Assembly (NCBI GenBank): GCA_007844125.1
Contig: CM017558.1
Coordinates: 22,955,915-23,019,914 of the forward strand
Source: Sinonovacula constricta
Taxonomy: Eukaryota > Mollusca > Bivalvia > Cardiida > Solecurtidae
Direction of reading: 5' to 3'
DNA: 64,000 nucleotides
Shown: in pieces, positions 1 through 64,000 of the stretch
How positions within the stretch are numbered: position 1 is the stretch's first letter
Layout: each line of letters starts with the position of its first letter
Notes under the pieces: model-generated
What the model was told of the DNA's origin: nothing
Databases searched by the model: none
The model's input: the letters and a program-made list of their open reading frames with translations, nothing else
Program-made: the position numbers and the translations under genes

Positions 1-190
1 CATGCAATGCTCCTCTTGCCATAATTGATATGGAAAAAAAAGGTACTGAATAAGAAGTAACTAGGTCTATTGACAGCTTATTTCATTTGGTAAACACATA
101 TTCATGTGGTAAATAGAATAATAAGGCACAACAACTGTTGAGAATAACGTTTAATCCTTATCCAATGAACAATATACATATACACAAATA

Positions 191-632
191 CAGCCATCAA
201 ACAGTAAGTTATACATCAAATGCATGTAACAATAGGATGTCACTGTGGAATTAAGGCATACATTTCTGCATAAACTTGCACTATAGTATAAGAAAAGGTG
301 ATTTTGAACATTACAATTGAAAAACAGTACAAATCATGAAATAAATCCCTAAATATTATTTTGCTAAAAATAGATGACATCTGATAACCCAGATGATGAT
401 ACAATGTGACCCTAAAAGTAAGTTGTCACATGGTTTTCTTGGTTTAAAAAAAGTTAGCTTTGCAGCATGGCTCAGATAGGAAAGAGTTGTTGGTAATGAC
501 AAGTGGAGTCTAATGCTTCATTTTTCACATAGATGTTTGACATCAACAAACATTTTTCAGGATTTTTTCTGGGAAACTTATTTATTTTGTTAAGACAAAA
601 AAAAAAAAGGCCAAGGTCCAAACTGATACCAG
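191..632. repeat. Family T element, degenerate copy
   Basis: Shares CATGTAACAATA, GTCACATGGTTTTCTTGGTTT and GCAGCATGGCTCAGATAGG with other copies of the family. It ends TCCAAACTGATACCAGCATT. The left end is poorly kept. Confidence 0.6.
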
Positions 633-1912
633 CATTATTTATACTTTAGTTAGTGACACTTCTGTCATAATCAAAACATTTTTTGTCACAATTGTAAACT
701 GCAGTATACTGATATGCAGTTCTTTTTTAACAAATGCTGGAAAATACATGTCTGTAAATGACAAATTTCTGTAATAGTACCAGTGGTTTACAATACTCTT
801 TGTTGACGCTATTCTTAAAAAGAATATATAAGAAAGATGAAAAAATACGTTGGATTTATTATTATTTAATTGCACACAAAAGCACAATGAAATACCCTCA
901 TTGTAAGTTAAAGGATAAAAAAAGTGCTTTAAAGATGGATTTACAGTAGATTTTAGAAATGTCAACAAATTAAACTATTTCCAGTTTTATTCAGTTAAAA
1001 GAAATGCAACAATCTATTGTTTTGTTTATTTTTATAAGCTGACTAAGTAAAATATGCAAAAGATAACAAAATATGCAATGTTCATGTGCTATTCTTACAC
1101 TTAAATTATGAATGTGGAGATGGCAACAGAAAAACGGCTAATTTACCAGATGTTTGACCTATTGTCAAAAACCTTAAAATTTGCTTTGACAGAAAACAAA
1201 TGTGATGGTGGTGGTGGTGGTAATGAATTACCTTTGATGTCTCTTGCAATTTTCAAGTAAAAGATGTTTGTTGATATTTATTGTATTTGTTCGACAATAA
1301 AGAAGAGCTTGCAAATAAATGGAAGAAAAAGCTATTTCATGCTTTTGGGTAAAAGAGTGAGAAATACCAGTTAAAAAAAAAAAATGTGAAAAATACAAAA
1401 CAAAACCCTGTCCATTTCACTCTGATCCACAGTAAAATGATAGGATTACCACTTTCACTCTGGGTCGCAAAGGAGTCAATTAGATTCTGCTAGGGGTATG
1501 GCAAAAATAGCTGATTAAAATAGTCAAGACCAAATAAGGGTGAAATAAAAAAGAAAATCTGTCACATTTTACAAAACTGTCGTCTAACATAAATTTGTTA
1601 ATACTTTGGTTTTTCAAATTATGACTCATGAAGACGACTGCCAAATGATGAATGTTTAAGATGTGCATGGTATTCAACAATAATTATATGTAATATTGCA
1701 TTAATCCCTGACTGTACATTCTGGTATGTTTTAACATGTTGTAAATTGTCCACTAAATCAATATTTTCATCATTGGTTCACGAGCAACCTCAACACAGAA
1801 AATGTTCAGACTTATGGATTGGTGGGAGGGACGTAGGCATCACTTGTAGTAATTTTTGAGAAATAAATACTAATTTCGTTAACAAATACTACCAAACATA
1901 TTATTTAACATA
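633..1912. other. No gene seen
   Basis: AT-rich DNA with a short (GGT)n tract near 1207. Open frames here are short and carry no recognisable domain. Confidence 0.6.
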
Positions 1913-2013
1913 CAAATAAATACTAATGTTGAGGTCGTTATGTAGTTATGCAGACCTGGGTAGTGCGATATCAACCGAGGATGAAATCCGACCTCAACAT
2001 TAGTATTTATTTG
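1913..2013. repeat. Perfect 25-bp inverted repeat (hairpin)
   Basis: Arms at 1913-1937 and 1989-2013 are exact reverse complements, starting CAAATAAATACTAATGTTG, with a 51-base loop. A third, direct copy of AAATAAATACTAAT lies just before (1861-1874). Confidence 0.9.
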
Positions 2014-2020
2014 TTATTAT

Positions 2021-2265
2021 TATATACCCTTTAAATTTGAAGCATTCTGATGGTTTGATAATATTGACCTCAACTAAGCATATGATCATATGATTCTCGC
2101 CCACTTGCTATGTGATGCCATGTTTGTTAACAAGGCACAATAAAAAATAAACACGTCATGTGATTAGCAAAGGTCAATATTAATTCCCATAGTTATCACT
2201 TTTTTGGACTTTAGCGTGCGAAGTTCTCGACCAATCAAAATGCTTCAAATTCATAGGGCATATAA
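2021..2265. mobile_element. Small inverted-repeat element (MITE-like)
   Basis: Left arm near 2021-2054 (TATACCCTTTAAATTTGAAG) pairs with the right arm 2231-2265 (CTTCAAATTCATAGGGCATA). Internal TCAATATTAA and TAATATTGA pieces also pair. No coding sequence. Confidence 0.6.
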
Positions 2266-2400
2266 TATACATATATAATAAGAGTATATATGAATATGTG
2301 ACTGGCTGAACTACATTTGTAAGAAGCCAACCTATAAACCATAGCCAACCCCTATTTAAACGCGAGAGATTTAATAGAGTTAGAAACAATTTGCCTTTAA

Positions 2401-3561
2401 AGGTAGTGTCCGACAGTTTGGACTAAACAATTTTCTTAAACATCTTCATTAACTATTGTTAACTGAACTAATCTCGCAAAAAGGCTGTTTACTAATTCCC
2501 CCACTCGTCTGAAAAGTGTACATAACGCCACAACCGTCAATACAAAGAGATATTTCCTATCTGAGCCATGCTGCACAAATAGCTATTTTTAAACTAAGAA
2601 AACCATATGTTCACTTATCTCTTAAAACTTATCATTTAGCTCATCCAAGTCATCCGCTATGATGTCAATGTCTATTTTATGCAGAAATCCCATAAGTGTT
2701 TAATTACGATTTTTACTGCCCAAAAACTGGGATTCTGTTGAAAATCGTCAAAGCTTAGACTAAAGTATGATTTTTTTTCTACAGAAATTATACACAAATA
2801 CCGCAAACAAAGGTCAGGTGTGGTTATGTATATTAGATATATGCAATCTGTCGGTTTTAATGATTTTTTTCCCCATAAAACAAATAAATTGTTACTGATC
2901 CTGCGAAATGCTGTTAACTGGTGTCTTACATCTATGTGAAAAGTGAAGCATTACACAATGTAAATACAAACATGTATTACCCATCTGAAACATGCTGCAG
3001 TTAGCTTTTTTTAAACAAAGAAAATTGCATAACAGGCATCACATAGTACATGCTGGTAATACATGCAGATAGTGATGTTCAATTTTAGCAAAAATCCCTA
3101 TCGTGTTTATTCATAGATTTTAAGTAAACAAGCATTTTGAGTTATTTTTAACGAGTTTAACCATCTTACGATAGAAGGAACCGGCCACAATAGCTCAGGT
3201 GGTAGAGCGTCGGCTTGCGGATCGGGAGGTCGTGGGTTCGAATCCCGGCCGGGTCAAACCAAAGACTTTAAAGTTGGTAGTAGTGGCTTCCCTCCTAATG
3301 CTCAGGGCTAAGGGGACAGCATTACGCCTGACTCGTCGGTGTCAGTATAAAGGACCTCATAAGTGCCCCTGTGCTATAATGATAGAAATGTCGCTGTGTA
3401 GTATCTGCAAAAATGACGGCTAATCCCATCCCTTACAATAGAGGTAGTTTTCATAAGAGTCTTATGCTAAGACTAAAGTACAATTTTCTGCAGAAGTACC
3501 AAAAACACGGGTCAGATATTGTTACATATATTAGTTATAGACCAACTGTCGGATACCATCT
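2401..3561. mobile_element. Family T inverted-repeat element with a SINE inside
   Basis: The left end reads AGGTAGTGTCCGACAGTTTG and the right end CAACTGTCGGATACCATC, both directly flanked by TTAA (2397-2400, 3562-3565). This TTAA flank is typical of piggyBac-type elements. No coding capacity is visible, so it is a MITE. SINE-A1 sits at 3179-3431. Confidence 0.75.
3179..3431 (+). mobile_element. SINE-A1, tRNA-derived
   Basis: The head is tRNA-like: A box TAGCTCAGGTGG (3191-3202) and B box GGTTCGAATCC (3235-3245), the Pol III promoter elements. The body has ACCAAAGACTTTAAAG and GTGCCCCTGTGCTATAATG. Flanks TTACGATAGAAGG (3166-3178) and TTACAATAGAGG (after 3431) are a diverged target-site duplication. 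Confidence 0.85.
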
Positions 3562-3880
3562 TTAAGGTTGGTTATATAACAAAATCATAGAAATCCATTT
3601 CTATGTGCAAAAATGTCATCATTATTGCAGCAGTTGGTATTTCTTATCAATTTCTGAGACATGCTTAGAATAACAATTATCAACTGACAGAACAAAAGAA
3701 TAAAAATGCAACAACATCCATATACAAAACTGTGGACACAACATAAAGAACAAGTTATCATTCAAATGTACACTTATTCCATACAAATATATATATATAT
3801 ATATATGGTTGAATCTTTATATTTTTATATTTTAAATTCATTTTAGAACATCAAACATTCTCTGTAAAATTTATGATATA

Positions 3881-4802
3881 CAATAGAAACTCGCTATTAA
3901 GGCCACTTTTGGGACCGGCAAGAAGTGGCCTTAATTTAAAGTTTGGCCTTAATAGCGAGTTTTGATAAAAGCTGTAACAAGTTATGCCCCTTTGACATAA
4001 TGAACTACATGTGTGTTTATATTCTTTTTATATACGTGTTGTATACTTTATATTTGTGTTTAAACCAATATCATATTTTCTTTTGTTAGTATAATAGTAT
4101 TAGTTTAAATCAATATTATGCATTATGATTCATAAAATGTAGAACACTTTCATTTTTTTCAGTATTATTTATTTTAGTTGATTTTGTACACTTTTAAACT
4201 ACAATCTACACAAAGAAGTGCAGAATCAATAAAGCATACGTTTTCAAACCAAACCTTCAAGTATATAAGGACGTTGCGTTTTTCACACCTAACGATTGTC
4301 AATTAACCATTCGTATCAATATTAACAACCATTAAAATTACCCAATCAACTTAAAACAGTTTGATTTCGTCGTTATCGTACAAAGTGTAATTATGGCGAC
4401 ACATGACACATGCCTATGATGTCTGTTAATCCTTTGTGAAATGCAGTCTAAACAAAAGAAAGTGTCAAAATGCCAGCCGCCTCTAAGTAAACACAGACTG
4501 GTGTACGATATGCTGATGGATGTCTATGAATAGGCTGCGCTGCATGGTAGTAAAATTCACGCACCCAGTCTGGCAACAGTCGATAAGAGTTATTTCCCTT
4601 GGCCGCATTAGTCAGTTTCGTTTATCGCTTAGACGCCAGTTCGGGACCGAAACTCATGGCCGTAATTCGCAATAGCCAGTTGCCCGCATTTTTGAGTTTC
4701 AAGTAAATAGAATCAAATAGTAAACTGTTCGGGACCGAGAAAATTGGCCGTAATATAAAAATGGCCGTATTATCGAGTTGCCCGCATTGTGAGTTTCTAC
4801 TG
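3881..4802. mobile_element. TA-flanked pogo/Tigger-like element, non-coding
   Basis: Ends CAATAGAAACTCGCTATTAA and its approximate inverse GAGTTTCTACTG, each flanked by TA (3879-3880, 4803-4804). The terminal form CAGTAGAAACTCG... and the TA flank resemble pogo-type Tc1/mariner elements. Inner GGGACCGRNAA...GGCC repeats occur several times near the ends. No transposase frame. Confidence 0.65.
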
Positions 4803-5459
4803 TACCACTTTTTGTTCATGTCTATGCTTGCTTGCTTAATTTTTTGTCACATCACACAAACATAATCATGGTCATATTGGCAATTTCCAGTTTGTTATTA
4901 TACCATATTTATATAGCATTTTTCTCATAAATTAAACTACCTTCAAAAGTAATTTACAATTAGATAGAAATAACAGAATATTCAAAAACAAATTTAGACA
5001 GAAAACAAACTTAGAAAGGTAAACAAAATGTCTAAATGATAGCATCAAAAACTGTGTTGAATGAACTTAAAATATTTTATTTATTTATTTGGGTTTAACA
5101 GCACACTGACACTTAGCAGGTCACACGGCTCCAAATACAAAGAATTTAATGTGAATAGAGAATAATCAGGTAAAAACTAAACTATGTGAATTTAAAATAT
5201 TGCCATTATAAAGCATTTTGAAAGGAATGGTGACAAAATTAGACAAGATTTAACATTCTTGAAAAGTGTGAAACCAACATTGCTCAAGCACCAGATTCCT
5301 TTTCCATCTGTAATTTTCCAGAAGAGATGTTGTAAATTTTTTACAATGGCTAATGAACTTGTCTCTAATTATCTCTAGAAGAGTATACCAAAGTCTGTGA
5401 GCAGTTGTTGCGAAGCTTGCTACCAAACATGACCATGATTTCTCTGCACTACTAATTTA

Positions 5460-5874
5460 GTGGAAATGTCCTGAGACCTTAGGTTTCTTGTTGATGTGAA
5501 ATAGTTCTTTTGTACATGAGTGATTGATCATGTAAAGCTTTATAAATATTAACTAGTTTCTCAACTTGAACTCTGTATTCATTGGGGAGCCAATGAAGGT
5601 CCTTTTAAATTGGAGGAATGCGACTGCGACGGGAGATCTTGGTGACAAGTCTGGTAGTTGCCTTTTGAACATTTTGCAAATTGTTCAAGGTTGTTTTTAG
5701 CACATCATTTAGAAGAGAGGCGCAGTTATCTATACATGATTTAACCAAGACATTTGCTAGAGACTTGGTGGCATCAGCAGTTAGACATTGTCTGATATGA
5801 CCTATATGCCTTAATTGCACATAGCCTGACGTGCAAACAGAGTTAATGCGCTGTGCTATGTTCATCACTGTCAA
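5460..5874 (-). pseudogene. LINE reverse-transcriptase C-terminal fragment
   Basis: Minus-strand translation reads LRHIGHIRQCLTADATKSLA, SCIDNCASLLNDV, LQNVQKATTRLVTKISRRS and, after a stop, DLHWLPNEYRVQVEK and YKALHDQ. These are the usual markers of the C-terminal part of non-LTR retrotransposon ORF2 (LDYCNSLL, LQRVQNTAARLV, LHWLPV). The fragment is decayed and lacks the catalytic domain. Confidence 0.8.
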
Positions 5875-6692
5875 AAAAGGCTAGTAGATTGATGGTTTGA
5901 AACTTGAGCCTCTAATGCTTATCATTGCTTATCAAGATATCAGTTGGTAATTTAGTATTGTCACCAAAAGCATTATTGATGTACAAAAATCCCAAAGACT
6001 TGCTACTGGTACATGTTAAATGGTGCATTTTGATGGCAGCAAATCATTGGATACCACCTTTAATCTCTTGAATTTCAAACTACATGCTCATATTGCAAGA
6101 ATTAAGAAAACGCACAAATATTTGTGCTACAAATTTAGATTCAGCATGGTTCTGAAATTTGATGTTTCAATTCACGCCTTGGCAATAATGGATAATAAAC
6201 CAAACCTAGGCAAATGTTAAAAAACAACAATGGAAGAATTATTTGTAGGAATTAATGACAGATTCAACATTTGTCAACTGATTTACAGAAGATAATAGAA
6301 TATTTTATTAGACACTTTTTTTTAATAGTCACATGCCAAAAGTTTCATTTCCAGTAATCTGTTGACAATGTGGGACTATGCATCAGTGAGAGCACAACAT
6401 GATCATTAGTAAACACACAACTTACAATGGCTACTTTCTTTTGCAAGCATACATAAAACTAACCTAATGGTACAGTCAGTTTTGTTCATGAAAAACAATG
6501 TAAACTAGAATAATCCTTTAAACAAGTACAAAAAAGATGTACAAAATTAAGAAATAAATAACTAGCAAAAAAGCTAGGTACACTAAAGAGCACGGGGGAT
6601 GTTCTTAGTGCACCTCTTAGATCTTCAGGGTGAAAATGTTTGTAAATAAATTCTATTTTAGCTGGAATATGTGCTAAATGGAAGTCAGTTTA

Positions 6693-7393
6693 TCAGTTCT
6701 GTGGTCCCTGGAATTGCTGGTAGTTCTGGTAGGAATAGTAGGGGGGGTAGCCAGACGACTCCCAGTTCTGTTGTGGGGCAGCAGAACCTGCCCCTGTGGG
6801 AGGAGGTTGGGCATGACCAGACTGGGCGTGACCTGGGCCTACATATGCAGCAGGTCCAACAATTGGAGTGGTCAAAGAATGTGTATCAATGTCATGTACC
6901 GTGCCTGTAGTACTTGAGTGCAGAGATTGCCCTGTTGTGGGTGTCTTGCCCTGCTGGGCAGCAGGACTGCAGGATGCACCACTGGGACCAGTCATGGGCT
7001 CATCTTTAACCTTAGTTAATGTAGCCTCAGACTCATCATTTTTGTTATGCTTAGTATTTGAGTCTTCATTTGTCACAGAATCGTAATCCATAGTTGTCTC
7101 ATCAATGTCACTGTCGGCGCTGTGCCTCTGTTTTTGGTCATCGGAGACACTAATTAGACCCTTCTTTGAGATATGGTGCTCTGGGAGACCCTCAATGTAG
7201 AAGTCCTTCTTGTGTCGGACTTTGGACACAACACCGTTACGCCACTCTTTTGGATCCCTCTTGTGCAGGAGAATCATGTGACGCCTGATTATAGAGCTGT
7301 CTGTGAATGTCTTGGAGCATAATGAGCATGAAAATGGCTTCTCTCCACTGTGAATCCTCTCATGGCGGTCAAGCGCCTGTTTCTGACTGAAGC
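6693..7393 (-). CDS. Shared terminal zinc-finger exon with Pro/Ser/Gln-rich tail
   Basis: This terminal coding exon is entered at a TTGTTGCAG acceptor just above 7393. It completes finger CPICGKG-FSQKQALDRH, carries a last finger (CSLCSKTFTDSSIIRRH), then a segment of about 40 residues (RDPKEWRNGVVSKVRHKKDF), then a low-complexity tail of about 150 residues rich in Ser, Thr, Pro, Gly and Gln that ends YYSYQNYQQFQGPQN. Such tails are common in transcription regulators and could be an activation or condensation segment (inference). The stop is at 6693-6695. A possible minus-strand AATAAA lies at 6304-6309, giving a 3' UTR of about 390 nt. Confidence 0.92.
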
Positions 7394-7974
7394 CTGCAAC
7401 AAGCCCGTGATTGGCACATTAGAACAAAATTAACATATCCCCCTCATAGATGCAATAACCTTAAATATGACCTTGACCTTTTAGGCTGTATTTAAAAAAA
7501 GGGTATCCCAGCGCAGCTTCAATTGCATGTTAGTAAGTTTATGAAGTTTGATTAAACTCCTGTGAAAAACTGCAGCTATGACTGAGGCACTTATATTGTT
7601 CTAGCATTAGCCCTTTATAAGAAATGACCTGAAATATGACCCATTCATCTGTCCTTGACTCGTATATGCTATGTGCAACAGACCTTTCGGTGTTAGTCTT
7701 CAAGATGGCAGTGTTTTTTTAGGTAAATAATGAGAAACTATGGCTGAGATGCACAATGGGACAGACTGATTAGGCATATAAATCTCATTTTCTTTGAAGT
7801 TGTGTTTTCACTTTTAGTGTGATACAGCAGTCCAAATGTTTTTGTTTAAAAATTGGTTCAACACCTTAGCAGCAATCTCTGCTTTCCAGAAGTCTCAGCT
7901 ATTTAGCAAAGTAATCAAAGGATCTTACCATAATTATTTTTGAAGGTATTGGTGTGGTTGTGGTAGTTGTAATT

Positions 7975-8300
7975 TACTTTTCAATGTGATTCTGGTCATA
8001 CTGATGATGTCCAGCTGTCATTTAGTAAGACCCCAGACAAATGTCTGGGTAGAACCACCAGTGCACTGCAGTTAAGCTTGAAGACCTATTCACATGCATG
8101 CTCTCACCTTGGCAGAGACCCAGGCCCATAGGCTGTTTAAACCTATTTATTTATAGTCGATTGGGAAACAAGTTCTTTCAACTTAATATTAATCCCTCTT
8201 GACTGTCTACTTCCTGGGTAGGACCAGTACTGGTTAGGCTGTTAAGTAAAGGTGAAATCTTTTTCTGGAATTGAACCCATTGCTTTCTGTATATTTAGCA
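7975..8300 (-). mobile_element. SINE-B copy, reverse, in the shared intron
   Basis: Contains TCTGGTCATACTGATGATG, GACAAATGTCTGGGTAGAACC and ACCAGTGCACTGCAG, the reverse complement of the SINE-B tail and body. Boundaries approximate. Confidence 0.6.
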
Positions 8301-8659
8301 AATGCTGCATGATCTCCACTATGAGGGCTAGTCACAAAATATTTTGTAATCCTTCAGACAAATCCTAAGCAACCATGCCAAGAGATCATAGATCAGTGAT
8401 CTGTAAAAAGGTCCAAGTAGAAGTTACCAACTTTTTTTACCCTTAATATAAATACAAAATTTACAATGAGATATTTTAAAGTGGCACTGACAAAAATAGT
8501 GGTAATCCCTGCTTGGGGTGAGAAACCTGATTAATTCAGACTAAGGGACCTAACTGACACTCTCAGTCAACTGGAAAATCCAGTCACATACAGGTTTTTG
8601 CCTCGACTTAAAACTCTGCCCCTTAAGGGAAGCTGTACGATAGGTATATATTAAAATAA

Positions 8660-9140
8660 TTGTTTTTTTTTGTGTGTGTTACATCACACAGACACAATTA
8701 TGGTCATATTAGCATCATCCAGATTATTGTTTGTGGGGTTTATCATTCCACCAACAGTATTTCAGTTATCTGGAGACGGTGTCCACTTGAAGCAGATTTA
8801 GTGCTGTCTTCACTGTGTATAAATGCCATTAACAACTAGCACCATCCAGATTATTTTTCGGTGGAGAAAACCAAGACATATGCCTGGGTAGAACCACTGG
8901 CACACCACAAGTCAGCTGGAAGACCTTTCCTCATGAAATTAGAATGACAAAAAAAAAAAAGAACAGGATCAGTAATACTATATATTACTCGTAAATTGGT
9001 GTTTATCACAACAATCTTTCAGTAATCTGTAGATGGTGTTCAAGAGAAGTATTTATAATAATGCTTTCACCATGAACACCTGGCATGATACCACACCCAG
9101 TCCCACTATTCTATCACTAGGCTAGCTAGTCATGAGCAAA
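8660..9140 (-). repeat. Mosaic of SINE-B and SINE-D fragments
   Basis: SINE-B pieces (ACACAATTATGGTCATATT; CTGGGTAGAACCACTGG) alternate with SINE-D pieces (CCACCAACAGTATTTCAG at about 8750; CACCTGGCATGATACCACACC at about 9080). These look like nested or recombined insertions in the last intron of the zinc-finger locus. Confidence 0.6.
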
Positions 9141-9309
9141 AGCAAGGTAGCTACATCACAACCCTTTTATGTGACTTGTTTGTCATTGCTTTGCACTGAA
9201 GCTATACATGGAGCAGGTGGTCTAACAGTAACCTAGTGCACTGCCAGGGCTGGTCTGTACAAGTCTAATTTCTGCATGTTAAATTGTAGTAAACTCTTTA
9301 AAACTTTAC

Positions 9310-9483
9310 CTTTTCCACATATTGGACAAATGTAGTCTTTCTGCTCCTGGTGAGTTTTCATGTGAGTCCTGAGACTAGTCGACTGCTTGAATGTCTTTTT
9401 GCACACATCACACTCAAACCTGCGCACAGACTCATGCATGTACTTGTGCTCCCTCAGGGACTTCTCATAGGTGAAAGCTTTAC
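9310..9483 (-). CDS. Shared zinc-finger exon 2
   Basis: This 174-nt internal exon is phase 1 at both ends. It begins by completing the split finger left by the 5' exons (CG joined to KAFTYEKSLREH), encodes one full finger (FECDVCKKTFKQSTSLRTH), and ends inside a third finger at CPICGKG. The acceptor is TATTTTCAG just above 9483 and the donor is GTAAAGTTT below 9310. All joins restore canonical C2H2 spacing, which is strong evidence for the splice sites. No second exon of this kind was found below exon B or exon C, so it is probably used by all three. Its acceptor lies in the first unit of the tandem array at 9481-9888. Confidence 0.92.
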
Positions 9484-9888
9484 CTGAAAATACACATGTA
9501 AAATTAATGTCTAGTCTTACTGAATACAATGTCCGTTGTTTTATCTGAAAATACACATGTTCTAGTCTTATTGAAGACAATGTCCATGTTTTACCTGAAA
9601 ATACACACAAATATCTCATCTTATGAAATACAATGTCGGTTTAGTGCCTGAAAATACATTTATAAAAGGTAAGTGATCTACCTGTAAATACACATGTAAA
9701 TATCTTATTGAATACATATTCAGTATTTTACTGAAAAAACGCATGTTAATATCTTACTGAATATAATGTCTGTGTTTTACCTAAAAAATACACATGTAGA
9801 TACCTAGTCTTACTGAATACATTGTCAGTACTCTACCTAAAATATGCATGTAAATGTCTTGTTACATACATTGTCAGAATATTGCCAT
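9481..9888 (-). repeat. Eight-unit tandem array repeating the shared-exon splice acceptor
   Basis: Units of about 50 bases start near 9481, 9541, 9591, 9642, 9678, 9726, 9776 and 9831. Each contains, read on the minus strand, a version of CATGTGTATTTTCAG followed by sequence like TGTATTCAGTAAGA. The first unit supplies the acceptor of the exon at 9310-9483. All eight units keep the AG. Confidence 0.85.
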
Positions 9889-10475
9889 AATCATTATCTC
9901 AAGTAGGTTTACAATACCAGGTAGACCGGGGGCATCCCACATTTGCCGATTTGTTAGTCCCCAGCCCATCACCGTTCGAATTCAAGTCCCGGTCGGGGAC
10001 TGATCTTTCCTGTGGCAAGATATAGCTAACCTGAGGTATGCAACCAATTATTAGCCAGATGTCACCAATATAACCAGACTTGAATCGGTATGATGAACAA
10101 AAATAAAAAATAAACAGGTAGGCCTTACAGATGATAGACCATAATCACACTTTTGTGTAATTGTGAAGTGAATGGTACAGGATTGTGTTGTCAATTTTTT
10201 CAAATTTGAACACACCGACACTTTATTCATTTCTTTGTACATAAAAGTTTTAGGATTTCTCATGTCTTAGATGGCACTATGTAACTAAAATAAATGTACT
10301 GCCATGTAATTTACGAACTTTTTGCACTAACTTCGAATGAAGGCAGGAAATCCTTCATTTCATTCAGGGCTAACACATAGCTATTAAAATTTACTATAAA
10401 TAATCAATTGTGTTGACAATTATTATCAATATCCAATTTCATTGGGGACCCAACTTCATACACCATCACACTTAC

Positions 10476-11862
10476 CACAAATGTCACATTTAAATGGCTT
10501 TACACCAGCATGCACATTGGCATGCAGTAAATAGGACTGTTTCTGTGTAAAGCTTCGGCCACAAGTTGGACATAAGTAACTTTTCTTGATTCCAAGATGT
10601 TCACTTTTAATGTGACTGGTTAACACATACTTGGTACTGAATGATTTGTCACACATTTGACAGCAAAAGTTAGGTTTTACATAGTTCTCTGAATGAGTCT
10701 GCAGATGATCATCAAACACACGTTTATTTTTGTACTGACGATCACATACTTTGCATGAATAAGCAGGCTCTAGGTGCACAGTATTTACATGCCGTCTGTA
10801 ATCTTTTCTAATTCCAAACTTCTTGTCACATTGTTCGCATGTAAACCTATGCCTGTGCATACGCTTTTTATGTTCTTTTAAGTTAGACTTCTTTTTACCT
10901 AAATATTCACATTGATCACACCGAAACACAGAATTATCATCAGCCCCAATGTTACTCTCAGTTTTCACAGGTTTAGTTTTAATTTTTGTTTTGCCTTTTT
11001 TCTTTTTAGGTTTTACTTTTTCTTTGACGTTTGTATATTCATCTGTGTCTGAGGAGCTGGGGACATAATCTTTCTCTTCATCTTCGAGTTCATTATCAAC
11101 TGTATTATCTTCAAAATGCACTTCTTCATCACTACTCGACACATTATTTTCCACATGCCTTTGACTATCTGTATCAACATTTTGCTCTGACTGTGAATCA
11201 GAAGCAATTTTATCTTCCTTATGGGAAAGGGTGTACTCAAAAACCTCAATGTTTTCTAGTTTTATATCTGTGTGTTCTTGTTTGATTCCTTGTTCTTTAT
11301 TTACTGTGGAATCAGTAGATGGGGCATCTATTGACTCCTCACCTACTGACAGTCTAGAGATTGGCTCCCCGTGTCTGTTGTTAACAAGCTCTCCTGATTT
11401 GTTCACATAGTTCAATTGATGCAGATACAACTGCGCCGTTAATATGTCTTTTTCACTTGTATGAGATATACTTTCATTTCGTACACATTCCACTCGAGGA
11501 CTAGGCAGAACCGACTTGATTCTGCTTATAGAGGATCCAGGTTTTCTACCCCTTGCCACTGTGATCCGAGGTGTTGTGACTTTCACTGCACCTGAAATCC
11601 AATCAACCTTTGTAGACATTTCAGAATCGGATTCATTGACATTTTGGAGCAGTTCATTAGAAAAGGTAGATTCCAGGCATGTGTGTGCCTTCACAACGTC
11701 AGTCCACTGTCCACGGATACTGAAGGTCTGATCGGCCTGGCTTACCTCCACGCCTGTCTCATCTCGTATCCTCACCAGTGACATCGCCAACTTATCTGCA
11801 GCTATCAGCGCCACAAACTCCAGCGATAATTGGCTGGAAGTCTTCGTAAATATTGCCACCAT
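10476..11862 (-). CDS. Variable 5' exon A of zinc-finger locus: MV-IFT domain plus five C2H2 fingers
   Basis: This is the first coding exon nearest the shared 3' exons. It begins MVAIFTKTSS, with an N-terminal domain of about 70 residues (TGVEVSQAD, FSIRGQWTDVVKAH). An acidic linker follows, then a basic KPKKKKGKTKIKTK stretch that may be a nuclear localisation signal, then five C2H2 fingers (CDQCEYLGKKKSNL to HANVH). It ends in CDICG at a GTAAGT donor (10470-10475), phase 1. Joining to 9310-9483 and 6693-7393 gives an open frame of 753 residues with nine complete fingers. It lacks the upstream five-finger module of exons B and C, so it is either the ancestral shorter form or a derived loss. 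The N-terminal domain has the strand/TG/strand/helix look of a KH-like fold without a GXXG loop; that is only an impression. Confidence 0.9.
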
Positions 11863-14193
11863 ATTTAATTGTCAAAATCGATCATTCAAACGAAAGAATA
11901 AACGTGCATTGTTGCAAAAGTTTACAAATTTGTCTCATAAGTTGCTAATTGGAATTTAACTGTCAAGCTATCCAACAATAAAAAAGACGCTTACATGTAA
12001 GACAGCAAGCAATAATGCTCACTGCACGGAACACACTGCACCAAATTTAACCGTAACGCCTTCCTTATTTGTTGTATTTCCTATCATTTTTAACCGATCG
12101 GTATTTCAAAATTTCAACTTAATATCGAAATGAAAGCTGAGCCTGGAAGGCATGCATATACAATCCATAGCCTGGAGGAATCAGTAAAATTCAAAGAATA
12201 AAACCAAAAGTGAAATGACCCTGCCTGGGTTCCTACTGTGTCAGTTGTAAGTGTCAGTTGTAAGTGTCAGTTGTAAAGCATTGTAGAACAAGTCGAGGTT
12301 CTAGCACTATTGGTAGAATTAGGTTGTATTTGAGTTTAAAAACTTAATGTCATCAATATGCACTTGCAATGCCTTCAGACAATCAGGACACATAGATTGT
12401 CTCAGATTAATACAGTAAAAGAAAGAGACTACAATCATAACAAATGAAGCAACCAGTAGCAGCCGTAGCTGAGATAATAATTTTAGTTGCAAAGTTGTAA
12501 ATGTGGACTATCATTTTGTATTCTATGTGACGTGTACATAAGATGCAGCAACAAAAAATTGAACAACCAGAAGTTGACTTTTAACAGAAAGTCACACTGC
12601 AGATATGGGCTAGCAGATTTCCTAAAATTAATCTCTTGATAGTTTATACTGGCAGGATGTTTTTTCCACTTTGGTGCGAGTTTGATATTGATTTTGTACA
12701 TAACATCATTCTCGATAGCAGTGTTGTATAGAGAAAAGATCGCGATTTGCCATGACATAGTTTCTATGGTAACCATTATTGATCGTTCTCCCGTCATTGT
12801 TTTGAATGTAGTGGCTCTACTTCACCTGTTAAGCCAAACAAGTATGTGGACAAAATCAACGAGACAATAAAGCACACAGCGGCCGACTCGACAGGAGGGA
12901 GAATACTAAAGTAATTGCCTCTGGTTACTAAATTCTGCAGTACTGTACATAAAGTAAACGACAGTTCTGCATGGAGGTCATATATCCAGAGATTTTAGCA
13001 GAGTTGTGCATTGTATACTGTTTTAGTTAAAATGCTGAATACAATAGAATGTGTGATACTGTACGTACGAAATTTTACCCTCCTATCACCCTGGCAATGT
13101 GTGTATGATATATGTCTATGTGTTAAATTTGCAAGACTACGGTACAAATAGTGCACTGTGCCTCTAATGACTTGGTTGGTTCATCAAAAACTGTTCAATT
13201 ACCTAGAGATATGCGATGTTTTCAATGAGAGAGCATTTCGCAACTAATTGGCGTACTATCAAACCAACATTATGCCGACATATGGCCCAACAGTTGCTAT
13301 ACCAAGTTCATGCTGTGTGTGTGTTTTTTCTACTTTGGTATTGAGGCATTTTATAAGATGGTATGTCGACTTTGGTATGCTGAATCTGTTTTGTTGTCGA
13401 CTTTGATATGTCGCATCAGCTTTTGTATTTCGACTATGGCATGTCGCAACGCATGTCAATGTGACACTGCATTTACATTTTGTTTGTCGCGGCCTTTTTT
13501 CACTTCGTACCCGAAGCCAAATCTCTCTGCAATGGTTAATAAGGGTCGGTGCCATTATCAGTTAAGTGTATTACATACCACGTCATATGCAATTAATATT
13601 TATTTAAATTGCGCCACTATCACCCAAGCGTGCATGATATTAACTTTCATCGATGATATCTTCCACGATATTTTCCGACGCCTTCTTCAAACAATAGCTG
13701 TACATGCTCAAGTTTTCTCAGTACGTGATGGAATAATAGCAATTCTTAGCCGAAAGAGGGCTCCTGAAAATAGGTTTACCTGTCATTTTGCTATTTTGCT
13801 ACGAGAAATGGACCTTACCAAAAACACGGTTCACCAACGCCGACGGGAGGGGTGGAGGGATATTACAATAGAACTACCCTTTTTCTAAGATTTTATTACT
13901 TTCCTTAAAGAGTACCTACGTTGACAGTTATTGTCTACTCTAAAACATTAATTAGATATTGAAGAAGCTCTAAAAGATTGAACCGAGATATTCGTTTTCA
14001 TTGCACGGGGTGGTCGAACATGAGTATTTTTTTTTCCTAACGATGCGTATCGGTAATTTCCGTAAATTTCCGCCGAAAGTTGTAGTGTTACGTCACATGA
14101 AGTACACAAAAGATTGAAAGCCGTCTTGTTTGTTTACGCAAAACAAGGAATTTATCTGTAAAGTTGCGAAATTGTGTCGTTTTCAAGGCAGAT
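11863..14193. other. 5' flank of variable exon A; no further gene recognised
   Basis: Promoter DNA for exon A should start here, but no TATA box was identified with confidence. A 192-codon plus-strand frame at 13310-13888 has no recognisable domain. Around 13320-13460 there is a loose repeat of TATGTCGACTTTGGTATG. Confidence 0.5.
12238..12277. repeat. 14-bp repeat, three copies
   Basis: GTCAGTTGTAAGT repeated in the 5' flank of variable exon A. Confidence 0.75.
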
Positions 14194-14313
14194 ATGCCTG
14201 GTGCACAGTGTGTGGTGTGGGTTGCACAAATAAACGAGGAAATAACAAGGTTGCACCAATTCCCGAAAGAGCAGTCCCTTTGGGATCAGTGGATTAGAGC
14301 GATCAAATCCTGA
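14194..14313 (+). pseudogene. THAP domain remnant
   Basis: The frame from 14194 reads MPGAQCVVW, then drifts, then gives a clear THAP core, LHQFPKEQSLWDQWIRAIKS, and a stop. The segment between fits a THAP domain in another frame (GCTNKRGNNK), and after the stop a further frame gives TKDFKCFSPF. The FP and W positions match the THAP consensus, but the C2CH zinc ligands cannot be kept in one frame. I read this as a frameshifted THAP-domain copy, perhaps from a P-element-like transposon or a captured gene. It is tail-to-tail with the YQFEP gene. Confidence 0.5.
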
Positions 14314-14502
14314 CCAAGGACTTCAAATGTTTTTCTCCTTTTACGTGTGTTATTATTGTAATAATTTAAAATGTTACTAGACAGAAAATACAAACATTTG
14401 TGAAGTTAAATTCTTTTTACTAGCAGAAAATAAACAACAGCAACAATAAATATATATGTACAATAGTATAACTCGGGCACAGTCAAAATGATTAAAACTT
14501 CT

Positions 14503-15508
14503 TCATAGCCTCTGTACTCCTGCGAAGGATAGCACAGCACAGAAAGAAAGAACAACTTCTTTTCCCAGGAAATCCCAACACCACCTGTCCAACTGTCCAT
14601 ATGCAACATACCTCCTTTGCCTGAAACAAGAAGGCATAATTTATAAGTTAGGAAATCTGAATCTTGTTTAGATATGTAGAACCTTGAGGCACTTTCTATG
14701 GAAAAAAAATGCATTAAGATTTCTGGATTCTATAGAATTCTATTTCCGTCACACATAAAACTTTTCTATGAGCTTATTCTGCTTAAATTTATGTTATTTT
14801 AGAACTTGCAGTGTAGTAAAAAGGCACATTTGAAACAATTACTTGCTGACTAGTTTGCCTTCTTTTTTATTATGGTTATTTCTCACATGTTTCCTTGTGG
14901 ATATTTTTCACACAACATTTAAACTTTGATAAGAAGTTACTGCGATGAAATGCTTTAAAACAAATACTGATATTACGCTTAGTATTTTCGAGAATGCATA
15001 GACGATTCGTTATACCAATATATTTTAAAGAGTCATTCCAGGTAAAGATGAGATTTAACGTAGTTTAACTGCATGTAAGCTCGTATAAATACCGGTCTGA
15101 ATACGAGTTCAAACTAAACCTTTAACCCGTGCCAGTAAACGAAGATGTGCATCACCCCCATGTATATTGTGTTGAATGTGAGCGAACACATAATCATTCG
15201 CTGAAAACGATTTCTAATAAACGTTTTCTATACAAGTATGTAGATTTTCCACACACACGAATAAAAAAGAACCGTAAACAAAATACAATTTACCAGTCCA
15301 AATGGAGTGTCCTGTCAACGTTGTTTTCCGGAACTTCTGGGTCCGAGTCTCTCTTAATTTTCCCGTCCCGCAGTCTTACAACCGGTTCAAACTGATAAGG
15401 CAAAGCCCCAGCATCACTGTCGCTTTCGTCGTTTGAGCCATGGTCCGTCACAGAACCCGAAGAACTGTACAATTCTAAATGACTCGTCTCATTTTCGCAG
15501 CTCGCCAT
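14503..15508 (-). CDS. Two-exon YQFEP / P2X7-C-like protein, possibly missing its middle exon
   Basis: Exon 1 (15294-15508) starts at MASCENETS, chosen over the Met at 15568 because its context is ACAAACATGG. It carries an acidic Ser/Asp stretch, then PYQFEPVVRLR and ends LHLDW at a GTAAAT donor, phase 2. Exon 2 (14503-14620) follows a CTTGTTTCAG acceptor; it joins in phase and reads QRRYVAYGQLDRWCWDFLGK before a stop, for about 110 residues in total. YQFEP near the N-terminus and a YxxAYxQxxRWCWxxLGK block at the C-terminus are typical of the invertebrate proteins named P2X purinoceptor 7-like, after the cytoplasmic C-terminal domain of P2X7. Family members normally have a WCxCGxC...CC cysteine segment between these blocks; I could not find it in the intron. 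After the CAV motif, residues like the expected end (YPSQEYRGYEEV) appear in another frame, which suggests a deletion. It may be a decaying copy. Confidence 0.5.
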
Positions 15509-15677
15509 GTTTGTTTTGTAAAAACATGTACTTCTTGTGACGTCACTTACAATTCTTCTTTCGGGCATTTCCGGATGTGCGTCCGTAACTTTCCGTAAAG
15601 GTGCGGTTTATACACATTTCATACAACACTTACACAGGTAAATCGACGGAAATGTTTAGGCTAGTCCAATCTACTTT

Positions 15678-15700
15678 GGGGGGGGGGGGGGGGGGGGGGG
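15678..15700 (+). repeat. Run of 23 G
   Basis: Uninterrupted G run just upstream of the YQFEP gene start. It could form G-quadruplexes, or mark an assembly weak point. Confidence 0.9.
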
Positions 15701-15756
15701 CTTAACAGTAAGGAATAGACCCTGGGTAAAATAACGGCTCTGATATCAGATTCAAC

Positions 15757-15948
15757 AAGCTGTAAATATACTTTGTGTTTCTGTGCAGACTTGTCCCATT
15801 CACAAAGCCGTAAATTAACTTGGTGTTTCTGCGCAGACTTGTCCCATTTTCCAAGCCGTAAATGTACTAAGTGTTTCTGCGCAGACTTGTCCCATTCACC
15901 AAGCCGTAAATGTACTAAGTGTTTCTGCGCAGACTTGCCTCATAAGGG
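15757..15948. repeat. 48-bp tandem repeat, about four copies
   Basis: Units begin AAGCCGTAAATGTACTAAGT at 15757, 15805, 15853 and 15901 and contain TTTCTGCGCAGACTTGTCCC. The last two units are almost identical. Confidence 0.9.
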
Positions 15949-17033
15949 GTAAACTTGACTGATCTTCAAACCTCTGATATAGGTTGTTGTCAATGTGATA
16001 TCGATCGGAGCAGTTTGGATGTTTTGTTTTATTATAAGCAGCTGTCGATTGCATAACTACATGTCATTAATTATTATTAACTAAACACCATGTGTCGAAG
16101 AAATAAAGGAAGAAAAAGGCGATGGAACCCAGGCCCAAACCTGGTCTTTTGCTATCAAGACAGATGTTCTACTGACTGAGGTTGCTTAAATGTATCATTA
16201 ATTAGCTTTTTATTTTACCCAGTAAACAAGATTAGAACAGAGGGCAATAAGGACATTTGACATGTGTGATTTTATAGCACATACCGTAATTTGAATATTA
16301 TAACCCCACTTGGAGTATATCCCGCTAAGCCTTTTTACATTACTTTTTTTAAAATTTTGGTAATAATATATATGCTGCAGCAGTATACACCCCGCAACAT
16401 ATTTGAAAAAAAAAAACACTTAAGTTTAAGGAAGCCATCTCCTCAGGTCGAATACATGTCAACTGCATTCCTGTATCACACCAAGTCAGCGTGACCTGTG
16501 TTATGTAACATCAATTCGTGGATCAATAATCCCCCTCGCTTAGCTGTACAGCAACAACCGACTCTTTGTTGGTCACACAGACATGAAATTTCTTTGTTTG
16601 GCTGACAGATACGAAAGATAAGAGGCGAGTTACTTTAAGTGCCTTTGAGTGCATCAAGTAATTATAAACAGGTCACCTCTAGTTTTATTTAGCCCAACTC
16701 GTCGTTGATTACTCCCTGTACATTTGCTATCACCTGAAGTTGTCATGACGACGTGTAATGACAGGCTGACTTGGGACTGTGTAGACAGCGAGACGCGCCG
16801 GAAGTATCTTTACAAGTAGCTTCTCATACAACGTTTCACTGCCGAATATCGATCCAAATATCGATCAATATCTTGAGACGCTTCAAAAAATGTCGTTAAC
16901 AAGAACAACAATTAGACTTTAGAAAGTTCCTTTATGAAAGTTGACAGACACGAATGTAATGAATACCTTCGTGAATACTGTTGCAAATGTTTGACAATGG
17001 TGGAAATATTAGATTTCATTGCAATAAATGTCA

Positions 17034-17038
<5 letters not shown>

Positions 17039-17113
<75 letters not shown>
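17039..17113. repeat. (TA)n microsatellite
   Basis: About 37 TA pairs without interruption in the intron below variable exon B. Confidence 0.95.
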
Positions 17114-17115
<2 letters not shown>

Positions 17116-17530
17116 CATCAAAACAAATTTATACATATATATGAGCATCAATGTAGCATCTGCCTAGATGTCATCATTGGTTTCATGCTAGACTTGATTC
17201 CCCCCTCCCCACTTGGAAACCAAATGCTGCCCACTTTACATACCTTTTTTCTTATTTTAGGGAGGTTAAAATAATTATTGTTATCTACTTTCGATTTTAT
17301 TTCAATCAATCTACAAAACAAAGATTATCTTGTCAGTTTGTAAATGTTTGGGAACTGAAAAGTAACCCATTAACTTGATACCACTGTAAACATTCTTCAT
17401 AACATGTTTCTGGTCTACATTCACATCAAATTTTAAAAAGCCAATTTTGGGGCAAGTATTGGGGGAAAAAAATCCAAAACATTTCGAAGACTAAGATGTT
17501 AAGTCTGACTTAAGTTAAGATCGTACATAC

Positions 17531-19997
17531 CACAGACATCACATACGCATGGCTTGATCCCAGCATGGACGTGTGCATGTTCTTTGTAATGACTCTTGCT
17601 CTTCATGACGCGGTTGCATATAGGACACTGGTAAGAGACCCTCATGCCCAGATGTTCAACCTTAACATGCGTGGCTAAAGCTGGCTTAGAGGTAAAAGAC
17701 TTCTCACAAAGTGTACATGCATAGGTCACCGGAACAAAATCTTTATTGTGTGTCCGAAGGTGTCTCTCTAATGTCTTCTGTAACTTATATGCCTTGTTAC
17801 AAATGGGGCAAAAATTATCAGCCTTGCCATGTGTACACTTCATATGAACTGTCAGACTTCTTTTAACACCAAATTTCTTTCCACATATTTCACAAGCATA
17901 GTTTCGGCAATGATTTTGTCGTATGTGTCTTTGCAGATTTGACTTCTTCAGTCCGATATAACTGCAAAAATCACAGGAGAATATTGGTTTAACTTCATCA
18001 CCAGTTTCATTCCCATTTAATGTCAAACTTGAGGTTTTATTCTCTTGATCTTTCTTCAGAATTATGGTACTCTTTGAAGCATCATTCTGAATTGATGAAT
18101 CATTGTTGTCTACAACATTTATTTCACATTTGGCTTCAGCATTGCTGACATTGCTATCAACACTTTTTGACATTTTGTCCATTTCATTTCCACCTTCTGT
18201 ATCAGTGCCAGAAGAATCCATATCTACAGTAGCTCCTAGTAACCATGATTTTGTAGTTATCCTTTTGAGAAACTTCATTGCAGTCTTTGTCTTTTGTTCA
18301 GATGTAACAATGTGTTCACTTTCTTCTACTTCTCTGGGAATTGGAACATTTTTATAGGCTATGTCTGTCTTTGAGGGGCCAGCAATGTTCAAATCTGAAA
18401 GACTCTTTGGAACAGCTGAACTGTCATCTTTCAATACATCATCCCTCTCACCAAATGGCCCTGACTCTCCATTTCTAATATGAGCTCTGACATGAGCATC
18501 GTATCGACTCTTTGCAGAGAAAGATTTGTTACAGATTTTGCAAACGAACAAATTTTTGAAACCCAAGTGTTCTTCACTCAAGTGCCGGAGCAATTCTTCC
18601 TTTCCTGCAAAAGATTCTGGGCACAACTGGCATGAGTAATCACACTTTGTAGAATCATTGTTGTGTTTTTCCACATGCTTTATATATTGCTTTTTTGTTT
18701 TGTACTTCTTCTTGCAAATCTTGCATTCAAAGGTCTGAAACATATGAGCAGTTTGCATGTGCTTTTTTACACGACTTACGAAACAAAATGTTCTCTCACA
18801 CATGTCACATTTCAGCTCTGGACTATCCTTATGTTTTTCATGTATATGTTTATAAAGTGTTTTACGACTACTTGCTTTAAAGTCACATAGTTCACACTTT
18901 TGTTCTTCTACTTTCTTTTTCTTTGTTGTCTTTGCTTTCTTTTCATGCAATACGGATTCATCACTTGAACACTCACTACTATTTGAGCTTGGTATGTTTT
19001 CAGGCACATAAACAGAATCATCCTTATCATAATATTCTGACAAAACTTTCAAATCACTAGGGACATCTTTCACTTCTGCATCTTTTCTTTGACTCTGTGT
19101 TTTCAAAGTTGTATACTTATCAGCTTTCATGTCGCATCGTATATCTTTCAAAATAACTCTCAGCTCTTTGTCTGCCGAAATCAGCTGATTTGTGTCATCT
19201 TCAACCGTCATGCATAATGTTGTCATGCTTTCCGAGTCATCTGATGTATGACCAGTGTCTGTCTCCTTGGTAACAACAACTTCAAAGTCATCATTTACAA
19301 CGTTTGAGGCATGTGTGGCATTAACGGAATTTGTTTTTAGAATGCCTGTTGTCAAAGACTTTTCATCGGAGTCTCTGTATTCCCTGTTTGCCTGTTCACT
19401 AACTTCTACCATATCATTGCTCTGATTTTTGTTATTAATAACAGTTGTGTATTTGTTCACTTTTGATGTCCCAGATGTGCTGTGTACATGTCTATCTACA
19501 TCTACTGGCGTAACATCTGGCTCTTTCTTTATAAACACAACTGGCTCTCCTATCTTATTTGCAGTAACCATTGAAGAAACAGTTTCTGTACAATTTGTGC
19601 TTGATTTTGAAAGACTGTTTCTATTTTTACCTCTCCTGGATTCTCTGGCTTCAGGTGGAATGTAACCTTGCTGGGTTGTCTGCCCATCCAAGGAGGCCAT
19701 TTGAGCTCGTCCATTCCCAGCATTTGCATCTGGCGTAGGCACTTTTTCATCGCTTTGTTTATTCTGGATCTTGATAAATGCTTCTTTCTCATACAGATCC
19801 TCTATCAATGTGCGAGTTTTAACTAGTGCATCCCATGTTCCATTGACTCGATATAACCCTTTGTCGACAATTTCCTCAAATGTCACACCGGTGTAGGAAC
19901 CTATCTGCTCAAAGTGTGTCTTCTGTTTACTGGGATGGATAACCGATAAAACATCAGCGGAAATCAAACTGCTGGCGTCGGTGAAAATGACCACCAT
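17531..19997 (-). CDS. Variable 5' exon B of zinc-finger locus: MV-IFT domain plus ten C2H2 fingers
   Basis: This exon codes 822 residues and ends after base 1 of a Gly codon at a GTATGT donor (17525-17530). The start at MVVIFTDASS is chosen by homology with the two sister exons; an in-frame Met at 20039 would add 14 unconserved residues. The domain order matches exon C: N-terminal domain, acidic linker with the conserved DKDDSVYVPENIPSS, a five-finger module (CELCDFKASS to HVRAH), a linker, and a second five-finger module (CDFCSYIG to HAHVH). The second module matches the single module of exon A finger for finger, and the first module follows the same pattern, so the module was duplicated internally. 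The final CDVCG half-finger needs a downstream exon. Joining to 9310-9483 keeps phase and gives about 1113 residues. The role is unknown beyond nucleic-acid binding. Confidence 0.85.
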
Positions 19998-20563
19998 ATT
20001 TAAATTTATCGAGATAAAAGCATGAAAAACAGCGATCAAATCAACCTTTAAACGCCGTTAAAACATGAAAACCATGTCATCTGTTTGTGATGCTTTAGGT
20101 GCGCGGATGTCGCCTCCAAAACAAAAGAGCAAATGTAAGCTAGCCGACATTCGAGCAGCCAACACTTACTTTTCCGGACACACTGAAAACAATCGAGACC
20201 CAAGCCATTGTACACAACCAATTTTTCACAACTTGTTTCAGTTAAATCTCAGCAACAAATGTTATTGTTTGGGATATTTACATTTCTAAATAGCCACGCA
20301 AGAAATATAATATTATAATAAAAACATCAGCAAGAAACACCAACATATTTGTATATTTGACAATGCAGTCATCCATCCTTCCATCAGTTAATTAATTTAT
20401 CCACTGCAAACAATCCAGCCATCAATCCATCCATACCCCCACCCACCAATTTATAATACTTATCAATCTCCACAACAGATACCCAAATATTCTCCTTTGG
20501 GGTGCCCGTGGCATAGCAGATTAGTCACCAATTTCTCACTTCTTTGACTGCTTAGCCTCTCAC

Positions 20564-21126
20564 AGCAATAGCTCATTTGGTAGAGCATCAGCTTGCAGAT
20601 CGGGAGGTCACAGGTTCAAACCCCAGCCGGGTCAAACCAAAGACTTTAAAGATGGAAGTAGTAGCTTTCCTCCTGACACTCTGGGCTAAGAGGATAGCAC
20701 TACGCCTGACTTGTTGGTGTCAGTATAATGGACCTGCCTGGTTCAGTCCCCGAGTACCTCATAAGTGCCCCTGTGCGATAATGATAAAAAGGGATGGATT
20801 AGGGATTAGCCGGCATTTTTGCCGATACTGCGCAGCGACTATTCTATCATTACAGCACAGGGGCACTTATGAGGTGCCCAGGGACTGAACCCGGCCGGTC
20901 CATTATACTGACACCGACGAGTCAGGCGTAATGCTGTCCCCTTAGCCCCGAGCATTAGGAGGGAAGCCACTACTACCAACTTTAAAGTCTTTGGTAAGAT
21001 CCGGCCGGGGTTCGAACCCACAACCTCCCGATTCACAAGCCGACGCTCTACCACCTGAGCTATTGCGACCGGTCGATAATGATAGAAATGTTGCTGCACA
21101 GTACTGGCAAAAATGCAAGCAAAATC
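20564..21126 (+). mobile_element. SINE-A2, interrupted by SINE-A3
   Basis: tRNA-like head at 20564-20640. It is flanked by CCTCTCAC (20556-20563, 21127-21134), the target-site duplication in SINE-B. The body resumes after 21084. Confidence 0.85.
20787..21073 (-). mobile_element. SINE-A3 inserted in SINE-A2, opposite strand
   Basis: A full-length copy with the tRNA-like head at its right end (near 20995-21073). The direct repeat CGATAATGATA at 20776-20786 and 21074-21084 is exact. It forms an inverted pair with SINE-A2. Confidence 0.9.
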
Positions 21127-21660
21127 CCTCTCACACCATGGGTTCTAGCCCTATTCAGGAATAGGTCTTTATGTGGGAAGGTCTTCTAGCTAACCTTTCT
21201 TTTGCCGGTGGTTCTACCCAGACATTCATGTCAGGTCTTCCTCAACCAAATCCGCAGGACATCGCTATAATGATTAAAATTGGTTGCTGCGTTGTATCTC
21301 AAAAACAATACATTCCCCTTTATTGATACAGAGTGCTTTGTTGGTTTTTTATTAATGTAAAGACAGCAGACCATTGTCTTTTGTTTTTCTGGTTTCTGAG
21401 AATTATAATAAATCGTACAGGTACAATATTGTTTCTGGTTAAGACAATTTTTAATACAAACTTTAATGGTAAGATCATGTAAGTTATGAAATACTTTGAC
21501 CTAAACTGACTTTTCAACATTTACTTATATTTTTAGAGGTATCAGAAATTCCAATTAAATACTAATTTCATAATTGACGGAAATAAAATGCAACCAATTT
21601 GTTAATAGATCAGTTAGTATTCTATGATCAAAGTTACAAAGGATACAGTTAATTGACAAT

Positions 21661-22622
21661 AAAAGATGTTATCAAATAGTTTGCCAATATCTAATACATA
21701 TAACAATATGTCATCCCTGTTCTGGTAAATTCATCCAGAACTGCTGCATAAACTTATATTTTAGTTTAAGTAAAGGATCTTGCCTCAATTGTTTAACAGT
21801 ACAAATGAAATTTTAGCTTATTACCAAATCTACAAATAAGCACGATGGGAATTTCAGCTAAAAGTGAAAATCAACATCAGAGCTGATTTGTGATGATATA
21901 TTATCTCAAAAGTGGTCACTTGGTTTTCTCAGTTCAAGATCAAGCCAACTGTGCAGCATGGTTCGGACAGGAAATACATTAAGGGTAGTATCCGACAATT
22001 TTAATAAAAGATTTTCTTCTCAAATAACCAAAAAATTCATTGTTACTTGAAAAGGTCCTGCAAAATGCAGTTCATTGATACCATAGATCTATGTGAACAG
22101 TAAGGCATAAATACCAACTCGTCACTGCAAAGTGGTGTTTTCTATCTCAGCCACGCTGCAGCGATAGATATTTATAAACTAAGAAAACCATGTGACAACT
22201 AATTTTTGTGATCACATTATATCGTCATCCGGGTAATTCGCTCTGACTTCGATATCTATTTTTAGCAAAAATGAGTAATGTACTTATTTCAAGATTTGGA
22301 AAGAATAGCATTTAAAGTTGTTTTTGCAATTTTGTACTGTTTGATAACACAAAAGCATTTTCACTTAGACTAAAGTATGAAATTATGCAGATATTATGCC
22401 TAAACTCCCCAAAGTAGTTGTAATATATTTGTTATACATATTTGATCTAGGCAATCTGTCAGATTCCATCATTAAATTGTCATGGTAAGTGGGGTGTTAT
22501 GCTACACTGTTTGTTGCAAAGGGCACCAATAAACAGCATTAATCCCGATCTTTTCTGGTATCAATAATTTATTTGGTTGCATGGGGAAAAAAATGGTCCA
22601 AAGAGTCTGATATTACCTTAAA
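21661..22622. mobile_element. Family T element, older host copy
   Basis: Begins GTTATCAAATAGTTTGCCAATA and ends AAGAGTCTGATATTACCTTAA. It is interrupted at 21983-22471 by a second family T copy. Orthologous by duplication to 29347-30246. Confidence 0.65.
21983..22471. mobile_element. Family T element inserted in a family T element
   Basis: Ends GGGTAGTATCCGACA and CTGTCAGATTCCATCA, with TTAA on both sides (21979-21982, 22472-22475). The host sequence resumes exactly across the TTAA. The duplicated partner locus (near 30110) lacks the insertion. Confidence 0.78.
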
Positions 22623-24773
22623 CAACAGCATTGTTGAACAACATTGTGCTGTTGATTTCAGGTAAATCTTGGTGCCCAAAAACATACTTGGAAAAAATGA
22701 TGCTGCAAGTATACACCATATCGAAATGAAGCCCATATATACAGTATTCCCTGGATGGCAGTAATCATTCCCTGTTCTTATCAGCTAGACATGATGTGAT
22801 GTAATATAGCTTGTTCTAACCGTGTGAGTTTAATTAATACCAGGTGCAACTGTTATAGAAAAGTCTATAGAATATACAGAATTTGACCTAGAGATAAATG
22901 AGAGGATCTAACCAGGACTTTGTTGTGGGGGTCTATGTATACATTTGATTAAAAATACACCAAAGTTCAGAAATGTATTGGAGACGTGCTGGAGCTCAAT
23001 GAAATTTGCATATGGGGAAAGATTGTTTTGCGGACTTCCAGAATCTTGGTAAAATATGGGTCATAATTCGGTACATGGAGTTTTATTTTTTATTTTGTTT
23101 TATTCATAATTCGGTACATGGAGTTTTATTTTTATTTTGTTTTATTTTAATTTATTTATCTATAAAAAAGAAAACTGCAGGATATCACATTTAATTAAGT
23201 TTAAAAAAATTTGTCACAATTTCTTTTAAATTTGTTTTTAATCGTTTGCATCGCCTTTGATGCTTTGCATCAATGGTTTTTTTGTTATATGCTATAATAC
23301 AACTCTATAAACTATTCCAACTTTTCATATGTAAAGGGACTTTACTCTTTTAAAAAACAACATTTTTACTTCCCTTGTGGGTAAGTATTTGGTATTTAGT
23401 TACTTCAGAAATCTTAAGATTTTTCCACTTTTAAAACTTTTGAAAAACACTGAAAGACTGCAGCATGTGCATGGAAACTTATTGATTGATATAAGAATAT
23501 TGAGTTGAGCACTTTTTTAAAAAAAATAAGCATATTAAAACTTTTCTTTTTTTGTATTAAGTGTATGAAAAAACCTTCCCACAAGGGGGATAACTAAAAC
23601 ATTTCTTTCCCTTCTAAGATGGGGAGTAATACTACTCTTAGCATTTTCAAATCTGGCTAGCTGAGTTCCTCAAAGGTGGTATCCATCAATTGTCCTATAT
23701 CACATACTAGGGTTGTCGTTGTTTCAATTGATATCAATATATTGTCAATATTTTTTTGCCAATCATTTATCAATGCACACTTTATAGTAGATATATTTGG
23801 TGAGAAAAAAAGAGTCAAAAGTAATTTTTATGGCACGCTATACACAATGAAGACAGAACTATACCTGCTTCAAGTGGACATCATCGCCAGATAACAGAAA
23901 TACTGTTGATAGGACATTAACACCAATAAACAAACAATTGTAGCATATAATAGAGTGATGTCTCCACATGATCTAAGAGAGATTTTTTTTTATTTCCTCC
24001 ACAAACAAGTAAACAATGACAGCATTTTTATATGGTAGGTGAGGTTATTTGTTTTTGCTAATTCTGAAGACCAGTATTGGGTCATGTTTCCACTCACAAA
24101 AAGTACGGGTTTTTTTACCATTTCAAGGAGAAAATATCCAACAAATCAAAGAACAACAAAAAATGATAACTTTTACCCTTGGTAAAAAAAACACGACATA
24201 CCTGACTACTATATAAAATATAAAGGAGTTGTTTGAACAAAATATTTTCATGTTTTTGTTTTATTTGATACATATATAATACCCTATGAGTTTTCCCAGT
24301 TTTGTTGCAAACAACATGACAAATCCCAAGTCTGGGGCTCAGGGCTTGTTCCCAAGATGGTAAGAAAAAACTCTGTAACCTAAAATATATGTTCAATGAC
24401 ACAACCGCACCTATTTACAAAATATGCCACAAGATATGCACATTTTGCACAATCAAACTATGCATGGCAAAATGACTAGGGAATTTAAGTTTTGTGAATA
24501 TTGATTATGCATTTAAGCAGACTAATAGGCCTATGATCAGAACCTTCAAAATGCCCGTCATAAATCTTGTTCAACTGCAATTCAATAGTAATTTGTTTGG
24601 CAATGAAAAGGTTATTTTTTCTTCTGTAGTCATTGGGTCATTTACAGAAAACTGACCAAAAGTACCTGCCCATTTTCTTTGGCTACCGGTAAGCATCTGT
24701 CAACTTGTTTTTTAAAAAGCAAGTTGAAAAAAAAGAGTTATATTTGTACCATACCACAAATGTATTAGGTTAT

Positions 24774-25295
24774 ACAAATGCTTTGTTTTAAGGTCCTATC
24801 TGTAGGTTGGTTCAATGAATGGACCTTGAACTTTAAATCAATTTATTTTAATAGACATATTATAAAAACTGAATTCCATATAAATTTTGAATATTTCGGT
24901 TAACATGTAATTTCACAGGCTTGTTTTAAAAAAACCCTTAGTTAATATAATTATGTTCATTTTGCTTTGATCAACCGTCCTGTTAATTTCATATGAAGGT
25001 TTCGTTTTATTGACAGGCTGTATGGAGTTTAACATCAATATTTCTCGTCTATGAAATGCAACTTCAAAGAGATTGTGGGCTTGTATCAAAGCTGTGCTGT
25101 TTTATCAGCTCTGCTATGAAATCCATTGATCTGCATGGTAGTGTGCTCGTGACATTTTAGCTGGGTGAAATTGTTTGATGATGCAAACATTCAGAAATAT
25201 GATACAAGAGATAAAACTAGGAAGTAATTTATAAATCATGGAACATGTATGGAACAAATGCTTTGTTTTAAGGTCCTATCTGTAGGTTGGTTCAA
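24774..25295. repeat. Identical 42-bp direct repeats flanking 438 bp
   Basis: The stretch beginning ACAAATGCTTTGTTTTAAGG is identical at 24774-24815 and 25254-25295. The DNA between shows no gene. Confidence 0.85.
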
Positions 25296-25846
25296 AGTCC
25301 AACCACCCCACCCTACACACAAAAAAAAGTAAAGAAAATCTTGTACCACTGATAATCAAAGCTAACTTTATGCCTGGTGAACTTTTGAACTTTTATTTCT
25401 TCTTTTTCATTGGTCTTCATGCAGTTTTTATGCTAAAATCTACTGTGTTTGTATCTTGGTAATATTGAAAATGTAAATTTTGGGACGGTCCTTTCAAAAA
25501 AATATGAAATGTGTCAGTGTTGCATTTGTCCAGATAAGGATTGGTCTGTTGGGTACATGCTAGCTGTGCATGCTGAAGTTCGATACTAACATGCTGACAC
25601 TTTACATACATTTAATGGGGGTGGGGTGTTGACTTTGTTCCAATTAATTTAGAAAATAAAGATGAACCTGTAGGTTTGTAAATGTTTGGGAATTAAAAAT
25701 GAAGTGACCCATTAACTTGATGCCACTGTAAACATTCTTCATGATACATTTCTGGTCTACTTTCATATGAACCTTTAGGAATGCCTATTCAACTTTTAAG
25801 TATTAATTAACAATGTTTAAGACTAAAATGTTAAGATCGTACATAC

Positions 25847-28358
25847 CACAGACATCACATACGTATCTCTTGATTCCAGCATGGACCTGTGCGTGTTGTT
25901 TGTAATGGGCCTTGCTCTTCATGACGCGGTCGCACATAGGGCACTGGTAAGAGACCCTTATGCCCAGATGTTCAACCTTAACATGCCGGGTTAGAGCTGG
26001 CTTACCGCTAAAAGACTTCTCACAAAGTGTACATGCGTAGGTCACCGGAACAAAATCTTCCTTGTGTGTCAGAAGGTGTTTATCTAAAGTTGTCTGTAAC
26101 TTATATGCCTTGTTACAAATGTGGCAAAATTTATCAGCTTTGCCATGGGTACACTTCATATGAATTGCCAGACTTCTTTTAACACCAAATTTCTTTCCAC
26201 ATATTTCACAAGCAAAGTTTCTGCAGTGATTTTCTCGGATGTGTCTTCGCAGATTTTTCTTCTTCAATCCGACATAACTGCAAAAATCGCATGAGAATAC
26301 TGGTTTAACATTGTCACCAGTTTCATTCCCATTTACTATACAAGTTGAGGTTTTATTCTCTTCATCATTCTTCATAATTATGGTAATCTCTGAAGCATCA
26401 TTCTGAATTGATAAATCATTGTTGTCTACAACATTTATTTCACATTTGGCTTCTGTTTTTACAATATCACTGAAATTAGTGTCAACACATTTTGACATTT
26501 TGTCCATTTCATTTTCACCTTCAGTATCAGCGCCAGAAGAATCCACATCTGCAGTAAGTCCAAGTAAAGTAGATTTTGTGGTTAACCTTTTGAGAAACTT
26601 CATTGCAGTCTTAGTCTTTTTTTCAGAAGTGACAATGTGTTCATTTTCTTCAACTACTTTGGGAACTGGAACATTTTTAAAGGCTATGTCTGTCTTTGAG
26701 GGGCCAGCAATGTTCAAATCTGAAAGACTCTTTGGAACAGCTGAACTGTCATCTTTCAATACATCATCCCTCTCACCAAATGGCCAAGACTCTCCATTTC
26801 TAATATGAGCTTTGACATGAGCATTGTATCGACTCTTTGCAGAGAAAGATTTGTCACATATTTTGCAAGCAAACAAATTTTTGAAACCCAAGTGTTCTTC
26901 ACTCATATGTTTAAGTAAGTCTTCCTTTTCTGCAAAAAAATCAGGGCACAACTGGCAAGGGTAATCACAATTTGTAGAATCATTGTTGTGTTTTCCCACA
27001 TGCTTTATATATTGCTTTTTTGTTTTGTAAGTCTTCTTGCAAATCTTACATTCAAACTTCTGAAACATATGAACAGTTTGCATATGCTTTTTTACACGAC
27101 TTACGAAACAAAATGTTCTCTCACACATGTCACATTTCAGCTCTGGACTATCCTTATGTTTTTCATGTATATGTTTATAAAGTGAATTATGACTTCCTAC
27201 TTTAAAATCGCATAGTTCACATTTGTGTTCTTCTACTTTCTTTTTCTTTGTTCTCTTTGCATTCTTTTCTTGTAATGCGGATTCATCACTTGAACACTCA
27301 CTACTATCTGAGCTTGGTATGTTTTCAGGCACATAAACAGAATCATCCTTATCATAATATTCTGACAAAATTTTTAAATCACTAGGGACATCTTTTAACT
27401 TTACATCTTTTCTTTGGCTCTGTGTTTTCAAAGTTGTATACTTATCAGCTTTCATGTCGCATCGTATATCTTTCAAAATAACTCTCAGCTCTTTGTCTGC
27501 CGAAATCAGCTGATTTGTGTCATCTTCAACCGTCATGCATAATGTTGTCATGTTTTCCGAGGCATCTGATGTATGACCAGTGTCTGTCTCCATAGTAACA
27601 TCATCTGCAAAGTCTTCATTTGAGGCATTAGATAAAAAATGTGAGGCATTTGTGACTTTCGTTTTTAAAATTACTGTTGTCAAAGATTTTTCATTGGATT
27701 TTTGGTCTTCCCTGTCTGCCCCTACTTCTACCACAGCATTGCTTTGATTTTGGACCTTATTACACTGTTTTTGTTCATCAATAACCGTTTTGTATTTGTT
27801 CACTTTTGATGTCCCAGATGTGTTGTGTACAAGTCTATCTACATCAAATGGCGTAACATCTGGCTCTTTCTTTATAAACACATCTCGCTCTCCTATCTTA
27901 TTTGTAATAACTACTGACGAGGTAGTTTTAGTAAAACTTGTGTTAGACTTTGAAAAACTGTTGGTATTTTTACCCGTGTTCAATTCGTAATCTCTCCTAA
28001 TATCTCTGGCTTCAGGTTGATTGTACCCTGGCTGGGTTGTCTGCCCATCAAAGGAGGCCAATTGAGTTTGGCCTTCCCGTGCATTTGCATCTGGCGTAGG
28101 CACTTCTTCACCACTTTGTTTATTCTGGATCTTGGCAAATGCTTCTTTCTCATACAGATCCTCTATCAATGTGCGAGTTTTAACTAGTGCATCCCAAGTT
28201 CCATTGACTCGATATAACCCTTTGTCGACAATTTCCTCAAATGTCACACCGGTGTAGGAACCTATCTGCTCAAAGTGTGTCTTCTGTTTACTGGGATGGA
28301 TAACCGCTAAAACATCAGCAGAAATCACACTGCTAGTCTCTGTAAAAATGACCACCAT
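25847..28358 (-). CDS. Variable 5' exon C of zinc-finger locus: MV-IFT domain plus ten C2H2 fingers
   Basis: This exon codes 837 residues and ends after the first base of a Gly codon. The start is the Met of MVVIFTETSS at 28358 rather than the upstream Met at 28379, because the other two variable exons share that start and the upstream residues differ. The order is: N-terminal domain of about 75 residues containing TGVTFEE and YRVNGTWDALVK; a long acidic, Ser/Thr-rich linker; five C2H2 fingers; a second linker; five more fingers (CDFCSYVG to the HAQVH finger). The exon breaks inside finger 11 at CDVCG, at a GTATGT donor (25841-25846). No half-finger exon that completes it was found before the shared exon at 9310-9483, which fits in phase and would give a protein of about 1128 residues. 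Read through without splicing, it would stop 13 residues later. It is probably a nuclear DNA- or RNA-binding regulator; targets are unknown. It is a close paralogue of the 17531-19997 exon. Confidence 0.85.
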
Positions 28359-28929
28359 ATTTACAGCGATAGAAAACAATCTTTAAAACCCATTTAAACT
28401 TAAACCCATGTCGTTTGTGATGTTAAATATGCACGTATTTTGCCTCCTAAACAAAAGAGCAAACGTGAGCTAGTCGACATTCAAGAAGCCAACACTTATT
28501 TTCTGGACACACTGCACAAAATTGTTAAGAAAAAACACGAAACCGATATAGTAAATTTCTTAGACTCAAATGTTATCGTTTAGGGCATTTACTTCTCTGA
28601 AGAGATTTGCAAAAAATATGGAATTATGATAATCAATTAGTAAAAATCAGCCCGGTATTTGTAGGTTTATTTGTTACTGTTGTAATTGATCAATCAATCA
28701 CTCCCACCCCAAGCCGTACAGTCATTAAGGTTATTGTTACTTTAATAAAAATCAATATTTACAAATCAAATAAAAGCGAACTTTCTGGTATCACATATAT
28801 ATCTCAATTTGCTGGGGATACTGATTAACAGATTGATTGGTGGGTGTATGGATGAACTGATAGATACTGATAGATGGATGAATGGGTGGATATCTGGATG
28901 GATTCATTAATGTCAATAATGAATTGTCT

Positions 28930-29120
28930 CCACTCTCTTTTCTTTCTTTTGTTGTTGTCGTCGTTGTTGTTCCTTTTGTGTGTGTGTGTTTGTTTTTTGC
29001 TGTTTTTTTGTTGTTGTTCTGTGTGTGTTTTGTTTGTTTGTTTTTTGCTGTTGTTTTGTGTGTGGGCTGGTTTTTGTTGTTGTTTTGTTGTGTTTTATTT
29101 TATTTTATTTTTAAATTTAT
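28930..29120. repeat. T/G-rich low-complexity tract
   Basis: (GTT)n, (TG)n and T runs; it creates hydrophobic Cys/Phe/Leu open frames with no real coding character. Confidence 0.85.
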
Positions 29121-29346
29121 TTGTGTGTTTTTGTCTCTGAGAAAGATAGATTATCGCAGGTACAATATTGTTTCTGTCTATAACGTAAGATCATATTTTC
29201 GCAATACTCTGACCCAATCTGACTTTTAAAGTTTTCTAATCATTTTAGAGGTATCACGATTTCCGCTTAATGATTATCTCTCATCAGACCGAAATCAAAT
29301 TTAACCAAAGTAGGGGATGAACTAGTATTTTATGATTTACATCATT

Positions 29347-30246
29347 AAAGGGGTTATCGGTCAATTTGCCTACATCTAATACAAATATCAAGAACCCTCC
29401 GCTGTCTTTGGAAATTGCCCATAATTTCTGCATAGATAGTTTCTATGTGATGTCATCGACACTGATAAGACAGTTCAAGGCAGCCATCATTGTGGGCAGA
29501 AGCTAATGCGGGCCGAAATCGGGAAAAACGTGCTGTATTAAACTCACCACAGTGTTTTTATTTTTCAGTCTATTTTACTACAATTTATATCAAATTTAAC
29601 AGCTTTTATAGGGTAGTTTAAATATCAAAACTATATTTTGATAGTTTAAAAGGTTAAAGAAATATAACCGAAAATGATACACGGTTCATTTTGTTTTAAG
29701 TATGAGCCAATAGTTTTATTTATTTCCGTGTATAAATTCTGTGTGCATTTATCAATTGTAAAAATAGTGTATTCTAAAAATATGAATTTTCCAATGGTGT
29801 AAAGCTTTTAATTTTCGGACCACAAATGGAGAAATTACAAGAAAATAATTCCTTGAAGTTACCATCATAGATGGCTGCCAAGATAAGAGATTTTCACTGA
29901 TGTGGAAACTATCTATACTTTAAAGGCCGATTCCTCAATTGTTAGATAGTACAAATCGAAAAATGTATCGCTTTAAATGTCAATTATTTCTAAAATATAA
30001 GCACGAAATAAGCACGAGGGGGATTTCAGCGGATATATAATTATCGAAGTCGGAACTGATTACGGATGACCATGTCAAAATAAGGTAAACTGTGCCGCGT
30101 GGCTCGGATACAACGCTTTACTTTTCACACGGATGTAGCTTTAGTCACCAATAAACAGATTTTTCTTGATCTTTTCAGGTAACACTAATTTATTTGGTTG
30201 AATGCGAAAAAAAGAAAACGGCACCAACTGTCGGACCCTGCTAAAA
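29347..30246. mobile_element. Family T element with TA-flanked insertion
   Basis: Starts GGGGTTATCGGTCAATTTGC and ends CACCAACTGTCGGACCCTGC. Contains the 29435-29913 element. Confidence 0.6.
29435..29913. mobile_element. TA-flanked 479-bp MITE
   Basis: Terminal GATAGTTTC and GAAACTATC, with GGCAGCCATC mirrored about 40 bases in; TA at 29433-29434 and 29914-29915. The duplicated locus near 21750 reads straight through (CTGCATAAACTT), giving an empty site. Confidence 0.78.
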
Positions 30247-30900
30247 TCCGTTAATAAATACTTAAATAAATACTAGTTATTTCAAGTTCTTGCTTATTGG
30301 TCGTCGACGTCAAAAGGCTCCCGTTTCGCAACAACTTTAAAAATCATATAAAGACAACATTGACAGTTCGTTTCAAGGGCCTTGGGGTATGAAATTACAC
30401 GGAACTGAAAACGTAAGCTGCCCTGCACTCTATAGCTCAGCCACCATCTATAGTTGTACCCTTCAAATCAGTCGTGTTTTGTTTCATGCACAAACTCTTA
30501 CCTTCTGGCAACGAGGTTTTTACATCTTTAGATGACATGATAAAACAATCGAGGACTGTTATATTGTTTAATTAGCTCCGTTCAGCCAAACCGTATACAT
30601 TCATCGATTAAAAATACACCATACTTTAGAAATTTGTTAAACTATCTGGCGTTACATACACGTCATTCATCATGCATTTAGATGTAAGTAATAAATAATG
30701 CCGATTTTTTTATAGATTTTTTTTGTTGTTGTTGCCGTTGGTTTGTTTGAAATTTAATAAATAACCATTTTCTTAGCAATATGATAACAAGATAATGAAA
30801 CTTTGAGTTTTAGCCAGACAATTCTCATACACCTAATTGGTCAGATTAAAAAAAATGAATACAACCAATCAGAAGATAGAGTAGTGTCTCGGACTCAAAC

Positions 30901-30960
30901 TCGACAGTTTTAAAATCTTCCTCTCTGGTATCGACAGTTTTAAAATCTTCCTCCCTGGTA
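30901..30960. repeat. 30-bp tandem duplication
   Basis: TCGACAGTTTTAAAATCTTC plus ten more bases occurs twice in a row with one difference. Confidence 0.9.
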
Positions 30961-32319
30961 TCGGCACCATATCTTACTTGAACAGCCACTGGCCTTCCTC
31001 AAGGGTATTCGACTCCCAGCGGAAGTAAAACGTCTCAGGTGTGCAGGCTCTAGCTGCTGACCTGTCATCTCTATTAAATATAACGAGGATATTTGTCCAT
31101 GTTAACCAGTTTATGATCGTATTTTATATATCGATTGGTCATCGAAAATGCATGTTCATGGGTGGCGCAGTGGGAATGTGTGATTACAACCAACGACGAA
31201 CCGTTTGCCAGATGAAAGACAAGATTTCATGAAAGTTTACACCCTGAACCAGACTATCAATCCAACACAAGGGCCGTCTACATTTTGACGTTGTTAGTCC
31301 TCTACTCGAGTCTTGAACTATCATTTTCGTGCAGCACGGGCGCCATGTTAATCTGGCCATTTGGGTTAGCCACACCTTTATGTCGGATGTTTTAGTCTCC
31401 AGACACATTTCGCGCGTTCCACATTCCGGACCACGGAGTTCATGTTACAAAGAAAAAGACCCGACGTTTATTTATTCACAATACGCCCAACAATGGCCAA
31501 CCAATAAGCGACAGACTCCAGAAGTAAATCACAACTTGCATCATAGGTAGACGTGATAAGATTGAATTGCTGCATTGTTTACATCGACGAAAAAAAAACT
31601 GTTCTGAATATTTTATGTCTGCTGTTTAGTGCATTCCCCGCAGAACTGTACATATACAGATTGGTTTTTAATTCACATTATGTTATTCCTTTTCCTTGCT
31701 GTCCGGTGGAAAAAAGGACTGGCGTACTTTTCAGACGGTTTTAGAACTAGTTCGATTTAAGCTTCAGTTTTCTTTATAAATTGTTTAAATTTGAATTTAC
31801 TTAATTTGCATTATTTAAAGAAAACATACACGCAAACAGGGTACATGTAAGCGTGGGTATTAAAACACCTAACCTAGAAGGTTTACATTATTTATAAGTA
31901 GGTTATTAGGTCGGCACAGGTGCGTGTTGTCTGAACAACACAACAAAACTTAATTGTATACATATGTTGGTAACTTTTGTTACTATGTACACCGTACTCG
32001 TATAGTTAGCAATCATTACTAATGATAACGTTCACATAACACTTGGTGCATTTTCTATTTCTATGCATTTCTATATATGTCTATGAATAAATACACATTT
32101 GGCAGTTTATACCATGTAAAGCATAACTATTATATGATTTTCATTTATCATATCATAAATATCATGTAACATCAGTAAACTCTGAATTAAGTGTTAGGTT
32201 TAAAACACGTGATGTCTGTTAATAAGTCTGGCCTTATAAATACAAAACAAAACAAACAATTAAAACCCCACAAAAACAATATTTAGCATAACTACGACCT
32301 ACACTTTTGCTTATATGGC

Positions 32320-32420
32320 TCCAAGACAATTCTGGTAATAATGGAGGAAGACCGGGTCTTTTGTCTAGATAGAACCACCGGTGCACCGCAGGTTAGCTGG
32401 AATGACCTGCACCTTAATTA
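32320..32420 (-). repeat. SINE-B fragment
   Basis: GGTAATAATGGAGGAAGACC and GATAGAACCACCGGTGCACC match the reverse strand of the SINE-B body. Confidence 0.55.
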
Positions 32421-33264
32421 TTTGGTAAATTGACAAGAAAGATTGAATTTTCATCGCATAAACAAGACTATATTCCACCGTTAGCTGCCAAGCACAGATT
32501 AACAAAACTTAATCAAATGGTGTAGGTGTCATTATCACGATCTGCGCCATTTGTACTTCCAAGTCGATAGCAATCATGTCCGGTTAGCTTTGCATATATA
32601 TACATTCACATTTAATTGATTTAAAATAACGTTGAATGAAGATTAAGAATGGGTGAATAAACGCGTACTATGTACTGTTAAAATTGATGTTCATGTTTTA
32701 CTAAAAGAACCGTCTCCAGATAACTGAAATACTGTTGGTGGGAAGATAAACCCAATAAGTTCAATAACAAAGGACAAAGACATTTTTCGTAAGGAAAAAA
32801 ATATGTGCGATTGTTTTCTCTATAGATCGCTGACAAGCAAAGCACTGCTCTTTTTTGAAAAGTTAAGTTAAATATGTTAGTATGTCTTAGAAAAAAGGAA
32901 AACAACTTGTATTCTATTGTAATTCCTATAAAACATGTATATAATTCATTTGGAGCCATACATGTGCACATAGATAGCTGATTCTTTGATCTGAAGTTTG
33001 TCCTCTTGCTGATTTCATTACATAATACCTGCATAATACATTAGCGGTCATGTGCATCTCCTAAAGTCTAGACGGTTGATATAGGAAGAGGTCATTACGC
33101 CAATTGTAAATAATTTTTATCATTAAAATGCACATTACTTGGCTATGTTTTGTCATTGTTTATCTGTTGCTTCAGTGACTTGTTAAATTAACTTGATAAA
33201 TTAACTTGAACCACACTGAACCAGTTGCAGTGCATCTACAGGGCCTAGAGTGCAAACTAAGTTT

Positions 33265-33880
33265 TTTTTGTTTCTGATACATGAACCAACACAATGATGG
33301 CCATATGCGAGTCGTCCAGCTATTTTTTAGTGGCTGAAGAGCCCCAGACATTTGTCTAGGCAGAGCTACTGATCATGGGTGGATCCAGGGGGGAATGGGA
33401 TAGGGGAGTGTGGGCGTGGTGACCCATCCCCCGCCACCAACCAGGTAAAAATGTAGTTTAGAAAACACATACATGTCAGCTTCAAAAAAGACTTTTAAAG
33501 TAAATTAGTCTGTTGACTGATTAGGTCAAAGTTAGGACCCCTTACTGTGTATATATATCTAGTATTTACTGCAATAAACTTGAATGGATCTTGATTTATA
33601 CCACCATACACCAAAATTTTCTGTATCTGCCCATGCTACTGATGCACCGAGGTAAGCTGGAAAAAAATATTCTTTTTTGTTTTTAAACACACGGCAGTGA
33701 CCAATTAAGATCATTATAGCAACATCCAGCTATTTGAGTTGAAAGAGATACAAATGTCTGTGTAGAACCACAAGCACCATGCAGGTCAGCTAGAAGACTC
33801 TCCCACATTAAATCTTTCTCCTCAAACAGGACTCAAACCTACATGGTGGGAGGCTTAACAGTTACAATCCGAGAAGTATG
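33265..33880 (-). repeat. Two SINE-B fragments
   Basis: Pieces at 33265-33395 (CACAATGATGGCCATA; GACATTTGTCTAGGCAGAG) and 33690-33880 (GTGTAGAACCACAAGCACC; GGACTCAAACC near the tRNA-like end), both reverse. Between them is a low-similarity stretch with no gene. Confidence 0.55.
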
Positions 33881-35041
33881 GGATTCTATCTCTACATCAT
33901 AGGCCCCTGTACCAAGTTTAAGCAGGATGAAATCATAGAAGACACAACATCAGGGATCTGTTCAGACATTTATTTAATATGTTGCAGTTCAGCCGTGAAA
34001 TAACAATATGCATATTTATGCATAATTGAACATGGAAGAAGTTAGTGGTAAAAACGAGTCACATTTAAACTCTATAGCATGTTAGCCCATTCTAGACGAT
34101 TAGTTACATAGAGATCAAATAAAGAAACTTGTTTTAAAGATGTACACAAACTCGAATTACATTTAACATTTTTTATATTAATGAATAAAAAAGAATAAAG
34201 TGTAACATTTATACTGAAAAGGTCCACTTATTTTTCAATGTCAACATAACTGAACATAACAAAACCCATCCTTAAAAAGGAATACATGGGTGCTAAATAA
34301 ATTTATGTTATTGTTGTTTTTTACAATAAAGATAAATGCATTTAAGAACTCTGAAAACTTAAAAAAGGCCATACAATGGGGTACATTGGGGAAATGGAGA
34401 TTGTCTCCCTTGTTCGTAATATCCGAGGTATTCCAAACATTAGGTAGGTCCTTTTAGTTGCAATTCTTGGACTTTATCACCTGTTCTTTGGTAGATATTG
34501 CAATAAAATTGACATTTCTTACTTTTGCATCACTATAAGCTTAAAATCCATTTAAATATTTATAGAGATATGTTATCTAAAAAAAGAAAGTGGAAGCCTT
34601 TGTTGATGATGGTAAACCTGGATACCATAAGACAGGCAGAAAAGTCAGGATACACTCCAAAGAGCACAAACATAAAAACCGAGTAAAACAAATGAAAGGA
34701 CCTACATGTGTTTAGGGATTATTCAGGGGAGACTATTCATTAATGTTTTGCATTTCACTAAGTTTTATGACTACTGAGCATAGTAACTAGATTGCACTTT
34801 TGAGGTTGACATATATGACAAGGACACTTGCCAGTATATATTTGTAATATATTGATGGATTATCAAAATCTTTGATATCAAACAAGGTTAGCAAATCCCT
34901 GAATGGCTTCTAATTAAGAGTAAATTAAACAATACACGGTTGCTTCTGAACAGCAATAAAAATATATATTTAACTTATGTAAAGGGCAGAAAAAACACAA
35001 CAACAATAAAATATCAGTGATATGTATTTATTAAATATCTG

Positions 35042-35406
35042 AAAGGTGGTATCCAACAGTTTGCCTATATTTAATACATGTAACAATATCTTACTGATCT
35101 TCTGGAGAATTCTAAAAATAGATATCAACGTCAGAGCCAAATACCTGGATGATCAATCATCATGTAACACGGTCCCAAAAGTAAGAGGTCACATGGTTTT
35201 CATATCTAATAATAAGTTAAAAATAGCTAACTCTGCAGCATAGAGCAAATATGAAAGTTTTTGTAATGACAAGTGGGGTGTTATCCTTTATTGTTCACGT
35301 GGATGTAGGGCACCAAAAACAGCATTTTTGCGGGACCTTTTCAAGTAACAATATTTTTTTTGTTCCCTAAGAAAAGAAAAATTGTCCAAACTGTTGGATA
35401 CAACAT
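35042..35406. mobile_element. Family T element
   Basis: Left end AAAGGTGGTATCCAACAGTTT, right end CAAACTGTTGGATACAACA followed by TTAA (35407-35410). Short internal copy of about 365 bases. Confidence 0.72.
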
Positions 35407-36460
35407 TTAAGATTCTTGTCTTCATTTTTAAGATTCTTGTCTTGATTTGAAATATTCAGTGAGAAAAAAAATGGGAAACTAACACCAATTAAGTATAATA
35501 TAACCTCATTTAGACTTAAAGGAGAAAGATTCACATCTTTTTAGATATAAAAGAAAAAAAAATAACATTCATAATAAAAAATATTTTTATTAATCATATT
35601 CTTAGTACAACAATGCTATAGCTACTTTTCCTAAGAAAATATCTATGAAGCATACTTATAATAATAAACATATTAACAAATGTTCAATTATAGTCAGTGC
35701 TCCAGAATTTTTACAAATTGTTCAGCTGCTTGTATGAGATTCCTCTATTTCCAAATATCATATAGGTGATCTTTCTATCTAAAACATAACTTATTGCATC
35801 ACAAATGTATCTAAATAAAACATTGTTCTGGCATACCAAATATACAAAATTAAGTCAATAAATAAACAGAGGAATTGTAAACACACTATGCGGTAAACAC
35901 TTTGATAATTCCATAAACACTTATTATTTTTTACATGATGTATGTTTAAATTGAACATTAATTTTTTACCAGTTCATAAATAGTTTAAAATGAAACAACC
36001 AGAATAAAGCAACTGCTTAAAATATAAGTGTAATAATCACACATACATAGTGAAAAATGGAATAAAAGCCTTGACACCAGACCAAAAGTTTTGAAGATTA
36101 TACAACAATATAAAACAATTCACCTTGATGGTCTAGAAAGAAATTAAACAGAAGGCCTACATATAGGAGGTGAAGCTTTTCCAAGCAGGTAGTACCCTGA
36201 GAGTCTTCAGCTGAAAAAAACAACACCATCATAACATGGTTAATATAAATAATGAAACAGTCAACATAACACAAAACAACTCATATCGAGGGCGTGAACT
36301 GTATACCGTATAAATGCTATATATAGAATGGAAATAATTCTGAACAATTTGACTAAGCTTTAAAGATTATGTCAAAAACGTTAAAATGTTTCAAAACAAA
36401 GCAAATCATTGTTTACAATGTGTAAATACTGATATTGCCAAATACCAATTTCTTTTCTTA

Positions 36461-37031
36461 GAATCTGACAGTTTATGTATATTAAATACAGGTAACAATA
36501 TATGTGTATGACTCCGATTTTTGGGTAGTTTGGGAAGACTTCCTGCATAAACTCATACTTTATACAAAGTAAAGATGATTCAAACTCTAGATGTACCCCA
36601 ATACCTCACTTGCAGGACAGTACAAACTGTGAAATAATAACCTTCAAATGTTTATTCTTTCCAAAATCTATCAATAAGCACTAAGAGGGTTTCTGACATC
36701 TGGGTGGATTACCCTGATAAGGATATAATGAGAGTAAGGAGTCACATGTTTTTTTTAGTTCAAACATAGTTAATTGTGTCAGATAGGAAATAGCTCTTTG
36801 TGATGACCAGTGGGATGTAATGCCTCAACTTTCACACTGATGATGGACATTAATAAAAGCATTTGTATTTGTATTTTGGGTTTTATGGCACACCGACACT
36901 TGATAGGTCATACGGCGCCAAATATATTAAAGTTTAATGACAATAAAATTATTTGATAGGATCTTTTAAGGTAATATTTTTTTATTTTTTTTTGAGAAAA
37001 ATCAATTGGACCAAAGGATCAGATACCACCT
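36461..37031. mobile_element. Family T element
   Basis: Starts GAATCTGACAGTTTATG and ends GGATCAGATACCACC followed by TTAA. It contains an insertion near 36860-36960 (GGGTTTTATGGCACACCGACA), also seen at 5090-5120 as GGGTTTAACAGCACACTGACA, so a further repeat family is nested here. Confidence 0.65.
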
Positions 37032-38622
37032 TTAAAAGAGGAAGCTTGAAGCTTATTTAACTTTTCTAATCAGTGCAATTTTTTAGCACATTAGCAGTCT
37101 GCACTATGGTAAGTTTTATTAAAAGTGGTTCACATTCAATACAGGAATATTGACACAGTCTGAGTACAACAGCAAACAAATAAGGTATGTAAACAATTTA
37201 TTTACAATAGATGATGACATGCTATGATAATGTGAGTTTGGTAATATGAAGTAATATAATAATTTGTATTAGAAGGTTAATAAAACAATTTAATGACTCC
37301 TTTGATATGTTGCTGCCTTGCCTATAACACTCAATGAGGGTAAATATTCCAAAAATAGATTACATTGATGGAATTTTACAACATTAAAAATGGAAAAAAA
37401 AAGACATACATTGATGAAATGACTGAACAAACTGTGTGCTCTTCTTTATCATACAACATTATAATATTGCTATAGCACAAATCCGTTTCTGTCAACATGT
37501 GAGATAAAGATAGCATTGATCAGTCCTGTTCTTCCATAGCATGTTACAAAAAATTCCATAAATTCTATAATTCACCATGTGTGACCTGTTTATATTAGAT
37601 AGACACCAAAACAGCCACTATTTCCAAAGTTTATGTTTTAAAAACAAGAAAATGGCAGTTATAATTTCAAGTGAAGTAGTTCAAACAGCAGGGTGGTTGC
37701 ACAATATGTTATCATGTCTGACTAATTAAGCTGGTTATCTTTTGAATTACCTGCAAAACACTGTTGTTATTTATTCCTGTTACAGAGCCCAAGATAAGAA
37801 GAGAACACGTCTGTTAACTCCTTTATTTCCCTGCTTAACTTTCATACCTGGTACTTATTAGAATCATCCTGCCAACTCCTTTATTTGTTCTCCATATCAT
37901 TTTATACTATATACTATGCTATATTTTATACTATATATTTTATATATATATTAGAATCGGCATAATATGACAATTCTAATGAGTAGCCACACGGAAATAT
38001 AAAATCAGTCTGTTTTCTCTTATCCTTAAGCTTTGCTGTTTACTGGCCCATTATAAGTTCATTTTGATAAAACAGCAGGTGACTAATGATCAGTGGGGGG
38101 GCCTCAGCTCAGATAACATTGTAAGATTAACAAGAAAAAGGCTTGTAACAAGTGAACATTTGAAATCAGTACATGTAAATGTACTTAAATAAACTATGTT
38201 AGACATCACCTGCACAACAAAAAAGTTATATATTGATACTTTTAAAAGAACATTCTACTTTTATTCAAAATTCACCCTCCTATGAACAAATAGTTAAATT
38301 CAATTGTAGCCCAAAATAGTCTGTACTTGTAACAGTACCCGTAATGTCTTGCTTTTTGTTATTGCTTGCTTAAAAATATAAAGTTCTGAAGAAACGTTGC
38401 ATAAATTTTGTGCTTATGAGTGAAACATCGGATATATTTTGTGCTTTTGAGAACTTTGCTTAGAAATAAAAAGTCACAATATATCTACAATATATATATA
38501 TACACATGTAAAACAGACTGTATCAAACTAAATTAAAAAGAAGGGTCAGTATATCCTTTCTGATTTTATATTTATAACAATTTTTATCAAAGGACTTGTA
38601 TTTAAAGAGCATAAGACTGTGC

Positions 38623-38756
38623 TTACTTTTTCACACCAATGAATTCGACCTTCTTTCCTGTCTTCTTCAACGTTTCTAGGAGTTCATCTGAGCTTAGACT
38701 GGACGTCACCGTAACTATCTGTGTTTCCAGATTGGCATCTATGTTGCCGCTCTCAA
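38623..38756 (-). CDS. Atox1: ATOX1 exon 3
   Basis: This 134-nt terminal coding exon encodes VESGNIDANLETQ through KKVEFIGVKK and a TAA stop. It includes the conserved Lys of the TGKK loop that neighbours the copper site in the family. Confidence 0.93.
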
Positions 38757-41700
38757 CTGTAAGTGTAAATGTTGGGCATACATTTTTATTGCATATTTCA
38801 CCAGGTAATTACTACCCCAGCACTGGTTCTACCCAGGAAGTGAACAGCCTAGAGGGAAAGTGCTTGTTTTACAATTAATTAAAAAAAATTTTTTAACTAC
38901 ATGTACTTTGACTTTGACAATTGCACTTATAGATGTATCAGTAACACACGTTAACTGCATGTCTGTCCAATGGTAGTTTGATAGAAGTAATGGAAATAAT
39001 AACCTTGAAGTTATGGCTGAGACACAGAAAATAGGCCCAACAAACTGACAGACAGTGTGACTGTTATATGCTGACCTTCAGGGACATAAAAATAAAGTCA
39101 CACACACACACAATGACAAATTATTTAAATGCAGAACATAGGTTGATAACCGATTCCTGTAAGTGTAAAAGCTAAGTTACTTTAAATTCAATAGATGCCA
39201 TATGTATCTTTAAAAAAATATTTCTTGTTTTACTCACCCCCTTGTTTCTCCAAGACCCGTTTAGCTGCCCCTGAACAGCCTCCACAGGTCATCTCCATCT
39301 TAAACTCATAAGTCTGCAACAGATTGAACCAAACAACTCAGTGAAATTCATTCAATGAAAGAACTTTCTTTGTTTTTTACTTGATTAACCCATCAACAGT
39401 ATTTCAGTTATTTGAAGGTGTCCACTTGATGCAGATATAGTGCTGGCTTCACTGTGCATAGCATTAAATAAATACTTGACATGATACCAAATCTGACATG
39501 AAAGTCACATAATCCTGACACCAGGCAAACCAGTTGTGGAATTACTCTTATGTTTACTTGAACATTAGCAAGGGAGCTGCTACCACTACCATTTTTAACT
39601 ACTTTGGTATGGCGCAACCCGGGATCCAACTCGGGTTTTCCATACCTGGAGCTGACGCTCTACTACAAGGTCGAGTATATGATAGATTTTATAACAGAAG
39701 CAAAATCAAAGTATAAAAGTCTTTTTATTTTGTAATAAACATGCCTATAACTAGAGAGCCATCATTCTCATGATCATTCCAAGCCCCAGAAGATACTTGG
39801 TCAAAATATTCAATAATTTTTAAAGCTTATCAATTACTTATGGCACTTATCAAAGTGATTTCATTGAGATTAGTCCATGAAAAAACTAGCAATTGGTATG
39901 CAGAAAACACATTTTTAACAACCTCATAATATAATAAGTCCAATTTCACTCACATACATGCTATTTATAATACACATAGGCTTTAAATTACCCCTTAGAA
40001 ACCAAAAATAATGGGATTTAAAGCTGATTTTGTGCACATTTGCTACTAGGGTAATGAGGGTGTGTGTGTAAGTTTTGTTTTCTGAAATGCCAGAGATGCA
40101 TTCTGACATGTTTCTGGACCAAAACACACTTTTACTATATATTTTTAAAAAATGAATTTATATATATTTTTTAAGTACAAGGTAAGTTTGGGGAATTTTT
40201 AGTGGGAGCATGGGGTGCCATCCTCCTTTTAAATTGCTTGTGATATGTACTGGAGTTGAAATATGCATCATGCCCTAAGAGATGCATTATTGTTCATTAA
40301 CAAAGTAGTATCTGTCTGAGCAAAAAATAAAAAAATAAATGCAAATTTGAACAGCTGTTACCAAGTTGCCTTAAGGCAGTCAGATTTACTCCGATACCTA
40401 TCTGTAGCACCCAGTACAACTCTAACGATGAATAGCAGTTATCTGTTATTATAATACATGTAACTAGAGATGGTATGTGTGCTGATTCAATAGGAAAAGA
40501 GATCTAGGTGATATGTATATCTGCATGTATAATTTTTTTTACATGGTACAATGATGCATAACAGAGCTTGAAATCTTCTTTCATAAAAATGTGTAGGGAG
40601 ACTGGGGAAAGCCATTCATATAAAAAGTCACTTTAGCGGTGATTTGTAATAAGCTATGAGCAGTATGGCATTTATAGATATTTAAGGTGGTATCTTACAC
40701 ATTTAGCCAGAAATAATAAAAATAATAAAAATGCTAATAATGTATGGTTTACATGAAAACTGTTGCTAAAAGTTGCATGCTGTTGTCCTAGATTTGTGTG
40801 GGAGGTGACATGTAATGCCAAACAAATAGTTTTCACCTGTGTTTATTTTGCAAATGTTTCTTATTTTAGAAACAGCCACCAGCAGTTTAGAACCAGAACA
40901 AAAAATCATTAATTAAGTTATTTGTACATTATGAGAGTTACACATACTCTACATATGTTTGCAGTATGTATTTTAAGGCACAGTAATTAAATTAGTATTG
41001 CATTTCAATTAAATGCATTATGGTTTTAGTGACCAATTAAGATCTCCATGACCTCATTCTTTATATATTAAAAAAAGATATTTCCCTTATTGTTCCTTTG
41101 AATTAAAAAAAGCTTTTTGTGACATCTACATAACACATACATACATTTGAAATCAGTATCTTGACCTTTTTACAATGAGACATTAATGCCACATCCAATT
41201 ATAAAAGGGAAAAACAGTTTATTTGTCAATTAAATTTACAAAATGTTGTATTCATTGTGAAAATGTCACACTTTTTTTGGCTTACAAAATTATTTTATAT
41301 ATTGTTTAATTAATTTATTATTAATTCAAACAAAGGGATTTAATTAACCAATTATCGATTCATGTCATACCTTTGTTTATAATGAAACTTAACAAAATGT
41401 TGCATAAACATACACACAGACACAAATCTTTCATGGGGGAATTTGGAAAATTCATAGAAGGATTCTGTCCGTCTTGGAAAATTAACAGGTGAGATCCTGC
41501 CCACCTATGCTAAAATGATTGCAAGGGATTTCATTCAGCGGTGTGAGGTCGATTTTGTCCTGCCCCCATGTACACAATACAAACTTTGTCTGGCTGTGTT
41601 AACAGTGGTATCCGACAGTTTGCCTACATCTTATATATGTAACCATATCTAAATAAGAACAATTGAAATTCCTGCTAAAAATGGACATTTGTCACAGCGG

Positions 41701-42279
41701 ATGAGGTGGATAAACTAAAACATTAGTCGTCACATGGTTTAAAAATAGCTAAATGGCAGTTTGGCTCCGCTCAGATAGGAAATACATTTTTGTAATGACG
41801 ATTGTGGCGTTATGGTTCATTTTTCTGACAGGTGTACGATACGATCGAATAAACAGCATTTTACGAGATCTGTTCAGATAACAATGGTTTACTTTGATAT
41901 ATAATGAAAATTGTTAAGTTCAAACTGGAGGATACCACCTTTAATGGAGCTTTTTGACTTGTCTCCATTAACCCTGACCAGATGCTACATTTTACCAAGC
42001 TTGTCACCTAGACTTAACTGCTTTAACTGACTATTTATAACACCCAAAATAAACAGTCAATAAATAAATAGTACATTGGGTCGACATAACTGGTGACTGA
42101 CATTCAATAAATCATACTTTTAATTTACATCTCATTGATCAATTGCCGATCGGGATAACTTAATACTTATCCTACGAAATGGTAGAAAATTTAATAGGAT
42201 GAATTAATCATAATCTCATTTTAAAAGGAAGATCTATATGGTATACGAAGTAAACTAATGTATGACATACCTGTGACAT
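38623..42279 (-). CDS. Atox1: ATOX1-like copper chaperone (three exons)
   Basis: This is a cytosolic copper carrier that delivers Cu(I) to the secretory-pathway copper ATPases. The exons are 42271-42279 (MSQ), 39238-39313 and 38623-38756, with phases 0 and 1, giving 72 residues against 68 in human ATOX1. The metal site MTCGGC is intact in exon 2 (TYEFKMEMTCGGCSGAAK), and the C-terminal half carries LLETLKKTGKKVEFIG, close to the human LATLKKTGKTVSYLG. Donors are GTATGT and GTGAGT; acceptors are TTGCAG and TTACAG. The nine-base first coding exon was found by the in-phase ATG-TCA-CAG before a good donor. Intron 1 of about 3 kb holds SINE-D and family T copies. The upstream region was not examined for metal-response elements. 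Confidence 0.93.
39238..39313 (-). CDS. Atox1: ATOX1 exon 2 with MTCGGC copper site
   Basis: This 76-nt exon encodes the copper-binding loop MTCGGC and first helix, ending KRVLEKQGG. The acceptor is GTTGCAG and the donor GTGAGT; it ends in phase 1. Confidence 0.93.
39385..39690 (-). mobile_element. SINE-D copy in ATOX1 intron 1
   Basis: CATCAACAGTATTTCAGTTA at the left and TGGAGCTGACGCTCTACTAC at the right; diverged from the copy at 43925-44205. Confidence 0.7.
41603..41940. mobile_element. Family T element in ATOX1 intron 1
   Basis: CAGTGGTATCCGACAGTTTG to CAAACTGGAGGATACCACC, with TTAA directly at both sides (41599-41602, 41941-41944). A clean small copy of 338 bases. Confidence 0.78.
42271..42279 (-). 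CDS. Atox1: ATOX1 coding exon 1 (MSQ)
   Basis: Nine coding bases, ATG TCA CAG, are followed by GTATGTCAT. They join in phase 0 to the exon at 39313. The 5' UTR probably continues upstream (higher coordinates). Confidence 0.75.
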
Positions 42280-43060
42280 ATTTGTTCCTGATTACTATCG
42301 ACACAAGTGCAGAACAAACAAAATGCAGCGGTACCGAAATATGCAGTCCTTACAGATTGGGGAATTCCCAGTTATACACGTATGAGTATCTCACACCACA
42401 ATAAAACGCAATGCAATACACATGTGTGTCTCATACCACATTTATACTCACGCCGTAACACGGAAGTGCATCGTATTAAACATAGCGCTGTATACGTGGC
42501 AGAGAAAATGAGAAACCTATTTAGGCATGACATGGATTTTGCGATGTAAAAAGGTTTTGCATAAATGTTTGCATGGAAATCCTTAGTTATAACACTTTAT
42601 GCAACCTCGAAATCAGAGATGGGCGCCATTTTCAAAACGGCCACATTTTCAGCCTTCAGAATCCATTTATGTGGCCAAATTAGTTATATTTTACCAACAT
42701 ATATTAAATATTACCGTTGTATTGTAAATATAATAATATATCATTTTTACCTTCCCCATTAGTTATCCTACTAAATCTGACCATCTAAATTTAGTTTTAA
42801 AAGAAATTTTAATGAAAATGAATAAAACAAATAAACATTTAGTCACAGCGACCCTAATCCTATTCACAATCTTCATATTCATATTCCTAACAGTCATCTA
42901 CCTACTAGTACATAACCTGAGCATCGTTTGATGCCGATTGAAATACATATTCTATTTCTAGTCACAGTGACCTTGGCCTTACCACGAAATATTCATGTAC
43001 TTGGAAAAACAATGACTAAGACCTATGGATGTTTGGCCTACTACTCTGTTGAAAAATTTT
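42280..43060. other. ATOX1 upstream region
   Basis: No conserved gene. GTCACAGCGACC (about 42843) and GTCACAGTGACC (about 42962) bracket a stretch of about 110 bases of C-rich hydrophobic-coding character. Confidence 0.45.
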
Positions 43061-43068
43061 GTGTTTAA

Positions 43069-43685
43069 AGGTGGTATTCAGCAGTTTGGACCAATTCCTT
43101 TTTTTTCCCAAATAACCTGTGTAATTGAAGCATAAATCTTCTCTCGTCCTTGCAAACAGGTATTTCCTGTCTGAGTAAAGCTGCACAGATAGCTATTTTA
43201 AACTCAGAAAACCATGTGACAACTTACTTTGGAGATTAAATTATTATAGCAATTCGGGTTATCCGCTGACATTGATATCTATTATTTCTCAAAAATCACT
43301 ATGGGATGGGATGGGATTAGCCGGCATTTTTTTCCGATACTGCGCAGCAACATTTCTATCATTATAGCATAGGGGCACTTAAGAGGTGCCCAGGGACTGA
43401 ACCCGGCCAGTCCATTATACTGACACCGACGTGTCAGGCGCAATGCTGTCCCCTTAGCCCCAAGCATTAGGAGAAAATCACTATGATACTTATTACTTGA
43501 TATGGAAAAAATTAACAATTTAAGAGATAGTCTTTTTTGCTATCTTTTAATGTCTAACAATAAAGATAGTGATAAAAATCGTCTTTTTGGACAAAAGTAG
43601 GATTTTATGCAGAAATTATTCCCAAAATCAGTGGTAAGATATTGTAACATGTGTTTTATATAGGCAAACTGTCGGATACCACCTT
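43069..43685. mobile_element. Family T element carrying a truncated SINE-A
   Basis: TTAA then AGGTGGTATTCAGCAGTTTG at the left and CAAACTGTCGGATACCACC at the right; the right flank is TTCA. SINE-A4 sits at 43304-43473. Confidence 0.72.
43304..43473 (-). mobile_element. SINE-A4, 5'-truncated
   Basis: Lacks the tRNA head. Flanked by the exact 12-base repeat AAAATCACTATG (43292-43303, 43474-43485), which marks insertion by target-primed reverse transcription. Confidence 0.88.
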
Positions 43686-43924
43686 TCAGTTGCTTTTTAA
43701 CTACTTTTAGATCAACAGCCACATATATCTCTGAACTGTGCTTGTCATGTGCATACAAGCCATAAACAGCAAACTAATTGGTCTGATTGGTGCACTTATT
43801 AAAATACATATCATATGAAATGTGGACTTTGAAGTTCTAGGCGTTATATATCTCGTCTTTACGGAGACCAAGATGTGATTAGAGGCCCAGAAAATTTTGT
43901 TTGTAAAGAGAATTTGCTTTGTAA

Positions 43925-44205
43925 GAGTTTGCTTGTTTATTGGGTTTATCTTCCCACCAACAGTATTTCAGTTATCAGGAGACGGTGTCCACTTGAAGCA
44001 GATATAGTGCTGCCTTCACGGTGAGTAGCATGCCGTGAGCACCTGGTATAATACCACACCCAGTCACATTATCCTGACACCGGGCCAACCAGTCGTGGAT
44101 CTAGCCTTATATTTGCCACTTTGGTATAACGTGGCCCGGGATCAAACCCACGGCCTCCTGAACCTGGAGCTGAAGCTCTACTGATTGCGCTACCAGGTCC
44201 GGATT
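43925..44205 (-). mobile_element. SINE-D, tRNA-derived, full copy
   Basis: Read on the minus strand it begins CCGGACCTGGTAGCGCAATC (Pol III A-box-like) and has a B-box-like GGTTTGATCCC; the tail contains CTGAAATACTGTTGGTGGGA. A second copy lies at 39385-39690 and fragments at 8730-8830, 23850-23940 and 32695-32760. Confidence 0.75.
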
Positions 44206-45860
44206 GTTAAAGAGTAAAACAAAATGAACATATTTCCCCTTAGTATTCAATTAACTTATCAATAAACATTTAAAATGAATTTAAGTTGGTCATCCAACAA
44301 ACAATGACAGGGTTGAAAAAAGAACATTTAAGGTAATGATCACTGACTTTATTTATTCATAACTAAGTCATACAAGTGAACATTCAAACTGCTAAGTATC
44401 AATACATTGAACATAAATATATCCAACTATATCATTTGTTATAAATTGTTCCATAGGTATCTGTAGAATAATTTTTTTTTTTTTGAAAAGCATTCTTAGG
44501 AAAATATATTTAATATTTGTTATTTAGTTAATATATGGTTTGAATACAGCCGAGACAATAAGGACTTCCGTTAATGTGATGATCTGTTTAACAGAATGCC
44601 AGTGTGTGCGATATTTCAAGTACAATTTCTCTTGTATTCATAATGAAAAAAAATCTTATTCTACTTTTGAAGCAATTGTTAAACGTCTATATATTGGCAG
44701 AATAATCGTATCACTGTAAAATCTAATGAGTTATATATAAATTATAAGAATTTTTTTTTATTTGACCTTTCATGGCAATTTTTGGTGTAATTATTACTTA
44801 TTTACTTGCCATTTTACAAAGTTGCAGAAAGTCAAAGGTTTTGAAAGAGTCCTGTCAAACAACCATTATGACCTGTGTTATGTATGCACTTTTGTAATTA
44901 ACACTTGATATATAAGTACACAATCAACTTTTCTTTTTTTTTAAAAATACATGGTATTTTACAGTTTGCTGCACGCTATTACATAGTCATCACTGATACT
45001 GTGAGTAAATTGTTTGTTATAGACACATATTACAATTTTCATCAATTGTGGTTATACCTAGACATTAGTCTCAGGGTCTCCTACACCAAAATAATGTAGT
45101 CATAAATGCCACAAATGTATCTCTGAAATATATTAAAAAACAACAACAAAAACAATGTTTGTTATAGTCAGTTTTCACACAATATCCCACTAATCATTAT
45201 GGTGAAAAGAATTTGGATAAACCAAAACTTTGCTTTGCTAATTACTGGAAGTAATGTGGACTGGATGAGACTGAGGTAGAATGCTTGTTAATTCCTGCCC
45301 TTTGTCAGTAAAACAATGTTGCCAGATACCAACGACCAATCAATGCTGCTGAAATGAACGAAAGGCAAGCATTACACAACTTGATTATGAACAAGGTAAC
45401 GATGCAGCTAAGTACTGCTTAGAGAGACATCTTTTGACTTTTCCATCAGAAGTAACGTCCGCAGGGCAGAGATTAGGGCATGGTCGAGATAAGGGCAGCA
45501 TGTCGCACAGCTGCTTGTAACAGGGCGCTACAAAAAAGGGAATGGCGCAGCGCTACAGTGAAAATGGCTAGCGGAAACACTATAATGCCATAATTATGTT
45601 GTTTTTTTTAAATAATTTGGCGACAATAATATCCATAGAGGTTCCCGGTAATTTGGGTGCACATGTGACGATAATATGCCACATCAGGTAAAATTGACAA
45701 TATTTTCCACTGGAAGTACATACAAAGTAATCTGAACATATTTTTTTCTGAGGTTATACAACACTGAGCTGAAATTCTTCAGACAATTCTTCAAAATCTG
45801 ATTGGTTGGTTTCAATGTTATTTAAAACTTGATCAACAGGATCTATGAGTCATTAAATGT

Positions 45861-46205
45861 AACCATTTACTTGCTGGAAACACCATAAAGATTGGGGTTA
45901 TTTTATTTTATTGAAGTGAATGGTGTTTCCAGCAGTAAAGGGTTAGTGTCAAGGTTTTCAAACAGCACCAGCTGCAAAAAATATAATTTTTAAAACACTT
46001 TACTTCATAGCTATCCATTAGCAAATAATTGTGAATATTTTTTACCCATAAACAGCATGAAAACTTGGGAGTTGCTTAGCCTATGGTTAAAACATAGGAA
46101 AACATATTTCACACACTTTAACCATTTATATTCTGGAAACACAATTTAACACAATAACATAAAACACAACCCACCCCAAAGGTGTTTCCAGCAAGTAAAG
46201 GGTTA
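45861..46205. repeat. Two inverted-repeat hairpins sharing one arm sequence
   Basis: AACCATTTACTTGCTGGAAA (45861) pairs with TTTCCAGCAGTAAAGGGTTA (45926-45945). A second hairpin has arms at 46119-46142 and 46181-46205 with the same GGTGTTTCCAGCA...TAAAGGGTTA. Located just past the 3' end of ANAPC10. Confidence 0.75.
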
Positions 46206-46233
46206 GGAGAACACTAAGATTTTAAAGCTAGAA

Positions 46234-46498
46234 CTATCTCAAATACGCTCGCATGTTATACTCTAGGCTTGTGAACTGTGGATACTTCTGTACTGGGGAT
46301 CTGATTTTGATCCTTCGAACATGTGTGTCTCTTCCATTCTGATGGTTTGATAGAATAGCTATCTGAATCATGAATGTTCGTATTGGTTTGCTGTTGTGAT
46401 CCCGCAGAGGTACGCAGATCCACCCTATTGGCTCACTCAGCTCTATCTGCTCAACCTCCGCCAGATCATTAAAGTGACTTCCAGCTCGAATGGAAACC
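46234..46498 (-). CDS. Anapc10: ANAPC10 exon 3
   Basis: Encodes VSIRAGSHFNDL to the stop. The acceptor is TACTTTCAG. It carries NHQNGRDTHVRRIKI, the family signature. Confidence 0.97.
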
Positions 46499-48326
46499 CT
46501 GAAAGTAAACAATGAAAAAGTTTTATTGTACTTTCACAGGAGCTTAGTGCAAATTTGTGGTATTCTGCTCTCAATAATTTATGACAGTTTTTTTATATGG
46601 ATGTTTGAACACTGTACATAAGTAGGCACTTAAAACAAGTTTCAAATGATTAATTTGCATACACACTGTATAATAACAATAGTCACATGAACAAACTTTA
46701 AAAAAAGAGCTCAGACACCTTTACATTTTTCTGCAAACATTGCCAAATATTATAGTTAATACCAAAGTTTGATTGATATGTTTGTGGTTTAACTTAAAGA
46801 TTTATTCCAGCAAGAATATACTATTGTATTTTTGTTATTATAAAATAATGTAATAAACAAGATAATTGATTATTTATTTGAGGCCCCTCACTAATGGGAG
46901 TGGCTTTATCTGTGAAGGTAACTTGCATGATTACATCCTCTTACACAGTAGAATAATTACAGTACCTCTGTCAAAGGCTCACAGTATTAAGGGTCATGTG
47001 ACTCAGTATGACATCAGGTTAAACATGCATTACGAAATAGTAGAAAAAAAAGGAGCTACACACTAAGCTTGTCAAAGTTAAGCAGAATAAAGATGACCCA
47101 TTTGAATATTGTTAAATTAAATTTGAGTTATTTATTTATTTTGTTTCAGCATCTGTCTGTATGTTTTACATTATATGCTGTTGTTGTTTACATTCATTAG
47201 TTATGTGCCTTGCATAAAAAGTACAGAAAATAATTCCATAAAAAAATAATTCCATAGTTATCGCAAAATTGTCCATGTAATCTGACATTTTCAGAACAAA
47301 CCAAAAAACCCTTATAATTTAAACATCAATACTATAATATACAAGAAGCTCCAACACAGTATTAACATTTTTACCTATGTTGCGTCAAGAATGGTCATGA
47401 GCCTGTTGCAGAGGAATATATGAGAGTAACAAATGACAACTGTATAGGACGATGGTATGATTGATCTATCTGCATTTTGGACCAGGCCTAATTTCTATAC
47501 ACACAACAGCTCTGTTGTATAGCCTTTATAATCTATGGGGAGCGACAAAATCTCAATATTCACATGCACAGAGATGGATTTACCTTGAAGTCTACAGTAT
47601 TTTTGCCCTTCCGATCCTTTTTATCTACCTCACTAGCCTCTATTCCCTTAAAAACTGTGAATGCTATTAGTATATAAATGAAAGAAATATTGCTGGATTT
47701 TAAGTTAATCTTTAACATGTTTTTTAAAAGAGTCTTATTGAGGGCAACACGACTATATTATAAGCGGTAAATTTATTATCATAAAATATAGGCCATATTG
47801 TACATGCTACATACATTTTTCAGGTAGGCTGATTATCATTTCGATTACTTCTGGCAACATTTTTCTCCATATTGTCTCTTTACTAAAGAGTAAAAAGAGT
47901 ATGACACTCTGTATCTATACATATATATTTTCTTATGACAAACATAATAGAAATAACTGTCCTAGAGATGCACACAAACATTTTGGACACACCTTCTATA
48001 CAATGTACAATCTCACCTATTTGGTGTATAGCTTTCATCTGCCTTATAATCTGTGTAGATGCATACATCTTGGACAGTTGTTTTCCTGCGAAACTGAATG
48101 TTCACCAGGTGAGGTTGGGGACCATCTGACTGCCAGTACGAGTCATATGATTCATCTCTCAGTTGCTCCACACCAAATCCTGCAATGTACATCAAACTTT
48201 ATGCCAAAAAAAGTATTGACTTCGAATTTGGCATATAATGGTTTCTAAATGATTATTTCAACAAAATACATTTTCCAATTTACATTTATAATTAAGTAAC
48301 AGTTCTAATAGTTGTGAAGTAATGAT

Positions 48327-48374
<48 letters not shown>

Positions 48375-48787
48375 GACCACAGAGAGAAAGGAAAATTGAT
48401 TGCATATGTTAATAAGGTGCTGTAATTAAATTAAGTGTTACATATTCGAGGGTCTTAAGACAAACAACATCGGTTCATCTCTTTTTGTCTTATGGTGACC
48501 AATGAAAATGCATAAAACGTTACTCAAATACGCCAATATGCGCAAATACGCCAAAGGAGAAACACTCCGCAAACTGAAATCCTCTCTAAACTGAAATTTT
48601 CTGCTGTTCTGGAACACTTCCGGTTTAGGGAGTTCCTACTGTATATAAGAAAAAATGAAAAAACAGTATCACCTGCTTTACAAGATGAAAGTGACCATAC
48701 AGCTTGGTTGCCAACTTCTCTCAGACGTCCATCTTTCTCTTCCTTGAACACATCAAGATCTTGACTAGCTGTGAACTTGGTTGCCAT
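46234..48787 (-). CDS. Anapc10: ANAPC10 / DOC1, anaphase-promoting complex subunit 10 (three exons)
   Basis: This is the DOC-domain subunit of the anaphase-promoting complex; with the co-activator it helps recognise D-box substrates for ubiquitination in mitosis. The exons are 48673-48787, 48017-48179 and 46234-46498, with phases 1 and 2, encoding 180 residues against 185 in human. Diagnostic blocks are nearly identical to animal APC10: REVGNQAVWSLSSCKAG, YWQSDGPQPHLVNIQFRRKT, ADESYTPNR, and RTFMIQIAILSNHQNGRDTH. The start is MATKFTASQD at 48787; an in-frame upstream Met at 48802 adds five residues without support. The C-terminus ends in NMRAYLR, resembling the family's terminal Ile-Arg tail, with Leu for Ile. 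Introns are about 0.5 and 1.5 kb. It is the best-supported gene in the window. Confidence 0.97.
48017..48179 (-). CDS. Anapc10: ANAPC10 exon 2
   Basis: Encodes GFGVEQLRDE to SYTPN plus two bases of Arg. The acceptor is TACATTGCAG and the donor GTGAGA. It holds most of the DOC beta-sandwich. Confidence 0.97.
48328..48373. repeat. (GACA)n microsatellite in ANAPC10 intron 1
   Basis: About eleven CAGA/GACA units with few changes. Confidence 0.9.
48673..48787 (-). CDS. Anapc10: ANAPC10 exon 1
   Basis: Encodes MATKFTASQD to SSCKAG. The donor GTGATACTG lies below 48673; it ends in phase 1. Confidence 0.95.
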
Positions 48788-49244
48788 TATTCTGAGGTGC
48801 AAGAAACAATATATTTGTTAGTTTTGTTTTTGTTAGTTTTGTTTTTGTTACATTGCACCTACAGAATTATATTCATATTGCAATAGCTAATTATTGGTGG
48901 AGGAAGACCCACAAACATACTAGTTCTGAGCAGAACCATAACTTGAAGCCTGGTGTTAGATCTTTGGTGTTTGGAAAAAAGGTTGCATGCGATACATCTG
49001 AACCCTGGGTCTATTTGGCCTTCAGTACAACTGTGAAATTAGTCAGAAGGGGTGATGTATTCAAGTTTTCACATTACATTCTTGAAGAATTCATTTCTTC
49101 TAACGTGTTAAATTATTACACATGAGAACAGACAAAGGCATCGTTTCTGTTGTCTGTCAAAACAATATGGTGCCTCACTATTATTTGTACGCAATGGGTA
49201 TCATGAACAAAAACCATCAATACCAGCATTAAAAAGTGATATTA

Positions 49245-50126
49245 CTGTGAAAGCATTTTATTTCGTTGGGCATTTAATTTTGTGGAATTCGTGGGCAAGA
49301 CAATCCACGAATTTAAGTACCAACAATATAAAATCCCCTCGGTTAGACTTTCGAATGCTAGATTTACTTGTAAATCATGTCAACATATTTTAACTAAACA
49401 GGACATAAAGCTCAAACATACAGACGATTTCACCACACTTTATTCACATTGTATTCATAGAACGATTAAACATGTTTACGAACATAAGCCATTCAATCAT
49501 GAAAAACGATCAATGCTAAGTAATTTTATACTGTAATATATACACGAGCACTTTAAACTAAAGCACATCGTACAGGTAATTTTACAACATTTTGTCACAA
49601 CACAACACAATGACACTAGCACAGGCCTGCCTCCCGGAACCCCGCAACGATCAATTCGGTCTTCGCTTCTACATGAGCGTGTTTACTCAAGGGTCTGTTT
49701 TGTGTCAGTTTGCATAGTACGCTAATTGGCGTTAATTGACAGTCAATGGCTTCGTTAAATTAGACCCTTAAAAGTACCTGCACCCCTAAAATCTTTTTGA
49801 ATATAATCCCTTAAATGACATGCTAATTGACAGTTTGGTGTTATAAAAGTCGTCTGATGAGACTCAGCTGTGAAAACATTGACCGGATGCCGTGGATCAA
49901 TATCATCAGGCGTGACGTAAGACAATAGGCAGAGTCATTCGCTAATCCGTAGTTTCGCAATTGACCCTGTTTCAGTGTTAGGCCTCAGTTTCGCATCTGT
50001 CAAAAATCGAAGGTAATTTTTTTTTAATTTCGTGGGTAGGGCAATTCACGAAGTCAAGTACCCACGAATATGCCGTCCTCTTCAAACGACGAAATTTCTG
50101 CCCCACGAAATAAAATGCTTTCACAG
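49245..50126. mobile_element. TA-flanked MITE upstream of ANAPC10
   Basis: Terminal CTGTGAAAGCATTTTATTTC and its inverse, then mirrored TTCGTGGGCAAGACAATCCA / GGGTAGGGCAATTCACGAA. TA on both sides. No transposase. Confidence 0.8.
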
Positions 50127-52067
50127 TACTTGACTGAAAAAGTTGTAACTTGAGATGATTTTGATTCTTAGCCAGAATTCGATACTGTTCACTTCACTTG
50201 AAAATATATAAAATTGTCCTCTCTGCTACCACGGCAATTAATTTTGCTCCAAAATTAAAATAATAAACATAGTTTAATTGTTTCTCTTTTTTATACACAG
50301 AAGAATTGTGCCATTTTAAATGTTAGCATCTAAACTAAACTAAAGTTGCTTGTTTAAAATTTTATCGTAATAAAACAGTGTCAACAGTCGACAGATGGCA
50401 CTACGTAAATAATGGACTTTTCAGATTATTGCAATAGCAGGAATAATGTGATACCAGCTATTTGTGAAAATGATAAATGATTAAATGCACTCAATTTCAG
50501 TTGTTTAATACTTATAACAGATTTATATGTGTATTTATATGTGTATATGTATACATATATATATTTTTGCCCTATTCCTATAATTTTGTGCCTCTTACAT
50601 TCGAAAATCGTGTATGTGCACAACAGGGCATGTTTCTAAATTTGTTTTGGGGTTCAAAATGCAGAATGCCATCAACATTAAACATTTATTCAACAAACCA
50701 AATAAATTAACATTACTGACTAAAAATAACTTTCATTATTTCTGTTGACCTTCAACATCAGAATCAGTCAGAAGCTGTCTTATCAATTTCGTGGCTCTGA
50801 TTAGCTAATCTATTTTTAGTAACACATAATTTCCAGGTCGCTTACTTATACTGAATAACACTAATTAGAGTACACTCTTTATGGTAATAATTGGTATTTC
50901 CTAGTGTTTGTTTTTTTTATTAAAAACATGCGTGTTCTGTCATCACTGTTATTTTGTTTAAACATGAATTTCCAGAAGTTAACTATATAAGGAATATAAA
51001 ACTGCAACTTTCCGAATTGTGTGTAGTCTATGGTAGGCACAAAATAGATTATTTACCGGTCATATGACATAACAATATGGCTGCTGGAAGTTGCCAGGGT
51101 GAATGTAATGAGCAAAATAATTAAATATTTGTTGGAATTGGGGAGTTTAAATATTTTGTATAGGTTTGTTGTATCATTTATGGTAGTTTTACCCGGATGT
51201 TATTATAAGTAGCAGTAAATGTTTTTTTTCACATTTTTTCCAATCTTACAATCCTCCGTGAAAATTTTGGTAAACTTGTACAGAATTTGAGCACATGTTT
51301 GCACAGCACTCACATTATTTCTACAGCCATGAAATCGATAGGAAGCCACAAATCAATAGGAATAAACCATATAAATATATATATAAAGCTCAAAAGGTGT
51401 TAAATGTTCGCAATTCCTAAACAAATATTGTTTCGAATCTGGTACATGAAAGATTCACATTGTCTCTTATATGGTTCACATCATCTCTTAAATGCGAAAA
51501 GTGGTTCACCTCGTCTTGAAATGAAAATGGGTTCACATCGTCCCGGTTCACATCATCCGTGTTCCGTACAAGCAAGGACAAACTAGGATAATTGTTAATT
51601 CTTAGTACCAAAGATAAATGTCAGTGGAGAATATATCAAAATGCCAGTGTCTGCTTAAGCAAACAATTTAGAATTCAATCAACTAGAAATAAATCGAATT
51701 TGAAAAGGACAATACTGTCAACTGCATGAATCAGAGTCACTATCCGTATACAGCTCTACTTTCGAAACCAAAGTCACAATTACTTCTAGCGTTAATAAAA
51801 AATATTTTACTAAAAAAATATTCGTACATCTTTATATCAGCTCAAGGCGCATACGTTTTCTTCTTTCAACATCATAAGAAACTTCAAAAGTGAAACCGGA
51901 AACGGAAACTGCTCGGTGAATTAAGAATAATCCGGCATTCAATAATCATGCAAACTGGCGAGCAACAATGCTGGTTCACATAATGCAGCCAGCATTTGTA
52001 GCGTGTCGCTTGCCAGTGTGATGTAGGATACGGATTTTAGTACGTCACTTGAGATAGCTTTACAACA

Positions 52068-52082
52068 ATGGCATTTGATGAG
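52068..52082 (+). CDS. Nxt1: Candidate NXT first coding exon (MAFDE)
   Basis: ATG GCA TTT GAT GAG is followed by GTAATC, with start context ACAACAATGG. It joins in phase 0 to 60207, giving MAFDEQSTHNRVEQACSAAQ, which aligns in length and start with human NXT1 (MASVDFKTYVDQA). An ACGTCA motif lies about 20 bases upstream (52042-52047). The intron would be about 8.1 kb and would contain the repeat block. It is a short match, so it is tentative. Confidence 0.4.
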
Positions 52083-52399
52083 GTAATCCAGCATTTAAAA
52101 TACGTTGATTGGTCTACCGCCTGTGTATATGTCACTAAATATGTCTCTTTTTTTCAATGATTACACCTTTATGATGTCTGACTGATCTTTGAAAAATTCA
52201 AGCTTTGATTCATGCATGTTTTGTTATGATTATGCATGTCAAAATGTACCCAAACAAAAATGTACCCAAACTGAAACGTACCCTTAAATTTCTTGTTAAA
52301 ATGTTACAAAGTTAAAGTTGAAACGTTCCCAGAAGCTTGTGTATGTGATGTTGTTCCTTGTAAATATTATTGTCGCATGTGGGTTTCTTTTCGGGTATG

Positions 52400-55300
52400 A
52401 CTATTTACCGGATATGAATTCATATCCGCGGATATGAATACTGGGTACTGAAATGAACGTAAAAATCATTATTTACACCCATTAATGTTATATTTATGCC
52501 TGTTTTTGTTAACATTATGTATCAGGGTCCGACGTTATCTTTTTTGAAAGCCGGACCAGTGGTCCAGTAACTTAGAAAACTTATTAGCCTTGACCTAATC
52601 TGGACTAGACCAAAATGTAAAACGCATAATACACATACAAGTCATACAAATTGTTATATGAGTTCAAGCATTGTGTTGCAATAACATACTAATATAACTA
52701 AGTGTGAGACATTAATGTCTAGAAAATTAGTATGAAACTTAATATTATATTAATGCAACTTAGGTATGATTATACTTAATTTTCTTGTCTAATATAGGTA
52801 TCATACATTGGTACTTATGTGACTAGAAAGTTAAGTATGACCATACTTACATGACTAGACGTTTTCACACAACTGAACAGACTAGACTCACATGACTGAT
52901 TGTCAACCTGTTTATTTCCCCAGTATATAATGCAACAAAAGTAGTGAGTGGTGAGCTGTACTAAAGATCATATTTTTGTTGGTGAGATATATGGGATTCA
53001 GATTCAGAATGCCTCTTTATATTATCGATTCTGAAAATGTCTGTACCGACAACAAATCCTCCACACTGTTCATACTCTATGCATGTCTTACAAAACATAA
53101 CATTGCATTTCAAAAGCTATGCACCTAAACTCATCTGTTCATTTTGGACAAAACGATCTTATCTGCTTTGTTTTGTCATACATTTTTTTTTAAGAATTCT
53201 TCATCTTTTCTTTTTGTCGTCTTTTTTTGTCGGAAAAACCGAAATTAAATCAATTGCTCGACATTTTGTGTCGTCTGCGCATAGTGCGTTATGAACAAAC
53301 TATATAATAGTCTGTTATCGTAATACTTGGGATCCCAACATTACAGAGATTATTCGTGCTTTAGAATCCCTCGCATTTTTATTTATATAATATAAAAAAT
53401 TTATAGGACTGCTCTGTACACATTAGAAAATAAGAAGTTAGATGAAGAAATAAGCATTCGTATCCTGCTTAACAATTATTATAAGTATTACAACATTGGA
53501 TATTTGACAAGTGTGTGGGGACAAAGCCTCATTCTGAAAACACCAGCCAACGAGTTAACGCATGTCAAGATTGTTACTAAATATACCGCTAAATATATAG
53601 CACACACGTGTTTCCCAAGAAACTGTATCAACAAGTGTCAATAACCATAATAATTTTTTTTTTTAACTTTTGATTCATTCATAGGCAGATTTTCAGCGAA
53701 CTTTGTCCGATTTAGAACATGACCAGTCGGTCCAGTTAGCCTAGGACTAAGCTAGACCAGACCGCCGATTTACTTGCGAATGTCGTTCGGTCAGGCCTTA
53801 ATGTCAAACCCTGTGTATTTTCTATAAATAAAATTAATTTACATAAGGTGTTCTCATATTAAATGTAATTGTGATTGATGTAATAAAAATAGACATATCA
53901 GAATTTATATCCGTGGACATAGAGGGTACGGATAGAAACATTAAAATTGCCATCTGCAGCATTGTTTGTTTTATTTCTGTTAATTTTTATATAATGTAAT
54001 TAATTTAATTACTTTTACACCTTTTAAAGAAGTATACCTTTTGCACACGTTTTCTGTTAATGAATATTTCGATAACTGCACAGAAGTTCATATCTGTGCG
54101 AGGTACTGATATGAACATAAAAATCAATATCTTTACCACTAATAGATGTTTTTTTTTTGTTTTTTTTGTTCATATGGTAATATAATTATGTTTAAATTAA
54201 TTCAATCATTTTTATGTAATTCTACAAGTCTTTACATAATTGTTGTTATTAAATATACCCATAGCTGAGTCTGAGTTCATATCCGTAGGCATACAAGGTA
54301 TGGATATGAACGTAAAAATCATTATTTACACCCATTTATGTTATATTTTTGAGTTTTACGAAAATTCATTGCATTTTCTATCAATACATTAATTTTACTT
54401 GGGTATTTTCATATAACTTACAACTATAATTGATTGATTCAATGAAGAAAGAAAAAAGCTATAAGGTAAGATATATCAGTTTCATGTTTAGCCAGACCGA
54501 AGTTCATATGATTGTACAAACGGCATGAATGTAAAACACTGAAAATCATTATCTGCAGCATGATTTCTTTCCTGTTTATGTTGATATTACTATATTTAAT
54601 TCTTCAGACCCTTGTTTAAAGGTCTAAATGACTCTTCCTTAAATTAGAATAATCAATATTTATCAATTTAAGTACGTGGTAAATTATAATAGACCCATTG
54701 AACAGGGATAATAACATTAATTTACTTTACAGTATTGTACCTTATATTTGTGCTCTTTTTTATTGTGGATAGCCAATTCTTAAATGAACCATAAGGTTGT
54801 ATAAAACTTTATAACCGTCTTTACCTAATAGTTCATTGTTTAGATATATGCAAATATATATACACAAAAATCAGAAGCTAAGGTGCGGATATGTACATGC
54901 CAAAGTATTTGATATTTCTGTGATAAATGTAAACCAATGTTTTTGTGGTGTAAATAATCAATTAAATGATGTATGTTCGTACTGATATAAATGTTTTTGT
55001 AATTATGAAATATAATGGTAAATTTGTATCTGCAGACATACAGAGTACAGATGTAAACATCAAAACGATATATACACCATTGTTGGTTGTATATCTGTTT
55101 AATGTATTGCAACGCAACCATTTTTAAACAACAAAAATTCTTTGAAACTTTACAAGTCTAAACATAATCGTAATTAATGAACATATCAACAGGTATACCA
55201 AAGTTCATATCCTTGGACATGCAGGATATGCTGTATACAGATAGAAAAATCAAAATAACGAAATTACTGTATCCATTATTGTTTTACATTTGGTAATTGT

Positions 55301-55450
55301 AATTCAACCACTTTTTTTTTCAAACCATTATCACTGTCCGTTTTTTAAATAATACATTGCAAGCAATATCTCTACACAAAAATACATGCTCTTGGGCATG
55401 ATACAGATATGAAAATTGGCATCACTTTTTCTTGAAACATTGTTTTTTTT
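52400..55450. repeat. Degenerate tandem repeats of about 200 bp
   Basis: The module GTTCATATCCGTGGACATAC ... GGATATGAACGTAAAAATCA ... TTTACACCCATTAATG recurs, altered, near 52420, 53905, 54090, 54285, 54505, 55025 and 55205. A related end piece (ATAAACTCTGGTGCAG, TTTATATGCAAT) recurs at 56925, 57105 and 57255, beyond the minisatellite. Confidence 0.7.
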
Positions 55451-55559
55451 TAATGATATGAAATACTGGTAGCGGATAAGAAAAAGAAAATATTTGATAC
55501 GATCATGGAGATATGGTAGTTAATAACGGATATATGAAATGTGATTGAGGAGGTATTTG

Positions 55560-56925
55560 ATACAGGTATGGTGATACAGGATTTTAAATGGAGATACATG
55601 ATATAGACATGGGGATGGTGGACATAGAAATGAAGGACATGGGGATACATGACATGAACATGGGGATACAGAAAATGGACATGGTGATGCAGGACATGGA
55701 CATGGGAGATACAAGACATGGACATAATAATACATGACACAGACATGGTGATACAGGACATGGACATAATAATACAGGACACGGGCAAAATAATACAGGA
55801 CACGGACATGGCGATACAGGACATGGCCATAATAACACATGACATGGACATGGTGATACTAGACATGGACATAATAATAGAGGGCACGGACATGGTAATA
55901 CAGGACATGAACATAATAATATAGAACATAATAATAGAGGACACGGACATGGTGATACAGGACATGGACATAATAATAGAGGACACGGACATGGTGATAC
56001 AGGACATGAACATAATAATATAGAACGCAGACATGGTGATACAGGACATGGACATAATAATAGAGGACACGGACATGGTGATACAGGACATGAACATAAT
56101 AATATAGAACGCAGACATGGTGATACAGGACATGGACATGCTAATATAGAACACGGACATGGTGACACAGGACATGGACATAATAATAGAGGACACAGAC
56201 ATGGTGATACAGGACATGGACATAATGATAGAGGACACAGACATGGTGATATAGGACATGGAAATAAAAATAGAGAACACGGACATAATAATACAGGACT
56301 CGGACATGGTGATACAGGACATGAACACAATAATACAGAACACGGACATGGTGATACAAGACATGGACATGCTGATACAGGACATGGGCATAATAACATA
56401 TGACACGGACATGGGGATACAAGACATGGACGTATTAATACAGGACACAGACATGGTGATCCAGGACATGGACACAATAATACCGAAAATGGACATGGTG
56501 ATACAAGACATGGTCATGGTGATACAGGACATGGACATTGTGATACAGGACATGACCATGGTTATACAGGACATGGACATGGTGATACAGGACATGACCA
56601 TGGTGATACAGGACATGGACATGGTGATACAGGACATGGACATGGTGATACAAGACATGACCATGGTGATACAGGACATGACCATGGTGATACAGGACAT
56701 GGACATGGTGATACAGGACATGGACATGGTGATACAGGACATGACCATGGTGATACAGGACATGACCATGGTGATACAGGACATGACCATGGTGATACAA
56801 GACATGACCATGGTGATACAGGACATGACCATGATGATACAGGACATGACCATGGTGATACAGGACATGACCATGGTGATACAGGACATGACCATGGTGA
56901 TACAGGACATGACCATGGACATGAA
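55560..56925. repeat. Minisatellite with 21-bp unit
   Basis: About 65 units of GGTGATACAGGACATGRMCAT; the 56500-56925 part is nearly homogeneous and the 55560-56300 part more varied (ATAATAATA-containing units). Because 21 is a multiple of three and the unit lacks stops, frames stay open on both strands (to 511 codons), with products periodic in seven residues (MSCITMV, HVLYHHG, DMTMVIQ). I treat these as non-coding. Confidence 0.93.
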
Positions 56926-57329
56926 CTCTGGTGCAGCTATATATGTACAATAATTATGTAAAGGTGTGTAAACTTTAATGAACATGAGTTTTATTAATTA
57001 AAAATAATAATATTGCATCAAAGTAAACAGGAATTTTGCAAATTATGTTGTAGATAATAATTTCAACATTCATGACTGCATTCCTGTAGGCTATGTCCAC
57101 AGATATAAACTCTGGAGTGGCTATATTTATATGCAATGATTATGAAATGGAGTTTTATTAATTTAAACATAGTAACATTGCATCAAAGTAAACAAGAATA
57201 ATACAAATTAAGTTGTAGATAAGGATTTTACCTTCGTATCCATACCCCAAGGATATAAACTCTGGTGCAGATATATTTATATGCAATATTTATGCAAAGG
57301 CATCTACATCTTCATGAGAGGGAGTTTTA

Positions 57330-58570
57330 GTAATTAAAAATAAAAGTTTATTGATGATGCTGCCACTGAGTTATGGTGATGACGAGTCACGTGCATATTT
57401 AGGCTGGTTGTTCCTACAATGTATTTCACAGGCACAACATAATGTTGACACAATGCAACATCATCATCATTTTTTGTTGTTGATCTGTCTACTTTCAGCC
57501 AGAAATGGCCCCACACATCACTCTTTGCCATTTAATTTAGCATTCTTTAAAAAAACAATTGGCTCGGCCACATTGTTAACAATTGGCAACGATCGTGTTC
57601 GAGTATATTGCTGAGCAATAGGTAATAATCATGTTGTAAATAATAATATAATAATATAATAATATTTTGCAACGAAATATCTCATAACAGTGTGGCTACT
57701 TAAAGTAAATGCTATGCTCAATAACATTTATGATCTATGCAATAGGGGTTTTACTTAAATTCAGAAATTGTGCCGATAAGTCAAATGTTTGCTTAAAACT
57801 CTTATTGTAAGGTATGCTGCAAATGCAAATCGAGTATACCACACTTCCCTGGCTTTTTGGAATGAACTCACATGGGTTCGACTATCAGACTAAATTTTCA
57901 GTCGCTTAAGGCGATCGCTTTTCATCAGTATGAGCATCCTTGAACTGCATGTACAAAATGGCAGCTGCTACCTAAGTCTACAAAATATCATAAAAAAACG
58001 GTAAGGTCATTGTGTGTCGCAGTGCAGTATTGACTTTATTCAGTATTGCAATATACTGTTATATCGCAACAGCCCTAGATAAAATAGTAGAAGAGTTAAT
58101 GTAAAAAGTGGAGAAGGAAGTTACTTGATAAGTAAAATAACATGCAAATATCTAAACAAAATGAAAAAGGATGAAATTGCTCTTGTAGACTCAGTAGCTC
58201 AGTATGCATTTCCTTAATAAAAGAATAAATATATTAAAAAAACAAAAACCTTTCATACCAGGTGATAATACATTTTCAAAGCTGCATTGAGATAATTGCT
58301 GAATACCATTGCATGGTATGATCCAAGTTATTTTTTTCATCTTAAATAGATGTTTACAGTGCAAGGTCTGTAGAGTATGTTCACTATTCTTTTTTTTACT
58401 TCAACCTAAGGATAGAGCCGTTCCATTTCTTTGACCGTATCACTGTATTGTAGACCTTGTAGGATTTTATATGATAGTTTGCTGAAGGTGAAACACAAAT
58501 GTTTATGGCTTAATTAACTATGCTGTTTGCACATGTATTGATGTGTGAATTAGACAACAGACACTTAAGG
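57330..58570. other. No gene seen between repeats and SINE-A5
   Basis: AT-rich DNA in the presumed NXT intron; open frames at 57334-57614 lack any recognised domain. Confidence 0.5.
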
Positions 58571-58580
58571 AATTTCAGAT

Positions 58581-58863
58581 AAGTACCAGCCGCAAGAGCA
58601 TGGTGTGGTAGAGCATGGGCTTGCGGATCAGGAGGTCGTGGGTTCGGACCCTGGCTGGGTCAAACCAAAGACTTTAAAGTTGGTAGTAGTGGCTTCCCTC
58701 CTAACGCTCGGGGCTAAGGGGACAGCATTACACCTGACTTATCAGTGTCAGTATAATGGACCAGCCGGGTTCAGTCCCTGGGCACCTCATAAGTGCCCCT
58801 GTACTATAATGATAGAATGTGTCGCTGCACAGTATCAGCAAAAATGCTGGCTAATAGCATAGC
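58581..58863 (+). mobile_element. SINE-A5, full length
   Basis: The head has GTGGTAGAGC and a B box GGTTCGGACCC; the body is as in A1. Target-site duplication AATTTCAGAT at 58571-58580 and 58864-58873. Confidence 0.85.
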
Positions 58864-60206
58864 AATTTCAGATTAAGAGGAGCTGGGACTGGAGGATACA
58901 TATAGGTACTGAAAAATTGCAACATACATCATGTATTTATAAAAATTAAAATACACTGTATAAATGCAATATTAAAACTGGAAAATTCTATCGAGACAGA
59001 ACTCATCTCCGGCAATCCAGAAATCAAAATTTTCCTGTGGGAGCAGTGTCAGCCCCCAATTTAGTGCAAAAATATACAAAATCAACATTTTTTAAAAAGT
59101 CTTTTATTTTACATGTCTTAAATGTACCGGTATCATAAATTGCATGTACAAATGGAATAAGCATTAATATTACGGTAAAAGCCTAGATTTGCCCCTTAAA
59201 TGGAAACTGCAATGAAAGAAAATTAATTAAACACCTTAATATCCTTTATTTAAATAAAACATATTTACAGGTGCATATCTAAAAAAAGATTCAAAGCATG
59301 TGCAAAATAAGAGAGAGTATTAAGAGTAAGAAACTTTTTCTGTCTTTAAGAGTACAATGCAACAAAAGCAAATATGAAAATTAATTAATCCTCCTTCCAT
59401 TAGGAAGCAGTTTAGGAAATGGAACGAAAAAAATTACCAGTAAATGATAATTCAACACTTCATTCACATTGTGTACAAGTGCAACAAGTATTCAAACAAT
59501 ATAAGGATCATAATTATACAATACAATGAGTTAGATGAACTGGAAACGAGTTTCTTCCTAATATTTAGGTCATTGAACTCTGGATTTAATTCCTTTTACA
59601 TTTTAATCCCACCCTAGGGCCAACTGCACCTTGATCACTGTAATAATATTATACCTGGTAAGAAATCAACCCTTACCTTTCTAAGCACAGAATGTTCAGG
59701 CTTCAGTAAATTAGTGCAGATCAAGGTCAGCCATCTCTTCTGAGAGTTGTCTTACCAGGATCTACACTAGATGTTTAGGAGTCTTTTTCAGTAAGTCTTG
59801 TTACCAGTGCACTCAGTTATTAGTATATAGTTAAGAATTTTGTATGAGGGTTGTTAACAAATATAGCAGGGGTAAACTGGGTTAAACCCCTAGAGCAGTT
59901 GACCTAAATCCTACCCCATGCACCAGTGGACTGTTGTTAAAACAAGTTTTGTACCAGAAAATGTCAATCTTTTTTTGGTGCACCTTACCATGTTGATTGT
60001 TTATAACTATGTTATCATGTTTATTTTTTGTCAATTTCTATTTTGCATACAAAACCTGGCAAACATATTCGTTAGAAGATTTTTGTTTGCCTCTAAATCA
60101 ACTTTTGGAAGTTTTCATGAGAAACAAGTTTTCATGTTATTATACGTTGTTGATCCTGGGTGATTATAATGCCTATATACACATTCTATTTAATCACTTC
60201 TTGCAG

Positions 60207-60296
60207 CAGAGCACTCACAATCGTGTGGAGCAAGCATGTTCGGCAGCCCAGGAGTTTTCCAAACTCTTCTACGAGACTCTGGACAAAAAGAGACAT
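60207..60296 (+). CDS. Nxt1: NXT (NTF2-related export protein) internal exon
   Basis: This 90-nt exon runs between a CTTCTTGCAG acceptor and a GTAAGT donor, phase 0. It reads QSTHNRVEQACSAAQEF then SKLFYETLDKKRH. It matches the N-terminal helix of NXT1/NXT2 (human VDQACRAAEEF, YYTTMDKRR), the small NTF2-fold partner of the mRNA export receptor NXF1/TAP at the nuclear pore. The next expected part (LYM...WNGN) was not found before the window end, so either later exons lie beyond 64000 or this is an orphan exon. A second CAG at 60207-60209 makes a possible NAGNAG acceptor that would drop the first Gln. Confidence 0.72.
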
Positions 60297-60396
60297 GTAA
60301 GTGTTCACGATTTATTTATGTTACCATTTTTTTTGCATATCGAAGCTCTTCAATAACAAATGTTTTTAAAAAAAATGGAATTTTTAGTAAAAGGGT

Positions 60397-60630
60397 GCCC
60401 ATTGCATAGTGGCAGATTTTTTGACTTGTAACTCATCTGACTGCTTAGCCTCCTAGCATGTAGGTTCTAGTTCCATTTGGGGTGAAGGGCTTAATGCAGG
60501 AAGGTTTTCCAGCTGACCTGCATTACGTTGGTGGTTCTACCCATTTGACATTTGAATGGGGTCTTCCTCGACCAAAATAGCTGGACTCTGCTATTATGAT
60601 CATAATCGGTTGCTGCAATGTTTTTCTAAA
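60397..60630 (+). mobile_element. SINE-B copy
   Basis: GGGTGCCCATTGCATAGTGG head, GGTGGTTCTACCC body, GATCATAATCGGTTGCTGCAA tail. Located between the NXT exon and the ankyrin gene. Confidence 0.75.
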
Positions 60631-61691
60631 ACAAGACCAAAACAAAATCAAAATAAAGCGAGACATGAAAATAGTGCAGCTCATGATCCAGACATACAGT
60701 AATTGCCTGAACAAATAAACAGGGTTATAAACAGTTAAGTGTCAAACTTGAACAGGTCTAAAGTCTGGTCACTTATTGTCTATACTATAAAAAATAAAAT
60801 GTTGTAAATTGAAGATTACATAATTAATTAAGCAAGGAAAAGGTGTACTTCATATTTAGCTGAATAATTTTACAGTTCCATAAAAGTTCATGATGAGTCC
60901 AATTTATCTGTAATTTAATAACTGTCTTTCTTTCTAATTGCCTGTAGGCATATTTAACTTCTTGCAAGTTAATATAATCATGACAAATTGCATTTTTTAA
61001 CATATTTATTATGGGTTTTATTTTTGATAAAGAAAATGACCCAAATCTGTGATGTTGTGAATTTCGAAAAAAAAAAAATCCCCACTGATTTGGAGAGTTT
61101 TGAAAGAAAGATTTCTGAAATTAAAAATATCAAAATATATATACTTTCTCAATAAGCATAAACACTTTGACAGTTTATATGGAATGTATTGCACTAATAT
61201 TCTTTTTCATTTTGATTAGAACTCTGAAAACATTTTTGGGTATTTTTTCTGCAAATGTAAGGGGGGAAAGTATACTTTTTCCAATAAGGAATATGACTGT
61301 ATGAAAGCTATAAAATTGGCCTGGAGTGAACCCTGTATCGTTCAGGTATTATCTCGCAAATATCTTTACTCAAAGTTGGTGAAATGACATTGAATGCTAA
61401 GGACTCATCATGTGCTTTTATTTTCAGAGTTGAATGGCATGTTGAGGACTGAGGGACCAATGGTTTCAACATTCAGCCATATCAGCTCACTGGAATTACA
61501 TTCTAAGATCCACTTTTTTGTGATAACAACTATAATTTCCAATATATAAAGAAATTGTGATATGTACAATTCCTAAGCATCATTTTGTGTTATCTTTGTT
61601 AAATAATTAAAACTGGGTTTAAATAGAAAAGAATTCTACTATAACTAGTTGTTAATTATTGCTAAACTCACATACTTGAATAACATCAAAA

Positions 61692-63260
61692 ATGGCCAAT
61701 GTTTGTGACCCAATTCTGAAGAATATGAGTAGTAGTGAAGAGGAAAGCCCTAACTCTGCATCTCCAGAGAGAGAGACTGTGAAAGAGAATCTCCCTCCAA
61801 CAATGGAGAATATTTCCCCAGCTGACAATCTGGTAAAGTTATACAAATGCCTGAAAGAGAGAGATTTAGAGTCTGTAAAGTTTCTTGTAACAGAGACAGA
61901 TATCAATCATGTGTTTACTGAAACATTTGTAGATATTGGTCACATTGGATGGAGCGCTCTTCATTTTTTGAGTCACCGAGGAAAAGTGCGAGAATTGAAG
62001 TGCCTTAGGGAGTTAGGGGCCAAACCCAACCTTTGTAACAAAAAAGGAGACACTGCTCTTCATCTAGTGGCTAAACATGGCCATTATGAGTGTGCAGAGT
62101 ATCTTTTGGAATGGGACAATGATCTCAAAGATAAACAAAACCTGATGGGCTTAACCCCCTTAATGAAGGCACTGTACCGTGTTGACGTAGTCTTCAAAGA
62201 GAAGTCGTATCATCGCACTATAGATGCTCTTCTCAACGCTGGATGTAATGTTAATTTATGTCCAAAGTCGAATATTTCTCCACTGCATATTGTCGCAGGA
62301 AAGTGGAGTTGTGTGAGTGCAGCTGAGAAACTGCTGGCAGCTGGAGCAGACGTGAATCTGAACACTACCGCCAGCACAGAGAAGCCGAGCAGTCCCCTGA
62401 TGACTGCCCTTTGTCGTCATAAGGTGGATTCAGCCATGGTTGCTACTCTGATTAAAGCAGGAGCAGATGTCAACTACAGAAACACCAATGGAAAATATGT
62501 GCTTCATATCGCGGTGTCTAAGAATGAAGACATATGTGTAGAAAACCTACTAATAGCTGGAGCGGACCCAAATGTTGAAGACTGTGAAGGAAATTCTCCT
62601 CTTTGGATTGCTGTGTCAGAAAACAACATTAAAATTGCCCCGCTGTTAATCAGTCATGGGGCTGATGTGAACTTCTGTAACAAGCCTTTCCGAATGTCAT
62701 TGCTTGCTAAGGCTGTGTCGGGTAATAACAAAAAAATGGTTGAGGTTTTGTTGAACCATAATGCTGATGTTGATATACAAACCAGACTCGGGGCCACAGC
62801 TCTTCATTATGCTGTCGATAATGGCAATCTCGATATTGCGAAACAACTCTTAATGAGGAATTGTTCTCTAGACAATTACTCTCAGTTCAAGAATTTATAC
62901 AACCCACAGAATGTTCTACAGATTGCTCTCTGTGGTGGGGATGAAGACCTGGTGAAGCTGTTGTTTAGGGTTGGGTTCCCTGTGGATGAGCTGCATATTG
63001 ATGTCAGGTATCTTCCACCAATCGTAGCCAAAAAAGCAGAGCTGGTGGAATGGATGTACAATTATTTCTACAAGCCTGTTACACTTCTGCATCTATGTAG
63101 AGTGGAGCTACGGAAGCTGTACAAGACCTCCCTTCCAGCCATTGTTCAGACGTTGCTCAGTGAAAACTTGATTCACAGCAGACTAGCAGACAGCTTACTC
63201 ATGAAAGACTTGCTGTCAGATAATGCTATGTATGATGACATTTATGATGAAAATGATTGA
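61692..63260 (+). CDS. Ankyrin-repeat protein with SOCS-box-like C-terminus (ASB-like)
   Basis: This is a single-exon open frame of 522 residues. The start has context AAAAATGG and in-frame stops above it. After an acidic, Ser-rich N-terminus (residues 1-45) there are about nine to ten ankyrin repeats (roughly 45-425), several near consensus, such as GDTALHLVAKHGHYECAEYL, GATALHYAVDNGNLDIAKQL and LLIAGADPNVEDCEGNSPL. Near residues 465-510 is TLLHLCRVELRKLY followed by a hydrophobic helix, which resembles a SOCS box (LxxLCRxxIRxxL) with a weak Cul5 end. ASB proteins are substrate receptors of Cul5-type ubiquitin ligases; that role is inferred. The last residues are acidic (MYDDIYDEND), unlike many ASBs. 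A possible 5' UTR exon acceptor (TTATTTTCAG) lies at 61416-61426. It could lie downstream of NXT or within its intron, on the same strand. Confidence 0.9.
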   Translation: MANVCDPILKNMSSSEEESPNSASPERETVKENLPPTMENISPADNLVKLYKCLKERDLESVKFLVTETDINHVFTETFVDIGHIGWSALHFLSHRGKVRELKCLRELGAKPNLCNKKGDTALHLVAKHGHYECAEYLLEWDNDLKDKQNLMGLTPLMKALYRVDVVFKEKSYHRTIDALLNAGCNVNLCPKSNISPLHIVAGKWSCVSAAEKLLAAGADVNLNTTASTEKPSSPLMTALCRHKVDSAMVATLIKAGADVNYRNTNGKYVLHIAVSKNEDICVENLLIAGADPNVEDCEGNSPLWIAVSENNIKIAPLLISHGADVNFCNKPFRMSLLAKAVSGNNKKMVEVLLNHNADVDIQTRLGATALHYAVDNGNLDIAKQLLMRNCSLDNYSQFKNLYNPQNVLQIALCGGDEDLVKLLFRVGFPVDELHIDVRYLPPIVAKKAELVEWMYNYFYKPVTLLHLCRVELRKLYKTSLPAIVQTLLSENLIHSRLADSLLMKDLLSDNAMYDDIYDEND

Positions 63261-63403
63261 TTTTCTCTATATTAGATGTCTGTTTTCAAATTGTCTTTTC
63301 AAGTTATAGTATATTATACTTTATTTGGTATTTAATTACAAAATAATTTTACCTTTTGTAATATTATTTACCGTTCTCAAAAACAGTACTTTCTTATTTT
63401 TTA

Positions 63404-63409
63404 AATAAA
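63404..63409 (+). terminator. Polyadenylation signal AATAAA of the ankyrin gene
   Basis: AATAAA lies about 145 bases after the stop codon in an AT-rich 3' flank. A weaker ATTAAA-type hexamer (63626 region) is a possible second site. Confidence 0.55.
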
Positions 63410-63837
63410 GTAGTTTAATAGATGTGTATGTAAATATACCTGTATCAATTTAGTCAGTATATTAGTACATGTATGGATCCAACTGTGACAGACTTTGTTT
63501 TGCCAGCAATTTTATTTTAGTAAAAATTAGTTACTATATTTTAATCTTTGTATTCTCTGTATGTATTTACTGATACTAACCCTAAAACTGTGAGTTGTTA
63601 TGTTGTAAATTGTTGTTTAAGAAATTAAAATGAATGTAATTAATGGGATTTCTATTGTCATTACATTTTGTTATCTATTACATACAAGAGTAATATAATA
63701 ATAATATATTCAATTAGCCTCAGTTTTATACGAGTTACATGCTGGTATAAAACTTCAGTGACCAAAGAAGCATCATGCATATTTGAAAAATCTTATACAA
63801 GTTTGTAGTATAATTAAGTGTAGCTAAAATTTTAAAG

Positions 63838-64000
63838 GGGCGCCCATAGCATAGTGGTAAAGTCACCGATTTGTAATTCCTTTGACTCTTAGCCTTCCAC
63901 CACTTGGATTGGAGCTGTTCGAGGCAAGGGGCTTAATTGGGAAGGTCTTCCAGCAGTCGGAACTCCTCGGGTAATTCCGTCCTCGGGACAATCATCCCTC
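63838..64000 (+). mobile_element. SINE-B copy, cut by the window end
   Basis: GGCGCCCATAGCATAGTGG then GGGAAGGTCTTCCAGC. tRNA-like head. Confidence 0.75.

Follow-up and report, generated by a model that had tools for sequence, protein, structure and literature searches.

Exon Organization of the Locus

The window, i.e., the whole stretch of 64,000 nucleotides analysed here from the bivalve Sinonovacula constricta, carries on its minus strand three tandem homologous large exons, A, B and C, each with its own start codon, and two further exons, e2 and e3 (Table 1). A, B and C are regarded as putative first exons on account of their ATGs. A preliminary description of this DNA had reported three long exons on one strand, all broken at C-x-x-C-G after base 1 of the Gly codon, and both the coordinates and the mode of breakage were confirmed base for base. 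The lengths of A (1387 nt), B (2467 nt) and C (2512 nt) all equal 1 mod 3, and both e2 (174 nt) and e3 (701 nt including the stop) keep the frame of each of them, so that the phase of e2 is right for all three exons as had been claimed. The identical phase of A, B and C should not be counted as three independent coincidences, since the exons are homologous: the KH-like domains of A and B are 28% identical, and B and C are 80% identical over the exon.

The predicted products consist of 753 amino acids with 9 fingers for A-e2-e3, 1113 amino acids with 14 fingers for B-e2-e3, and 1128 amino acids with 14 fingers for C-e2-e3, in keeping with the earlier proposal of 5 or 10 fingers joined to a common four-finger end. 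Read without splicing, the frames of A, B and C reach a stop after 6, 10 and 14 codons, respectively, counted from the split Gly. The Pfam profile PF00096 matches 8 stretches (E 1.2e-35), the fingers fit the pattern C-x2-C-x12-H-x3-5-H, and the contact residues predicted for the fixed C-terminal fingers are YKSE, QTST, QQAR and DSIR.

Table 1. Features of the locus, in positions of the window.
Feature	Position	Strand	Description
Likely 3′ UTR signal	6304..6309	-	AATAAA after e3
Shared exon e3	6693..7393	-	Second half of the finger begun in e2, then the last finger, a low-complexity tail ending in ...GYPPYYSYQNYQQFQGPQN and the stop
Shared exon e2	9310..9483	-	Second part of the half finger (GKAFTYEKSLREHKYMH), then a full finger and half of the following one
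End of e2	9310	-	CPICGKG^GTAAAG
Acceptor-like array	9484..9880	-	Decayed tandem units of ~50 nt like the e2 acceptor (..ACATGTGTATTTTCAGGTAAA..); from tandem-repeat search and base-by-base reading, both copies
Hexamer past donor A	10222..10227	-	AATAAA, 249 nt past the donor
Exon A	10476..11862	-	ATG at 11862; KH-like domain followed by a charged linker, 5 full C2H2 fingers and the initial half of the sixth
End of exon A	10476	-	CDICG^GTAAGT, phase 1; cut after Gly base 1
KH-like domain of A	11608..11862	-	
Intron start after B	17293..17530	-	Alignable with 25631-25846 of C; similarity ends there, no e2 copy after
Hexamer past donor B	17296..17301	-	AATAAA, 230 nt past the donor
Exon B	17531..19997	-	ATG at 19997; KH-like domain followed by two arrays of 5 fingers and the initial half of the eleventh finger
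End of exon B	17531	-	CDVCG^GTATGT, phase 1; cut after Gly base 1
KH-like domain of B	19743-19997	-	By homology
Upstream block of B	19998..20386	-	Alike in C; candidate promoter/5′ UTR; block plus exon, 83.5%
Hexamer past donor C	25611..25616	-	ATTAAA, 231 nt past the donor
Exon C	25847..28358	-	ATG at 28358; layout as in B, protein 80% identical to B
End of exon C	25847	-	CDVCG^GTATGT, phase 1; cut after Gly base 1
KH-like domain of C	28104-28358	-	By homology
Upstream block of C	28359..28700	-	Alike in B

The N-terminal domain of A is predicted by AlphaFold2 to adopt a beta-alpha-alpha-beta-beta-alpha fold (mean pLDDT 73), a topology similar to that of type I KH domains such as hnRNP K KH3, MEX-3C KH2 and PCBP KH1. 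KH domains make up most of the top Foldseek matches; the best E is 2.2e-3, none of the PDB matches falls below 1e-3, and Pfam returns no KH match for the domain. Canonical KH domains possess a GXXG loop that connects their first and second helix, whereas the domain of A is devoid of it, as no glycine occurs among residues 12-36.

A Single Strict Match for the Completing Exon

Exons able to complete the broken finger were sought by an exhaustive scan of the minus strand for an AG followed, in phase 1, by the second half of a C2H2 finger. Four loose matches and one strict match occur in the 64-kb window, the strict one being e2, and a further 20 kb beyond the left edge of the window yield one loose and no strict match; e2, which had been described as the only completing half-finger exon, is thus the sole strict match over these 84 kb of the strand. 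Outside the five exons, the minus strand of the window contains no C2H2 finger pattern, and a tblastn search of the window with e2 and e3 disclosed no end proper to B or C. In particular, the hidden completing exons at 11.9-17.5 or 20-25.8 kb, which had been named as a refuting case, were found neither by tblastn nor by the half-finger and finger-pattern scans.

The anatomy, the common phase and the lone completing exon likewise hold at the genome scale, among the candidates scored, and also in the second copy. The e2 peptide has at least 126 matches in the genome, with two perfect places, this locus and an inverted copy (150 of 1514 candidates scored). The next four matches by E-value (61%, 66%, 48% and 48%) lie within unbroken finger-coding frames of 689-847 amino acids, and none of five partial matches read in short frames, where identities reach up to 58% (44-58% over 36-45 amino acids for these five), corresponds to a half finger after an AG. 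B-type exons are represented by B and C at this locus and by their counterparts in the inverted copy; none of the other matches exceeds 40% identity to B (55 of 1396 candidates scored). Each putative first exon carries a compatible donor and, among the genome candidates scored, a single common set of downstream exons exists, although a very diverged exon would escape such a search for ends proper to B or C.

The real e2 acceptor is itself the last unit of the tandem run that precedes e2.

Duplication and Conservation of Exons B and C

The unit duplicated between B and C comprises upstream DNA (~340-390 bp in common), the exon and the first ~220 nt of the following intron and, as far as it is alignable, does not include e2, so that B and C probably arose with no end of their own. 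Both frames stay open over 2.5 kb, with lengths in frame and no stops in either copy of the locus. Comparison of B with C gives a dN of 0.093, a dS of 0.185 and a dN/dS of 0.505 (p = 2e-6), with values of 0.30 and 0.44 for the finger arrays. These frames and codons mark B and C as conserved coding sequence, not debris.

In the inverted copy, which is likely the other haplotype, the order A-B-C-e2-e3 is intact, all five exons are open and the GT or AG is kept at all six splice sites. Substitutions between the copies amount to 2/1387 in A, 5/2467 in B, 30/2512 in C, 0/174 in e2 and 10/701 in e3, and to 170/4364 in the spacer between A and B. Codon counts cover A-C and e2, and for e3 the plain substitution count above applies. 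Silent sites hardly differ either (1/288 in A, 3/500 in B), so that the low divergence of A and B does not result purely from selection on the protein.

Relatives and Age of the Junction

Exon A groups with the heterodont members of a molluscan KH-like/C2H2 family, which have the N-domain, 5 + 4 fingers and the break of exon 1 in common with it and resemble it in the ending of the tail. Examples of the family are P0001 from Mercenaria, annotated as 'zinc finger protein 652-like', and P0154 from Dreissena; an e3-like ending occurs in P0001 and P0006. Among the family ORFs shorter than 510 amino acids that contain the N-domain, six out of seven run off after CD[VI]CG into intron reads of the K/M/R-Y/F type, and these six group with heterodont bivalves. 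The full-length relatives P0001-P0003 continue through a complete finger at CD[VI]CG. The breakage of six related ORFs at the same codon indicates that the junction is old.

The best identity listed for A is 63% (120 of 227 matches listed) and that for B is 36% (20 matches), and hence no product from the same species was seen among the listed proteins; the 20 matches to the variable part of B include no evident orthologue. When the end of P0001 served as the query (120 of 352 matches listed), the search yielded more family members and no isoform pair. Similarly, pairwise comparison of 81 of the 237 retrieved proteins revealed no pair with a common end and a different start, and the four pairs reaching at least 88% over at least 80 amino acids are all alike over nearly their full length; in these 81, the molluscan relatives appear as single proteins, none seen sharing its end with another start.

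Among the retrieved relatives, a double array like that of B and C was noticed only in P0013 from Ruditapes, and smaller additions of two fingers occur in P0225, P0231, P0030 and P0038. The end of P0013 is only ~46% like that of P0001 and is thus probably its own. In an array tree built with 34 chosen relatives (P0011 and P0215, which have no anchor motif, were left out), the arrays of B and C form very long branches, and the tree consequently does not fix their place.

Candidate Promoter Signals and Intronic Hexamers

The 400 nt upstream of A show no likeness beyond chance to those of B or C (p 0.67 and 0.28, respectively), and no upstream motif common to all three starts was found in the comparisons of A with B or A with C. 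The CpG observed/expected ratio rises upstream of all three starts, and 5-8% of windows reach such values, which makes the rise weak evidence for promoters.

All three donors are followed, at a distance of 230-249 nt, by a poly(A)-type hexamer; in the second copy such hexamers occur 249 nt (with another one at 33 nt), 231 nt and 231 nt past donors A, B and C, respectively. For three random stretches, hexamer offsets agree to within 20 nt with a chance of about 0.004 (0.4%), in a test posed after the fact and with B and C being homologous. These hexamers keep alive the other refuting case of the preliminary description, namely truncated products, according to which B and C would be separate genes ending in their own introns by polyadenylation ~250 nt past the donor, each product ending in the half finger and a short read-through tail of 10 or 14 codons from the split Gly. 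However, the hexamer also follows A, whose relatives read through a complete finger, and an indel distinguishes the read-through tail of B from that of C, neither of which looks like coding sequence. The donor and the half finger KPxxCDxCG are moreover retained (like A at 6/9 residues in B and 5/9 in C), even though the second array of B is only 41% identical to that of A. Separate genes, the chief rival reading, are considered unlikely.

It is somewhat less likely again that both fates coexist, promoter choice being combined with a splice-or-polyadenylate switch that would generate long forms of 14 or 9 fingers as well as short ones. The occurrence of hexamers together with the evidence for splicing, and donors intact in both copies, are consistent with such a switch, but documented short forms were not seen among the relatives, and the six broken ORFs are more simply explained as genomic reads into the intron. 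That B and C are functionless, decaying partial duplicates of exon 1, as their very long branches in the array tree might suggest, is very improbable in view of their open frames, in-frame lengths and dN/dS.

A Probable Single Gene with Alternative First Exons

B and C are probably alternative first exons of one gene, sharing e2 and e3 with A. The proposal of the preliminary description that promoter choice selects the array is partly supported: the anatomy, the phase and the lone completing exon are borne out, and the joining of B and C to e2 and the choice by promoter are predicted. The anatomy of the locus, the continuity of frame, the lone strict e2, the restriction of B-type exons to B and C, the duplication without e2, the selection acting on B and C, the intact second copy and the old junction all count for a shared end; the differing upstream sequence of A, the intronic hexamers, the end of P0013, probably its own, and the lack, among the 81 proteins compared, of any pair with a common end and a different start count against it. 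Each first exon would likely be transcribed from its own start, presumably under a separate promoter, and is predicted to be spliced to e2 and e3, which would complete the broken finger and provide the three products with one common four-finger end and tail. B and C would thereby splice over the intervening exons, across introns of 8.0 kb and 16.4 kb, respectively; being first exons themselves, these could be skipped. Since the junction cuts a finger in half, no product would be complete without e2. The products may bind DNA or RNA, and the combination of fixed C-terminal fingers with different N-terminal arrays of 5 or 10 fingers could confer different binding specificities.

Comparison with Known Systems

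The vertebrate UGT1, GCNT2 and clustered protocadherin (Pcdh) loci are presented in two reports (PMC1885805, PMC3338513) as multiple-variable-first-exon clusters, described there for cell-surface proteins and enzymes; GCNT2 of human, mouse and rat has three variable and two constant exons. The organization of UGT1 and GCNT2 is termed vertebrate-specific in the abstract of the former report (PMC1885805). Pcdh, UGT1 and GCNT2 consist of tandem, large and similar first exons in the same frame with common downstream exons and no copy of the latter between the variable ones, as at the clam locus, whose exon count matches that of GCNT2. In contrast, the clam protein is unrelated (KH-like plus C2H2), and its junction lies within a zinc finger, neither part being complete alone. 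A further trait of this class is that each variable exon has its own promoter with a conserved motif; at the clam locus, separate promoters and the splicing are predicted, and only B and C have upstream likeness.

In Drosophila lola, according to its description (PMC1947980), common 5′ BTB exons are joined to variable 3′ exons, most of which encode fingers. On that account lola is also a zinc-finger gene that obtains products of different finger content from variable and common exons, but as a mirror image: the clam locus has variable 5′ arrays and common 3′ fingers, and the order of lola is not found there. No zinc-finger locus with the variable-first-exon layout was found among the open-access papers listed, which does not prove its absence from print. 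The layout is known from Pcdh, UGT1 and GCNT2; the type of gene is new to it.

The balance inclines slightly towards the view that a mollusc has independently evolved a cluster in the style of Pcdh and UGT1, for a nucleic-acid-binding protein, in which promoter choice would swap whole finger arrays onto a fixed set of fingers and the run of acceptor copies ending at e2 could aid the capture of donors at distances of 1, 8 and 16 kb. If this is true, a single locus would give rise to zinc-finger factors with different N-terminal arrays and identical C-terminal fingers, offering a natural test of the contribution that either half of a finger array makes to specificity, and a new transcription-factor-like isoform could arise by duplicating only the upstream DNA and the first exon.

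Exon Anatomy and N-Terminal Domain

The window, located at C4:22955915-23019914 of a 1.22 Gb assembly, carries three minus-strand start exons, A, B and C, which were mapped to the base and share the same layout, in which an ATG is followed by an N-terminal domain of one kind, a charged linker and C2H2 fingers. The 3' end of each exon follows the bases TGT G of the half finger CD[I/V]CG, and the donor reads GTAAGT or GTATGT. The three exons with a common N-terminal domain and a break inside a zinc finger, as claimed in the preliminary description, are thus confirmed at base resolution. The downstream exon e2, immediately preceded by TTTTCAG, supplies G-K-A-F-x5-L-x2-H-x3-H in frame, and a second split finger is completed in frame by another downstream exon, e3. 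The proteins predicted for A, B and C have 753 aa and nine fingers, 1113 aa and 14 fingers, and 1128 aa and 14 fingers, respectively.

The AlphaFold2 model of the N-terminal domain (21 sequences, mean pLDDT 73) displays a beta-alpha-alpha-beta-beta-alpha arrangement. Its best Foldseek matches in the PDB, none of them below 1e-3, are mostly KH domains, e.g., hnRNP K KH3 (E 2.2e-3), MEX-3C KH2 and PCBP KH1, and also include PNPase. The GXXG loop is absent from the domain of A, and no Pfam KH match to the domain was found. The domain is termed KH-like, a name that carries no claim of RNA binding.

Uniqueness of the Completing Exon

A scan of every minus-strand AG in the window for phase-1 half fingers yielded four loose matches and one strict match, the latter corresponding to e2. 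The 20 kb past the left edge of the window gave one loose and no strict match; a 60-kb stretch enclosing the locus's second copy gave seven loose matches, the strict pattern being fitted by e2 alone. Apart from the five exons, no finger pattern was found on the minus strand of the window, and no remnant of e2 or e3 was found downstream of B or of C. Both the single completing exon and the lack of anything e2-like between the start exons, previously proposed from reading the sequence, are therefore borne out.

Among the best 150 of 1514 candidates obtained with the e2 peptide against the whole genome, 126 reach E <= 0.001 and two are perfect, at the window locus and at its second copy; the next four by E-value (61%, 66%, 48% and 48% identity) belong to frames of 807, 689, 843 and 847 aa devoid of an intron at the equivalent point, and shorter partial matches show at most 58% identity. 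Five partial matches in short frames were read; none opens with a half finger preceded by an AG, and all are parts of other finger-coding stretches. Exon B as a query recovered B and C at both the window locus and the second copy, with no further match above 40% identity, among the best 55 of 1396 candidates. Exon A recovered itself and its second copy, followed by matches of at most 50%, among the best 92 of 1499.

The e2 acceptor is the final unit of a decayed tandem array, whose units hold acceptor-like ...TTTTCAGGTAAA... stretches, some of them reading TTTTCAG/GTAAA, i.e., an acceptor fused to a donor-like sequence. Five of the 13 [CT]AGGTA[AG] sites of the 64-kb minus strand, including the real e2 acceptor, occur within this array, which is not the same in the window locus and the second copy and may help the e2 acceptor to capture distant donors.

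Coordinates of repeats, poly(A)-type hexamers and a further reading frame in the window
Feature	Position	Strand	Remarks
Decayed tandem array, ~50-nt units resembling the e2 acceptor	9484-9880	minus	tandem repeats, base-by-base reading
Hexamer (AATAAA/ATTAAA) past donor A	10222-10227	minus	offset 249 nt
Hexamer (AATAAA/ATTAAA) past donor B	17296-17301	minus	offset 230 nt
Hexamer (AATAAA/ATTAAA) past donor C	25611-25616	minus	offset 231 nt
48-bp tandem repeat, ~4 copies	15750-15937		
21-bp minisatellite, ~61 copies	55635-56918		several frames open
522-aa ankyrin-repeat protein frame	61692-63257	+	

Second Copy of the Locus

The inverted second copy (C4:8.63-8.69 Mb) retains the order A-B-C-e2-e3, is free of stops in A, B, C and e2, and keeps GT or AG intact at all six splice sites. 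Substitutions relative to the window amount to 2/1387 in A, 5/2467 in B, 30/2512 in C, 0/174 in e2 and 10/701 in e3; most of the non-coding stretches examined differ by 1.4-7.1%, and the 500 bases upstream of B not at all (0/500). Over about 1 kb upstream of B (19998-20999) the copies show no substitution, versus 2.8-5.6% at 21400-22600. Since silent-site differences are few in A (1/288) and B (3/500), with 11/503 in C, the low divergence may partly reflect a recent common ancestry of the copies. Near-identical pairs uncovered elsewhere by the e2, A and B searches (inverted on C1, C2 and C12, in the same direction on C1) suggest that the second copy is the other haplotype, left uncollapsed during assembly. 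It may alternatively represent a real duplication.

Candidate Promoters and Possible Transcript Ends

The CpG o/e ratios of the 300 bp preceding the ATG of A, B and C reach 1.18, 1.06 and 1.13, versus 0.52 overall, values that high being found in 5-8% of all windows. The 400 nt upstream of B and C display a similarity reached by 0/300 shuffles, and for those of A the similarity to B or to C is no greater than in shuffled sequence (p 0.67 and 0.28). The 500 nt preceding A, B and C contain two, one and three acceptor-like AGs, respectively (background 2.6 per kb), so that a 5' UTR exon could exist further upstream. Repeated frames reading VExxLxxREVxGSNPxR (3175-3423, 20556-20888 and 20839-21144) resemble the B box of tRNA-derived SINEs; ARAGORN found no tRNA.

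Because poly(A)-type hexamers follow all three donors, truncated forms, alone or alongside spliced ones, are possible. Nearly the same offsets recur in the second copy (249, with another at 33, 231 and 231 nt). Three random stretches agreed in offset to within 20 nt in 0.4% of draws; this test was picked after seeing the data.

Family and Divergence of the Start Exons

A has relatives among bivalves (Mercenaria, Mactra, Mya, Dreissena, unionids, Mytilus, scallops and oysters), as well as in gastropods and in the chiton Liolophura. In the finger-array tree, A groups with the heterodonts Mercenaria, Mactra, Mya and Dreissena with moderate support (86/96, not starred), which makes a heterodont bivalve the likely source of the window. 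The junction was checked in seven retrieved ORFs below 510 aa that possess the N-terminal domain: six (P0046, P0048, P0051, P0053, P0060 and P0065) end soon after CD[VI]CG, the residues that follow being K/M/R and then Y/F, as expected from the codon reading of GTAAGT, GTATGT or GTAGGT, and the seventh, P0039, continues through complete fingers. The common end point of the six indicates an exon break shared by A's relatives and retained by B and C.

Extra or doubled finger arrays lie within the first part of several relatives (P0013, P0225, P0231, P0030 and P0038). The Ruditapes protein P0013 has a double array, and its end resembles that of Mercenaria P0001 at about 46%, so that a B-like gene, probably with its own end, is present in another clam. 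A paralogue of the same family (L006, C4:22948376-22950916, + strand) is situated some 5-7.5 kb beyond the left edge of the window, tail to tail with the window locus; its unbroken 847-aa frame comprises an N-domain-like start, nine fingers and a tail, and the finger region is free of introns.

The alignment of B with C (83.5% over 3154 columns) starts ~340-390 bp ahead of the ATG and extends ~220-240 bp beyond the donor; weaker patches of similarity reach up to 2.3-3 kb upstream. Their dN/dS is 0.505 overall (silent versus replacement rates, p = 2e-6), 0.30 in fingers 1-5 (p = 0.001), 0.44 in fingers 6-10 (p = 0.013) and 0.32 in the N-terminal domain taken alone (p = 0.06). A second five-finger array sets B and C apart from A; in B it is 41% identical to A's array, versus 29% for the first array, and the two arrays of B share 32% identity.

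Proposed Mechanism

A, B and C are probably alternative first exons, a reading well supported at the level of sequence. Transcription would start before C, B or A, and the start exons lying downstream within the transcript would be passed over because they are first exons, the first donor being joined to e2. The product would combine three interchangeable N-terminal halves with four fixed C-terminal fingers and a tail. The same first-exon-skipping logic is described in PMC3338513 for protocadherins and in PMC1885805 for UGT1 and GCNT2; according to the latter, GCNT2 possesses three variable exons and two constant ones in human, mouse and rat, the numbers proposed for the window locus. The proposed layout is already known, and it is the kind of gene that is new.
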